From assembly GCA_000310025.1 (NCBI GenBank), contig FN649741.1, positions 3,584,729-3,648,728 on the forward strand: a stretch of 64,000 nucleotides of DNA. The letters are read 5' to 3'. This stretch comes from Ectocarpus siliculosus. Lineage: Eukaryota; Sar; Phaeophyceae; Ectocarpales; Ectocarpaceae. The notes under the pieces were generated by a model. The model was not told where the DNA came from. It did no database searches and saw nothing but the letters and a program-made list of their open reading frames with translations. Both the position numbers and the translations under genes were made by a program. The first letter of the stretch is position 1, and every line of letters starts with the position of its first letter. Below, one piece after another: positions 1 through 64,000 of this stretch.

Positions 1-553
1 GGGGGGGGGGGGGGGGGGGGGTGTACTCATAGTCGTGCATGCCGTAGTCGTTTGACCATTGACCTCGCATCCCTACAAAGCCGGGACGGAGCACGCCGGG
101 TTCTCACCGGACCAGGCTCTCACATCACCAAGCGCGAAGCGCCGTGACGTATTTGGCGAGTCGCATGAAGGGTGAGCTGCATCCTGCTAAGGGTGTTCGG
201 CATCTTGTGCTTACTTCCTTGCGTACGGATGACAGCTACGTATGACTTAATTTATTTTCTGGTGCTTTCACTTCCAGAGACAGTTGTAAGCACTGTGTAA
301 CTGCCTTGAGGAAGCTTGACCATTTTAACACAACGTGGTGCGATCATCCCCCGTTGCGCGGAGTGAGGTTTCTCGACCCCGCACAACATGATCTACTCGA
401 CCACCATTATGGTTACCGCCAAAAAAAAAAACCGAGGTAAAAAAAAAAAACGGTAACCTGGTTGCCGAGTTCACGAAGTGAATTGGCTTGTTTTACAACG
501 TCGTTACCAAGCGACGAAAACCCAATCCCGATGGCAAACACCGAGTGGGGGGA
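1..553 (-). repeat. Poly-C-tailed retroposon, copy a (window edge)
   Basis: Read on the minus strand, this copy ends in a motif containing GGCATGCACGACTATGAGTA followed by a C run; on the plus strand the window opens with 21 G. The same sequence recurs inverted at 12190-12732 with only scattered differences, and its last 115 bp recur at 893-1015. It contains a hairpin near 410-460: GGTTACCG and CGGTAACC flank two A runs. No coding capacity is visible, so it looks like a SINE-like or 5'-truncated non-autonomous retroposon. The left boundary lies outside the window; the 553 boundary is where similarity to the 12 kb copy fades into G-rich sequence. Confidence 0.7.
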
Positions 554-892
554 GCGGTGGGGTGGGTGGGGGAAAGGAGGGATGCATCTCCAAGCATCGT
601 TGAAGAAAGAGGGCTAGGTCAATCAAAGTTCCTGTACTTTGCGGCCTCTTTATATTCCGGACTTTGTCACGCAATAGAACGCTCGGTGGGACGGTTTCGA
701 GAAATCTGACGCGGATATCTCCGCATCGGGAACTCGGAACGGCCCGTGTCATTTGCTTTAGGACGGAATTGCAACGGACGTTCACGGACGTGCTTGAAAC
801 GAGGGCTGCGTGTTGTTAACGGTCCAGTCGTACGCCGGGCCCTCCGCACCTCCCATTCACCCGTGTTACCCAAAACTCACCACGCGCGAGCC

Positions 893-1015
893 GGGGGGGG
901 GGTGTACTCATAGTCGTGCAAGAAGGTGTCGTCTGACCATTGACCTCGCATCCCTACAAAGCCGGGAGTGAGCACGCCGGGTTCTCACCGGACCAGGCTC
1001 TCACATCACCAAGCG
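893..1015 (-). repeat. 5'-truncated copy of the poly-C-tailed retroposon
   Basis: A run of ten G is followed by GTGTACTCATAGTCGTGCA and then about 100 bp nearly identical to positions 20-133 of the window. Similarity stops abruptly after AAGCG at about 1015. Retention of only the 3' end is the usual outcome of incomplete target-primed reverse transcription. Confidence 0.7.
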
Positions 1016-1647
1016 GTGTTTCTCGCTTCGACTTCCTCATTTTCTCTCCGAAATTAGTCAAAAACAATATGATCGAGTCTGCCGACGAGGCTGCTTGTCG
1101 AGCAGCTTTGATGTTAAAGCACTTCGCTGTACTACTTCCTTCAGGGATGTCGTTGTTGGATACTTAAGACACTTCGATCGTTGAATCACTTCAAGAATAC
1201 TGGCCCTACAAGTACGTATTTTTTTCTACTTCTAACAAAGGCGGAATCAGGGAACCATGCCCTTTAAAATAGCCTTTCAACCGTTCGATGCCAGAGGTTC
1301 ATCTTTCGCACCCAGAACATGTTGAGAAAACAGGAATTGACCCAACAACCGGAGCCGGATACCCGACGAGCTCGAGGTCTACTGCTGCGCACGCGAATGA
1401 GTGTACTGTATTGAACGCCTAGACGTATCTCGGCCCTTCATCGACCCACCTGTTGCTCTTAAGCAGCTGGCAGCAACGAGCACGAGTTTCCGCCAACATC
1501 GTCCAGCGCACCATCTACCGGCCGCATGACTTGGAACAGTGTTTCCTCTAGACTTGGTTAGTTTACCTAGTTTTTACCCATCCCTTATGACTCCCCCCAC
1601 CCAACCCGTTTCTTCCATCTTGGTCTCTGAGCCACTCTCTCACTCAC
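1016..1647. other. No gene recognised; probable intron of AMT1
   Basis: This stretch follows the splice donor of AMT1 exon 5 on the minus strand. I searched it for the next ammonium-transporter exon (the equivalent of AMT2 exon 6, with a Trp-Gly-Trp segment and a Leu-Leu-Phe-Gly segment) and did not find it on either strand. No other coding signal is evident. Confidence 0.4.
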
Positions 1648-4119
1648 CAAGGGATAGATGAGCCCAACCATGGCCTGTGAAAACAGAAAGTACCCGGACA
1701 TGCAAATTCTCTCTCCCACCGCGCCAGATACACTGCACGACCACGGGGGTGTGGATGGACCGGGCGGGGGACAGCGCACCAGAAGGGACACATCGCGGAT
1801 GACCAAGGAACCACAACAAACTCGTGTGGGTTGGATGGAACATACAAAAAGCCTGCCGAGTGTTCGGCTTCGTTCAGGGCAAGGCGGCAATCGGCACCAC
1901 AGGAATTAATCGACCGGTGTTTCGCAGACCGTGTCCACAGTCCGTACAGGCCGGGCTACATGGTCGGCCCATGTCACTGCTGTATTGCTTCACCTCCTAG
2001 TCCTGTAGACGAGGGTCCGCGCGCGGTAGCGCTCGATCAACGTCCCCTGTCAAACTACGCACACCCAGCTCCACTGCTGTTATCCTGCCCTTTACTTCCC
2101 TCCTCCCTCACATTGTTACGGCCGTCCCCGAGAAGCTCCACTAGTCGTTCCGGTATGAGTATCAGTGCGGATAGCAGCAGGCGTAGCAGGCGTAGCAGCC
2201 GTGGCAGCACAGGTAGGATGAAGACGTCGTTACAAGTCGGTGGGAAGCTGTTTCAAATAGCAAGGCTGATGTTTTTCTTGGAATCAGAAGGGTATACACC
2301 CGGACACAATCTGAGACCTCCTGCTACAGCCGCGTAGACGCGACGTCCCTCGGTGTGTCGAGAGGCGTGAGGCATGGCTGCTGCTGCAGCAGCAGCGGTG
2401 TGCTACACACGCGCGATTCTCGACTCCTTTTATTGCAGCTTGCATCGCGAAGACAGTTCCACAGTTGTTTGGCCTCCTCCCGAGCACACACAGATTTTTT
2501 TTAAGAGGCCGGAAACCACCTTGCCTCCCGGAGGGAATGGTGGCGTCCGCGCAAGACCGCCGCCGCCATTACCTGGAAAAGCCAGAGCGCCCAGCTGTAC
2601 CCGTTCTTCGTGCCGTTGTTCCCCGCCTCGTCCTCGAACTCTTCCCCCCGCCCGAAGAAGGAGCCTGGTCCGAAGAACTGGTTGAAACCGTTCTCCTCGG
2701 TGCCCGTGCCGAACGCGAGCCCCCACCCGACCGCCCACCACATCACGGCCGCAACGGCCAGATCAAGGAGGTTCTTCGAGGTAGCGAATGAGTAGATGCG
2801 GCGGGTGGAGGTTGGAAGGAGCGTTGATTTTTTCTTGTGTCAAGACTTGATGAACGCGTTGGTTGCACACCTGTCGGTTGTAGAGTGCATTGCTAACTAG
2901 AGCGTGTGAGAGCATGAGGGTGTCGTTGTTAGCATGTGATGAGCCTGCGCCTCCGAGAGACACCGGGTGAAATGAGATTGTGTGCGCGAGAAATGTTCGC
3001 GTAGCACGAAAACATGTATACGTGAGGGAGAACGTGCGCGGGAGTCGAATCCTCTGTGGGATAAGAAGCACTGCGACGGTATGCCCAATTGCGAATGGAA
3101 TACGCGCAATGTTGACGCCGAAATCTTCCATGTGATACGTATCAGTTGTTCGGGCTAAAAACGTCTCTTGTCTCAAACGGCCACATCTTTAACAAAAGCG
3201 CCGTGTTTCTTCCGCAGGAAAAGGAACAGAAGGAACCTCACCTTGATCAGCAAGTTTTTGGTGTGCTTGGCCCCAACTGAACCGACCTCGAGCATGGTGA
3301 ACCCTGCTTGCATCACTGCGAGACGGTGTGAGGAAAACGGTATCGTAATCGATTATTTGAGGAGCAAGCAGCGGAGAAAGCAGGATTTGCAACAGCAGCA
3401 ACAAACACGACGACGACAAGGTTTTCCATGCCTTCGGAACCCGGTAGTTCTACGGCAATGTAGTAGTTACAAGGAAAACAGGAATCAATCCAGGACGTGT
3501 CGATTCTTGAGTGGTTCGGCAAGATGCGCCAGGCACCTGCCCCAAACGCCAGGAAGCCACTCTACCCGTACGAACAAAGGTTTGTGTCATGAATCCGTCG
3601 GCCATGGCGATATGTCGCGCGTCGTTCCGATTCATATTCCCCAACCCCTTTGCTCCTGCAGGTAGCAACTGGAAGACACGATCACCGTCTCGGAGAAGAG
3701 TGGGTGAAACGTCCGTAAAACGTGTGTGGGTCCCAAAGAACTTCTGTGTCTGGCGTGGAACGAACCCTGGCCTGCTACTTGCCAGTCTTGCTGCATAACC
3801 GTCCCAGCGTTTGGCCCAGTTTGAAGCTGACACAGGGACCACAAAGCCGCCACCGTGTGGCCCTGCGCACTCTCCCTCTCTTGTTGGCGGGGTGCACGCA
3901 AGCAAATGCAACGTAACAATGTTCTTACTACATGCCTCGCTGTTGTGTGTGGTTGGCGTGGATAGACAAGTCTATGGTACGACACTCTAATAATCGCTCA
4001 CACACGACGAGGATGGCCCCCACCATGAGCCACAGGGAGTCCATGTCCGTCTGCATGGACCCGACCTCGACCTGCAGCGCCTCCACAATCTGCCATAGCT
4101 CTGTGACATTCGCCTCCAT
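1648..4119 (-). CDS. Ammonium transporter, 5' part (AMT1), five exons
   Basis: Integral membrane Amt/Mep/Rh-family ammonium channel of the plasma membrane. Exons on the minus strand: 4119-4002, 3315-3242, 2773-2573, 2140-2112 and 1732-1648, 507 nt in all (169 codons), with GT-AG introns and matching phases. Exon 1 gives MEANVTELWQIVEALQ; exon 2 carries the Amt motif MQAGFTMLEVGSV; exon 3 starts NLLDLAVAAVMWW and ends ALWLFQ; exon 4 is a 29-nt micro-exon (WSFSGTAVT); exon 5 gives VSGAVGERI to VGLIYPL. Exon lengths 74, 201, 29 and 85 nt equal those of AMT2 at 31-41 kb. The remaining exons, including both pore histidines, are not in the window: the gene either continues beyond position 1 or was truncated by the retroposons there. 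Reading frames are open, so a functional gene remains possible. Confidence 0.85.
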
Positions 4120-4439
4120 AGCTGCGCGTGCGCAAGGCCTTTAACGAAGAAACGCGTCGCCGCAGGACCATGCACGAGCGTCAATGAAAGCGAAACATGT
4201 TGGTCAGAAACACCAGCACCACGCGGTGTAAACTCTGCAGCATCGGGATGAACGGCACCCTACCCAAATCGCGGGGAATGGTTCGAAAAACCAACCTGAT
4301 GACTGCTCTCACCGAAACGGTGTTTATGTACTCATCACATTCAATGGAATCAATTGAGTTGTTCTTTGTCAGAGAAACGTGCCCGATAATCGGTGGTATG
4401 CTGTGCAGCGTGTATACTGATTACATTGTATCTGCCATT
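4120..4439. promoter_or_regulatory. Upstream region of AMT1
   Basis: This lies immediately 5' of the AMT1 start codon (minus strand) and should hold its leader and promoter. An open frame crosses it on the plus strand from 4197, but its first 80 codons resemble nothing I know. I see no clear TATA or initiator element, so the assignment rests on position only. Confidence 0.25.
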
Positions 4440-5485
4440 GAAAAACCATTTCGCCAGGAGGAAGCGTTTGGAGCCTTTGGCCTGAGAGTGTTGGAGGAAA
4501 AGGCAGAGGCTGTCCCGATGCGGGTACCGCGGAAGCGGACGAAGCGGACGAAGGAGAGGGAATCAACGCTGCCACCGCCGCCTCGCCCCCTGTCACCACT
4601 GGTGATCGAAGCAGCGGGGGAAAATACGCCCAGACTGCCGAGTCCCGATACCTGGGAGACCATGTCCATGAAGGTGATGAACTTGCGCTGGAGATCAGCC
4701 ACTGGAACAGAGCAGCGTGGCCGCACTCACGTGGACGACCGGCAGACAGCACCGGGGAGAGACTCCAACAAGGTCCGATTGCTGCAAGCGGAGGCGACGG
4801 AGGATGTACTGTACGGATGCGTGACGCGGGCTCCGCGCCGTGACCTACTGGTACCAGTTATTGAGGAGGAAAAACCACTAAATAGCTTATTTATTCCTAC
4901 GAGCTTACAGGGTGGTAGTTGTCGACAACTTTCGTTCGCCCAGACCCTTATTCAAATGATGCTGTGGCGAAACGCCGAAGCCATTGTCCGACCACGGGGA
5001 TTGCTGTTCACGGAAACCTTGGCCAGACAGCGGCCACCCCCGAAGCGAGTAGTAATATTTGGGAATATCATGGAGTGGGGGGGAGGATCCAGGCAAGGGG
5101 TGCAAGGAGACAAAACAGCAAAGTTCCTGAGGGACGAGTTCCTGCGTTGGGAGCAACAGACGAATCTGCGGAAGTACATCGGCAAACAGTCGGAGTTCCT
5201 GGCGCAATCGCGGCCTTCGCAGCGATGGTGTAAGAGGTACGCGGGAGTGCTGCGGGGGCCGGAGGGTTCATGATCTCCCGGCATACGGATGAAGACGTGG
5301 CCAGCCGACTATGTGCGTCTAAACGGGACAGCAATGGACTCAAGAAAGCAACGACGCCAGCTACACGAGGGGGAGCGGGGTACACAAGGGCTTGCGCGTC
5401 GATACACACATCTGAGGCGGCATCTGCGACCGAGGAGAGCAGGAGGAGGATGCTAGAACGTGAAGAACAATATGTGCCGGACTGA
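4440..5485 (+). pseudogene. Degenerate LINE reverse transcriptase, C-terminal half
   Basis: Non-LTR retrotransposon remains, recognisable piecewise in different frames. About 4470-4530 reads EEAFGAFGLRVLEEKAEA, resembling the RT segment with a Phe-Gly-Leu-x-Val-Ser core followed by Lys-Thr-Glu. About 4645-4725 reads YLGDHVHEGDELALEIS, the usual Tyr-Leu-Gly thumb region. About 4770-4840 reads RLLQAEATEDVLYGCVT, matching the Leu-Leu-Tyr-Gly-Cys-x-Thr block that closes LINE RT domains. After 5040 come RVVIFGNIMEWGGGSRQG and a C-terminus ending QYVPD at the TGA at 5483. At least one frameshift separates the Tyr-Leu-Gly block from the Leu-Tyr-Gly-Cys block, so this copy is dead. A long open frame (4197-5273) overlaps it but does not represent one intact protein. 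Confidence 0.65.
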
Positions 5486-5962
5486 ATTTGATCGAGGGCC
5501 AGGAATCTGCCATGTATCTCGTTGTCATACGTATTGCTAATCCTCTTCTTTCAATCGCACCCTATCTTATGCGGCGTAATGATCGATGATGTTTTGCCTT
5601 TTTTGTGGCCTACAGTTAAAGCGCTCACACTTAAGAATTGGCAGCTACGAATTCCATGCTCTCAACATGATTATATCGAAACATGAGAACTTGAGCTCCA
5701 GTTGTGAGCTCGGTCAATAACCTCTTTAAAATTAAACCCGATTATCGGACATTCGTAGCCTAACCCTGGGAACTTAGTCTAGAACCCCAGCCTCGGCCAA
5801 TCCTAGAGCGCTAACTGTAGTGTATTGCCTTTTCATTTGTTTTCAAGTGTCGGCGTGCAGCGGGGGCGAGAGTATGACCTGCGAAACTCCCCTGTAGGGA
5901 TGCGGGAATGATAACTAAAAGGAACATAGAGGTATCATGGTATCACCCGTGTGTGTCGTTTT
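5486..5962. other. No feature recognised
   Basis: AT-richer non-coding sequence downstream of the LINE remnant, possibly its 3' untranslated part. Stops are frequent in all frames. Confidence 0.4.
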
Positions 5963-6160
5963 TATTAGCATCGACCGCGCTAACCGACTGATCAATGAAA
6001 ATACCTCAGTCTCAGTGCGGTGGAAAACACAAAATACTTCTAAGGCCACGATCTGGAAACCTGTGACCGAGCGTCATGGGGGAGTCTACGCTATACATAC
6101 ATTCCGATACCGTAGCAATAACAGAAGAAAAATGCACGGGTCTGCCAGGTTGTTGTTGTT
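5963..6160 (+). repeat. Dispersed ~0.2 kb repeat, copy 1
   Basis: Begins ATTAGCATCGACCGCGCTAA and continues through GTGACCGAGCGTCATGGGG to a GTAGCAATAACAGAAGAAA segment. Copies at 6973-7172 and 23059-23222, plus a shorter one at 23245-23330, share the same order of blocks at roughly 75-85% identity by eye. There is no coding capacity and no terminal inverted repeat that I can see. It could be a SINE, but I could not identify a convincing RNA polymerase III A/B box pair. Confidence 0.65.
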
Positions 6161-6705
6161 TGTTTTGTTGTTTCTCTCACATTACCTCTATAGTCCACAA
6201 AAATGGGGAGCCCGTGGTCGCAAAACCCGGCACATACGACGCCGCGGGGAAACAAAACAAGAATAGAGTACAAACCACTCGGAAAAAGAAAGCAAAATGA
6301 TAGAAAGAAAAGAACAGCTACCGACCGACCGGTCGAGAAAAGGAGTCCTAGGAGACCGATCAAAATAAAACAATACAAAAATAAAGGCAAAAATAAAAAG
6401 GGAAAAAGGAGGACGCTTCCATCACCCGTCTAAAAATATCAAAGGGTACCGTACCAGCATCAGGCACTACGCACCAGGGCATGGGAGTAATGAAGGCAAC
6501 ATAACAAAGAGGCGGCAGATGGGCAGACAGCCATCTATATAAAAGCAAAAGCAACAGCAGCGGCAAAAGGGAGATCAAGGTACCCAACAAGGCAGCGTAG
6601 GCAGGGAGGACATGAAAACAGAAGCACAGCACTGAGGCCGAAGGCAATACAAAGGACATACAGGAGTATAGCATACAGCAGGGAGGGGAACAGGGCGCAA
6701 CAACA
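6161..6705. other. No gene recognised; purine-rich stretch
   Basis: Plus-strand purine-rich sequence (many AAAA and GGAGG tracts between 6240 and 6700). On the minus strand it lies directly 3' of the LINE C-terminal fragment and may be its 3' untranslated region. Confidence 0.3.
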
Positions 6706-6943
6706 TCAGCCGGGTACATAGTTCGCCAAAAGTGCTGCCTCGGCCGCCCTACTCGCTTCTACAGCAGCAGCGCCCGGTCGCCGTTTCTTCCCCCCCACCG
6801 CCGCTTCCCCGACTCTCTTTCTGTTCGGTCCCGAGATGGCCGTACTCCCTGCTCCTGCTTCCCTCGCGGGCTTGCGCTTCGCGGACGCTTCCGCCTCCTG
6901 TCTGTGCCATTTCCTCATGAACCATGCCGCCCCGTCCTCGACC
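6706..6943 (-). pseudogene. LINE-derived C-terminal fragment ending YVPG
   Basis: On the minus strand, an open segment of about 78 codons reads AWYNKVEDGAAWFMRKWHRQ, continues through a Lys/Arg/Ala-rich stretch, and ends LLANYVPG at a TAG. The block Trp-Phe-Met-x-x-Trp-His-x-x-Glu-x-Glu-Ala-Ser matches the fragment at 42778-43141 (FMTSWHEKEEEASRQR). That one and the LINE at 4440-5485 also end in YVPD, so all three look like C-termini of one LINE family (inference). Its upstream boundary coincides with a CAG that could be a splice acceptor, so a host exon is a weaker alternative. Confidence 0.5.
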
Positions 6944-6972
6944 TTGTTGTACCACGCCCCTGGCTGTTGTTA

Positions 6973-7172
6973 TTATTAGCATCGACCGCGCTAACCGGCT
7001 GGCCAATGAAAATACGTTAGTTGCAGCGCGGTTGAAAACACGAAAAACTTCTAAACGCGATTAACTGGGACCCCGTGAGGGGGCGGCATGGGGAAGGGCC
7101 AAGCTATATTCTCCGGATGAAAGACAGAAACGGTAGCAACAGAAGAAAACTGCACGTGTCTACCAATGCTGC
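6973..7172 (+). repeat. Dispersed ~0.2 kb repeat, copy 2
   Basis: Starts with the same ATTAGCATCGACCGCGCTAA block as copy 1 at 5963, about 1 kb away in the same orientation, then diverges moderately (GGGACCCCGTGAGGGGGCGG replaces the copy 1 middle block) and realigns at GGTAGCAACAGAAGAAAA. Confidence 0.65.
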
Positions 7173-7730
7173 TACCTTGCACTCGAGTTCGTTTTGGAGT
7201 GCTTTCACCATCCTCCTCCTTGCTTTCACCACGACCATCATCCATTCTCATAACCATTTTTACGGCAATTTTTCGGCAATTCCTTTCTGCCCCTGCGTGT
7301 CTGTTTTGTGCGTGTGTGAGGGGTGATGGGGTGGCTGGTGCAAACCGCAGGCAGGGATACATCCCGGCCTATCTATGCACAAAAGGCGACAAGGATAGAA
7401 CCACGCGAGTTCATGGTCGGTCGTAGTTGTGGTGATCATTGATTTTTGTTTGATTGTCTTGATTTTGCTTGGCTTCGCTTGTTTGTCGAGGGTGGGCTCT
7501 TTGTACCAACCCCTCCTATTGATCTCCTTTTGTCCGAAACGTCACCGACCCGGGAAAGTGTGACCGTTTGATTATGTATCTTGAACCTTGAACGGCAGCC
7601 CCGCCCGCTGGTTCTCGGTTGGAAACCTCGTATCCATGTTATCCCCCCTACGTTATGTACACAAAATGTAGATTGCGATTATGACGGTAGAAGGCAGGCG
7701 TAGACTAAAAGTATTTAGTGTAGTCTGTAG

Positions 7731-7767
<37 letters not shown>

Positions 7768-8992
7768 CTTCCGTTCTCTCTGCCCAGTACCTTCTTCTGT
7801 CCGTACTACTGCTGTACATAGACTATGCAGTCTACAGCAGTCAACACTTGACGCGCGGTCGAAAAAGCAAAATACTCCACCGGTGACCCCGGTTGGTAAC
7901 CGAAATGTGTACACCGGCGCCGCCCAGATTCATGTCAGTGGGAGGTGAACTAGATGTAAACAACCAACAACACAAAACAAGAGAACCACAGAGTAGCACA
8001 ATGTTAATTTGGAAAGACCGATCGACCAATCAACCATATTAGCTTTCAACAAACTGGAATGTGTACCTGATTTCCGCCGCTGTCCTCGCCATCAGGGTTT
8101 GTGTGGTACCCAGTGCCGTAGGCTGTGCTAAACATATGCTATCTCGCGGACAGCCACAGCCACGACGCGCCACCACATGGTGATTCCCCGCTACAAAAAT
8201 TTGCCAGCAAAGCATATATTTCTTCGCGGTGTTGTGCGATAGTCTACACAGCACGCTTCATGTTACGGAAACTGGCTGTGGTATCTACATGCGCGTTAGT
8301 TTTGCTGTATAATATGCTGCTCTCCGTAGTCTTGTCGTCTTGGTACGTCGAGCAGTGGGTCCTGTAGTCAGATTCGGGACTCTCACCGTGCTGCATATAT
8401 CAATGCATCATCTTGATCGCATTATGCCACAGGTGGTTATTCCCTTTGCACTCCCCCAACTGTTCTTGGCGCTGATGGGCCGCGAATTTGCTAGTCGGTA
8501 TGGTGCGAGGGGCCTTTGACCTCTTGGCCCGGGCGAATCTCGGCGAACGCAGAAAGTAAACACGAAACATGCGCACAAACACCAGCCGGCGGTTACAGCC
8601 GAGGTTCTAAGATCTACGATCGAAACTTTTGATAAAGTCTTCCCGCTCTGCGAACGGCTGTCAGACCCAAGGCGCCGGACCGCTACTTTTCACCTGCGAC
8701 TCGCATTTGTTGCCGCGAGGTGCCAGCCAGAGAGAGACAGAGATAATAGAGAGAGAACAAGAGTTCCCTCTCTCCGCAGGTGGTGATCCCCTCTCCCCCC
8801 TTCTACTCGCTTTTCATTTCAAGAAGTGGAAACTTGAAACTTGGCTGGCTGGTTCCATCTGCCACGGTTGTTTTTTCGTACAAGAGGCAGCGGCAGAGGA
8901 GAGGGAAGGACAGGCACGGAAGTTCATCTGCTGCCCACCGCCCGCAATCACGCGCACACCAGTAAAAGTAAACAGACGTACGTGCTGGCAAG
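7173..8992. other. Upstream region of the secreted-protein gene; no gene recognised
   Basis: No coding segment with credible splice sites was found here. The region contains the (TTG)n microsatellite at 7730-7767 and one copy of the TACTGCTGTA motif at 7807-7816. The last few hundred bases should contain the promoter and 5' leader of the gene starting at 8993; AGAGAGAGACAGAGATAATA near 8731 is a purine-rich tract of unknown role. Confidence 0.3.
7730..7767. repeat. (TTG)n microsatellite
   Basis: About twelve uninterrupted TTG triplets. On the minus strand this would read as a poly-Thr or poly-Gln/Asn type run, but it is not in a supported gene. Confidence 0.9.
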
Positions 8993-11900
8993 ATGAAGCT
9001 CATGGGGGCGGCTGCTGCTGCTGCGGTGGCGGCGGTCTGTTGTTTGGCGGAGTTGGGGAGCGCCCAGAGCTGCTGCTCCCAGGATTCCGACTGCACGGAG
9101 TTGTTGTCGCCTGCTGACATTGTAAGTTCCGTTGGGCTATCTATCTTTCCCTCCTTGCTTGGGTGTGTGCACGTACAAACCGCATGTATGTAGGGAAAGG
9201 GTGCTCTATCCACCCCTGTCGGAAGAACAGACTTGGGCGTGTGGCAGACGTGTGTGTTTGGTGCGCATGATGCCGGCCGAAACAAGAAGCGGGCTGCTCG
9301 GTACCACACCACCGTGACGTTGGGGTGTGCGGCTACTCTACTGCCTGTGCAGTAGTAAGATTGGAGACGCTCTCTGTATCTTGCTTTCGTTCACAAATAA
9401 AAGTATTCTGTGTCAAAAGGGCTTTTTTTGAGAAAAGAAGAGAGGGCGAGAGAGACGGGAGGGGGGGTTAGACATCGAAGAGAGGCAGGTACAACATGGA
9501 GAGGAGCGAAAGAGGGATGGAGAGGCACTTGAAAACGGCGCGTACAAGTGTATGCATACAATATACGCGCCCATCACCACAGCAGCAGCAGCAAGCAGCT
9601 TGTTGTCTGCTACATACTGCCGGAGGTATGTGGGCCACAATAATAAGATTCGATATTGAGGCTCTGGAGTCCCTTATCGACCACATGTAAATTTACTCTA
9701 CACAACCAACGCTCATGAGAGAGGTGAAAGAAAAGCGATTAGCATGTCTTCACCGTGTTCTCCATTGCAGCTACTGCACAAGGGAGGAGGAGAGTCAAGA
9801 GCGAGCGATGTTGGTTGGTCCTGTCATGCGTTCGCCGGAAACGAAAGATCAAAATTTATTTGCTCGTGGTTGTTGGGCCTATCTCCTCTTGACGGGGTAA
9901 AAAATGTGTACTTACTCCCCGCTGGGAGTATTCTGTTTCGTTGCCCGCCAGGCTTCCAACGGCGTTTAGTATTGATGTTCCCAAAATGACGAACCGTGGA
10001 ATTTTCTCTCATCATTCAAATACCCCCCCACGGCATGCCTGAACCCAAAACACCGCAGAAATGGTCTAGACGAAAAAAATCAACATTTTTGATGTGTACA
10101 GCAGTGTACATTCAGTAAGCAACAAGCAACACTTCACGATCGACACGGCAGGGAACGACCGGCTGATTCCAAGCAGCCGGCAAGATGGAAGCCGGAGAAA
10201 AAAAAAAAAAAGTGTGTGCGGCCTTCCTCCCGTTGTGGGGGGACGTTGTGCTGACGATGCGTCCAGTTTATATGCAGTTGTATGCTACCGGTGTAAAAAG
10301 ACCGACGCCCATATGCATTGGGGATCGCATTCTTTTCTTCAACACATTTTGTGGGAGTACAGCAGTCAGTGGAGCTTGAGAGCCGCTGTACTTCGCCCTT
10401 GTTGGAGTGCGTTGCCCGCGTGGGAGTGCGTCCTAAGGGAGGTATAGAATGCGCCCAACAGCGGGAGTTTTCCTCAGTTCTGTTTTGCGACCACCATACG
10501 TACCACGCGAGCAAAATCACCGCCGGTCCTACGCGACCCTCCGAGAAGTGTGCACGCCGTGCCATACCACAGGCTATATGTAGCAGGAAGTAGAGGCACA
10601 TCTCGCTTGAGTCAATCTGTGGGTGGATGGTACGCCATATGGTACAGGTTTCCCCGGACGTGTCCAATTGAATTCACGTGTCCGAAGTAATTTTTTGAAA
10701 ATTCTCGTACATGGAATACTTCATGTACCCACGGCGCTCAATCTAATAATAAAATACAACAAGACAGCTACCAAACTGTCTTGTTGAGCCTGTTGCCCGC
10801 AGGGGAGATGTCCCTATATGCTGTCTGGGAAATCGTAGACATACAGGTACTTCCTGACGCTATGAATCCATTGCTAATCTGTCTCAGACTCTTTTCTATG
10901 ATAGAGATGGTTTCGTTGTGTCATATTAAGACACAGAAAGACACCTACTGCTGTACCCGTTCGAGGTGTTTTATGTATAATGTAACCAAAGTCGAAAGGG
11001 GTGTGCTGAAGCCGTTTCAGTGAGTGGAGGGAAACAGCAGTCTATTCTACAAGTACAGTATGCATATTGTATGGGGGCACAGACGGAACTTTAACCGTCC
11101 AGACCTCCCTCGAGCATATCTTGTCGTTGGCGACGTTTGCAGCGGTCTGCCTCACGAACGATTCCGAATCAACTCTCTCTATGTTCGGCCTTTTGTAGAT
11201 AAATACATGGAAAAGCTCTTCTTGATCAAGTTTTTTTCCCCAAAGTTGTAGATCTGACTGAGACCTCCCGTGAGCTCGCCCATTTACCCACCTCTTCTCA
11301 ATTTACCTTATAATCAGGGCGTGTTTGAACTTTCTCGACCAAGCAAGATGTGCAGTTTGTTTTCGCTCAAGACTCTTACCCGGAACCACCATGTACCTTG
11401 TCGCCAAGTTTTGTTGTTCCAATATTTGCTTCATGACGTGTTTCTTTCCGCGCAAAGATACGTGTGCGCGGGAAATTCGCGTTTTTTTTTGCTGGATACA
11501 GCAAGTATGTGACCAAAACCTACAAAACCCTCTGGGCGAAACAATGGGTGATCCTCCGATCTCTCCGACCAACAGCAATAGATCTCCCCGACCATCAGCA
11601 GAAAGCAGAAAGAGTCACAGCGCCGAAGACGGCGGCGTTGAAGCCGTCTCGTCGAGAGCTTTCCGAAAACGTTTCGTTTCGTTTATGCCCCCTCTTCGTG
11701 GTGGCGTAATCGAGCTTTGAAAATCGGTCTAGGGTGTGTGTTGTCTTGTGTCGTATACGGTATATAGCGTGGGCGGCAACGCTGAGGTGCAGTACGGCTT
11801 GTGGGTACACGCGGAAACCGGACGTAAAAGTACTAGGTTAGTAGCTGCAGAGAGAATTCCGAATCTGTGCGGCGGTGAGGTCATACGCCGAAGCTTGTGG

Positions 11901-14900
11901 GCCGGCGCCTGCAAGGGTTCCTCTTGCTCAAACTTCCTGTTTTCAAGCCGTCAGACGTATGTTCTCAAGAAGGCAAATCGAAACATAACTCAGAATGGGC
12001 CCATCTTAATTGTAACATGAGCACCGTAAGTCTAGTGGTCACCGTGCTTATTAACAAAAGTTAATGCCCGTGTCCGGTCTGGCTTTGCAGCCACGAACAC
12101 GTCCCCCCCATGCAGCGCTGTGTTGCCCGGAAAATTGCATCGGTACTCCCTCCCGCGAATACTCCAATAATTGTAGTTTCCCGCATGCCCCCCCCCCCCC
12201 TCGGTGTTTGCCATCGGGATTGGGTTTTCGTCGCTTGGCAACGACGTTGTAAAACAAGCCAATTCACTTCGTGAACTCGACAACCAGGTTACCGTTCTTT
12301 TTTTACCTCGTTTTTTTTTTTGGCGGTAACCATAATGGTGGTCGAGTACATCATGTTGTGCGGGGTGGAGAACCCTCACTCCGCGCAAGGGGGATGATCG
12401 CACCACGTTGTGTTAAAATGGTCAAGCATCCTCGAGGCAGTTACACAGTGCTTACAACTGTCTCTGGAAGTGAAAGCACCAGAAAGTAAATTAAGTCATA
12501 CGCAGCTGTCATCCGTACGCAAGGAAGTAAGCACAAGATGCCGAACACCCTTAGCAGGATGCAGCTCACCCTTCATGCGACTCGCCGAATACGTCACGGC
12601 GCTTCGCGCTTGGTGATGTGAGAGCCTGGTCCGGTGAGAACCCGGCGTGCTCCGTCCCGGCTTTGTAGGGATGCGGGGTCAATGGTCAAACGACTACGGC
12701 ATGCACGACTATGAGTACACCCCCCACCCCCCGGAAGCACATGTTCATATATCCCTCGCCCCCCCCGCTTGCCCTCATTCCTACCTCATCCGTGTCCAAC
12801 CATGCCCCGACCTCCCCGGAATACTCCAGGAGCACAACAGCATTTTCAGTAAGACCGTCGAGTGCGACCAGGACTGCCCCGGATGTGAGTGTTCCACGAA
12901 ACGAAACTCCCGAAAAGACCGCGAATCACACAATGTTCATGAAGACTACGTAAAATTTTCGGTAGATTAATATATTTGTTTTGTAGCATGCATGTCTAGA
13001 ATCGGCGCGTGTTGCTGGCGGCCTCTGGCGTCGGTGTCTGTTGAGTACCCGGTTACTGCTGTACAGCAGTAGCCTACCCGCGTATGTAAACGAGTTGAGG
13101 TCCATCCCAGCAGCAACCACAAGATCGTATCCCCCGAGAGGGTGCGAGTGTGCGGCCCGGGCGTTGCTGCGATCACTCGGCCGCGTGCAGCTTGGCACCG
13201 GCGCGCGTGTGTAGCGTGCGGGTTCGGAGAATTTGTCGCAGCGATTCCGCCAGTCAGTCACGCTCGCATTATGAATTCTTGGTATCTTGTGCACTCACTC
13301 ATCCTCTAATGTGTAAATCTCTGTTGTTGTCTACTGACCCCCCCCCCCCCCCCCCCCCCTCCGCTTTGGGGCCCCTTAACCAACAAACCCATGGAAGGAA
13401 ACACCCCTCTCTTCTCCCCCAAAAAAAATGATCCAATGCAACATGTTTCGGATTTTCGAACCCTGCCCCCGGGGCTTCCAAAACTGCCAAGGGGCCAAGC
13501 CGTGAATATGAATACCCGGCGTACCCCCCTGCCCGGGGTGGGGAACCCCAAAAGAACTTCCCCGAACCCCCCCCCCTGCCCCCCCGGCTTTTCCCCCCCA
13601 CCCTATAGAAGAACCCCCCCCNNNNNNNNNNNNNNNNNNNNNNNNNNNNNNNNNNNNNNNNNNNNNNNNNNNNNNNNNNNNNNNNNNNNNNNNNNNNNNN
13701 NNNNNNNNNNNNNNNNNNNNNNNNNNNNNNNNNNNNNNNNNNNNNNNNNNNNNNNNNNNNNNNNNNNNNNNNNNNNNNNNNNNNNNNNNNNNNNNNNNNN
13801 NNNNNNNNNNNNNNNNNNNNNNNNNNNNNNNNNNNNNNNNNNNNNNNNNNNNNNNNNNNNNNNNNNNNNNNNNNNNNNNNNNNNNNNNNNNNNNNNNNNN
13901 NNNNNNNNNNNNNNNNNNNNNNNNNNNNNNNNNNNNNNNNNNNNNNNNNNNNNNNNNNNNNNNNNNNNNNNNNNNNNNNNNNNNNNNNNNNNNNNNNNNN
14001 NNNNNNNNNNNNNNNNNNNNNNNNNNNNNNNNNNNNNNNNNNNNNNNNNNNNNNNNNNNNNNNNNNNNNNNNNNNNNNNNNNNNNNNNNNNNNNNNNNNN
14101 NNNNNNNNNNNNNNNNNNNNNNNNNNNNNNNNNNNNNNNNNNNNNNNNNNNNNNNNNNNNNNNNNNNNNNNNNNNNNNNNNNNNNNNNNNNNNNNNNNNN
14201 NNNNNNNNNNNNNNNNNNNNNNNNNNNNNNNNNNNNNNNNNNNNNNNNNNNNNNNNNNNNNNNNNNNNNNNNNNNNNNNNNNNNNNNNNNNNNNNNNNNN
14301 NNNNNNNNNNNNNNNNNNNNNNNNNNNNNNNNNNNNNNNNNNNNNNNNNNNNNNNNNNNNNNNNNNNNNNNNNNNNNNNNNNNNNNNNNNNNNNNNNNNN
14401 NNNNNNNNNNNNNNNNNNNNNNNNNNNNNNNNNNNNNNNNNNNNNNNNNNNNNNNNNNNNNNNNNNNNNNNNNNNNNNNNNNNNNNNNNNNNNNNNNNNN
14501 NNNNNNNNNNNNNNNNNNNNNNNNNNNNNNNNNNNNNNNNNNNNNNNNNNNNNNNNNNNNNNNNNNNNNNNNNNNNNNNNNNNNNNNNNNNNNNNNNNNN
14601 NNNNNTGAGTCGTACAGGTCAAGGTGTCCGGGAATGAATAAACGCGCGTGTTGTTTCGCGCTATGAACTAACACACACATTAACGACACCTCCCACCACC
14701 ACCACCACCACAAAAAAAAAAACTACTACTGCTGTACTCACAGGTTCATGGAAAAAACCGGCTCGCCAGCGGAGTACATCACGTTCTGTTCCGGCATCGG
14801 CATCGCCGACATGGCCCAGTGCGAGGACGACGTGTACGGCAGCGGGGCCGGGTCCGGGTCCATGTCCAGCGGGGGCTCCGCGTCCGGATCCGGCAGCGGG

Positions 14901-16806
14901 GCCGGAGGGGGGTCCGAGATGTCGCAAGGGGGCTCCGCATACGGATCTGGCAGCGGGGCAGGAGGCGGGTCGATGTCGAGCACCGCCAGCGGTGCGGGCA
15001 GCGGTTCGGGTGGAATTGCCGGTGAGCGTTGTTGTTGCATCCATGCTTTTTTTAGAGTCTTGCACGCGTTGGTAGGGAAGAGATGTTTTTCCCAACAGGC
15101 ATCGTGTTGATAGGTCTTCTTCAGGCGGGGACACGGGCGGGGCGGTAGCGCTCCATCCAGCGGAAGTGCTTTGTTTGGAGATAATGCAGGCGGTTTGCGT
15201 TTTTTTTGCGAGAACAACGTTGACTTCGGCGATAAAAGCGAAGAATGGCCGCACCAGGGCCGCCCACCGTGGTGGTCGGTTCACGACGGGAAAATTTACT
15301 TAATTCGAATCCCTTCGAATGACTTACGTTTAACAAACTGTGAAGGTGACATCACCTCCGACCAAATCCTAATGTGTACAACGTTACGCCCAAACCGAAA
15401 ACATGTAGGAGTACGCATACAACTCAGCTGAACACAGACACGTCATCAATCATGAGATCATTTATTTATTTATTTTCCGGCGAGGAAATACCAAAAGGAG
15501 ACACGCTCGAACAGGGAGGTTCTTGAGCAGTTGCCGTTTCTGCCCAGAATATGAAGTGGCGGGACGTACAACCACCGACGTGGTGTGCAAATGTTGCGTT
15601 GTTCGCGGTAAGCGGCGGCTATAATACTGATCGGCCGGTGTGAACGGCGTGTAGCGCGCAGCGCATCGTCATCCGTGATGGTGCGTAACACGAGCGTCCA
15701 ACACACACTCTGCATTGCCTTTGACCTCCATTGCCTTTGGCCGCGGCCCCGCCGCGCCACCCTCCGCCGGTACCCCAGGCGACAGTGCGTCGGGCAGCGC
15801 GCTTGACAGCGCGTCGGAGGGGGTGACCGCCGAGTACGGCAGCGGCAACGGCAGCGGTGCGGGGAGCATGTCGAGCAGCACGGGTATTGCCAGCGGAAGC
15901 GCAGACGCCAGCGGTGCCGGGAGCACGTCGAGCAGCACCGCTACTGCCAGCGGAAGCGGGGACGCGAGCAGGGTGGCGGTGAGTATTGCAGCAAGCGGGG
16001 ACTCCTCGAGGCAGGATAACGGCAGTGTTGGTTGGGGCCACCGCGGTGGGTGTGGGCTTGAGGCAAGGGCGAAACGTGCAGGACTTGAGTCCAATTTTCT
16101 GAACAAGTTGTTCATCCATGTCCCCCCACCATCCACTGCTGTGGCGGTGGATATACCGGCGTGTTTTTTTGTTTTGTTGATGTGGTTATCACGTTATCAC
16201 ACCGTGCGTAGCTCCCGGGTGCGTGCACCGAACCAGAGGGCGTGTATTTTGCACACCACGCCATCCACGTGCATGCATACGCCATGCATTCTTCGTTGCG
16301 AGCTTGTTGTTGTTGTTGTTGTTGCTGTTGTTGTATTCTTCACGTTACAAACCGTTTCGATCTCTGTACATCCAGTACCTTCCATCTGTCCGTATTGATG
16401 TTCACACTGGACGCGGTCGGTCACAGGCTACCTTACCCTAAAAAAAACAACTTGGAACTACTGGTAGTCTCTCAAAACACCAACACATTTTTGACAACAA
16501 GAAATCGATACCGCTTGTTGCCCCCTCCCCCGCCCCCCGTCGCAGGAAATCGAAGGCTGCGACTGCGGCACGGCCGAGCTGGAACCGGCCTTCGCTGCCT
16601 ACTTCTGCGAGAACGGAAAGTCCATGTACTGCGACCTCGAGTGCGTGGACGGCTCGGACCCGGACGACGTCCTGTTCCCGTCGATGGGCGGCCTTTGGTG
16701 CCAGCCAGAGGGCTGGGAGGGGTGCCGCATGTGCAAGTTCGACTGCACGGACTACGAGGGCGATTTCTGTGTCCCTTGCCCGTCCGGGTTGAAGAACTGG
16801 TGTTGA
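8993..16806 (+). CDS. Secreted cysteine-rich protein with Gly/Ser-rich linker
   Basis: Predicted extracellular protein of unknown family. Exon 1 (8993-9121) encodes a signal peptide, MKLMGAAAAAAVAAVCCLAE, with likely cleavage before QSCCSQDSDC. A possible exon 2 is 12830-12884 (SKTVECDQDCPG). Exons 3 (14744-15021) and 4 (15779-15978) encode long Gly/Ser/Ala tracts (YGSGAGSGSMSSGGSASGSG type, repeated). Exon 5 (16546-16806) is a compact 86-residue domain with 12 cysteines, starting EIEGCDCGTAELEP and ending GLKNWC at a TGA. Junctions 3-4 and 4-5 are in phase; exon 2 leaves phase 1 while exon 3 needs phase 2, so at least one exon is missing, probably in the gap at 13622-14605, or exon 2 is wrong. 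The cell-wall or matrix role suggested by the composition is inference only. Confidence 0.65.
9122..12189. other. First intron of the secreted-protein gene
   Basis: This 3 kb stretch begins with a good donor (GTAAGT). I found no coding exon that keeps frame with the neighbours. It holds a TACTGCTGTA motif at 10946-10955 and several TACAGCAGT variants (10089, 10358). Short open frames near 11325-11720 have no recognisable similarity. Confidence 0.35.
12190..12732 (+). repeat. Poly-C-tailed retroposon, copy b, in an intron
   Basis: Plus-strand copy of the element at 1-553, inverted relative to it. It ends GCATGCACGACTATGAGTAC followed by a C-rich run (12718-12732). It sits in the intron directly upstream of candidate exon 2 of the secreted-protein gene, so its C-rich tail is followed within 100 bp by that exon's splice acceptor. 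Together with copy a it forms inverted repeats about 12 kb apart. Confidence 0.75.
13341..13621. other. Low-quality sequence before the assembly gap
   Basis: Homopolymer runs are exaggerated (about 22 C at 13340, then repeated CCCC, GGGG and AAAA runs) right up to the gap. This pattern is typical of late, poor-quality sequencing read ends, so open frames here should not be trusted. Confidence 0.6.
13622..14605. other. Assembly gap (984 N)
   Basis: Unsequenced stretch inside the intron region between exons 2 and 3 of the secreted-protein gene; it probably hides at least one exon, given the phase mismatch across it. Confidence 0.98.
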
Positions 16807-19800
16807 GAGAGGCACCGTTGAGCTTAACGCGGCCGCGATGACGGCGGCGGCTGACCCTGAGCCAAAATATGGCTGGTAGCGGGCGTTTTGAGCAAGTGCG
16901 GTAGTGGCAGCGAGAGCAGAGCGAGGAGGTGGCATATGCCGCAGTGTTTGATTTTGCGAGGAAACTACATAGCCCGGCACGACCGCGAACTTGCGGTTTG
17001 TCGAAGAGCTGGCCTCCTCATTTTTGGTTTTGTTCGACTCCATCTGTTGCTTTGCGTCTGGGTTTGCAATGCCGGGTTGGGGTGCCGTGGATTCGACTGC
17101 TGTGTTTTGATGCCATTTCTCACCCAATCGAAGAAGGCGGTGTGGCAGGGAGGGAGAGCGACAGTACGGTGTGGGGGTGGCACCACAAGCTGGTGTAGCC
17201 AGTGGGCGTGAGCTGTGAGGGCGAGCGAAGCACGCCGGCCATGCTGGATTCAAGAGACGAGAGGTCGCGAAGTTGCTCTTATTTATCTTGTGGCGGGGGC
17301 GCGTTCAATGCTCTTACGTCCGTCGCCCGCCACGAGCTTGCCACGACAGATGAATAAGTGTGTTTTCTAAAAAGTCTTGTCGCGCTGCTGCTGTCTAATT
17401 GTGCTCTCAGGTGTGTTGTGTCCCAGCGAACGGAAAGGATTGATTTGGGTGGGGCATGGCTCGCTGTTGGGACCATTGCTTGTTTTGCGTGATGTTGTTG
17501 TGTTCGTGTTCCGTGGCATTTCGAAGCCTTGCGCTCGCTGGTGCCATGGCGTTCTCTTCGTTCCGCGGGAGGTACAACACACGTTCATAAATAGATAAGA
17601 TAGCCAGGCAGCCAGGCAGGCAGCAGGGAGATATCTGAGGGCAGTATGCTTACACAGGTTGAGAATCGATGTCGTTGCTCACTAAGAGCAGCACGGTGCG
17701 TGGGTGAATGGATGGCCGGCTAGAACGTTTCGATCGATCGGGTCGCACCGGCAGACTGTGGTGTATGCGGCACCTGCGCTTTCAACTGAAGGTCTACGTT
17801 TTCGCTTTCGACGGTATGCGGTATGAAAACCGGGGTGACCTACAACAAGTATCGATTTGTTTCCACGGATAACGTTGTTTTTGCGAAACATGACAGTTTA
17901 TTAGTTTTGGGAAGTACATTTTGATTTCGGGGTATTTGTCCGGTGTTCAAACTTTTATTGTTCACGGGTTGTTTCTATCTGGGCCGCGGGGGCACTGAGA
18001 GAGCAAACAAAAACTTCCATGTTCAAAGGGAGATGATCTAGAATCGTATCCCATGTGGCCGTTCCGCTGGAGATCGGTTAGGGGGTAGGTGGGGGGGGTG
18101 GGGGTGCACGCTATATAGGGGCAGCACCTTGATGGTTTGGATTGTACGTTCTGTCGTTCGTTACTGCTCGGAGTACTAAAGTACGCCTGTTGTATTTAGA
18201 TTTTCGCTCTTTTCTGGTTTTGAAGAGAGGCCGTTTGCATACAAACCACAGGTTTGTCTACTTGTCCACGCCGCAACCCTTTCGGTGTTACTTTTGACAA
18301 TTGTCCTCCGTGAAAGTGGCAATTTTTATGTTACAAGGTACATTCCAGCGGGATGTTTTTGTTTTGTCAAGGCTCTCGCGTGATTGCTACTTGTTACTGT
18401 GTGTTCGGTTGCCTTTTTTTTTTTTTCATGTGTTTTTTCTGTTTTTGGTTAGGGCGATTGATGGGCGGGTGAAGTACACGATGATTGCGGTGCTGGTGTT
18501 GAGTGATCTCTGTTCCCCTGCGTTGTGTTCGTCTTGTTTTGCTGTGTACACGTCCATCCGTCGTGACGCCCATGACCGCGTTTTGATGGTACACGAGATT
18601 TAATCACAGCAGGGGGGGGTCGATTTTACGTTTTGATTGTCAGCGAGGATCGTCACGTGCACTTGTATTGTTTGAATATATTTTTTTGTGCTTTCTTCTT
18701 CGTTCCACGGGCTGTGACTTTTGGAGCAGAACTAGTCCGTGCTTGCGCGGGTTCCTTTGCGATGTGGAGCAGGCCGGCGCTCATGCTTTTACTGCTACGT
18801 CTCGCATACCGGTTCTTCTTTGCATTTTTGCTGTTGAGTAATGATGCACGTCTAATATACCAACAAGCGTATGCATCCAACATTATGGTGAGGAGGATTA
18901 ATTGGAACGTTTTTGGTGCCGCTAATTATTGTTGCAGGATATGCACACGGGCGCGACGTCCCGTTTTTGTTGTTTGTTCGATTTTCGAACAAGGAAAACA
19001 AGGAAGTCGTGATTTTGTGGCTTACAATCGTCCAAAGTGCCTGTACACAGCAGTACCCGACATGTGCTTGTACGGAAAGCTTACCTGTGTCATTCACTTG
19101 TGTTCAATCTCTCTTTGAATATTCTCAAGCCTCGAGTTCTCGTTCGTGTGTTTTTTCGTACTTCGTACTCCGAAGACGGGGTATGATAATAAGCGGGCAG
19201 CAGCTCTGTCTGCCTCCGTGGCAGCTACTCACTTGTTCTCTTTCCGCCATCCTTTTCGTTTCTGGGAGATCCCTGGCCTCTACATCCATTGCCCCCCCCG
19301 TTCAACTTTTGTCGCACAGCAGGTGACGTAAGATATCACACCCCATTGGATGGACTGATTTTCAAAGCTCGAGTAATACTCCACGACTAATGCAAGTAGA
19401 GGATACACGGAATCGCGATACGTGCTCGAAAATCTTATCTCGAAGAGATCGTTCCGACACAGCCATGTTCGGCACCGCCGCGCTTTGTGCTGTGGAAAAT
19501 CAGAAGCTAGTCCCGGGGGGTGGTATCTTGTGTTACCAATGGTAATGGAGTGGGCACTACAGCAGAGTAGCATTTATTACTAATTAATTACTGCTGCGTT
19601 GTGCAATTTTTCTTCACATTTTTTATCCAAGCACGTAATGACCAGCAGCACCACAATGTTATCTTCCCTCTCGCCTTTTGTTTTAGTATCAACGCCGTTT
19701 GTTATCTGGGCAGCACACGCACCTGCTTCTCATCTCAACGAACAGCGTGAATTAATGGATCGTGTTTGAATGATGTGTCTGTGTGTGTCTGGTTTGAGAG

Positions 19801-21171
19801 GAACCCCTGGTGAAAAGAAAAAAGAAGTCGCGACGCAGACCGAACTTATCCAGGGGCCCAAAATTCGCCGTATGATATACGGAGCCGCCGGGTGCATCCA
19901 CCCGCAGCCGCAGACAGGCCGGCAGAGAGCAGAAACAGAGAGGTACGAGTCAGTCAGTGAGTGGAGTAGTGGCGACGAGAAGCAAGACGCTCGATGGCGT
20001 CTTCCACGTTGAGGGTCACGCGGTGCTTTATCAGCAGGTATGTTGCCGTCGTCTGCGCTTTTGAAACGGTGATTCAAAATATCACAGCTGTGCTGCGTCA
20101 ATTGGCACAGAGCAAGTGGTTTTTGGTTTTGCGGCCAGCGGCCTAGCTGTCTGCTGTGTTGTTGTACACCGCATGTCCACCACACCTCACAGGCTAAGCA
20201 CCGCTATGGTGAGACGAACAAACCCCCTGCTGCTGTTGTGCACAAATAATCTCGAGTGCGTTCGCATCTTGGTGTAGCGGTTGGCGTGCCCATGCTGCCG
20301 AAGGGGCAGACAATTCCTCTGAACAATATTCTGTTGCAGAGAACGTCCGGGATGGGGCAACGGGCAATGGCAGTTTGCCATGTGCATGTTACCTTTTGTG
20401 TACGAACTTCGACCTCCCTTGAGTCTCACACCCACGGTTGATCACACACTTCGTGATCGGGGTAGCTCTGCTGCGTCTTACAACAGCAACCCGAGCGCCC
20501 CGGAATTTTGGTACCGCCTGCACGAATTACAATGTTACAGCAGTAGTAGCACATGTATATGTGTTTACAGCATATGTTTTCAGTCTGATCGGGGTTCGGT
20601 CGCATGCCCGACTCTCCGAAGTTCACGCGGTGCACAACAGCCCTCGAAGCCATGAGTTTCAACCCACTATGCTCTGTGTACAGCTGTGTGCATGGTAGAG
20701 TTATACTTTCATTTCGCTACTTAATAGTTTGCATTCAAGCACGCCGGCCGTGGGTGCGGTACGGGCAGTATCGGGGGCGCGGGGGGTCCGTACGTGTTCG
20801 AGGTGTGTGTGGGCCTCTTGCCATGCATGGTTGGCGAAAGAAAATGTCAACGTTTGAGTCTCAGCTCACGAAGCGAGGCTACTACTGCTGTAGCAATAAC
20901 AGCTGGTGTTCCCGACAAAAGGGGCTTTCTGGAGGGGGTGCACGGAGGAGACTGGAGAGAAAGGCCCGGCCTGTATTGTCTCTTATGGTGCGCTTGAACG
21001 AAGTCGTAGGGCCGCCCATACTATTTAATATAATAGAGGGTTTTGAGCGGCATTTTTTTGGACATGATCGGGCTGGGGCCGTTGCGGCAAGCACAGTCCC
21101 AAAAGATGCAAAAGGTGGGAAGATTTATGCAACCGCTGCCTGCTTTTCTGAACACAATCGAACGAGGATGG
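16807..21171. other. 4.4 kb without a recognised gene
   Basis: The first part is probably the 3' untranslated region of the secreted-protein gene. From about 17.3 to 21.1 kb I see only short open frames with no family motif and no chain of phase-compatible splice sites. Two TACTGCTGTA/TACAGCAGTA motifs lie at 20536-20545 and 20883-20892. The last few hundred bases should contain the promoter of the uL3 gene. A small or rapidly evolving gene could have been missed. Confidence 0.35.
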
Positions 21172-24100
21172 ATGCATGCCGCATGCCGTTCTCTCGTTGT
21201 CCGGTTGGCTAAATATTTCTGTCCGAATCGAGTCCTACGAAGGAAGCAAACGCTCCCTCATTTCCGGCCAGCATGCCTTTTACATACATCGACTCCTTTT
21301 CTAAATCCACCGCCTCTTCCTCCGTGTCCAAGACAACTCAACGGAAGAAGAGGGCTATCCGCGGCAGTAGCAGCAAATGCCTCAATTCCCAGCGGTTGTG
21401 GCGGCGCCGCCGGCGCCTCCGCCGCGCTCCAAGGGTTTCCACCCGGCGCTCGGCAAGCCTTGTCGTCGTCCGCAAGGCCCGCCACCAACACTGCGGATGG
21501 TTCCTCGGACCCCTCTCCGTCCGAGTCCGACTGGGATGAAGGCGGCGGCGGCGGCGGCAGGGGGGCAGGGGCAGTTTTTGGAGGAGTAGGTGGGCCGCAG
21601 AGTCTGGAGGCTCGTGAGTGGAACCCATCGGTGCGGAGGAGCGGGGCGTTAGCGATGAAGGTGCGGCTGGCATGTGTTTTTTTTCGCCTCGAATGCAGGC
21701 ACCTTATTGATCGATACTATCTGCTTGGGCGTGAGGAAGGAGTGGATCTCGTCTTATTTTTTTTTCGTCGTATTTTGTTCGTTGTTCGGAAATGTTGTTG
21801 GTTTTTCCTGGTGATTGCAGATGTTGTTTATTGGAGGCGTTTTGTTTGGGTGCGGGAGGAGTTCCGGTGCTTCGGCAATGAAGGCAAAGGATGCTATGAT
21901 ACTTGGCTATGGTACTTGTAGTGTCTTTTTGTACAATTCAGCGGCGCTACTTATAATAGCCTGGTTGTGCTCTTGGTTGCGCGTTTTGCGGGAGAGCGTA
22001 TGTAGTAATTGCATGATGAACGCCGTGAAGCAGCGTGCCAACGTGTCATCTCCGACTCGGCAAGAATGACGCTACGATTTCACAGGTAAGTTGCCTTGTT
22101 TGCATTCAACAGCAGTGCGTAACCACTATCCCTCTTTTGTGTTTTTTGAAGGTTGGTTCGATGGCAATCTTCGATTCTTGGGGGGTGCGCCACCCAGTGA
22201 CCGTCCTGCAGTTGGACGAGTGCGAGGTTGTGCAGGTGAGATACGAATACGTACGTTATATGCACATGTAGTGATCAAGAGGACGAGGGAGAAGGACAAA
22301 GAGGGAGATGGGAAGAATGAGCGACGAAAACGATGAGCAAGAGAGAGCAGACCGTCACACTCGTGGTCAGCAAGAGACAGACAGACAGAAGCGAGAGAGA
22401 CAGAGAGAGAGAGGGATACATATATGTAGAGAGAAATGGAAAGTAGATGGAAAGCAGAGAACATGAGCGACGAGAGCGGAACATATCCAACTGTGCATCG
22501 TTTCCATCCGTCGGTACAGGAGGCGTAGACACCCTTCCGCCGCGTGCTCCTGTGCCCCCCCCCCCCGGTCGCCCGCCCGCCACGTTTCCCGTGATTTTTT
22601 TGTCGTTGACCCGTAAACACCTACAGGGGCTGTAGTGCAAAAATGTGTCGTACCTGTTCAGATGCTTTTATGATTAGCACCAGCTGGCACCACTGGCATA
22701 TTTTTCAGTGTATCGGGTCAAAACAGACTCAAATAGCCCGGTTGCGGCCGGTTGTCTATCTTTCACTGTAATTACTTTAACACCTCCTTCGACTGTGGTC
22801 TTGTCTCGACCGGGTAGCCTTTCTTTCTTTGCATGCATTTGTTTTCCTCTGACTCTCAATCAAAGGTGAAGACCACGGAGACCGACGGTTACACGTCCTT
22901 GCAGCTGGGCGTCGGAGAGCGCAAGACGAAGAACGTGAACAAGCCAGACGCGGAAAGATTCCGCCGGGCTGGGGTCAACCCCAAGCGGAAGGTGGGCAGG
23001 AATATGGGGCGTTTTGGCTCTCCGAGTCTGTGTGTGTGTGTGTGTGTGTGTGTCTTTTCTATTAGCATCGACCGCGCTAACCGGCTGACCAATGAAAATA
23101 CATCAGTCTCAAGTGTGTTGGAAACCACAAAATGCTTGTATTGGCCACGATCTGGGACCCTGTGACCGAACGTCATGGGGCAGTCTACCCTCCTCTCCGG
23201 ATTCAAGGTGGCAATAACAGTGTGTCTATGTGTGCGTGTGTTGTATCGACCGCGCTAACAAGCTGACCACTGAAACGACGTCAGTTTCAGTTAATCCGTC
23301 AGTGTGCAAAAACGCTTCCAAAGCTTTCTCTTTCTCTCTCTGTGTGTGTTTGGTTCTGGACATGCATCGCTTGTTTAGACACAGCAGCAACACCCTGAAC
23401 ACTTTTCAACACCACATCCTCACCTCTCCCCGCGCACCGAGTGTGCCAAAAGCTCCATTTACTCTTCTTGACTAAGCCGTCAAGTACTCGACATCCACCG
23501 CACGCAGCTGATGGAGTTTCGCGTGAGCGCCGAGGCGTTGCTGCCGGTGGGCTTCCAGCTCCGAGCGCAGCACTTCGTGGCGGGGCAGAAGGTGGACGTG
23601 TGCGGCACCTCCAAGGGGAAGGGCTTCCAGGGAGGCATGAAGCGGTGGGGCTTCAAGGGGCAGCGGGCCTCGCACGGTGTGTCGAAGACTCCCAGGTGAG
23701 GGCTGAGCACACGGGGGGGGGGGGGGGGGGGCGTACTATTTTGTTCTGCATACCTTGGCGGTTAGACCATCGACCACACGTCGTCCTCGAGAGGATGAAG
23801 CATTGCTCCCACAGTACCGATCGCCAATAATGTGCAATTGTTCCTTCCTACGTTGCCAAAGGTGGCCCAAAAACGTTTCCCCCGGCCTATCTATCCTATC
23901 GACATCACTCCCCGGCCTTTTTCAGCGGAGCGGGGGGGGGATCCAGAGGACGGCCGGCCAGCGGCTGGCTCGGTGTTGTGTTTTCGGTTATCGAACGGGG
24001 GAAGGGGTGTAATTCTTGGTCTTGTTACAACGACTCTTGCAGTCGGGTGGCCTCTTGCGAGGGGACGTACGTACCGCGCGAGGATGTTCTCTGGTCTTGA

Positions 24101-25872
24101 CTTGCACGTGACGGGCGTACAAACAGGCTGGCTATTCCTCCCATACTTGGTTGGGGTTTGAGCCAGACTTGCGTGTGACGGAGGCTGCGCTCTCGTTCGT
24201 TGCTCGGCGGTCTTGTTTTGGTGTTTGTGGAACCGTCGCCCTTGTTTAGATTCGCCGCTTTCCCTGTCATCTACCGCTCGATTTACCTCTATAGGTATGT
24301 AGTTGTTCGCCGTTTTCGCGTAGGCAGGGTCGGACAAGTAGGGGCCGCGTGCGGGATAAGGTAGGTTCTGTCTTGTCCCTCGAAACGGCGGTGTTGGCAC
24401 TCGCGTTGGTGCGGCGGCGGTGACGGAGTCCTGCAGGAGGACGGCCGGAAGAAAAGAAGAGCCTTCGAATTTCTCAAGCGCGTCCACCTCTACTTCCGGC
24501 CGATGGAAGATCCTCTAGTGTTTTCAATCAAGAGAGAATTGCATACCTCCCAATGAAGGATGTCTTTTTCGGTTCGGGAATGGGAATGGAGTCTCTTCGG
24601 CGCTAGAATAGCTGGTGCGACTCGCTCCGGTCTAGGTTTAAACGCGTGTGCAGTCTGCGATGTCTCTGACACAGCTTGGTGTGTTGGCGTAGGCGGGCTG
24701 CACGTGCAGCAGGCCGAAAACAGTGTGGTGATTTCAAGAGCTTTTGCTTTCGCGTGAATCGGTGCTACCCATGAAGGTAGTTGAGCCTTACCCTACAACA
24801 GCAGTCTTATCGGCGATACATACAATATAACGCTCTCCGTGCGTCATCCCTCGTCCCTATTTAATGCAATACGCAACAGGCACATCGGATCAACCGGCCA
24901 GTGCCAGGACCCTGGACGAGTGTTCAAGGGCAAGAAGATGCCCGGGCGGATGGGGACGGACAGGGTCACGGTTCAAAACCTCAAGATCCTCAAGGTATTC
25001 CCCTCCTGGCTACTTTTCCCGAACGCGACCACTTTTTTGTTGCTGTGTTCGCTTGGTTCTCTTGTTATTTTCTCGTGTACAGCCATACGGTACCCAAAAC
25101 GTATCTTCTTGCTACATGCGCCAACACTGCTGTCACGTTGAAGCATCTTGCTTGTTTCACGGCATCTATCTCCTGTACCGAGAAGCTATGTATGGGGAAT
25201 GGCGCCAGCAAACTCCCGGCAGCACGAAGCACATGGCCCGGTGTGGATGCCCAAGTGTCGCGTGGTCTGACTTCATTCCTCCTCTCGAGAGAAGTTTGGG
25301 AGCGGGCACATCCCGGATTCGTTTTTCCGAAGCGTGTGTTGATCGTATTGTTTCTTCTTCCGCCGCGTGCACACGCACAGATGGATCCGGTGCGAGAGCT
25401 TCTGTTCGTCAGGGGCCACGTGCCGGGTCAAAACGGTGGATTCGTACGCGTCACCGACGCTATCAAGTGAGCCAGCCAGCCAGCCGCGTGCACTACGCAA
25501 TAGGCCCTGGGACCGCTGTTTTTTCTGCGTTTGGCCACACACTTGGATCATGTGTCCTTTGTCTCTCGCGCGTTGTGTGTGTGTGTCGTGTCGTGTCCTG
25601 TCACGTTCCTGTCGAGTGTAGTAGTAGGACTGCTGTCTGCTTTTCGAGCAACATACGCTCTTCTTTCTCTCTCCGTGCCAACGCTGTCCTCTGCCGGTTC
25701 TCGCTGTGTTTTTTTTCTTTTCGACGACCGCAGGGGCGCTGCGTTCCCGTCGGACCCTCCTTTCCCCTCCTTCGTGGCGGTGGCGGAAGGAGACGGGGAC
25801 GACTCGTCCCTGCAGGAGATTTGGTGCCCGCAGGGGGAGGAGGACCCGCTGGAAATTGTTGACGAAGACTGA
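21172..25872 (+). CDS. Mitochondrial-type ribosomal protein uL3, complete, seven exons
   Basis: Bacterial-type large-subunit ribosomal protein L3 that binds 23S-type rRNA near the peptidyl-transferase centre. Exons: 21172-21660, 22152-22235, 22866-22991, 23508-23695, 24880-24994, 25381-25466, 25734-25872; all junctions are GT-AG and in frame, giving 408 aa. Residues 1-45 ([20 protein letters not shown] onward) are basic, lack acidic residues and resemble a mitochondrial presequence. Exon 1 ends [16 protein letters not shown] and joins [20 protein letters not shown]. The L3 signature is exact in exon 4 ([14 protein letters not shown]), followed by [16 protein letters not shown] in exon 5. An acidic C-terminal tail in exon 7 extends beyond bacterial L3. 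Exon 6 could end at an apparent TGA (25468), but GTGAGC there is a strong donor. A plastid destination is the main alternative, although brown-algal plastid proteins need a bipartite signal that is not evident. Confidence 0.92.
23059..23330 (+). repeat. Dispersed ~0.2 kb repeat, copies 3 and 4, in uL3 intron 3
   Basis: Copy 3 (23059-23222) starts ATTAGCATCGACCGCGCTAA after a (TG)n run. A shorter copy 4 starts TCGACCGCGCTAACAAGCTG at 23245, only about 20 bp after copy 3 ends. Both are in the same orientation as the copies at 6-7 kb and lie wholly within the intron. Confidence 0.65.
23713..23930 (-). mobile_element. LINE 3' end with poly-C tail, in uL3 intron 4
   Basis: On the plus strand 19 G precede GCGTACTATTTTGTTCTGCA and a block matching, in reverse complement, the last ~200 bp of the LINE at 36-37.3 kb and of the copy at 62781-63012. 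Only the 3' end is present and it is the most diverged of the three. Confidence 0.7.
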
Positions 25873-26934
25873 GTTTGATCTTCTCTCTCTTTGTGTATGT
25901 GTCTGTGTGTTTTTTTTTTTTTCAGCGCACCGATTTGCATGTTAAGTGAGAGAGAAAGAGAGGAAACGTAAGACAGACCCGTTCTGATTGGAAGATGTGA
26001 GAAGAGAGAAAGAAGGCGCTTGGAAGATGTTGCTGCAGGGTAAATTGCAGAGACAAGGGGACGGGTCCGGTGAAAGGTCAGCTCCCCGTGAAGACCAAAC
26101 ACCTTTGTGCCTACATGTAGATGAATAGATGAACACGTATGTCTTGGACCCACCCGTCCTCGACAGTCACCCGTCCTCGACGGTCGGTCTCAAGGTCTCG
26201 TCAGACAGGATTGCCATTTAGTTGATTGGCACCCTCCCCCCCCACCCGCCCCGCCCCGAGGAGGAGGATTCGAGACGTTCAACGGCCGTGCACAAAAGCC
26301 ATGCGAATGTGATTTGCACCGCGTCTGCCCTCCGTAAGCTTTCATTGCGGTGAAACATGCAATGGGTTGATCTCTAGCAAACCTTGACATTGGTGCTCGA
26401 AGGGAATTACCTCGGAGTCAGATTGTGGCGGCCCCCCCTGTTGTACGGGAGGCCCTGCAGAGTGCAGACAAGCAAACAATCCTGAATCTTCATGGGTGCT
26501 TTCGACTGCTGTGCAACCGCCATGGGAATTGACTCACAGAAACACCAGCCTTCCGTCCAGACAGCAAACCGAATACTCTGCCACCACCGTCACTGCTGGT
26601 CAAGGTAGAACACGACCTTTCACCGGATCAAGCACTAGAGTATAGCCCAGAGGCCTGAAGTCACCATTTTTATGTGAGCTGTGCGAAGAGAGTGAGGGAG
26701 GTAAGGTGCCCGCAGATTTCGGATCTAACGTATGCAGACGCTCGACACTTGAACCTCCAGCGGTGGTGGTTTTTGGGAACCACTTAACCACGCTCAAAGT
26801 AGGCGGAGAGGTGGAGTCGTGGAGTGCCGGGTCGGCCCGAGTCCTTCTCGGTTCTCGGGAAAAAAAAAAACCTACTGAGTCCCGAACCTTTGACAGCCCC
26901 GTCATTTTTGAAACGCCTGTGGCCTGTGGATGTA
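25873..26934. other. Intergenic stretch between uL3 and the DNA transposon
   Basis: Presumed 3' untranslated region of the uL3 gene followed by non-coding sequence. A short direct repeat of CACCCGTCCTCGAC occurs at about 26150-26185. No gene recognised. Confidence 0.4.
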
Positions 26935-26961
26935 CAGTGGGGGGCCCTCTATAGTGCCGGT
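26935..26961 (+). repeat. Left terminal inverted repeat of pogo-like element
   Basis: The 27 bp match the reverse complement of 30578-30604 without mismatch. The preceding TA at 26933-26934 is one half of the target-site duplication. Confidence 0.95.
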
Positions 26962-27190
26962 TGAATAGTGCCAACTGCCGGTATAGTGCCGGTAAAATCT
27001 CTCCACACAGAAAGCGCCCTCAATAGTGCCAAACGGCACTATTGAGGGCGGGCCTGGTATAGTGCCGGTTGGGCACCACGTCAGCCCGCAATAGTGCCGG
27101 TTCACACACGCACGCACACACACCACCACACTCCCAAAATACAGACACCGTGCTGCTGCAGTCCAACACAGCTCTACGCAGAGGCGCACC

Positions 27191-30068
27191 ATGCCGTGTG
27201 CGGAAGGTGAACTGTGCCTTCAACAGAACAGAACGCCGAAGGCCCCTCATGGCCACGTCTGCAAGGGAGGATGTGGCGGGCGGCTCCATAGCACTTGCGG
27301 CAGCGTGGAGGGTGACTTCGAAACATCCCGCATCTGCAGTTCTTGCGTCGCTGCTAAGACTGGCAAGCGCAAAGCGACCGCAGCTGGGGTTGATGCTGGG
27401 GCAGGACCATCTAAACGTCCGACAGAGAAAGGGGGGGGGAAGAAGGCTTCTCGCGCGCGGCTGAGCAACGCTGACAAGGTTGAGGTCCTCAAGCTGCTGG
27501 ATGCCAAGATTTCTCATGAGCAGATAGCAGATCGCTTTAAGTGCTCGGAACGGCTGGTCCGCAAGGTGAAAGCTGAACGGAAGGAAGTGGAGGCTAAGGC
27601 AGCTGCAGGCGACGGAAGCCAGAAAACCGCACGCAGAGGAGACTTTCCGGAGGTAGGTAGAGTACACGACATGCCTGGCAATTTCCTCTCGAACGTTGTT
27701 TTTCCCCGCCATTTTTCAAAAATGCCCTCATGTCGCCGATTTCTACTGCTGTACCTTTTTTTTTTTTGCTCTTCCTTGTTTCTTTGCCTTTCCCTTTTCG
27801 TCTTTTCGTATGTATCATATGGTGTTTTTTTTTTTCATGTCACCTCCTTTTTTTCTTTCTCTTTGCCTTTTTTTGTTATGTCTTTGGCCTTTGAGGTCCT
27901 CGATGTCCACACTCATAGACCTTCCGATTATTTGTCCTTGAAATTGAAAGAGCACTGTTGTGTACATATTCGCACCCGCTTTTTTTTCAAAACAAACAAG
28001 CAGATGTAAGCAGATGTAGCCTGTACGAGCGTCTCCTCGCAACTTTCCCTTTCCCCTCCCGCAATTTTTTCTTTCCGGGTGTAGTGGCACTTAAAAAACA
28101 TCAGCTTTGTTTACGGTGTACCGCGGCGTCGTCCCTCGTATCTGCGCCGCGCAGTGTAGATGCTTACGTTTGAAACTAATCGTTGGTCGCTTGAACCTCT
28201 GCATTGTATACTCTTTTTCGCCGGCAGGTGGATGAGATAGTTATTGATCTGCTCGATAAAGCCCGGAAGGCCAAGATGCCCGTCACACGGGACGTACTTC
28301 GAAGCTTCGGCCGTTCCACCGTGGCAACCCTGCTCGCTGAGCCCGCTACTTCTGCAGCAGTGAGGGCGAGGGTCGAGGACTTCAAGGCCGGTGAAAAGTG
28401 GGCCAAGAACTTCGTGAAGCGCAACAAGGTGCTGAGTGCGAGACTTCATGGCGAGGCTGGTAGTGTCGACCCAGCGGCCATCGAGAAGGGCATGGAGGAA
28501 GTCAGGAGCCTTTGCGCGAAGTACCCAGCTAGGTTCATCTTCAACGTGGACGAGACAGGCATCCAGTGGAAGCTTATGCCCAGGCGCACGTATCTTTCCT
28601 CCTCGGAGGACCGCAAGAAGGCGCGGGGCTCCAAGAGCATGTACTTCAAGGATCGGATGTCTGCCATCATGTGCAGCAACGCCGACGGCACTGCAAAGGT
28701 GGACATGGCCATCATCGGGAGGTCGAAGGTGCCTCGCTGCTTCACGGACGCGCCTTCACCTCTGAAGTACTTCTCGCAGGCCAACGCGTGGTCTGACTCC
28801 GCGACGTTCCTCAAGTGGTGGCTTGAAGTCTTCCTCCCGTTCATTCGGCGCTTCACTCACGAAAAGGTGCTGCTCCTGATGGACGGCTGCTCCTCTCACG
28901 GCGATCTCGTTGATGATCGTGGGCAAGTTACCATCAAGTTCTATCCTCCGAACTGCACCAGCCTGCACCAGCCCATGGACATGGGGATCATCGCGAAGAC
29001 GAAGGTCCTCTACAGGAAGGAGCTGCTCGACGTGAAGGCATCCACAATGTTGGTCGCTGAGACCCTTCGCGCCCAGGCCAAAGCCAGTAAGATGAAGGCC
29101 GGGACGATGGGGCTGGCGCAGGGGCACCAACCTCACCTACGGGACGCCGCTGAACTTCTTCAGAAAGCATGGGGCAGCGTCACTCCCCAGGACATCGCCA
29201 GGTCAGGTTTGAACATGTTCTGTTGCTATGTAGATGCTTCAACTCGGGCGGTGGTGCTAGCACAATAGCTTTGGTGGCACGTTTCGTGGCAGAGGTGGTA
29301 CGGATTTTTTTTGAGAAAGTTTCCTGCAGGGGCATCCCTCGTTTGCAATAAAAATTTCCTCTTTTTTTGCATGCGGATGAAGTCAACTTCTGCCGCTGGG
29401 TCCGTCTAATATCTGCGTTGCACTCAAAAACGGATGCGGTTCGTATTCTCGGCAACCCCGCGACCAGGTGCTTTGTCAAAGCCGACACGCTTCCGCAGGA
29501 GATGGCGGCTGAGCTCACCAACCTCCACGGGAAAACCCAGGCCCGCATCCACGAGCCTGCGTTGAGGTCCCTCACGAAGAGTGTCCACTCGTTGAGCACG
29601 AGCGTGCACGACGCGCAGCAGCAGGGGTCTCGCATCGAAGACGAGGACCTGAGTGAAATGTTCGCAGAACTCAACATCTCACCCGGAGAGCCTGCCCCGG
29701 AGGAGGCGGTGGACTTAGTTCAGGCGTGGGCTACCATCGAGGATGACGATGACGTGGTGGAGGCTTTTCGACAGGATGCAGCGGACGAAATGACGGCACA
29801 GCTAGCGGGAACGCGCCTATCTACCTGCCGCGAGGAGGAATCCGAAGATGAGGCGGACAGTGATCATGAGGACACGGGGGGCGGCCGCCGCGCCCCACCG
29901 GCTTACGGTGAACTGTCTTCTCACTTCGGCGTCCTGGAGGTGGCCGCGCGGGAGAGTGGAAACGGGGACGCTGCGTTCCACCTATCGAAAGCGAAGATGG
30001 CGATGATCGCGGCGCATGCCGCTAAGGGCGTGCGCCAGACAGACATGAGAGAGTTTGTTGATGAGTGA
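27191..30068 (+). CDS. pogo/Tigger-type DDE transposase, three exons
   Basis: Cut-and-paste transposase acting on the TIRs of its own element. Exons 27191-27652, 28228-29201 and 29468-30068 join in frame to 678 aa. The N-terminus has a Cys/His cluster (HVCKGGCGGRLHSTCG then ICSSC), possibly a zinc finger. Around residues 95-135, NADKVEVLKLL and HEQIADRFKCSERLVRKVK form a psq-like helix-turn-helix. A CENP-B-like HTH follows (GEKWAKNFVKRNK). The DDE triad is visible: FNVDETG (D262), LLLMDGCSSH (D373) and LHQPMDMG (D405), giving the pogo-like D-D-D arrangement. Exon 3 starts with the family motif IARCFVKA across the splice site. The C-terminal third is acidic and ends in a motif APPAYGELSSHFG, also present in the deleted element at 45 kb. 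No frameshift or nonsense codon was seen. Confidence 0.92.
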
Positions 30069-30577
30069 GGGGGGGACAGCTATACCGCAGTTTTTTTCTT
30101 TTTGTTTTGTTTTATTTTTGTCCGCTTCGTTGCTGGCGCGTTTATTGGTTTTGTTGGCGTGTCTCATCACGCAACATCGTAGGGAGGCAGCGAGGAACGT
30201 GATATTTTTTCAAGTATACTAAGTTGCACGGACGGGAGCTGTACACGGGGTTTGGCTCCGAAGGTGAATTCTGCGCGTGCATGCGGGAATGGTTTCGCGG
30301 CAAACTCAGCTATCAGAGTGGAACCCACATTTGTCTCAGAAAAGGCTGCCCCTGCCGCCCACAAAGTATATTCACCACACTCGATCCACATGCTACTCTG
30401 TTGGCCTCGCAAATGGTAAGCGATACCCCATGAACTCAAACAGCAGTGCCTCAGTAGTGCCAGACCGGCACTACTGAGGGATATCGATCACCCAAATAGT
30501 GCCGTTTGGCACTATTGAGGCACTATTCCCAGTTGTGCCGGTGCCCGCTATAGTGCCGGTGAACGCCCTGCGCACGT

Positions 30578-30604
30578 ACCGGCACTATAGAGGGCCCCCC
30601 ACTG
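30578..30604 (-). repeat. Right terminal inverted repeat of pogo-like element
   Basis: Perfect inverted copy of the left TIR, followed by TA at 30605-30606. Confidence 0.95.
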
Positions 30605-30606
30605 TA

Positions 30607-31190
30607 CGCATAATCCCACCTCCAACCTCAGTGCGCTGGGAATGGGACGATTAGACTAGACTAAGTGGAAGAGCGTATTGGTTCCGCCGGCGTCACTGAA
30701 CTTTCTCATGTGCGAGAACTTCAACATGTTCAACATGTCTCCTTGAGTCCGTGGCAAAGTACTCTTGTGTACAATCTACAGTCTGCTGTGTGTGCGGACT
30801 ACATTATTAGACTCTATGCACCGTATTTTGGTCCCAAGCTGTGCCCGTACCGCAAACGGTAGTTGCCAGCCACTGCTGTTATTGTCTAGATAGTAAAGCA
30901 AGCGGTCGGTGAGAGGCGCGGAGAGCGACGGAAGAGCAGCGGCAACGGTGTGCTCGAGGGACGCTGACACAAACACATGAACAACGAACAAGCGGCGGTG
31001 TCCGGCAATAGAGGACAATACGAAACAGGTGCGCCCAATTGAATACAACAGCCACACAACAAAACCAGCCTACACTGTTGTATGTAACAGAGAGTGTCAA
31101 CGGGCAAGTCTTTCAAGCTACCAAAGCGATTATTTTGCCGTCGTCGTTTTTCTCTGCAGTGACGCACCTTCCTTGCCAAGCTATTCGGCT
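30607..31190. promoter_or_regulatory. AMT2 upstream region
   Basis: 584 bp between the transposon's TA duplication and the AMT2 start codon; by position it must hold the AMT2 leader and proximal promoter. No defined regulatory element could be recognised. Confidence 0.3.
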
Positions 31191-34100
31191 ATGGAGGCGA
31201 ACGTGACGGAGCTATGGCGGATTGTTGAGTCGCTGCAGGTGGAGCTCAACTTGCTAAGGGCGAACTCGACGCCGTCCATTGCGGACTCAACCACTGATCA
31301 GCTCGATTCACTACAGGCGGAGTTCGACTCAATGGAGACGGATATGAACGTGATGTGGCTCATGGTGGGGTCCATTCTGGTCGTGCGTGAGTATTATGGA
31401 ACCAATCGGCGACGTTGTACATATTGTCTACTACTGCAAGCAGATGCAGCCCAAAGCACGAATGCTCAACGTGTCAGCTCTCTTATTATGGAGGGACCAA
31501 CGGTGCGATCCCCAGGCCCATTGAATCCTACCCCGGCGAAATAGCGCGACTTCTGTAGTGAAAAATTCTCAGTGCAGTCTGAGAACCAAGTTGCAAACAA
31601 GGTGAACCCACAACTAACCAAGTCAAAGGGAAGGTCCGCGCCGCGCATTTTGCTTGGTTGTGGCATATCAATCGGTTGAGGTTGCCATGCCATTGCTCAA
31701 GCACCGCCAAAACATGTGGATTTGATTTGCCAAGCGCGTCCGTTCTTCCGCTCGCGAACTCTCCAAACTGGAATGTCTCTTGTACTGCTGTTTGCATGTC
31801 GCTCGACTCCCTCGTAGTCATGCAGGCAGGATTCGCCATGCTTGAGGCTGGCTCTGTTTGCGAAACGCACGTAAAAAGCGTACTGGTCAAGGTTAGTGTA
31901 TGGTCGTTGCGTAACTTCGTAGATTTCTTCGTCGACTTCTTCGTACAGCGTCAGAGCACCTGTTTCTCTGTTGGCTATAGATTTTGTCCCGTCGCACTCA
32001 GGATATAACACGGCTTCTGTAATGTCGTCGACTTCTTGTTCGATCTTACTTCCCTAGTTACCAGGAGGGTTACAATGATGTTTTCAAATTACTCTCGAGA
32101 TCCAGGCGTACACAAGGTCGTGGATACGTCGCTGTCTCGCCATTTTGCTCTGGTCGTGGAAGTATCTGGGTCTCGATGGAGCTCCACCTGTGCCTTGCCT
32201 TTTCGGGCATCAAAGGGTTAGGTTTTCCGGTTGTCTGGGTGCCCTGAAGTCCCTCGTGTGAAAGCTGTTCCTCCTTGGATCATGTCCCAGATGGAAAAGC
32301 CTACATAGTTAGACTGACAGACCCTTGAAGGCGCGCAACGTGATTTTACATACGCTCATAGCCCATCTCGGGGTGTCGCGATTCACGGGCGTTCGATCAG
32401 AAATGACACGCAACGGACGCGTTGGCAGTACGTAGCCCTCACCGACATAGTTGCAGGTCTAGCCTCGCGGACTCCTTGTTCGTAGGGGGGTGTCGCCGAT
32501 TGGTCCCCAGGAGTGATAATCTGTAGTGATACCTACTGTAGCTCTGCCGTTCACCAGTAAAATTCTACTATAGTTGTTCGTGTCGGAAACTTTGCCATAG
32601 TTTCCGTCGAAGATGTCCAGCCACTTCCTTGCTCGTACGGACGGGGGCGGGCCGCAGCAAACGATCCTGCAAAACACACACCGCCGCCTCACCATGGGAA
32701 ACTCTTTCAACTGTTGTTCTGTTTTTCTTCTTGAAGAACCTTCTGGATCTGGCCGTAGCTGCTGTCATGTGGTGGTCGATCGGGTGGGGGATCGCCTTTG
32801 GTGAAGAGACTGAACATGGCGAGTTTAACCAGTTTGCCGGGCCTGTATCGTTCTTCTTGCGAGGTGGGGGATTCATCGACGAATCTGGGAACTACGGTAC
32901 CACCGAAGGATACACCTGGGCACTGTGGCTTTTCCAGGTACTTAGACTACAGGCATAGTTTTTTTTCTCTCCGGGAAGACGGCACAAGACATTGATGCGT
33001 TTTATTCAACGTATATTTCCGATGATTGGTGGACACGTTTCCAGGCGATTATCTGCCATGTGTCTGATACAGAGGTATGCGTAAGTCACACACCCGATCC
33101 GGTGGCACCGAAATCAATTTGTTGTACGTGGCTCACAATGAGACTCTCAATGTGTTTCTGGGAGATATGAGAAGGAAGCGGGCACCATAGAGGACCAGAG
33201 GTTTGGGGTGTCGTCCTCGACGGCGACGTGTACCACGGCGCACCTTTTCCTAATTGGAACGCGTTTGACTAACACGTGGTGATTCGTGCGTTGGCACTGT
33301 GCCGCTGCTGCTATTGCTGCTGTTCGCGTCTCTGGCCTTCGGGAACGAATAGTGGAGCTTCTCGGGAGCAGCTGTGACAATGTGAGGAAGGGTGTGTCCT
33401 TTGCATCGCTCACGGGATTTCTGTTCGTGGCAGATCGCACTGTGCAGAAGGAGAGGGAAGGCGGGCGTTAAATTTCATTTGTCTTGAATCGAATTCCGGT
33501 GACAGGCTGGGGTCGATGGAGAAGTGGGAGGCGGAGTGTCTTTGTACCAAACTTCTTCAATCGTGGTCATCAGTAGGTCGGCTGACATTGAGGGCGATAT
33601 TCTGCATCCGTGGAGGAACCGCGGGCAACAGATCAGCGTACACCGTACTAGAAGACGAGGTGATTTTTTTCGTTGAGTCGATGAAATTCCTTCCTTTCGC
33701 GCGTCTGAAACAGAGAATGGTCACACAATGCGCGTTGTGCATTTCTTCCATTCACACGACCGACCCCACACCGTTGAGCGCCCGTTCACGCTCGCGGCTG
33801 ATAGAACGGAGCGTTTCGCTCTTTCTCGACCTTCTGCCTGTGTACTGTGTTTTCGGCCGTTATTATCTTGTCTGGCTTTCCCCAACACATCAGTGTCAGC
33901 GGTGCAGTGGGGCTGCGAATCACGATGCCTGCATACATCATGACAGCTCAGGCCATCGTTGGATTAATCTACCCCGTGGTGAGTGAAAAGGGGGAATCCG
34001 AGAGTATCTAGCAGAGGATTTCCTCCATTGTTGGAAATAGCAGTATTGGAATGGAGCCGTTGCCCGTCTCAAATGGTCCAATGGCTCGAACATAACGTAA

Positions 34101-37100
34101 GCAATAGGTGACCCAAGTGCAAGGGACTCCGCGGGTTGAATACCCCCGCTTCCTCCCCCGCGACTTCACGAAAAGGGGAACGGTGACACTTTGCAAGGTG
34201 TAACTATTTTTCTCCTGCCAGCGCGTGAACCCGGCAGATTTTTCGTTTGGCAGTTCTCTCGGCAGCCTTCTCAATGCATTGTTCCTCACTCTTCTGTGAA
34301 AACTGACGGTGAGATGTACTCCGGCCGTTAGACCCTGCCCATGTACACACAATCATGCATTCAAACTCGAGTCGTATTATTCAAGCGTCATCTTAAGCTA
34401 CTTTGAAGGTCACTGAAGACTGAGGCGCCTTTGAGGACAACATATACATACTGTTGAATATTGGATGGGAAGTTTGTTGATAGATCGGTATGAAAGGCAC
34501 CTGCGGTTTGCGCATTGTGTAGCGCTTGTTTTTTTTTGCATCTAGAAGTACATAGGTCTCGGCATAACAGTTTCCTGAAAGAGCTGAAGCCTCGTGCTAC
34601 ACAAATGTTCTGTGTGCTCGTCAATATATTTGGCAGGTGGTGAGATGGGGCTGGAACTCCCATGGATGGGCATCCGCTTGGTCAAGTACCAGGGACGACC
34701 TTCTCTTCGGCTGCGGGGTTATCGACTTTGCGGGCTCGGGGGTGGTAAGTTGGGAAGTATATGTAGGTTTATGATGTTGGCTCTCACGTGCGGAGGGTTG
34801 CTTGTTGTGCGCGCGTGCTCGTCCTAGTCCTAAGGCCCACGAGCTATTCGTTGCGCTATCGATGTCGTTTGGACCAAACCCACACCCACCTCGTCAAACG
34901 CCCATTGTTCCCTATCGACGGTCCCTACGCCACTTGAGAACAATATTCATTCCTCAGGTCGGGTTTGACTTCGTTCTCCACCGTCAAAACCAGCTTCTGG
35001 CACGAGGCCTTTGTTGCCTCGATGGGGATTCACTCGGCGAGTGCCGCCCAGCTTGGTCCAACCCCTTGGCTTGCTGGGACTCCTTCGCAACAGAAATATG
35101 CTATTACTTCTTGTCCTTAACCATCTTTGTCATGTCTGCCTCGTGTCCTGTATCCACACAACACGACAAAGGTCCACACTACCGGAGGAGTGGCCTCCCT
35201 TGTGATGATGATTCTCATAGGGCCGCGCTTGGGCCGTTTCTCTGGTGGCATGTCCATACAAACAACGGAGGAAAGCGTCATCATTCAGGCATGCACGTAG
35301 GCTACTCCCGGTACCCCAAGGATACAGTCCGCAGTACACACCCAAATCTTCGTTGCCTCTACTGGCAGAGGTATCACTGACCGAGTGAAGGGGTGGTTTT
35401 CTGACTGTGTTAGCTTCAAGTTAACTCACAGTACTCTGTTCCGGAGATACTTTTGAAAAGGATGCACCAAAAAAACTGCAGACACATCATTTTACAGCTT
35501 GTGAAATCCTGGCTCTGTTGATGCTCCAGGACGAGATGACTTCTCCAGCCAATCAATCATCGTTCGACATTTGTTTTGGCTTGTTGGTGCATGATGAAGG
35601 AAACAGTGTCTGTGTGCAGAGACAGCCCCGCACGACCGAAGCCATCACGCGCCACAAGCCATCACACGACCGAAGCCATCACGCGCCACAAGCAAGCGAA
35701 GCACAGATTTTGCGTGGAGAGTTGGAAGCGATCTTGAGCTTCACCAGGTTAGGTCTTCGAATGCAGAGGAGTTTGTGACGAAGAAATTCCTCGCGCCGCC
35801 ACTTTGTCTGTTCTCCGTCGTTCTCAAACAAACCGCTGCAACCGACACCAACTGCCGCTGCCGTCATGGCCGTAGACGCTGGGGGCTTTCCTGCTATGGG
35901 TGGGTTGGTACGGGTTCAACGGCTGCAGGTGAGTGGGTGCCGCATCTAGGAGCAACCACCGGATGGCAGTCGGTATCATGACACGGTATAAACACCAGCA
36001 ATATGCTTACCCGTGATCGCCCTTGCCTCACCGCTATTGCCCGGCTTTGGAAATGACGTTCCCGCCGCAGTCCTTTCCCGCCGCCCCTACCGTCCCTGGG
36101 AGAAAACAGAAGAGTATAGACGGAAATGGGGGGTCGAAGAGCTTGCAGTAGTGGATCAGAACACGTATGCCGAACTAGGGATCGCAAGAAACTGCTCGTG
36201 GAATGCCTACATGTCCAAGGTAGCGGAAAAGGGCAAAGCAAGAGCAGGGAAGCTGCACCCTATACTCGCAAACCGGCACCTCGCATCAAATTGACGGTTG
36301 AAGAGAGTAATCGTACCGCCGCTTGTACGCCGGAGAAGTATGGGAAGGAAATAAGAAGGTAGTCAAAGAGCTCGAGGCGGCGCGGATGAAAGCAGCGAAA
36401 ATCGTCCTAGGATGCTCCAAGCGCACAAGTAATGCAGCCTTCAGGGCAAAACTGGGGATCCGATCCCTACGATCGGGAAGAGACGCAAGGAAGCTGACAT
36501 GGCACTATTGCATGTGCGGTATGGGAAATGAGAGGTTACCGAGAATAGCTTGGGAGGCGGAGTGGGCAAACAAGAAGAGGGGTAGACAACCCACGGAGTG
36601 GGTCAAGAAAGTTGTAGGTGACGTATGGAAGGGGTTCGAAATTGACGAAGGCGATACGCTGGATACGGAGCGTCAAAAAGGGTCCAAGGAGANNNNNNNN
36701 NNNNNNNNNNNNNNNNNNNNNNNNNNNNNNNNNNNNNNNNNNNNNNNNNNNNNNNNNNNNNNNNNNNNNNNNNNNNNNNNNNNNNNNNNNNNTACATGGA
36801 CCGATGGATGCAGGGACAAAACTGAAGGTCAAATTCAGGACTGGGGATATTTACCGTCGAGAACGTAGACGAATATTTAGGAAGGTAAACGATGAAGACG
36901 ATAAGTTCAAATGTGAATGCGGTTCCGAGTGCGAAGACCGGGTTCATGTAGTTGTGGAATGTCGGTTGTACAAAAAGGAGAGGGAAGTGCACATGACCGA
37001 GCTGGGAAAAGTAGGAGGAAGATACATGGAGATGTTTGGGGCATGGAATAGCCAGGAGAAGACGGTAGCTGTACTGGGGCATAGGAAGTGGGTTGGAAGG

Positions 37101-40100
37101 CGGGGAGTGATATCGATAGGATAGATAGACTAGGACAGACATTTTCTATCCACCTTCGCCAAAGTCGGAAGAAAGGTTGGCCATCGGTGATCGGTCGTGG
37201 GGGAACAATGATCCGTCCTCTCGAGGACGTGTGGTCAATGGTCTAACCGCTAAGGCATGCAAAACATGAGAGTACGCCCCCCCCCCACCTTCCCTCGACG
37301 GCGACCCCCTCGACCCCGCACCGACGTTTGTTCCTGGTGGCAGCGCGCTGTACATAACTGGCAGCTCGCACGTGGCAGCCAAGGCAATGGTATGTACGAC
37401 CATCTGTGCCACATCGGCCGGTCTGGGCGTCACCTCCGCAAGCTTGGTCTTGTTTCAACACGTGGAACCCCAGGATGTTGTCAACGGCGTGAGTGGGAGT
37501 CACCTAAGAATGCCTTGAGGGTAATCGAGAGTGTTACTGTACCCTGCGTCTTGTGCCTGGCTACCTTTGGTGGCGTTTTTTTGTTGCTTGTGGCGGGTAG
37601 GCCCTCTGCAACAGTCGAAATCGTCGGGAGCGTGAACAACCCCTTTCGCTACGCTAAAACAGTTGCCTTCGTCTTCATTTTCGGTAGATTTGTATTCTGA
37701 GAGACAGACTCTGTTTCTTGTGCTCGTTTTCTCGCTCATGACGGAGGTTTTTTTCTCGAGATTGGCCATTGGCACATTTGGGTTAATCAAATAGACGCGC
37801 TTGTTTAAGTCTGCCCGAAGCAAACTTCTTCTACAGGCTAGACAACAGTTCCCGTAACTCTGCTCCAATTGCAAAGCGAAATATATATGTGGAGCGCTTT
37901 TTTGGGGTCCTGCAAAAGGTCGGCACCATGCGTTACAGTGTCTAACCCTCCGCCACCCCCGCCACGTTGCTTCTTCCTCTATGGGCCCTCCAATGCTTGT
38001 TCACCCCTTTGGCGGAAACTATTGGAATGTACTTGGCGTCGTCCTTCTCAGATACTCTCAGGGCTCGTTGCCATATCAGGTGCGGCAAGTTTCTTTTTTG
38101 TCAGCTTTGAGTCTCAACAAGTCAAACCTTGCTCTACGGTCGGTAACAAGCAATTCAGTGCCCAGAGAAGATCGAGATTCCGTGGGATTCGTTTCCTGGT
38201 AACTCGAAGTATAGACCGTAAAGGTGTTGTTCTTGGGAGGGGCACAAACAACATTCACTCGTAAAGCGGAATGGTAAGGAATAAGTAGACAAGATAGATG
38301 AGACCCTTGAGAACCCGCACCTGGACGCCAGGATCGAACGAACTACACCCCATCGCACCAAAGGTAGAATATGCAGGAGCTGTATGACAAGGAGCACGTA
38401 AGTCTGGGAAATAGCCAGAAACAGTACAAGGTACTGCAGCCGCTCTAGATATGCAGTGAGAACGAGCAGCACGGCGTACCAAATGAAACTCTAATGGGTT
38501 TGAGGAAATTTAAACCGACGATACAATGTAGTCGGTCAAATACACGAAGGACATTTACAGGTCACAGCAATCAGAGAGGTATGCTAACGTACACTGGTAC
38601 CATACAATAATTGAAAAAGAGACGCGGGTACAGCTGGAATGGCATGGTATTACTAGGTTTTGAGAAACCCGAAAGAAAATTGGAGAGGTGTTTGCGGCAA
38701 GAATATTTTGGGGGATACAAAGGAAGACACACAGTGAGGAACACCTGGAGATTAACGGGAAGTTGCAAGCACAAAATATACAAGCGTTTGTCGCTATGGT
38801 CCGATGTACAACATAATAGTCATTTTCGAGTAGGGGACCTCGACTTGGTCGCAGGAGAGGGAGAAATAGTACGAAGGAGGACGAGGTTACGAACACCTGC
38901 CTATCTATGCGGCAAGGCTACAAGAGAGTCGACTTCACACATCATCTTAGCACGTGAACTGTAACAAAAGGGAGGGGAGCCCCTGAAGGAGAGGTACAAA
39001 ACAAAGATGGACGTGACAGGACTGTGAGATTGGAATATATCATTTAGTAAGCGAGAGGACAGCCGCTTTACCGTAAGGCAAGCAGCACGTGAGAAGGATC
39101 CCCCGCACCCTCCACCAGCCGATGCAAGATCGCTGCCCGCCGCGACGACGCCACACACGCGCGAGCGCGCCCTCAGCGACTGCTGTCGACTGAAAAACCG
39201 TGAATCCACCGTAGTATCGCCCTTTAACGTACATACATACGAAAACAGCGAGCTGTGCCGTCGTGGAGGTGGAAGGAGCGTTCTTCATTGGCCTTGTCTC
39301 AGCCGTGATCTACCTTGGGTGCTCTCGATTCATGGACATAGTGCGAATCGACGACATGGTGAGCAGAGTGTGATAACTGGAGGCATGTTTTGGTGGGAAA
39401 GGGATACGCACAGAGTGCTGACTGTGTCCCTGTACTTTTAGTCGATTGGAGAAGCCGTCGGAAGTGCTCCCAAAATCAGGCGGTCACAGCGAACCCAGCT
39501 TTTCCCACGAACAAAATTCTCGTCGTTTTCAAGTCGTTTTGGTTCGGGTACAGGTGAATGTGTCCTTCATTTTCGCGCTCGTTTTTCAATGACTCCTTTA
39601 GGTGGACGCGGCACCAGTGCACCTGGCTAACGGCGTGTGGGGGGTGATCGCCGCTGGCCTTTTCGCGTCACAGGAGGGATACAGCGCGTCCTACTATGCT
39701 GATCGAAGCGAACAGTGAGCATACAGTAGTGGCGCTCTCATTTCTGTTGATCCTAGACACCCACGATCGCCAGACGTCGAAGAGATGACGGTGTGCTGAA
39801 CAGGTTCAAAGCAAAACACAACACCTGCTGGATGTGTGCAACCTGGAGAGGTTTAAAAACGTGTGGTTTTACAAATCATTTGGTGTCTGGTGTTCTGTCG
39901 ATTGCAGATGCTGCGGGTGGCTGTACGGCTGCGGAACGGCCCAGATCCTGGCCAACCTCTCCTTCGTTCTATCCATATTGTGCTGGGTAGGCCTGATGAC
40001 GTTCATGGCTGGGTTTAGTCTGAAATACGTGGGACTGCTGCGTATTAGGTGAGTATCTTCAAACGCAATAGGGCTTACGGGTGTCCCACCAAGTATATGA

Positions 40101-40755
40101 AAGCGTCTTCCTCCTGGTGGGCAGGGATGTCGTGACTGGGGGGCGTTGTGTCAAGTCTTGGCCTCATGCAGCATTTGCTGCAAAAAATAACACTTCAGTC
40201 TCATTGAAACATCGTTGAAAACGCTGCCATGTGATTGTGTCTGCACGCGCCCTGCGCTGTTTGGTACCACTCGGTGCTTGTCGTTCGAAGGCCGCTCGCC
40301 CAGCGTTTCGAAAGAGACGATATCAGGCACAATGGCCGACTGCTCAACGTTCGTGCACGTGGTGTCGTGAAGGGTTCGGGCCGCACGTTCACATTGGGTG
40401 TGCAACATGAAGTAGCGCAACGCCACGCTGCAACAAAACTAGTAGATAGAGCTTTCGTACGACGCTGCGAACAGAGGCCTGTACGAACCGGGCGCTCGCT
40501 CCCTCCCGACCTCCGTGCAAGAGCAACACGCTTTTTGTCTTTCCCGAAACCATTGTGCATGTCAGTGAGGAATCGGAACGGTTTGGAGCGGACGCACAGC
40601 ACGGTTACAGACGTGTAGAACTACCGGACATCGTGAGGAAGGTGCTGTCTCAAGTAGAAGGCCTCGTGGCAAAGGCTGCCGACGAACGTGATCCACCATC
40701 GTTCGTGTCGAGCAATTCCGGCAGGAAGTCCAAACGAAAACGCCCAGAGACTTGA
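31191..40755 (+). CDS. Ammonium transporter, complete, 14 exons (AMT2)
   Basis: Amt/Mep/Rh-family ammonium channel, plasma membrane (family knowledge). Exons: 31191-31386, 31818-31891, 32737-32937, 33353-33381, 33894-33978, 34637-34744, 35172-35288, 35876-35928, 37344-37488, 38052-38079, 39249-39358, 39602-39714, 39908-40048, 40566-40755; they sum to 1590 nt in frame, 529 aa. Motifs in order: MQAGFAMLEAGSV (exon 2), NLLDLAVAAVMWW (3), VSGAVGLRI (4-5), LLFGCGVIDFAGSG (6), GPRLGRFSGG (7), LGAFLLWVGWYGFN (8), and SEESERFGADAQHGY then a basic tail (14). The two pore histidines are present: H233 (VHTTGGVASL) and H389 (DAAPVHLANGVWG). Exons 4 and 10 are micro-exons of 29 and 28 nt. Intron 7 appears to use a GC donor (CAG then GCATGC). 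Intron 8 holds a LINE. Exon 1 is 78 nt longer than in AMT1. Confidence 0.93.
35632..35692. repeat. Short tandem duplication (34-bp period)
   Basis: ACGACCGAAGCCATCACGCG followed by CCACAAG occurs twice, 34 bp apart, inside AMT2 intron 7. Confidence 0.85.
36090..37286 (+). pseudogene. 5'-truncated LINE in AMT2 intron 8
   Basis: Remains of a non-LTR retrotransposon in the same orientation as AMT2. Pieces of the RT thumb region (RRKWGVEELAVVDQNTYAEL, VIVPPLVYAGEVWEGN-like, MKAAKIVLGCSKRTSNAAFR) precede a C-terminal Cys/His knuckle (CECGSECEDRVHVVVEC), ending RKWVGRRGVISIG at a TAG. Frames change at least once near 36290 and again across the 100-N gap (36693-36792), so it cannot be read as one protein. 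Downstream of the stop is a ~160-bp 3' tail ending GGCATGCAAAACATGAGAGT, ACG and ten C. Intron length outside the insertion is small, consistent with a late insertion. Confidence 0.8.
36693..36792. other. Assembly gap (100 N)
   Basis: A round-number gap inside the LINE; the true length is unknown. Confidence 0.98.
38600..38964 (+). pseudogene. LINE C-terminal remnant in AMT2 intron 10
   Basis: An open segment contains SHFRVGDLDLVAGEGEIVRR and YLCGKATRESTSHIILAREL. By spacing this resembles the LINE block at 36.8-37.0 kb (KFRTGDIYRRERRRIFRK, then CECGSECEDRVHVVVEC), with one cysteine and one histidine of the knuckle retained. No poly-C tail was found. Host coding is unlikely because AMT2 exons 10 and 11 splice across it in phase. 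Confidence 0.45.
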
Positions 40756-42777
40756 CGAGGGAAGCTGAATGACTGCGAAGAAGGTGAGTGACTGTATGTC
40801 ATTGAACCGCTGTCTGCAACCACCAAGGCACGAGAAATGTGGACGTATTGACGTCTGGTAAGACCTGACGCCCGGCTTGACGGGTAGCCTGTTGGACGAC
40901 CAAGTAATCGTCGTACCATTTCGACGAGGAAACGTGATCGCGTAGTCTTGGATACTTTTGCGCTACCGAGGTGATCGACACGATTCAATTCGGGCAACCT
41001 AAAAACACAGTGTGCATTCGTTGAAGAAGATGAGACGAGCGTGCAATTTCAGAGCCACAGGGTACGTGTGTGTGCAGCTCTGACGGGGAAGCAGAATACT
41101 GAGGAGGTTTCGTTGTCCCAGCCTTGGCCATCCTCAGGGGGCCTTCCCATGCCACGATCTGGGTGTGGTGTAATCGCCGGGCAATGTTGCCTCTCAAGGC
41201 CCTCATGATTGGTTGATACCGGGTGGGACCAAGCCCCCCTTGCTTTCCGATTGTCTCTCGAACTGCCCTCTTGCACCGCCATATATCGCAGGAGGGATTA
41301 CCACGCCTCAACGTTCCTGAGCGAGTGATATCATTCCTGGACCAAAAGCATTGTTGCGCAATGTGGGTTCGGCGAAAGAAGGAAAGCCAACAGCGGGAAG
41401 AGAGGCAATTGAAGGGAAGGGAACGATTGGGTAGGGTGGGGAGGGGAAGCAGAACCACCATGTTGTATTCACAATTAATGGCAAGAGCTTCTTGTGTGTA
41501 GACCGGCTCGACGGTTTGTCGTTGTTGTTTGTTGTCCGGACTTAGGTTGAAGCCCTGGCTCCAGAGACGTGCTCGTTTTTCTATTTCGCATGTCAGCCGT
41601 GGGGGGAGCGTAAGTCTTTGGTTGTAGATGTGCAACATGAATCCTTTCAAGATAGCTTTGTCGTTGAACAAATTTCCTGGAAATTGTGGTTCTCTTCAAC
41701 ACCATTTTCGTTGAGAATCCCAGAAGGTTTCGCGTTGATCTCGTAGTCGGGGCGAGGTTTTGAGCTGAAGACTGCGTTTTCGTAACCATGGGGCTGGCGT
41801 TGCGTGTGGGGCCATGAGATGTCTATCGAACACCCCGATCGCAAGCAAACATCTACAGCTCACGAAAGCGGCTTGTTGTGTGTGTATGGTCGGAGGTCCT
41901 CCATGATACTAGACGTGGTGTGGCGGTTGAACAGCGTGGAACAGCTAATTATTGACTAGCAGACAGTCGGTGAATGGAGAGTCTACAGAGCGAGCGGTTG
42001 GTGATTCTAAATACTCAGTTTTATTTGATAAGAAACAAGTAGATCTAGAGCCGTTGAGAGGAGTTGCAGTCTGTTTTTCCTTTCGTTTGGAATTATTATG
42101 TTTTACGTTGTTTGCTCTTCGCCGGTGTTTGTTTTCCTTTTTCTTCAGGTATCTGTGTCCGTCCCGAGCTTATGCGCGCCCCTGAGGAAAGTGTGTAAAC
42201 TCGTTGGCCTCGAACCTTCAATCAATGCGTTGTTTCTGTCCTGGCCTGTATCCTCATTGATGGGTGTTGGTTCACCTACAGCAGTAGTATACCGTTAACG
42301 CAGCTAGCTGTCTCCTACCCACACTCCTAGCGAGGGTTCATGTGTCTGTTAGGCGACCAAACCGGCAAAGAGCTCCTTGGCAAAGTAGGGAAGCGTGGAG
42401 ATGCTGCCAATAGGACGAAACGTGTTTCGCCCTCTTTCTTTGTAAATCCTCAGAACCGCGCACTTTTTTGCCAAACCTCCGAGGAGAGAGAGATCCCCCG
42501 ATTGGCCGACCTGCGCTGTCCTTCACTACTTTCCTTCTTTTTCGGGCGATGTCGCGGCGACAAAAGGCTATCTGTCACGGAATATTGATACATACAGCAT
42601 TTTCATATTTTTGAAGTTTCGTCGTCAAAACAATGGATGACATTTTTCTCAGAGAGTGTTCTTGGACCCGAGGAGCCGGTTCGCAGGGTATCTGTCGATT
42701 GACTTTTACCAGAATCGGTATACGTTCGTTCGCAATCTCTGATGACATACATTTTCTTTTTTTTCACGTCCAAGTGA
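40756..42777. other. Downstream of AMT2; no gene recognised
   Basis: Likely AMT2 3' untranslated region at the start. A 228-codon open frame lies on the minus strand (41671-40985) but has no recognisable motif and a composition like random translation. A TACAGCAGTA motif occurs at 42277-42286. Confidence 0.35.
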
Positions 42778-43141
42778 CCTCTATCGTGTGCTCGACGACC
42801 TGAAGGCATTCGGGGCCGACCACGGATCTACAAAAACCGATCCATGTTATTATCTCGGAATCCCGGTACCGAAAGACACGGCACCGAAGTTAAAGTGGAC
42901 GGAAGCCGCGAAGGTGGAGGGGGGAGTACCCTGGCATGCGGCGGTGCTGCAGGGGAAAGCTGAGAGGTTCATGACCTCCTGGCACGAGAAGGAAGAAGAG
43001 GCCAGCCGACAACGAACGCTCAAACGAAAGCACAAGCCAACAACCAATGGGGCGGGAGGGGGGCAGGAGACGGATGAGACGGCGAGGGAAGAAAACAAAC
43101 GAGAAGAGACGGACCGAGTGGCACGATACGTGCCGGATTGA
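42778..43141 (+). pseudogene. LINE-derived C-terminal fragment ending YVPD
   Basis: About 120 open codons: DLYRVLDDLKAFGADHGSTK, YYLGIPVPKDTAPKLKWTEA, then AERFMTSWHEKEEEASRQR, a Lys/Thr/Glu-rich stretch and ARYVPD at a TGA. The Trp-x-x-Ala-Ala-Lys block, Trp-His-x-x-Glu block and YVPD end parallel the fragments at 6706-6943 (minus) and 4440-5485 (plus). I infer a 5'-truncated LINE copy. The upstream limit is the acceptor-like AAG at 42777, so a host 3' exon is not excluded. Confidence 0.5.
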
Positions 43142-43808
43142 ATTTCTTTTAGCCAATTCCCCCCTCCCAACGCTGCACCATTGCACCAACCCCCCAGTAG
43201 TGGTGACGTACCATTACAATTGTACAAGGTATCGCTATTAATAGTTGATGGCCATGTTTGCGTGTTTGCTTGTTCGTTAGTGGTCTCTACACCGTGTGCC
43301 TGTTTCTGCCTCTTATTTCGTGTTATTTTCGGCCTGGTCCCTTTTTTTTGTCCTCACTCTTTTTCATCTTATTTTCATTTTTTTTTTCTCTTTTTCTTAC
43401 TGTTTCCTTTTTATTTTATTTTTCTCTCTTTTTCTCTCTTTTTCTCTCTCTTTTTCTCTCTTTTTTTTCTCTTTTTCTGTGCCAGATGGCCTTGCCTCTG
43501 CTTGCGTTGTGAAGTACCAAGATTGAACCAAGGGGGTGTACCTCTTTCTCTCCGGCCCATGATAGTGACTCCTAGTCTCAGTTGATACCTCGCGTAGCGC
43601 GCAGAGGGAGTGGAGGACTCCAGAATATCTGTCGTTGATTATGATTGACTTGCGGACCCCTCGGGGCCAGTTTATTTGAGTGTACCTTTTTAGGGTAAGT
43701 TAACCTGTGACCACGGGAATCGACCGCGTCGAGTGTTGGATCAGTACGGACATACTATGCGAAGGTACTGGGTAGAGAGAGATCGAAACGGTTTTGAATG
43801 TGATGAAG

Positions 43809-43841
<33 letters not shown>

Positions 43842-44701
43842 TTGTACGCGGAGAGTATGCTGGCAGAAATTCCGCAAGTTGTTGTCGAGAGAAAGTGGCC
43901 GTTCCAGTATGTTTTTCCCATGAAAAATGCTTGTTGACTTCACTAACTTCGTATGTAGTAGACTATCTATGTTGTCGTATCGTCTAATTATTTCACCAGC
44001 CCTCATCGCTCGCTATGGATAACAACCCGCATGCATCATCTCCGCCCTCTTCGAGAGCATGGCGGAGGGTACTCGAAGCATACCCGTCAAACCTTCACTT
44101 CAACACCCTACTTCTTGGTTCCCACATCATGATGCTGCAGGGATGTAGGGGTACCTCTTCGGGCTTGTGTACCCTTTTCTGGCTAGGTTGCGTGTTCTTT
44201 GGATCTTCTGATGATGGCTCTAGCATTTTTGTGACCACGGACCGCGTCTTTGCTAGATTTTGGGATTAGTAACTGACACGAGTTTAATGTGAAGACAACA
44301 ACAGCAATTGATCGGTGATCCGTCATGCGTCATCAGGCATCAGTCATCAGGGTCGCCCCGCCGTCCCATTGGGTGGCGGCGGGCCAATCGTTGGCCTACA
44401 ATGTAGTGGAATGCAGTAGTAGTTCTCCCGAACCGTAACGTAGACCAAGTGCATACATGAGTTAGGCCGCGTACGGCCTCTACCTTGCTGTTTTGGAACA
44501 AATAGACTCTGTATCGATCCCGCACACCTGCTCTCCACACCACGAGCACAAATGAGACACGGAAGTGCTGCACAGGAGGAGTTGCCTCCATTGCATGCAC
44601 CACACAAACGGCATGCCTTCCACTAGGGACGCTTTTCGCCGAAGGTCACGAACTGCTGTCGGTGATCGGGTCTTCCGGGGTTTGTTGTGGGTGCTGACGG
44701 C
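43142..44701. other. No gene recognised; pyrimidine tract and microsatellite
   Basis: A 150-bp T/TC-rich tract spans about 43335-43480 and an (AAC)n run about 43809-43840. The end of the region should include the promoter of the EGF-type gene starting at 44702. Confidence 0.4.
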
Positions 44702-47700
44702 ATGACGGCATTATCCGGAGATACGCTCTGCGAGTATGCCGCCGACTGCAACGAAAACCAGCAATGCATCGACACAAGGTATCCGAAAATCTACCCAAGG
44801 GTTGTTCCCATCAAGGGTTTGATGTCTCCTATATGTATGTGTGGGCACGCCGTCATTGGGCGTCGCATCTCATTTGCATACAAATCCGCTGTAGACTAGA
44901 CAGGAGAGGGGTAAATGAGCCGCGGGTGACGACTCAATGCAGTAATCTATCTGCGATGCTGTGCAAGGTTCGAGACAGGCAGCAACGCAGCAACCCAGTA
45001 CGCGCAATTCAGGTACAGTGGGGGCCCCGGTGTAGCGACCCCCTGTTTAGCGACATGCCCTCTTTAGCGACCCCAAAATCTCGAGACACCGCTGCACCCC
45101 GGTTTATTAGCGACCACATGGTCGCTATAGCTAAACCGGTCGACCCCACCATACCGACTATTGAGCTGTTTTCAGCGAGCAATAGCGACCATCGCCGGTG
45201 GTTCAAATTTTGCGGAAACCCCGCGTTCCTCCACACACGAAAACACATACCAGGTACAGATGCTTTGGTGCTTACAGCATGTAGCACCAACTGGTATCAC
45301 TGATACAAATGGTCGGTGTAGACTTGAACACATCCCCTTTGACTAAATACTGCTGTGGTTATATCTCGAACGTATAGTCTTTCTGTGTTTGTTTTTATTT
45401 TTCCTAAAAACACAACCCCGCGGGACACGCACACACACACAACATGCCTTGCGCCAATCGATGGAGTCTTGGCAGTGCGGGGGGTGGGAAAGTGATGGCG
45501 CCGCCGCCCTACTCGGAGCTTTCGTCGCATTTTGGATCGCTAGAAGAGTGTATGGAGTTGTGCGGGTTAAGCGAGAGCAGCAGCGTACCACTTCGCAAGG
45601 CAAATATACTGTTTATTGAAGCACACGCCGCGAAACAAGCACTAGCAGCATGAGGCTCTTTGCCGCTTGGGCATTCACGAACTTTCTGCGTGCCATGTAG
45701 GGGCGTTTGTATTTTTGTATTTAGGGGACGTTGCCATGTTTTTTTTCCTTTCCCGCCTTTTTGTTTTTTTATCATTCGCAGATTGGACTTGCACATGTTT
45801 AATAATATGTGTTAGGCTGCGTGTGCGGAAGGACAAGTTGTTCAGCACGCAGGGAAATTAAAGGCACAGGCAGCGAACCCTCTGCACACTTGTTGTTGGA
45901 GAGCGCTCTCCTAAAACAACTTCGGGGGGAACAACAAGCTTACGTACAGGAACTACCCGCCGGCTGTTTACCGTAAAAAAACAAAGTGCTTCTTCTTTCC
46001 TCTACCTTCGTATGACTGCTACAATACAACGCGTGCATAACCCGGTCAAAAGGAAGTCTGCAACACGGCCTTTAGTCCCACGAAATGGCGCTTTCCGGTT
46101 TAGCGACCGCTAGTCGCTATTGAGGCTCCCGGTTTAGCGACCACTGGTCGCTATGCCGGGTTTAGCGACGTGCCCTGAATAGCGACCATATTTCGTCGTG
46201 ACGGTCGCTAAACCGGGGCCCCCACTGTACAGAACTCTGCACTTACTTTGCGGAATAATATTCGAACGGATCTTCCACGACCTTGTACCCGCTCCAGCTG
46301 GAAGTTTGTTGACAATAAGTTACTCCAAATCAACAGCGGTACCTCCGAGCTGGTACCTCCAACGATCGGCACCTAACAGCAACACCGACACAGACACAAA
46401 TGAACATAGGTATTGCGTAGCTTACACAATGCACTTGTAGTGCTGCTGCTTTACTGTAATGGCAATGACTCCCATCTCTCTTACTTACTTCTATCCGGCA
46501 GTGCATGCATGCGGAAAAAAGGCCATGGATGGCGCTGGGCACCTTGAAAAAAGAGGGTAATCTCTTCTTAATTTTTGTCCCTTGGACAGCAGCAGTTTTG
46601 TTTCCGGGTGACCCCTCCTGACACACGAAAGTAACAGGGATGACAAAAGTATCCGCCACGAGCTGTGTCCATGCTCCGTCTTGTGCGGAGATTAACACCG
46701 ACGAGGAGGCTGTAGTACGCTCAGAAACGCGAGCGTTTGGCACAGCCTGCAAAAAAGTAGAAACGCCGAGCGAGTCTGTCTCTGCTGGGATCAGAGTTCG
46801 TTCGTAGTTTTTTCCCCAGACGCAAAGGTTTCGTTTTCCGATGATCCCTCTCCCCACACGCCAAAGCAACAGCAGTGGTGATGGCATTCGCCACGAGCTG
46901 TGTGTGTGGGTCCCTTCCCTCGTCAATGCGGTCTTGTGCCCCCAGCGGTGTTGCGTGTTTGTTTAGCTTACTGAGTGCTTCCTCTGTGTCCCCCGGTTGG
47001 AAACCGAGCAACTACGTGCGTGTGCGTGTGTGTACACATCTCTTTTTGCGTTGCTTTACCTCTCGTCGAACTCTCGGGGATGTTTCGATTATTTTGGTAG
47101 CAAATGCGTGTCAAGCACGGCCATCTTGTTGTCAGAGCGCGATGAAACCGGTGTGACGGAGAGTCCCCTAGTTAGATTCCTCCTCACAACCCAGCACATC
47201 GTATATCGGTGCTCTATAGACCTCGTTCTCGTAAAAAAAGGGATAATTGTTATACGTACGATTCCCCGGGGGGATTTGCGGGAGGGTCGCTCTACAGCGC
47301 GATGGTTGAAAGAGCCCGATATTTAGAGCCGTTTTTTCCCTCCTGGGGATGAATGGAAAAAATGTCGCGCTTCGCGCTCCGCGGCTCATTGCAATACAAC
47401 GACTTTCTCCATTTGAAGGACATACGTGACAGGAAATCTTTCACGCACACGTACTACCTGCATGCATGGCTACACTTAGGAGTACCGAAGGTGCAGTCCA
47501 TCTCGTTCCAAGGGCTACACTTTCGTTAGGAGCTCTCTCCCTGCCGTGTATATTGAGGACAAATAGTTGCGCGAGACAACGAAGAATGTGGTCTCCGTGA
47601 CGTCAGGAGAGGAGTAAAATTATCCACCCGCGGCAGACTGCGGACCCCTTTTTCACGCCAATCAAGGGAGGGAGCGGGATTGTAGACGTACTGCTGCCTT

Positions 47701-50700
47701 GTGCCCCGCCTTGCCCGCCATGTTGGTGCTCTTATTATCCCAGTTTCGCGTTGAAGCTATATGTAGCTGCTCCGTCGGAGATCATTCGGTGTCGCGTCGC
47801 AAAGTTATCTTCTGCGTGCCCCCGCCCAATCAAGTTTGATATTGTAAGCAGTGACGGGCGTTGTTTGGAGTTGGTTCTTAACTGCCGATTCTTCTCCAGC
47901 GCCCTCTCCCCGCATTCCGAGCACGCGGCTGCGCCGCGTGCTCGCACAATTCGCGGCCGCTAGGCCGTGCGTTGGCCGTGGGTGGGGGTTAGGGTTAGGG
48001 TTAGGGTTGGTTGGGATGAGCAACCTAGCCTTGCTCGCGTGAGGAACCTAGCCTTGCTACGTTCAACGTCGGTTAGACCTAAAGAGTTGCTTTCAAAGTG
48101 TAACCTAACCTCATTTGTAATGGAACTTTTTCCAAGATGGGAATCGGGGGGGACCGACAGATATTATTGTGAAACGTGCGTACTAGATAGCAAGCAGAGC
48201 GCACCGAGGCGCTTCGTCAGTTCGTCCTCGCCTCACGGACCCCTGTTTGTTATCTAGCCGATAGGCTGTACACTCCACTACTGTGAGCTTCTTGGAGCTA
48301 AGTTTGAGCAGCTAAATAGGGTGCAGTGTGCGAAGAGAATGCCTTTGATATGAAAGCAACTTCACGATTCCCTGTTTAGAATTTCAACTAATTCCAACTG
48401 GGAACACATGAGGACTTCCAACTAGGATCGTCCAGCAATTCCGCATTGGATTTCCTATTTTACCAAGCATGATGAACACACACTGCACCCCAGCTCCCCA
48501 AACTTGGCTCGAAGAGGCTCACAGCAATGCACTGCGCGGTCTCGAAGGTTTGAATGCAAACGGGTCTCTGTGAGGCGAGTACTGAGTGCCAAAGAAGGTT
48601 TGTGTGCTTTTCCAACGAAGTACGTAGAACTCGTGCGGCCTCATGTGGGTTTGGATGTAAAAGGCGTAAAATCGGGATTCTAAATCGGAAACAAATCTAT
48701 AACAAGTGGCCTAATAAGGCCGAGTCTTACGTGGTGATTATTTCGGGATTTTTATTCGGGGGGAGGTCCTTTTCTCAGCCCAAATAATTATTGGAGCGTC
48801 TTACGCGGAGGAATTTTGCCAATTCCAAACGCCCAAATTCCAAATCGCCGAACATTTCCTAGGATCCCAGCTGCCTCGTTGGAAAATAGGTCCATTTTCC
48901 AAATTGGATCGGCTGATAATTTCCAGTTTGGAACTGGGGGGGGGTACCCCCTGGTCACACCCCGATCGTGCCAGAACGAGGAACTACACCGTTTGCTGGC
49001 CAGAACAGAGGCCAGTATCATTAGGCCATGCACAAACCCTCTGCAGGTATCAAAAGTTCAGGGCGTTCTGCGTCGTGTTGGCCGCACACGAGCCCCGATA
49101 ACGTCAACCCTGCCACATTGCTCTGCTGACGTTAGAATTCTTGCCTTTGGGCCGAAAATAGCCGTTTTTGTGCCTGCTGCATGTGTGACCAGTCAAAACA
49201 CACGCCAGAGAGAGGCTTTACGCCGTCGACATCCACAAACTGCAGCCAGTGGCGTGTGATCATATGCATACCCTCTGCTCGCGTCCCAGAAACAGATCAG
49301 ATTGTCCAGTTTTGATTGCACACCGCCAACGTGAACCGAAGTGCGTTGAGGTGTTGACTTTTTTTACTTTTTTCTTGTTCCGCCACGTGTTTGCTCCGTG
49401 TGTCACCCGCTACCAGTCCACAACACATGCCAGAGGGAGGCTTTCGGCCGATGACATCCACAAACTACTGCCAGTGGAGTGTGATCATACACAATCGCTC
49501 TGCTCGCGTCCCAGAAGCAGAGCGTATTGTCCAGTTTAGATTGCACACGGCCTGTAAACGTGAACCGAAGTTTGTTGCGATGTTGACTTTTTTGAACGTT
49601 GCCTTTTTTTTTCTGGTTGCTCCGAGCGTGATCAATCCACAACACATGCCCGAGAGAGGCCTTTGGCCGACGACATCCACAAACTGCAGTCACTGGCGTG
49701 CGATTATATACAATGCCCTCTGGAGGCGATCCAAGAACAGGGCACTCGGTGTCTTGTTGGTCGCACACGAGCCAAAACCGTGAACTGAAGCATGTTGTGA
49801 CCAGACTTGAATCGGCCCTTTTTTTCCCTGAGAAGAAAATCTGTCTCGAGGAACCGTAATAAGAAGGACGTTTAGATCCAGATAATTTTTCCCTTGCAGA
49901 CCACCCCCCCCCCACCGAGAGAAAAAAGAATCTCCGAAATAATCACGACGTAAGACTCGGCCTATAAAGACTGAATTTTATACTTCTACAACAGGACCCC
50001 CCTTTCGAGGATGTGGTGACTTGGGTAATGCTGTCGTCACGGTTGGTTGTTTTTCAACTCTCAGTGTCCTGGTTGACTGCTGTTTGCACACAAACTGCAC
50101 ACACATCCCAGTTCTGCAACCCGCTGCTTTTGCTCTCCCTCTACGTCTGTGCTACGTTGCTCGTGGTCCAAGAAGGGTGTGCATGTTGCAGGAGAAAAAA
50201 TGGTGTTCGACGCGCAGTGGAGTCGGCAGATTTACATCAATAAAATAATAGGAAACGCCTGCATGTCTTGGTTTTCCAAGTCTAACTGCGAACTTGCCTC
50301 GCGCCTGGTAGTAGCTAGGATGGAAGCTTGGATACACTACAGATTAGGGGGTCGCGATTTTTCGAAACGATCAGCTTTTTATCGAAGTCAGTGAGCTGCA
50401 AGCAGGATTTTGGAGGCTTATATGTGGTCCAATTTTCGAATACTTCGAGCACCCAGTGCCCGCGAATCAACGCGTACGTGATGGCGTGTGACGACCGGCT
50501 TCAGTATGGCTCTTCCCTCGCACACCCTACTCGTCCGCTTGTTGTCTGGGGTCACACGTATATCCAGGTCTCACCAATAGCAAAAATGTTTGAAGCTTTC
50601 GAATATCGGATCGCGCATCAGCATTCAAGTCCCGCTTGTAGCTCACCGAACTCGACAACAAATGATTGTTTCGACAAAAGCAGACCGCAAATCTGTAGCA

Positions 50701-53151
50701 ACTCATAGGGCTACATCGTTGTAGACTAGGGCTACATCGTTGTAGACTACACATCGCGACGTCCGCGGACGATTCTGGCGCGATACGGTTGATTCGTATC
50801 GGAGTTCGACTCTTACGTGCAGTCGTTTCCTATTTTTTCAGAGGGCACCTGCCAAATCGACCGCAACCTTAAGAAATGCTGATCAAAGCCAGTTGCCGCT
50901 GCTCAACGCTACTTTTCTTAGTTGAGGTGGGGCACCTCTCAGGCTCAGGTTGCAAATTCATGGAGTGCCCCAATTCGGCCAATTCACCACCATGGTGGAG
51001 AAAACATGTTGCGTAAAACGCGCTACGGGGGTAAAACGGGATCGTGCGGGGAGTCGGCACTAAAGGGCTCGACTCCCGCAAGGCGGTCCGTGGCAATCGG
51101 GGAGGTGTAGTTCGATCGGTGTGATGGGTGGTGCGAACGGTACGGGAGAGAACGGAGAGAAACGTAATACACGAATCGAAATCGAGACACCGTTTCGAGA
51201 ACGAAACGCTGGCGAATGCGGAGTAGACACGACGGGGCGCCTGATGACGAATGAGCCGTCTTCCACAGAAACTCTCCCTTGTCTCCTGTTTTCCGTGGCG
51301 AGGTTTGCTTTTTGCGCGTACGGCGACGGTAGTCTGCCTGCGAAAAGGTCAACGACCCACATAGGTCCACCATCGCGGAACAACCATCCGGGTCGTGATT
51401 CTATGATCTGAATTGTTTCCAGTACGGTATGTCACAAGAGAGTTTTCTTTTGCGACTCCTTGTGGTGTTGCAAACGAACGCAGGCTGATAAAACACTGAT
51501 ATGTGGAAGGGATGCCGTACGTTGCGACATGTGGTTGTGGTGCCTCACTGTAGTCCCGGCATTCTAAACGACAACAATATCATGGCGTGCGCTGGCTGTG
51601 TGCTGCATACTGCTCGGTTTCTGCTGGCAGATGCATGTGCAATCCCATGTTTGCCCACACAGGCCTCTACTGCGACGAACTGCGACCGAATTCGTGGGCC
51701 TTGGGGGCCGTTCTGGTGCTTGTGAGCTTAGTATCTGTCACGCTCTTGGCCTCCGCTGCGAAAAAGGTCTCCAAAACGCCGTCGAGATGCGGATCGGGAC
51801 TCGCGCAACTCGTAACAATGTTGCTTTGGCGAAAGGGGGAAGGTAAAGAAATTCAAAGCTGCAAAGCGAACACACGAGCGAGTTTCCCCAAGCGCGAACT
51901 ACTAGCTATTAACAACCATGTGTGATGCCTCCACTTGAACTGGCGCATATTTCGCCGGCTTTTCGCCGTTGAAGGAAACTACCTACGGGCATGCCTCTGA
52001 ACCTGTTCTTTTGTATGTAGCCGTTTATCTACGGACGGTTTTGCCCGACCCACGCAGGCAGGGTCGCCCATGCTGTTTGGACCTTGACTCAGGTTCCATC
52101 AACCGGTCCACTCACCCTTCCAAACTTGGTATTTGCAAGTATCATGAAGTTCCACCGAAAGGCCCCGAGCTTTGAAGAATTTGATGGTAGACACCATCTG
52201 GATGTACAGCCGCAAAAGCGCATATTTTCAAGGGGATAACCCAAGTCTACCCACTTATTTTTCGTCAGTCTAAATGAGCCCTCCGCTGGAAGGTGAACTA
52301 CGCAGACAACATGCCAGACCCCGAAAACGTGGGACTCTTGACTTGACACCGCGTAACTACTTGAGCGTGGAATTTCCTCCAAACCTGTGCAGACATGGGC
52401 GCCACCACTATACGCGTGGTCGTGGCATCGGCGGTGATCGATATCAGCAGCTACTTGTGGATGACAATGACGGCCATTGGGGCGATCTCCGATTCTACGT
52501 TCACCTACTGGCAAGCAAGGCTTTTCTTCCCACTGGGTGGGGGGCTTATGATTCTCCCCACTGCGATCGTGATATCGGTGTGGGTAGACTTGTCGAAGTC
52601 CTGCTTGTCTCGTTTGAAGGTGCGTCACGCCGACCAGACCTGCCCTGGTGCGTGGTTTTGAAGACAGACGTAGGTCGAGCCCCTCGTTCAATCAGGTGGC
52701 ACACACACCGTCGGCTACTGGAGTTACTTTATGTCGAGGTGATCAACATGCAACGGTTCACCACCACCCTACCGCGAGCCTGTCGTCCGCCATCAGAGTT
52801 GAGCAAACCGATTTGCGGCTTTGCCCCCCAATCCTACAACTCCACCTATCCACCATCACCACCCCTTCGTCTGGGCTCTATCTGTCTACCGCTCCCTACT
52901 CCTGTTCTCCGTCTCTCCCCCCTCTCATAATCATCTCTCGCCGTTCTGCTCCCCGCTGTCATTTGATAACGTCTCTCCCACAGTGGAAGAAGAAGGTGAA
53001 AAGGACGAAGACACTCATAACTCTAGGGGCTACGTTCTACACAGTAGTCCTCTTCCTGCTGGGCACATTCGCACGCGCTGAGTACGGAAGGGTCTTACAG
53101 TTTGGTGCCATCGGAGTAAGCCTGAACGCTTGCGGGTCGGGCGCCGCGCAG
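44702..53151 (+). CDS. EGF-like multi-pass membrane protein (partial model)
   Basis: Exons 44702-44778, 51631-51842, 52393-52619 and 52984-53151 join in frame. Exon 1 supplies CEYAADCNENQQCIDT and exon 2 continues RCMCNPMFAHTGLYCDEL: together six cysteines in the EGF order, with Cys-x-Cys and the Gly-Leu-Tyr-Cys close, split by a 6.85 kb intron. A hydrophobic helix follows at once (WALGAVLVLVSLVSVTLLAS). Exon 3 adds about two more (IRVVVASAVIDISSYLWMTM; GGGLMILPTAIVISVWV) and exon 4 one or two (LITLGATFYTVVLFLLGTFA; then GAIGVSLNACG). The topology suggests an extracellular EGF module on a receptor-like multi-pass protein; the function is unknown. No signal peptide precedes the EGF unit, so the first helix would act as a signal anchor. 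Exon 4 may instead end at GTAAGC (53118). Later exons up to the stop were not resolved. Confidence 0.6.
45016..46227 (+). mobile_element. Internally deleted pogo-like transposon
   Basis: 1212-bp element flanked by TA on both sides. TIRs of 25 bp begin CAGTGGGGGCCCCGG and differ at one position between the ends. Subterminal sequences hold repeats of TTTAGCGACC and its inversion, some as hairpins (for example near 45115 and 46110-46160), in the same arrangement as the TAGTGCC repeats of the element at 27-30 kb but with a different core. Only a 69-codon open frame remains. It lies in intron 1 of the EGF-type gene. Confidence 0.9.
45444..45653 (+). pseudogene. Residual transposase: fused N- and C-terminal ends
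   Basis: 69 codons starting MPCA, as does the transposase at 27191, and containing APPPYSELSSHFG, matching APPAYGELSSHFG in that protein's C-terminus, followed by a comparable EAHAAK/AAHAAK segment. The helix-turn-helix and catalytic domains are absent. This is what an internal deletion of a related autonomous element would leave. It cannot catalyse transposition. Confidence 0.75.
46330..47011 (-). other. Unidentified duplicated open segments
   Basis: Two overlapping minus-strand open frames (46926-46330 and 47011-46721) contain a repeated unit: TQLVADTFVIPVTFVCQEGS and TQLVANAITTAVALACGERD, with the DNA motif GCCACGAGCTGTGT shared near 46655 and 46890. It lies in intron 1 of the plus-strand EGF-type gene. 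I recognise no family; it may be a nested gene fragment or repeat debris. Confidence 0.25.
47985..48008 (+). repeat. Interstitial telomere-type repeat (TTAGGG)
   Basis: Three TTAGGG units flanked by a partial one on each side, in intron 1 of the EGF-type gene. No other telomeric or subtelomeric feature is seen nearby. Immediately downstream, CAACCTAGCCTTGCT and GAACCTAGCCTTGCT repeat about 24 bp apart. Confidence 0.9.
48718..49962. mobile_element. Non-autonomous TIR element with internal tandem repeats
   Basis: The ends are 29-bp inverted repeats starting GGCCGAGTCTTACGT with a single mismatch (48718-48746 against 49934-49962). The interior has no transposase-like frame. Instead it holds three copies of a ~220-bp tandem unit. 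A-T rich flanks (TAATAA left, TATAAA right) may include a short target duplication, but its exact length is unclear. The superfamily is not assigned; the TIR does not match those of the pogo-like elements. Confidence 0.75.
49191..49800. repeat. ~220-bp tandem repeats inside the TIR element
   Basis: The anchor GACATCCACAAACT occurs at about 49228, 49453 and 49672 (periods 225 and 219). Each unit also carries ACATGCC/ACACGCC-AGAG, a CTCTGCTCGCGTCCCAGAA-type block and a T-rich stretch. A partial unit lies upstream near 48990-49100. Confidence 0.85.
50707..50748. repeat. Perfect 21-bp tandem duplication
   Basis: AGGGCTACATCGTTGTAGAC plus T, twice in tandem; each unit contains an inverted CTACA/TGTAG pair. 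Confidence 0.9.
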
Positions 53152-55694
53152 GTCAGTCATCGGACTACGTCGTTACTTTCCGCGGAGGTTCCTTCCCTTC
53201 TACGGAGACAGCCGTGCCACATGACCTTAACAGCTCTTTTCGTCTCTGAAATCGTTTTTTTGCCCTCCGGGGTTGGTACGTCCGCCATTTCCCACAACAA
53301 GTATGGTTCCGTAGATGTTCTTGGGCACGATACGACCGACCATATGCGGCATCGGTACCCCGTGAAAAACGAGCAATTGTTTCCCCCGTTCCTCTAATTC
53401 CTTGCCGCCCAGCTATGTGCCAGACTTCGGACCTTGGGAGGATCGAGTGCTCGCATCGCGGAAGAAGTGTTCAAGGTGTCCCGGTCGATGGGTATATGCT
53501 TGTGTGAGTTGCGCCCAGGATATCGCTTGGGTCGGATTTAAAACACCAAGTCGCTGCCTAATAGCAGCCTTTCTCAATGTACATACCCCACATCAAAGTG
53601 CGGCATGCAGGGGCGGGTAAGAAGCCAGTTGTGTACGCCTGCTGAGAACGGCCTAAGCGCTTCCTCAAAGAACGAACCCGCACGAGGATTGGAGCCATTA
53701 GGGTTACCTAGTTTCGAACACATTTCCGGCCTAAGCGCTCGCTCACGTATGTTGAACGGTGAAAGGGTACTTGTATGTTTTCTCTCCCATGGTCGACGAC
53801 AACTTAGGGCATGATGGAGCTCTCTCGACACGGCAACCGATGGTCAAGACAGTGTTGATGGCATCGTATGCTAATACCGATCAAACGACATGTCAACAGC
53901 TGATTGTGGATACTTCGGCAACGCGAGGTGGAACATATCCAACATTAGCCCTATCAAGTGACAGCAATAGTGCAAGGACGGATGTGTGTGCAGCTCCAGT
54001 TCTTTGGGCGATCGTCTTCGAATCTATGGACAAGGCAGGGTAGTCTAAGGGGTTAAATCGGAATTGATCGACGTCTGCGAAACGCAAGATTACTAACGGT
54101 GTGACAGCACACACAACTAATTGCTGTGACCCGTTGCTCGTCGTGCTACTTGCGAGACTATAGTACGGTTTGAAACAACGAACCTTCTGTCTGAAGCCCA
54201 GCACAAAACTACGAGCATGGTTGCGAGTCGAATGAAGAGTGCACGGGGCTCCAAACAAACCAAGAAGGTAGCGCCCCACAATCAGTTGAGACATATCTCC
54301 GTCGTGGATGTAGCACTGGTATTTCTTTCCAAAATGGCAAGCCGTGATCATATACGCAGAATTGCAGTAAACTGCGGGATGAAATGAGAATGGTCAATAC
54401 CCATGCCTCAGTTGCAAAGTGATAAACGACATCTACTGATACGCTACGCTCACCTCGTATCGCCCTGCGAGCACAATGTACGTGTATCCCATGCGGTTTT
54501 GTGCCCGTTTGGTGACGATCGCCTTGACAAATATGAGGGGCGGCACGGGCCGTTTTGGCCGTTATCAGGGGCAGCCCTTGAACCGTTTGTAACCTTCTGT
54601 CGGTTGAATCTCCCGATTCGAAGGTTCGCCACCAAGTAGACACCCACAACGCGTTTGACTAGCTCCTCTAGAAGGTGTCCACAACCACCACGGTAGCGCT
54701 ACAGCCCGTAGCCAATGGCGGACAGGTTTCTCCGACCGCCAACGGGTCTGGCTTTCTACAACACCAGTTTTCGATCCAAGGGTAGGTTGCACGCATATCG
54801 AAATTGTTTCCGACGGTAGGAAGAGTTAGCCTGGTCAAATAATACCCGGTATACTTCCGCCAAATTGTGGCTTCTGCCCCTCTCCTCGAAACTTGTCCAC
54901 GCCCCGTTGCTTTCGGCAACAGATGCAATGGTCTGCGGCGAAGTCTTGATCATTTCGAGCCAGACAAGGTACGGCTTTACCGAACGCTTGTACTTAGATG
55001 CTGTAGACTACCGTAGATGTTCTATGCTTTTCTCCATGGACATTATGAAAAGCCCGGGTGTGATGATACGTGCTATGGGGGGACGCGCTGACAAGCCGCA
55101 GTGCAACCTTCAAAGTATCTGAGGTCCATCGTATTAACTGTAAATTACTAACGTAGACTGTCATCTTCCTTCCAGTCGGAAAGATCCACCCATACCTTAG
55201 TCCGTCAAGCGGTAGACGGCCTCGGTAACATATTATTTGCTTCAAACATACAGTAACCAACTTTTCCGTGTACCGCTCATCTTCTACTGAATTCGCAATC
55301 CCTCAGGAAAAGTGATCCGGCAAATCTGGCGATCGTTGGGGTAGCAGGTAGGTGACTGCAAGTTCGGCCGACCGCCCCAATCGGCCATGCAAAGGGATAT
55401 TCTGAATCTTCTTCCTAGGCTCTCGTCGGGTATTGGTTTCACACGATCCAACGACCCTTTCTCTATCAGGCGGTGCACCTTGCATCCCGGAAAGTGCACT
55501 GTTTCCGCGACTTGCCTACTCGGATGTTTCCGCATTGTACAAATTTTTGGCACTACGGTAGTAGATGGTTGGCTCCATCCCTCCACGGGTAGCGGAGCAA
55601 GAAACGCAATGCTCGAACAACCCTGTTTCTATGAATGGCACATGTGCAGGCTGTGTGTGCTTGCGCGTCACCATATTTGAGTTGACCCTTTCAG
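53152..55694. other. Downstream of EGF exon 4; exons unresolved
   Basis: A possible exon is 53420-53471 (acceptor CCAG, donor GTGTCC), reading RTLGGSSARIAEEVFK in one frame, but its phase does not match exon 4 directly. The rest shows no clear motif. Later exons of the EGF-type gene may be here. Confidence 0.25.
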
Positions 55695-56510
55695 CATATT
55701 CCCCTACATGGAGCTCCTTGGTGCGATGCACACGAGCGCACCATTGGTGCCCTCAATTCAAAAGTATTACAATTATCCGAAGATGGGATTGTTGTCGTGA
55801 GCTCACTCGAGGACCTTGACGAGGCTTCTCCGGAGGTTAAGTATCAGCCATATCGCCTGTCGTCTTTCTTTATGATGCCCGCGATACTTGTGCGCGCACC
55901 CGCAGGATGCACACTCGCCAAGTGCTTCCTTAATAAGGCGATCATCGACTACATGGTCGTGTCTTCTCGCGCCAAGGGTGCTAGACAGGTCGTGTCTTCT
56001 GGCGCCGAGGGTTCTAGACAGGAACGAGCGCCACGCCCACGGGCGCTGGTCCCGTCCATGCCCGTATCGATACCAGTCTCGAAGCGCCGCACGTGGAAGC
56101 TGTCAGTGGCCATCGACGACACTGAGGACAACCCCCCGGAGAAACCTGTCTCAGCTGGTGAGGACGAAGTCAAACACGATGGTTTAGACAGGGGTGAATG
56201 GCCCACTGCTGAAAGAACACCCCTGTCGAAGAACGCGCTCGACGTTGCCGAAACGGACGACAGTGAGGACAAGGCTGCCAAAACAGACAGCAGTGAGGAC
56301 GAGATTGACGAAACGGTCGACAGTAGTGAGGGCGAGACCGTCCCGTACCAGGCACCGGTCGTAAAGCGTAACAAGCACCGAGCAGGAAAATATGAAGGTT
56401 CATCCGACGCGGAACATGACTCCTGAAGCGGAAGAAGCGTGGAGTTCCCAGTCTCGGAAGACGATGAGCCCGACCAGAACAGTTGTAGTGCTGAACGAAA
56501 GGGTAGGCGC
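55695..56510 (+). pseudogene. Acidic Ser/Glu-rich reading frame interrupted by TGA
   Basis: After the acceptor-like TTTCAG at 55694 the frame reads HIPLHGAPWCDAHERTIGAL, LQLSEDGIVVVSSLEDLDEA, then a basic and finally an acidic stretch (TDSSEDEIDETVDSSEGE). A 30-nt unit is duplicated (VVSSRAKGARQ then VVSSGAEGSRQ). At 56424-56426 a TGA interrupts, but the same frame goes on for about 30 codons of similar character (VEFPVSEDDEPDQNS) to a TAG. I do not recognise the family. It could be a broken gene, an exon whose intron hides the TGA, or part of the upstream EGF-type gene. Confidence 0.4.
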
Positions 56511-59500
56511 GGCGGTGGGCCGCAGTGGCACCCAGTTTAGCGTTGAAATATTGTATCGGTTTGCTAGCAACACAACCGTTTGTGCGCTACCGACACGCCG
56601 TACCGTGTTACTTGCTGTGCTTCAGCACGGTAGGCTACTATGGGAGGTGGTACGCATATGGAAGACATTGGCTGCCTTGAATGAGGAACATCTGGGATGC
56701 TAGAATTGAAGCAGTATTTTTGGGCCGTAGACTGTACGAACCCGTTGTTTGCTAAAACCTATCAAAATTGTCTGAGGCGATACTGTTCTTGTAATTTAGG
56801 GTCCGCAGGACGATGCAATGTGTAGGACCACTGAGGTCTCGGGAAGTTGTATCCGTTGGGGGAGGTAACGTTCTCGGAGAAGATCACGCAAAGGTCAATG
56901 GGCACGCTAGACCGCGTTGAACAGAACTATAGTAGATGGACCGACACAGAGTTGACCAACTTCGGAGGCCGACAAGTTGCGTTCACGAGTTGTGTTCTGT
57001 CCATGGAGGCCCGGAGCCGGGGCCAGGAGCCGTTTGGGCCTCAAGTTCCTCGGTCTGGGCATCAAGGTCATCGGGACATCAGTTGCCGAACTGCCTCGCA
57101 ATTGCGTGTCGGGTTTCCAGTCTCAGTATGTCTTTATTGCATGTGATGTGGCCCGCATGCGTGCGCTATCCTCGTACCGTCTATACCAGCGGTGGCGAAG
57201 CCAAAGTACTTAAGCACTCAGAGAGGGAGGAGAGATAGAAAGGAGCCGGGGCGTGACCCAAACTACGTATCTTTCTGGGGGGAAGGGTTAGGTGGAATTG
57301 AGATTCTTACCAGCCGGTTACATACAGCAGGGTTGTGGAGGATTCGCGACGGGTGCCTCAAAAACTGTAACATATTGGTGTAAGGAGTCACAGCCGGGAG
57401 AGAGCACGGTGTGAGGTAGCTGTGTGATGAGACAGGTTGCCCTACACAGTATTGCAGGGACAATATCATTTGGGCAACCCTCGAAGTGGGCGAAGGTAAA
57501 TGATCGGGCCCCATATAGGGACTTGGTCGTCTGAAACGTTACGTAGTGCTATTGGAACATTATTGGTATCGCAGCTTGCTTCGGGCAACCGTGCTGGTCC
57601 TCAAAGAGACTTTCGTTTTTTTCAAGGTGGTGTAGAGAGCAATGAAGAGATGAAGATTCGCACAAAAAGTGTGATATCTTGTTGCATCCTTACGACGACG
57701 ATGGGGTAATGAAGATACGTGGTGCGGAAGGAGACCACAACAACCAAGTATTGGTATAGGCATGCACCTCTGCGGTTAGGGCAAGAAGAAAGCGGTAGAA
57801 GTATAGTCTAATTCTCAGTCTGATGTAGAGGGAACAGACGAGGATGATGAGATTTTCTGTGCTGCGTGCAAAACTACACGAATTGGATTGTTACCAAATT
57901 GGAGAACAGCTGTGACAACGCGCATGCCTTGGACTGGTAGATCGCGTGTGTACCCCATGTCTTCGCACGTATCGAAAGTGCAAGACTGTCCGGGAAGAAG
58001 AGAGATACACAAGCACGCCTGCACAAATCGCTGCTTCCATCCCTCCGTGCGCCCGCATATGTACAGGATCAGAAACACTGAAACGTTCCGTAGGGCTGTA
58101 ATAAACAGCGGAAACCTCGAAATCATCGCACGGGGGGTGCGATATCACCGGTACGTGCGATACTAAGAAAACAATAATCAACCTTTAGGGTTAGAGTCAG
58201 TCTCTTCTGACTCCCTGTTTTTTGTCATATTTTCCAGTGTTTGAATACGTGGTACGCGATGCCGCCATAGTACGTAGTCAACACCGTTCACAATACCGCG
58301 AAGTACCTCCTGCGCAGCGAGTGCCCCGGAGCCACTCGGGGCTCGGTGTCGGTGAGCGATAGCACCGAACCCCGTGCGATAATCGAATTAAATCACTTGG
58401 TTCTTGGTTTTTTATCGCACGGGGGTGCGATATAGTCTACATCCCCGGTACGTGCGATACCACGGAACCGTGCGTTCTCTCGCGTCCTTGGTATCTTTCC
58501 TCGTGTTTGGTAGGGAAATGGTGATGCCAACGTGGCGATTTAGCAAGTGTGCGTTGTAGAAAAAAACGACCAATACATATTTATAACCCCGTCCACACTG
58601 AAGCGTGAATCTTGAGCTGTGCCTCCCCCGCCTTCCCTTTCAAAGAGAAGGCACTTTCCCAAGGAAGAGCCTACAAACATGACAGGGCTTGCTGAAATGA
58701 GTATTCAAGTACTTGCTCGGGATAGGGCTGGATGTTGACGGAATTCCACCGAAACACCCGAGTACCACACCGCCAAGGAATCAAACCTACGTCCAGCGCT
58801 ACAGCGTTCACAACTACGTGTGCACAATGACATCAAAACAAGAACTAACCGAGGTGGGACAGAGGGAAAAGCCGCCGACAGCCAAAATCGGGACATCAAA
58901 ACTGCACAACGCTCTGTGCTTGCTTCGGTAATCTGTCACCTATGTTGGTGTCACGGGTGTTCGCGAGGGTCAACTGAGGGCAACCGCATGAGCAGCCGTT
59001 AAATCGTCAGACTTAAAATGGGCTCAATAGCAGCAGAAAAAACAGGAAATGTAGGGTAAAGTCGAAAGATACTTCTGCCAAGAGAAACGTACACCGCGTA
59101 GCATGCCACCTTCGGAATACACGAGCCGGCAACAAGAGCCACAACAAATTCCCGGCACGTCACCTGCCTCTTCCGAACGGGAAGCTCCGATAATGACAAC
59201 TATTAGACCACGAGCAACGGGCACATTGTTCCGCATTCTTCCTGCAAAGAGGAGCAATAACAACAAGCGAAGTGGACATGGTAGCGTTTGCAATGTCCCA
59301 GCTGAGTCCGAACGTACGTGCCCACGTCCTAAAAAAAACGCCATTAATTATTTGGGATGAAATTGTAATGTCTTCAATGTTTGCCCCAGAAGAGCTCAAC
59401 TCCACTCTTATAGGATCTATGTCAAAATGACCTTCGGAGGGAAAACTATTCATTTCACAAACATCGCCGCGCTCTTTTTTAGTGGACTACCTTTCCCCCC

Positions 59501-60256
59501 CGTGGCACGCCTGTCCACCCATTTCCCTTTGCATGCGCACTTTCTTCGTCATCGATCGATCTCAGGCCTTGTTCTTCCAAGTCCGCTTGTGCGTGTATGG
59601 AGTCTCGCGAAACCTTATTGAAAGCATCAACAAACTACCGCCGGAATTACCCCAAGGTGCGCAGCACCCGGCTACATACGCTTGCGTTATTTGCTCAAAG
59701 CTTTACGTGGCCGGCGCCTTCCTACAAACGGTGAAAACACACCGTATCATCCAAGGTGTCTTATCATACGCGCTGGGTTGCAGAAAAACTGGGGTTGCCG
59801 CGCATCTCTTCTTCTCTCCATGCCTTGGCTCCTCTCCGAAACGAACGGATGATGTCGCCATACCGCACTGATGGTGCAAGCCAGATGCATCTTGACTCCC
59901 TTAATTTTGATCGAAGACGGCGACGTGGCCTTTCTGTGCATCCCACCGCTGAGCTGTTCCTTCCCTCGACGGCCCTCCTACTAAACACTGCCGCGATGGC
60001 TAAAAATCCAACACGGCTGCGCTTCAGTATCGTCCTTCCCAAACAGGGTATCGCCCTCTCTCACACAATCAAGGCCGTCCGCTGGCGTTCGCCGTCGCGT
60101 CTGGCGCTTCTCCAAGCCCGCCACCGGCCACCATCGCTCTTATCCATCCGTTCAACGAAAAAACACCACACAACAACTGGACCAAGACCTGCCCATCCCA
60201 CAGCAGCGCGCCCATCTAACCAAACAGAAGGGGGGGGAAATCTACTTCCTTAAGCG
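56511..60256. other. 3.7 kb without a supported gene
   Basis: Two plus-strand segments look more protein-like than average: 56959-57213 (GLKFLGLGIKVIGTSVAELP) and 59561-59871 (LFFQVRLCVYGVSRNLIESI, then HPATYACVICSKLYVAG). Neither shows a known motif or a consistent splice chain. The GTGCGATA cluster at 58126-58465 lies between them. Confidence 0.3.
58126..58465. repeat. Cluster of CGCACGGGG / GTGCGATA motifs
   Basis: ATCGCACGGGGGGTGCGATA at about 58126, CCCCGTGCGATAATCG at about 58369, and ATCGCACGGGGGTGCGATAT at about 58417; the first and last are each followed by CCGGTACGTGCGATA. These are near-palindromic and arranged in both orientations. They may be ends of a small TIR element or a protein-binding array. 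Confidence 0.55.
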
Positions 60257-62308
60257 TTACAAGAACTTGAGGTCCGCAAACTTGCTGAAAATCTCGTCTC
60301 GCTCTTTCTGGAGCTGCGGCAGAGGACGAGTGGGAGCGGGGGAGGGGAGACGAGGGGTAACGTCGAACTGGATAATTTGTTACATTTTCAGCGCCCTTAC
60401 ACGGTTCGCCCACAACACACCCAAAAGTTTTCACAGGCAATCCCCCCGGGGCAGAGAGATAGCTTCGTTTCTCGCCAACGCAATACACGTAGAGGACACA
60501 GGGGGAACCAAACCATCCGGAGTTTTGAGACACGTGTCACGTCACCGGGCCAATCAAAGCTTGAGGCCGGGTGCCGCTTTGCCTGATCATAAAATATCGG
60601 GATACTCTCCGACCGAACACGACAGAAGAGTTGGTTATATCATGTGGATCCGGGCCAAGGTGCGGTGGAAGTATCGCAGCAAAGGTTCCATCGTGTTCGC
60701 CCATCCACCAAACCATTTGGCAAGCTTGATAACGGCGTACGCGACCATATATTAACAATATCAACACAACATTGGCGCCACCAAGAACACGAACACCAAC
60801 CAATACGAACAGTTGTGAAGCCCGAAAAAAACAGAAGGAAGCGCCTGCACGCACCTTCTCCTGAGCCTCCTTGCGAAACCGCCCCCCTGGTCGTGGACGC
60901 TGCTGCTTCGATGCGATCGTGGAGTATCGAGAAGGACGGTTGTAGGCATCTAGGTGAGCATCGCCATGAAACGGTTGTGTACGCCCGGACCCCATTTCCA
61001 CATCACTACCACCCAACCGGCGAGGAGAAGACGAGACAGGCCCGCCTCGCCAAGGACGGCCATCGCCCGCTCTCGCCGCGCCCATTCCTACTGAGCACCG
61101 TGCTGTCCTTGGCAATGTTGCGGGTAGATTGTTCGTGGGTAGGAGCGTGTACGAGTAGCGTGGGAGGCCCTGTTTTAGGATGGGGATGGGCAGGCGGGAG
61201 TTGCACTGGGGGTCAGTCAATAAAGGTACCAAGAAAGGTAGGCATTTTGCGAGGTGTTAACTGATTGTTTTTGAAATCCGACTCAACGGTTTTGAATACC
61301 CACCTCTGGACGCGGCAAGCTGTGAAGGTTCTTACCAGCTACTTCCCGCTTCCATTCGAGAAAACGGAAGTTTTTGGTTCATGATCCTGCGTGCGAATCA
61401 ACCACATTCAATTCCAAAGTACAAGTGCAGGCTCTCAATATTCACCGCATCGGCGTGGTTTCTGCGACGACACACCAGTGCGAGTTCAAAACAGAGTGCG
61501 GTAGACGATCCGTCTCGAACGTCCGATTTGGAAGGGTCACGAAGCTCGACAAGAAAAATGTTTTGATCCAGAACGACAACTCGAGATGGTATTGGCGAAC
61601 AACCAAACCCACTTGAAAATGGAGTATTTCGGGGCGAAATATGATCCTGTTTGACCATATTTGTTGCGTTTAATATCGCTGTAGATGTTTCGAAGGATAC
61701 GCTCGACTCAAAGGAAAAATAAGACAGACAGGTATTTCCTGGGCAGACAAGATGCACCCAACCTGGATCAAGCGCACTCGGAGTCTCTCCCAACGTGTAT
61801 GCGCAAGAGCTTCAACGCTACTTAGCTTCAACGCTACTTAGCTTCAACGCTACAAAAGTGCCGCTATCTTGGCGTGACGCTAGGCGTTGGGTGAGTTGGC
61901 TGAGCCGGAAGTCACCTTATTATTGTAGTTGAGGACAACTCTCGTGCCAGGGGCGGCCGGAACTTCTTGCCCCGCCTTCAGCAGAATCCCACCGACCAAC
62001 ACGACGCGGCAGTTACGCCCGATGTACTTGATGCGGCAGTGCCCTGTTCTCCCGCGACAAACACGCGAAACCAACGCCAAACAACCGGCACAGGCAAGAG
62101 GGAGAAAGCTGAGAGGGAGATAATACCCGTGCTTCGGGCACGTTGTGCGGACAAGACTTCAACAATCTCCTCGGGCGCCATAGAGCAGAAAACGTCTGAC
62201 GGGCGACGCACCTTGTGCGAATCCTTCCTCCCCCTCCGGTACGGTGATCTCCACGTGTCGACGACTGACGTGATGGTCCCTGATGCCTGACTTTTTGCAT
62301 CTCCCCAC
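60257..62308 (-). CDS. FHA-domain protein, 3' exons (partial model)
   Basis: Exons on the minus strand: 62308-62212, 62043-61916, 60902-60855, 60313-60257; all junctions are in phase and end at a TAA. Exon A reads VGRCKKSGIRDHHVSRRHVE, with the Gly-Arg and Ser-Arg-x-His core of FHA phosphothreonine-binding domains. The Gly-Ile-Arg-Asp-x-x-x-Ser-Arg spacing resembles the PNKP/aprataxin type of DNA-repair proteins. Exon B continues HCRIKYIGRNCRVVLVGG and LLKAGQEVPAAPGTRVVL, like the later strands of that fold. The end is a charged helix (RKEAQEK, LQKERDEIFSKFADLKFL). The 5' exons were not found; a LINE end sits just upstream at 62781-63012. DNA-repair function is inference from fold resemblance. 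Another exon may lie between B and the C-terminal helix. Confidence 0.55.
61808..61853. repeat. 16-bp tandem repeat, three units
   Basis: AGCTTCAACGCTACTT occurs three times in tandem, the last slightly truncated, in an intron of the FHA-domain gene. Confidence 0.9.
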
Positions 62309-62780
62309 CTGCGGAGGCAAGTCGATGAAATTAGGACAGCCAGCACACACCCGTTTTCCTCAACTGTTAAATCGCGAGATCATGAGTTTCAGAGAGCACC
62401 GCGTTGTCAGTGGACTGGTGGGGACTTCCTGGTGTACAAACAGGCCGTTGTTGAACACCACCCAGTCTCTTCAACAAGGACCCCATGGGCATGAAACTTG
62501 CGATACATATGGAAGCAGGACCGAGCTACTGGAACATCGACCTACTGCACACAAAGCACATAACAACGGCAGGTTCTTGAAGTCAAGGGCGTGCGTGGCG
62601 AAAAAGCTGCAGTTGAAAACCTCGTGAAGTAGAGCTGTCTTCTCGAGTTGCTTCTTTGAGGGGGAGTCCTGAAAGCTCTGCTGCAATAGCGACTTCTGCG
62701 ACGAATTGCAATCTGTCGATTTGCAAGGAGCGTATTCCCGCCATAGGGTGAGTGTGTGTCTACATCAACAAACGAAGTTG

Positions 62781-63012
62781 GGCGTACTCTTATGTTTTGC
62801 ATGCCGTAGCGGTTAGACCATTGACCACGCGTCCTCGAGAGGACGGAGCATCGTTCCCACAGGACCGATCACCGATGGCCGATCGTTCCTTCATACTTTG
62901 CCAAAGGTGGCTCAAACATGTCTTCCCCTAGTCTATCTATCCTAACGATATCACTTCCCGCCTTTTCAAACCACTTCCTACTCCCCAGTACAGCTACCGT
63001 CTTCTCTATTCC
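62781..63012 (-). mobile_element. LINE 3' end (5'-truncated)
   Basis: The reverse complement begins GGTAGCTGTACTGGGGAGTA and matches the end of the LINE at 37057-37280 at about 85-90% by eye, including GATAGATAGACTAGG and the final GGCATGCAAAACATAAGAGT. Only three C remain of the tail. It lies just upstream of the recognised FHA exons. Confidence 0.85.
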
Positions 63013-64000
63013 ATGAAGTTGGGGCGGATTTTTCTCCGAGATTCACCGCCAATGTTTCGAGGAGCTTCCCTACATTCGAACGGGCAGTCTTTCTTTGAAT
63101 GCATGCATATTTTTCCTTGTAAAGCTCGGATTGCTATGCAGCAACTAAGCTTCGGGCCTCTCATCGGGCAAGACTGCCGTGAGACTGTAGTGGGTAGCAA
63201 CGTTGTGGTGACTCGTAGATCGACATTTCCGGGCCCGCTACCACTTGTGTCTCGAGTGAGGAGGAGCATGCGCTACGCGTGGAACTACCCAGGCGGTGAC
63301 GGGCAACCTCGCGCCAACGAGTCGGGGCGAGAGGGGGTCGAGGCATCGAGAAATGAGCGACAATCACCTCTACCTCGACAAGCTATGTATTCGCGAAACA
63401 CGGTGAGAGCGTGGGAGCACGCTAAAGTGCCGTCCATCAGCAAGAGGGAGGATTCTATTCTAGACAAGATGCTGCCTCGATCCAAGTCGACATCCCCCTT
63501 GCGGAGTTGCCCTCGCATCGGTACACGTGCGGCTACCAACTCCGGCTCGATTTGGACGGACACGTCCACGAACGAGCAGGGGATGCCCTCTGAAAAAGCG
63601 CAAGCGCCCCGTAATGCTCGCCTGTGGGTGCACGAGTACACACGACACTGAACCCCGCCGGAGAAATATGCATGCATAGAAACGTTTCTACAGAAGCACG
63701 CCCACGGCCAGGCCCTTTCCGTGGCGCGAGCGCAGCGAGGCCCGAAAAGAAAACCGTGCTAAACAGCCGAACTACACAGGGACCGGGCGCGGATCAACCA
63801 AAAACTATGACAGAAGAGGGAGTGAGACGCATGCCAATAGACCGCCCGGAAGCTGGACACTTTCATCAAGCACATACCATACGTAGGTACAGCAGCGTTA
63901 AACACATCGTATGCAAATGCGTATGTATGCGTAAGCGCGAATCCAGGATACCGAGAGAGCTTGAAGCTGTTCTCCGCACAGCGGACGGACATAAAAAAAA
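63013..64000. other. Window end; no gene recognised
   Basis: A 212-codon plus-strand open frame (63013-63651) starts within a few bases of the LINE fragment, but its sequence shows no family motif. 5' exons of the FHA-domain gene (minus strand) may lie here or beyond the window. AAAACCGTGCTAAACAGCC and flanking sequence to 64000 appear non-coding. Confidence 0.3.

Follow-up and report, generated by a model that had tools for sequence, protein, structure and literature searches.

The window analysed here (the whole 64-kb stretch of DNA) appears to be eukaryotic and has a G+C content of approximately 51%, ranging from 0.41 to 0.58 in 2-kb windows, and contains two N gaps, one of 100 N (36693-36792, within the insertion B1) and the other of 984 N. 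An exon of ribosomal protein L3 was recognized (Pfam PF00297, E 2.8e-10), with an apparent splice donor, assigned by eye, at 23697. A Tc5/pogo-like transposase frame is located at 28195-29268 (DDE_1, E 5.9e-29; the HTH_Tnp_Tc5 match is weak and below the cut-off), and upstream of it, at 27095-28009, lies a helix-turn-helix-like frame (HTH_23, below the cut-off). A dispersed repeat of about 98 nt with ATTAGCATCGACCGCGCTAACC is present at 5946-6043, 6957-7054, and 23043-23140, the second and third copies having 84% and 74% identity with the first, and a direct repeat of three diverged copies, spaced by 219-225 nt, occupies positions 49189-49714. Six insertions of the window, occurring in both orientations, terminate with the same tail of approximately 50-60 nt followed by C. 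An earlier note on this DNA had located six such tails, and all of them were found, with the C counts given in Table 1. The insertions belong to two families, A and B.

Table 1. Insertions carrying the common 3' tail, and the flanking repeat of B2 (TSD, target-site duplication)
Feature	Coordinates	Strand	Description
A1	1..552	-	Family A, non-coding; tail 22-82, followed by at least 21 C at 1-21 (lower bound, the window edge cuts the run); 5' end ~546-552
A2	893..1015	-	Family A, 5'-truncated; 113 nt of element plus C10
A3	12188..12732	+	Family A; element ~12201-12719; C13 directly upstream, C6-A-C6 after the tail
B1	36099..37286	+	5'-truncated LINE-like remnant; coding remains 36.1-37.12 kb; tail 37213-37276; C10 from 37277
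B2	62780..63014	-	5'-truncated LINE-like copy, ~230 nt; tail, then 3 C
B3	23713..23940	-	5'-truncated LINE-like copy; element ~23732-23926; tail followed by C19; another run, C9, a few bases upstream of the 5' end
B2 TSD, copy at 3' end	62774..62782		GAAGTTGGG on the forward strand; contains all three C of the 'tail'
B2 TSD, copy at 5' end	63015..63023		Second copy of the 9-mer

Family A is a non-coding element of approximately 520-540 bp, the longest stop-to-stop frames being 78 codons in A3 and 64 codons in A1. Over 541 columns these two copies have 96.7% identity. Upstream, the similarity ends at a common point, which defines a shared 5' end; beyond it the two flanks are unlike by eye, apart from their C-richness. 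A2, which is 5'-truncated, is 93% identical to A1 over 123 nt. As a short non-coding element with an apparently LINE-derived 3' tail, family A resembles SINEs. A SINE head, i.e., one related to tRNA, 5S, or 7SL RNA and containing pol III boxes, was not found in family A, where a strongly diverged head could escape detection. Rfam gave no family at the gathering score in the whole window; at relaxed E two matches appeared in A3 (E 0.49 and 3.5), none of them tRNA, 5S, or 7SL, and no tRNA was found by ARAGORN. The best matches in A3 to the A box, B box, and 5S C box were equalled by 294, 261, and 35 of 300 shuffles, respectively. Family A also contains an inverted repeat, GGTTACCG...CGGTAACC, which flanks two T runs (12287-12331 in A3; 411-458 in A1, where they are A runs on the forward strand) and is a possible hairpin.

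Judged from its sequence, family B looks like a 5'-truncated LINE. Over the shared parts, B2 is 86% and B3 76% identical to B1. The 5' ends differ in the three copies, and repeats flank all of them (exactly matching in B2, imperfectly in the other two), in line with the 5' truncation and variable-length TSDs expected for LINE insertions. B1 is the only copy keeping substantial coding remains, which are frameshifted. By eye, we take these remains to be the region that follows the RT core, with a Cys/His motif; LINE proteins usually have such a motif at their C-terminus. B2 contains a 17-residue match to the C-terminus of the B1 coding region (E 0.006), and in B3 no coding match was seen. All B copies lack their 5' part, and a Pfam scan of three coding pieces of B1 returned no RT match. 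The earlier note had described three copies of a LINE with RT remains; such remains would apply to at most one copy, at 36.1-37.12 kb, and RT was not recognized in the pieces of it that were scanned.

The two families are joined by their 3' ends. The strict motif GGCATGC..GAGTACRC is present in four of the six tails, compared with a mean of 0.00 in 100 shuffles, and diverged versions are found in the copies at 893 (A2) and 23713 (B3). A direct blastn comparison of A1 with B2 gave 82% identity over 55 nt (E 9e-9). A joint profile of all six tails, built from the same copies that it then detects, matches the window six times at E 5e-23 to 4e-18, the next match having E 0.27. Profiles made from one family and searched against the other are a fairer test. 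The profile of the three B tails detects A1 (E 6e-7) and A3 (E 9e-7) and, weakly, A2 (E 0.13), while that of the three A tails detects B2 (E 6e-7) and B1 (E 1.5e-4) and, weakly, B3 (E 0.22), which it ranks below one unrelated place (E 0.066); thus, two of three tails are clear each way. Of the 85 columns of the tail alignment 35 are invariant, and 28 of these fall in the final 50 positions of A1. Apart from the tail, blastn found no match between the bodies of the two families at E up to 1. Among the tail-profile matches in the window there is no tail-only copy, and all six tails are continuous with an A or a B body. Two bodies with a common tail, 5' truncation in each family, and the lack of a solo tail among these matches support a LINE/SINE-type partnership, as proposed in the earlier note, and the best reading of these data is a partnership of a LINE with a non-autonomous, SINE-like element through a common 3' tail. 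Separately, a conserved stem-loop in the tail was considered and is not convincing. Folding of single tails compared with shuffles gave z from -1.5 to +0.7 for the six tails, with no clear margin. RNAalifold proposed 18 pairs, five with double changes, in an alignment whose six rows are in effect two lineages. A nine-pair subset is 92.6% paired, better than slid controls, but is matched by 251 of 500 column shuffles.

The nature of the C run was addressed by comparing the 3' flank, taken from just after GAGTACR, with the sequence that leads up to the 5' boundary, with a tolerance of 6 nt and with approximately 2940 random 5' flanks as controls for each copy. Every 3' flank begins with C, and a repeat beginning with C is therefore partly built into this test; for A3 it began one base later than for the other copies. 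Five copies are covered, the 3' flank of A1 lying beyond the window. The clearest case is B2, in which a 9-nt repeat (CCCAACTTC in element orientation, GAAGTTGGG on the forward strand) occurs at 62774 and 63015 and is absent from the rest of the window on both strands; 3 of 2937 random flanks score as high. Since this 9-mer is found solely at the two ends of B2, all three C of the B2 'tail' are target sequence. For B1, 5 of 2936 random flanks score as high with a 5' boundary that was first picked after the flanks were viewed, and the test was therefore repeated with the boundary free over 61 nt, whereupon 9 of 787 did so; the repeat letters, matched by eye while the script gave the scores, are CCCCTACCGTCCCT / CCCCACCTTCCCT. 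The corresponding counts were 9 of 2944 for A3 and 13 of 2944 for B3, whose repeat is imperfect. A2 lacks a recognizable target-site repeat, as high a score being reached by 1726 of 2941 random flanks. Flank repeats that include the C run thus resemble TSDs in four of the five testable insertions, one exactly and three imperfectly, which places the C run at least partly within the target site. The earlier note regarded the poly-C as the elements' own tail, produced by a special priming or slippage mechanism, and named C runs belonging to the pre-insertion site as the finding that would refute it. Such an origin is clear for B2 and probable for A3, B3, and B1, but not seen for A2, and the idea of an own poly-C tail is weakened accordingly. 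The C run looks mostly like the landing site rather than a part of the element.

The base content at the junctions was considered against the background of the whole window, in which C/G runs of at least 8 are common: 19 were counted, against 1.7 expected under a first-order dinucleotide model (maximum of 6 in 100 simulations), i.e., they are about 11 times commoner. A lone C run is therefore weak evidence of a tail. Four of the 19 runs directly follow a tail (at 1, 893, 23713, and 37277) and two lie on the 5' side of an element (12188 at A3 and 23932 at B3). The probability of a run of at least eight C within 20 nt upstream of a random position is 0.0021, and such a run is seen at both A3 and B3. 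On the 5' side of A1, C6 and then A precede the shared start, while in A3 the C13 adjoins it directly. When the 20 nt before the 5' ends of the six copies are pooled, they contain 68 C, a count reached by none of 3277 random sextets (maximum 54). Taken singly, the 5' flanks of A2 (4 C in 20 nt, P 0.77) and B2 (8 C, P 0.15) are not enriched. At 22 nt, the run at 13338-13359 is the window's longest run of C; it has no adjoining element tail and lies about 260 nt before the 984-N gap.

LINEs move by target-primed reverse transcription of their RNA; many recognize their own 3' end, and SINEs carry that end (PMC3747384, PMC13295347). It is proposed, with a probability of roughly 0.65, that family B is a LINE, that family A is copied in trans by means of the last ~50-60 nt of B, and that the poly-C is largely the start of the TSD. 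The RT of family B would recognize the shared tail and copy, beside its own RNA, the non-autonomous family A. Its endonuclease would nick the target at the 3' end of a G run, which is the 5' side of the C run in element orientation, and the resulting GGG-3' end might then serve as primer on the tail, with cDNA synthesis starting at the tail's end (...GAGTACR). If the second strand were cut further along, the duplicated stretch would start with the C run, so that the apparent poly-C tail would be for the most part the first portion of the TSD, perhaps extended afterwards or at priming. A TSD beginning with a C run accounts both for the variation from 3 to more than 20 C and for the C runs on both sides of A3 and B3. 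However, A2 fits this model poorly, having C10 after the tail and neither a C run nor a repeat on its 5' side, and the 5' flank of B2 alone is not C-rich. The 3' run of A3 is interrupted by one A, the C counts at the two sides of B3 are unequal (19 on the 3' side and 9 on the 5' side), which leaves room for growth of the run by slippage, and the whole scheme rests on six copies. A stronger version, which we put forward tentatively and hold to be somewhat less probable than its opposite, is that the LINE and its partner truly prefer C/G homopolymers as targets and that the run is duplicated, and perhaps lengthened, at each insertion; the pair would then both seek and breed poly-C.

The alternative that survives best is a true poly-C tail of variable length, formed if C already terminates the element RNA or if the RT slips on GGG/CCC, with the C-rich 5' flanks resulting from annealing to C/G-rich targets. 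In its favour are A2, the unequal runs of B3, and the at least 21 C of A1, and a reference cited in PMC3747384 has slippage retrotransposition of a SINE tail in its title. We nevertheless regard it as unlikely, given that B2 has 3 C only, all inside its TSD, and that C runs are also carried by the 5' flanks of A3 and B3. In a second possibility, family A starts with intrinsic C, acquired, e.g., by template jumping from a C-run tail to the next copy, and the sequences before A1 and A3 are not target. In both family A copies with a complete 5' end, C does adjoin the shared start or stand very close to it; yet B3, a truncated copy of the other family, likewise has C9 near its 5' junction, and the C-rich stretch differs between A1 and A3; we regard this explanation as quite improbable. 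A last idea, that the tail is a small element in its own right which entered the two bodies in separate events, is disfavoured to the point of being barely credible, as no supporting point was found, the tail is always 3'-terminal and right at the flank, and no solo tail occurs in the window.

Insertion with a C run at the start of the TSD, as preferred here, can be compared with known systems. In Ectocarpus, the non-autonomous family RTEX-N1_Ec32 (~600 bp, more than 6000 copies) has its 3' end in common with the RTE-X LINEs RTEX-1_Ec32 and RTEX-2_Ec32, and the origin of its 5' region could not be determined in that study (PMC12477816, 2025). Ectocarpus LINEs are often 5'-truncated and are among the shorter families that dominate introns (PMC12477816). 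A short element with the 3' end of a LINE is also the anatomy of families A and B, which therefore resemble RTEX-N1_Ec32 and RTEX-1/-2_Ec32, a likeness of description and not of compared sequence; unlike the case presented here, neither a C run nor a C-rich target is mentioned in the available part of that text (PMC12477816). Going by this anatomy and a seemingly similar base composition, and not by a match of sequence, the window is quite possibly of brown-algal origin. In RTE-clade LINE/SINE pairs of many species the first TSD nucleotide agrees with the nucleotides of the 3' repeat (PMC13295347). Bov-B LINE/Sauria SINE and the plant RTE pairs share a 3' end and show this agreement, as A and B do, but their tails are short microsatellites instead of C, and beside Bov-B members the target is rarely tail-like, whereas the flanks of A and B do resemble the tail (PMC13295347). 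LINEs targeting microsatellites, such as Togen with (TG)n and some HERO families (PMC4640811), are similar to A and B in inserting at a simple repeat; here, in contrast, the repeat is a C homopolymer and the preference looks loose, from 3 to more than 20 C. For LINE/SINE tails, there is no general consensus on the sharing of sequence between the LINE 3' end and the target (PMC13295347). In the available part of PMC9942856, the term 'poly-C' occurs solely in connection with a DNA transposon family, for its terminal repeat, and among the literature matches listed no title or abstract opening called a LINE/SINE pair poly-C-tailed or C-run-targeting. The exact tail pattern gave no match in viral or in prokaryote contigs, an exact head pattern none in viral contigs, and a second, body pattern none in prokaryote contigs, where eukaryote repeats are not expected; three pattern matches of the LINE peptide in viral contigs included no relative.

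The shared-tail partnership is of an ordinary kind and perhaps already outlined in the literature; what is new and testable is the loose preference for C/G runs. If it is true, then a LINE and its short partner land by a simple, measurable rule, immediately 5' of C runs. Such a rule would help to explain the poly-C tracts of this genome and would provide a clear case of a LINE 3' end sharing sequence with its target. If family A is RTEX-N1_Ec32, then thousands of copies are at hand for testing this rule. It is also worth noting that B3 sits 16 nt past the apparent 5' splice site of the L3 exon (23697-23731), and the insertion has thus left a G19 run near the splice donor.
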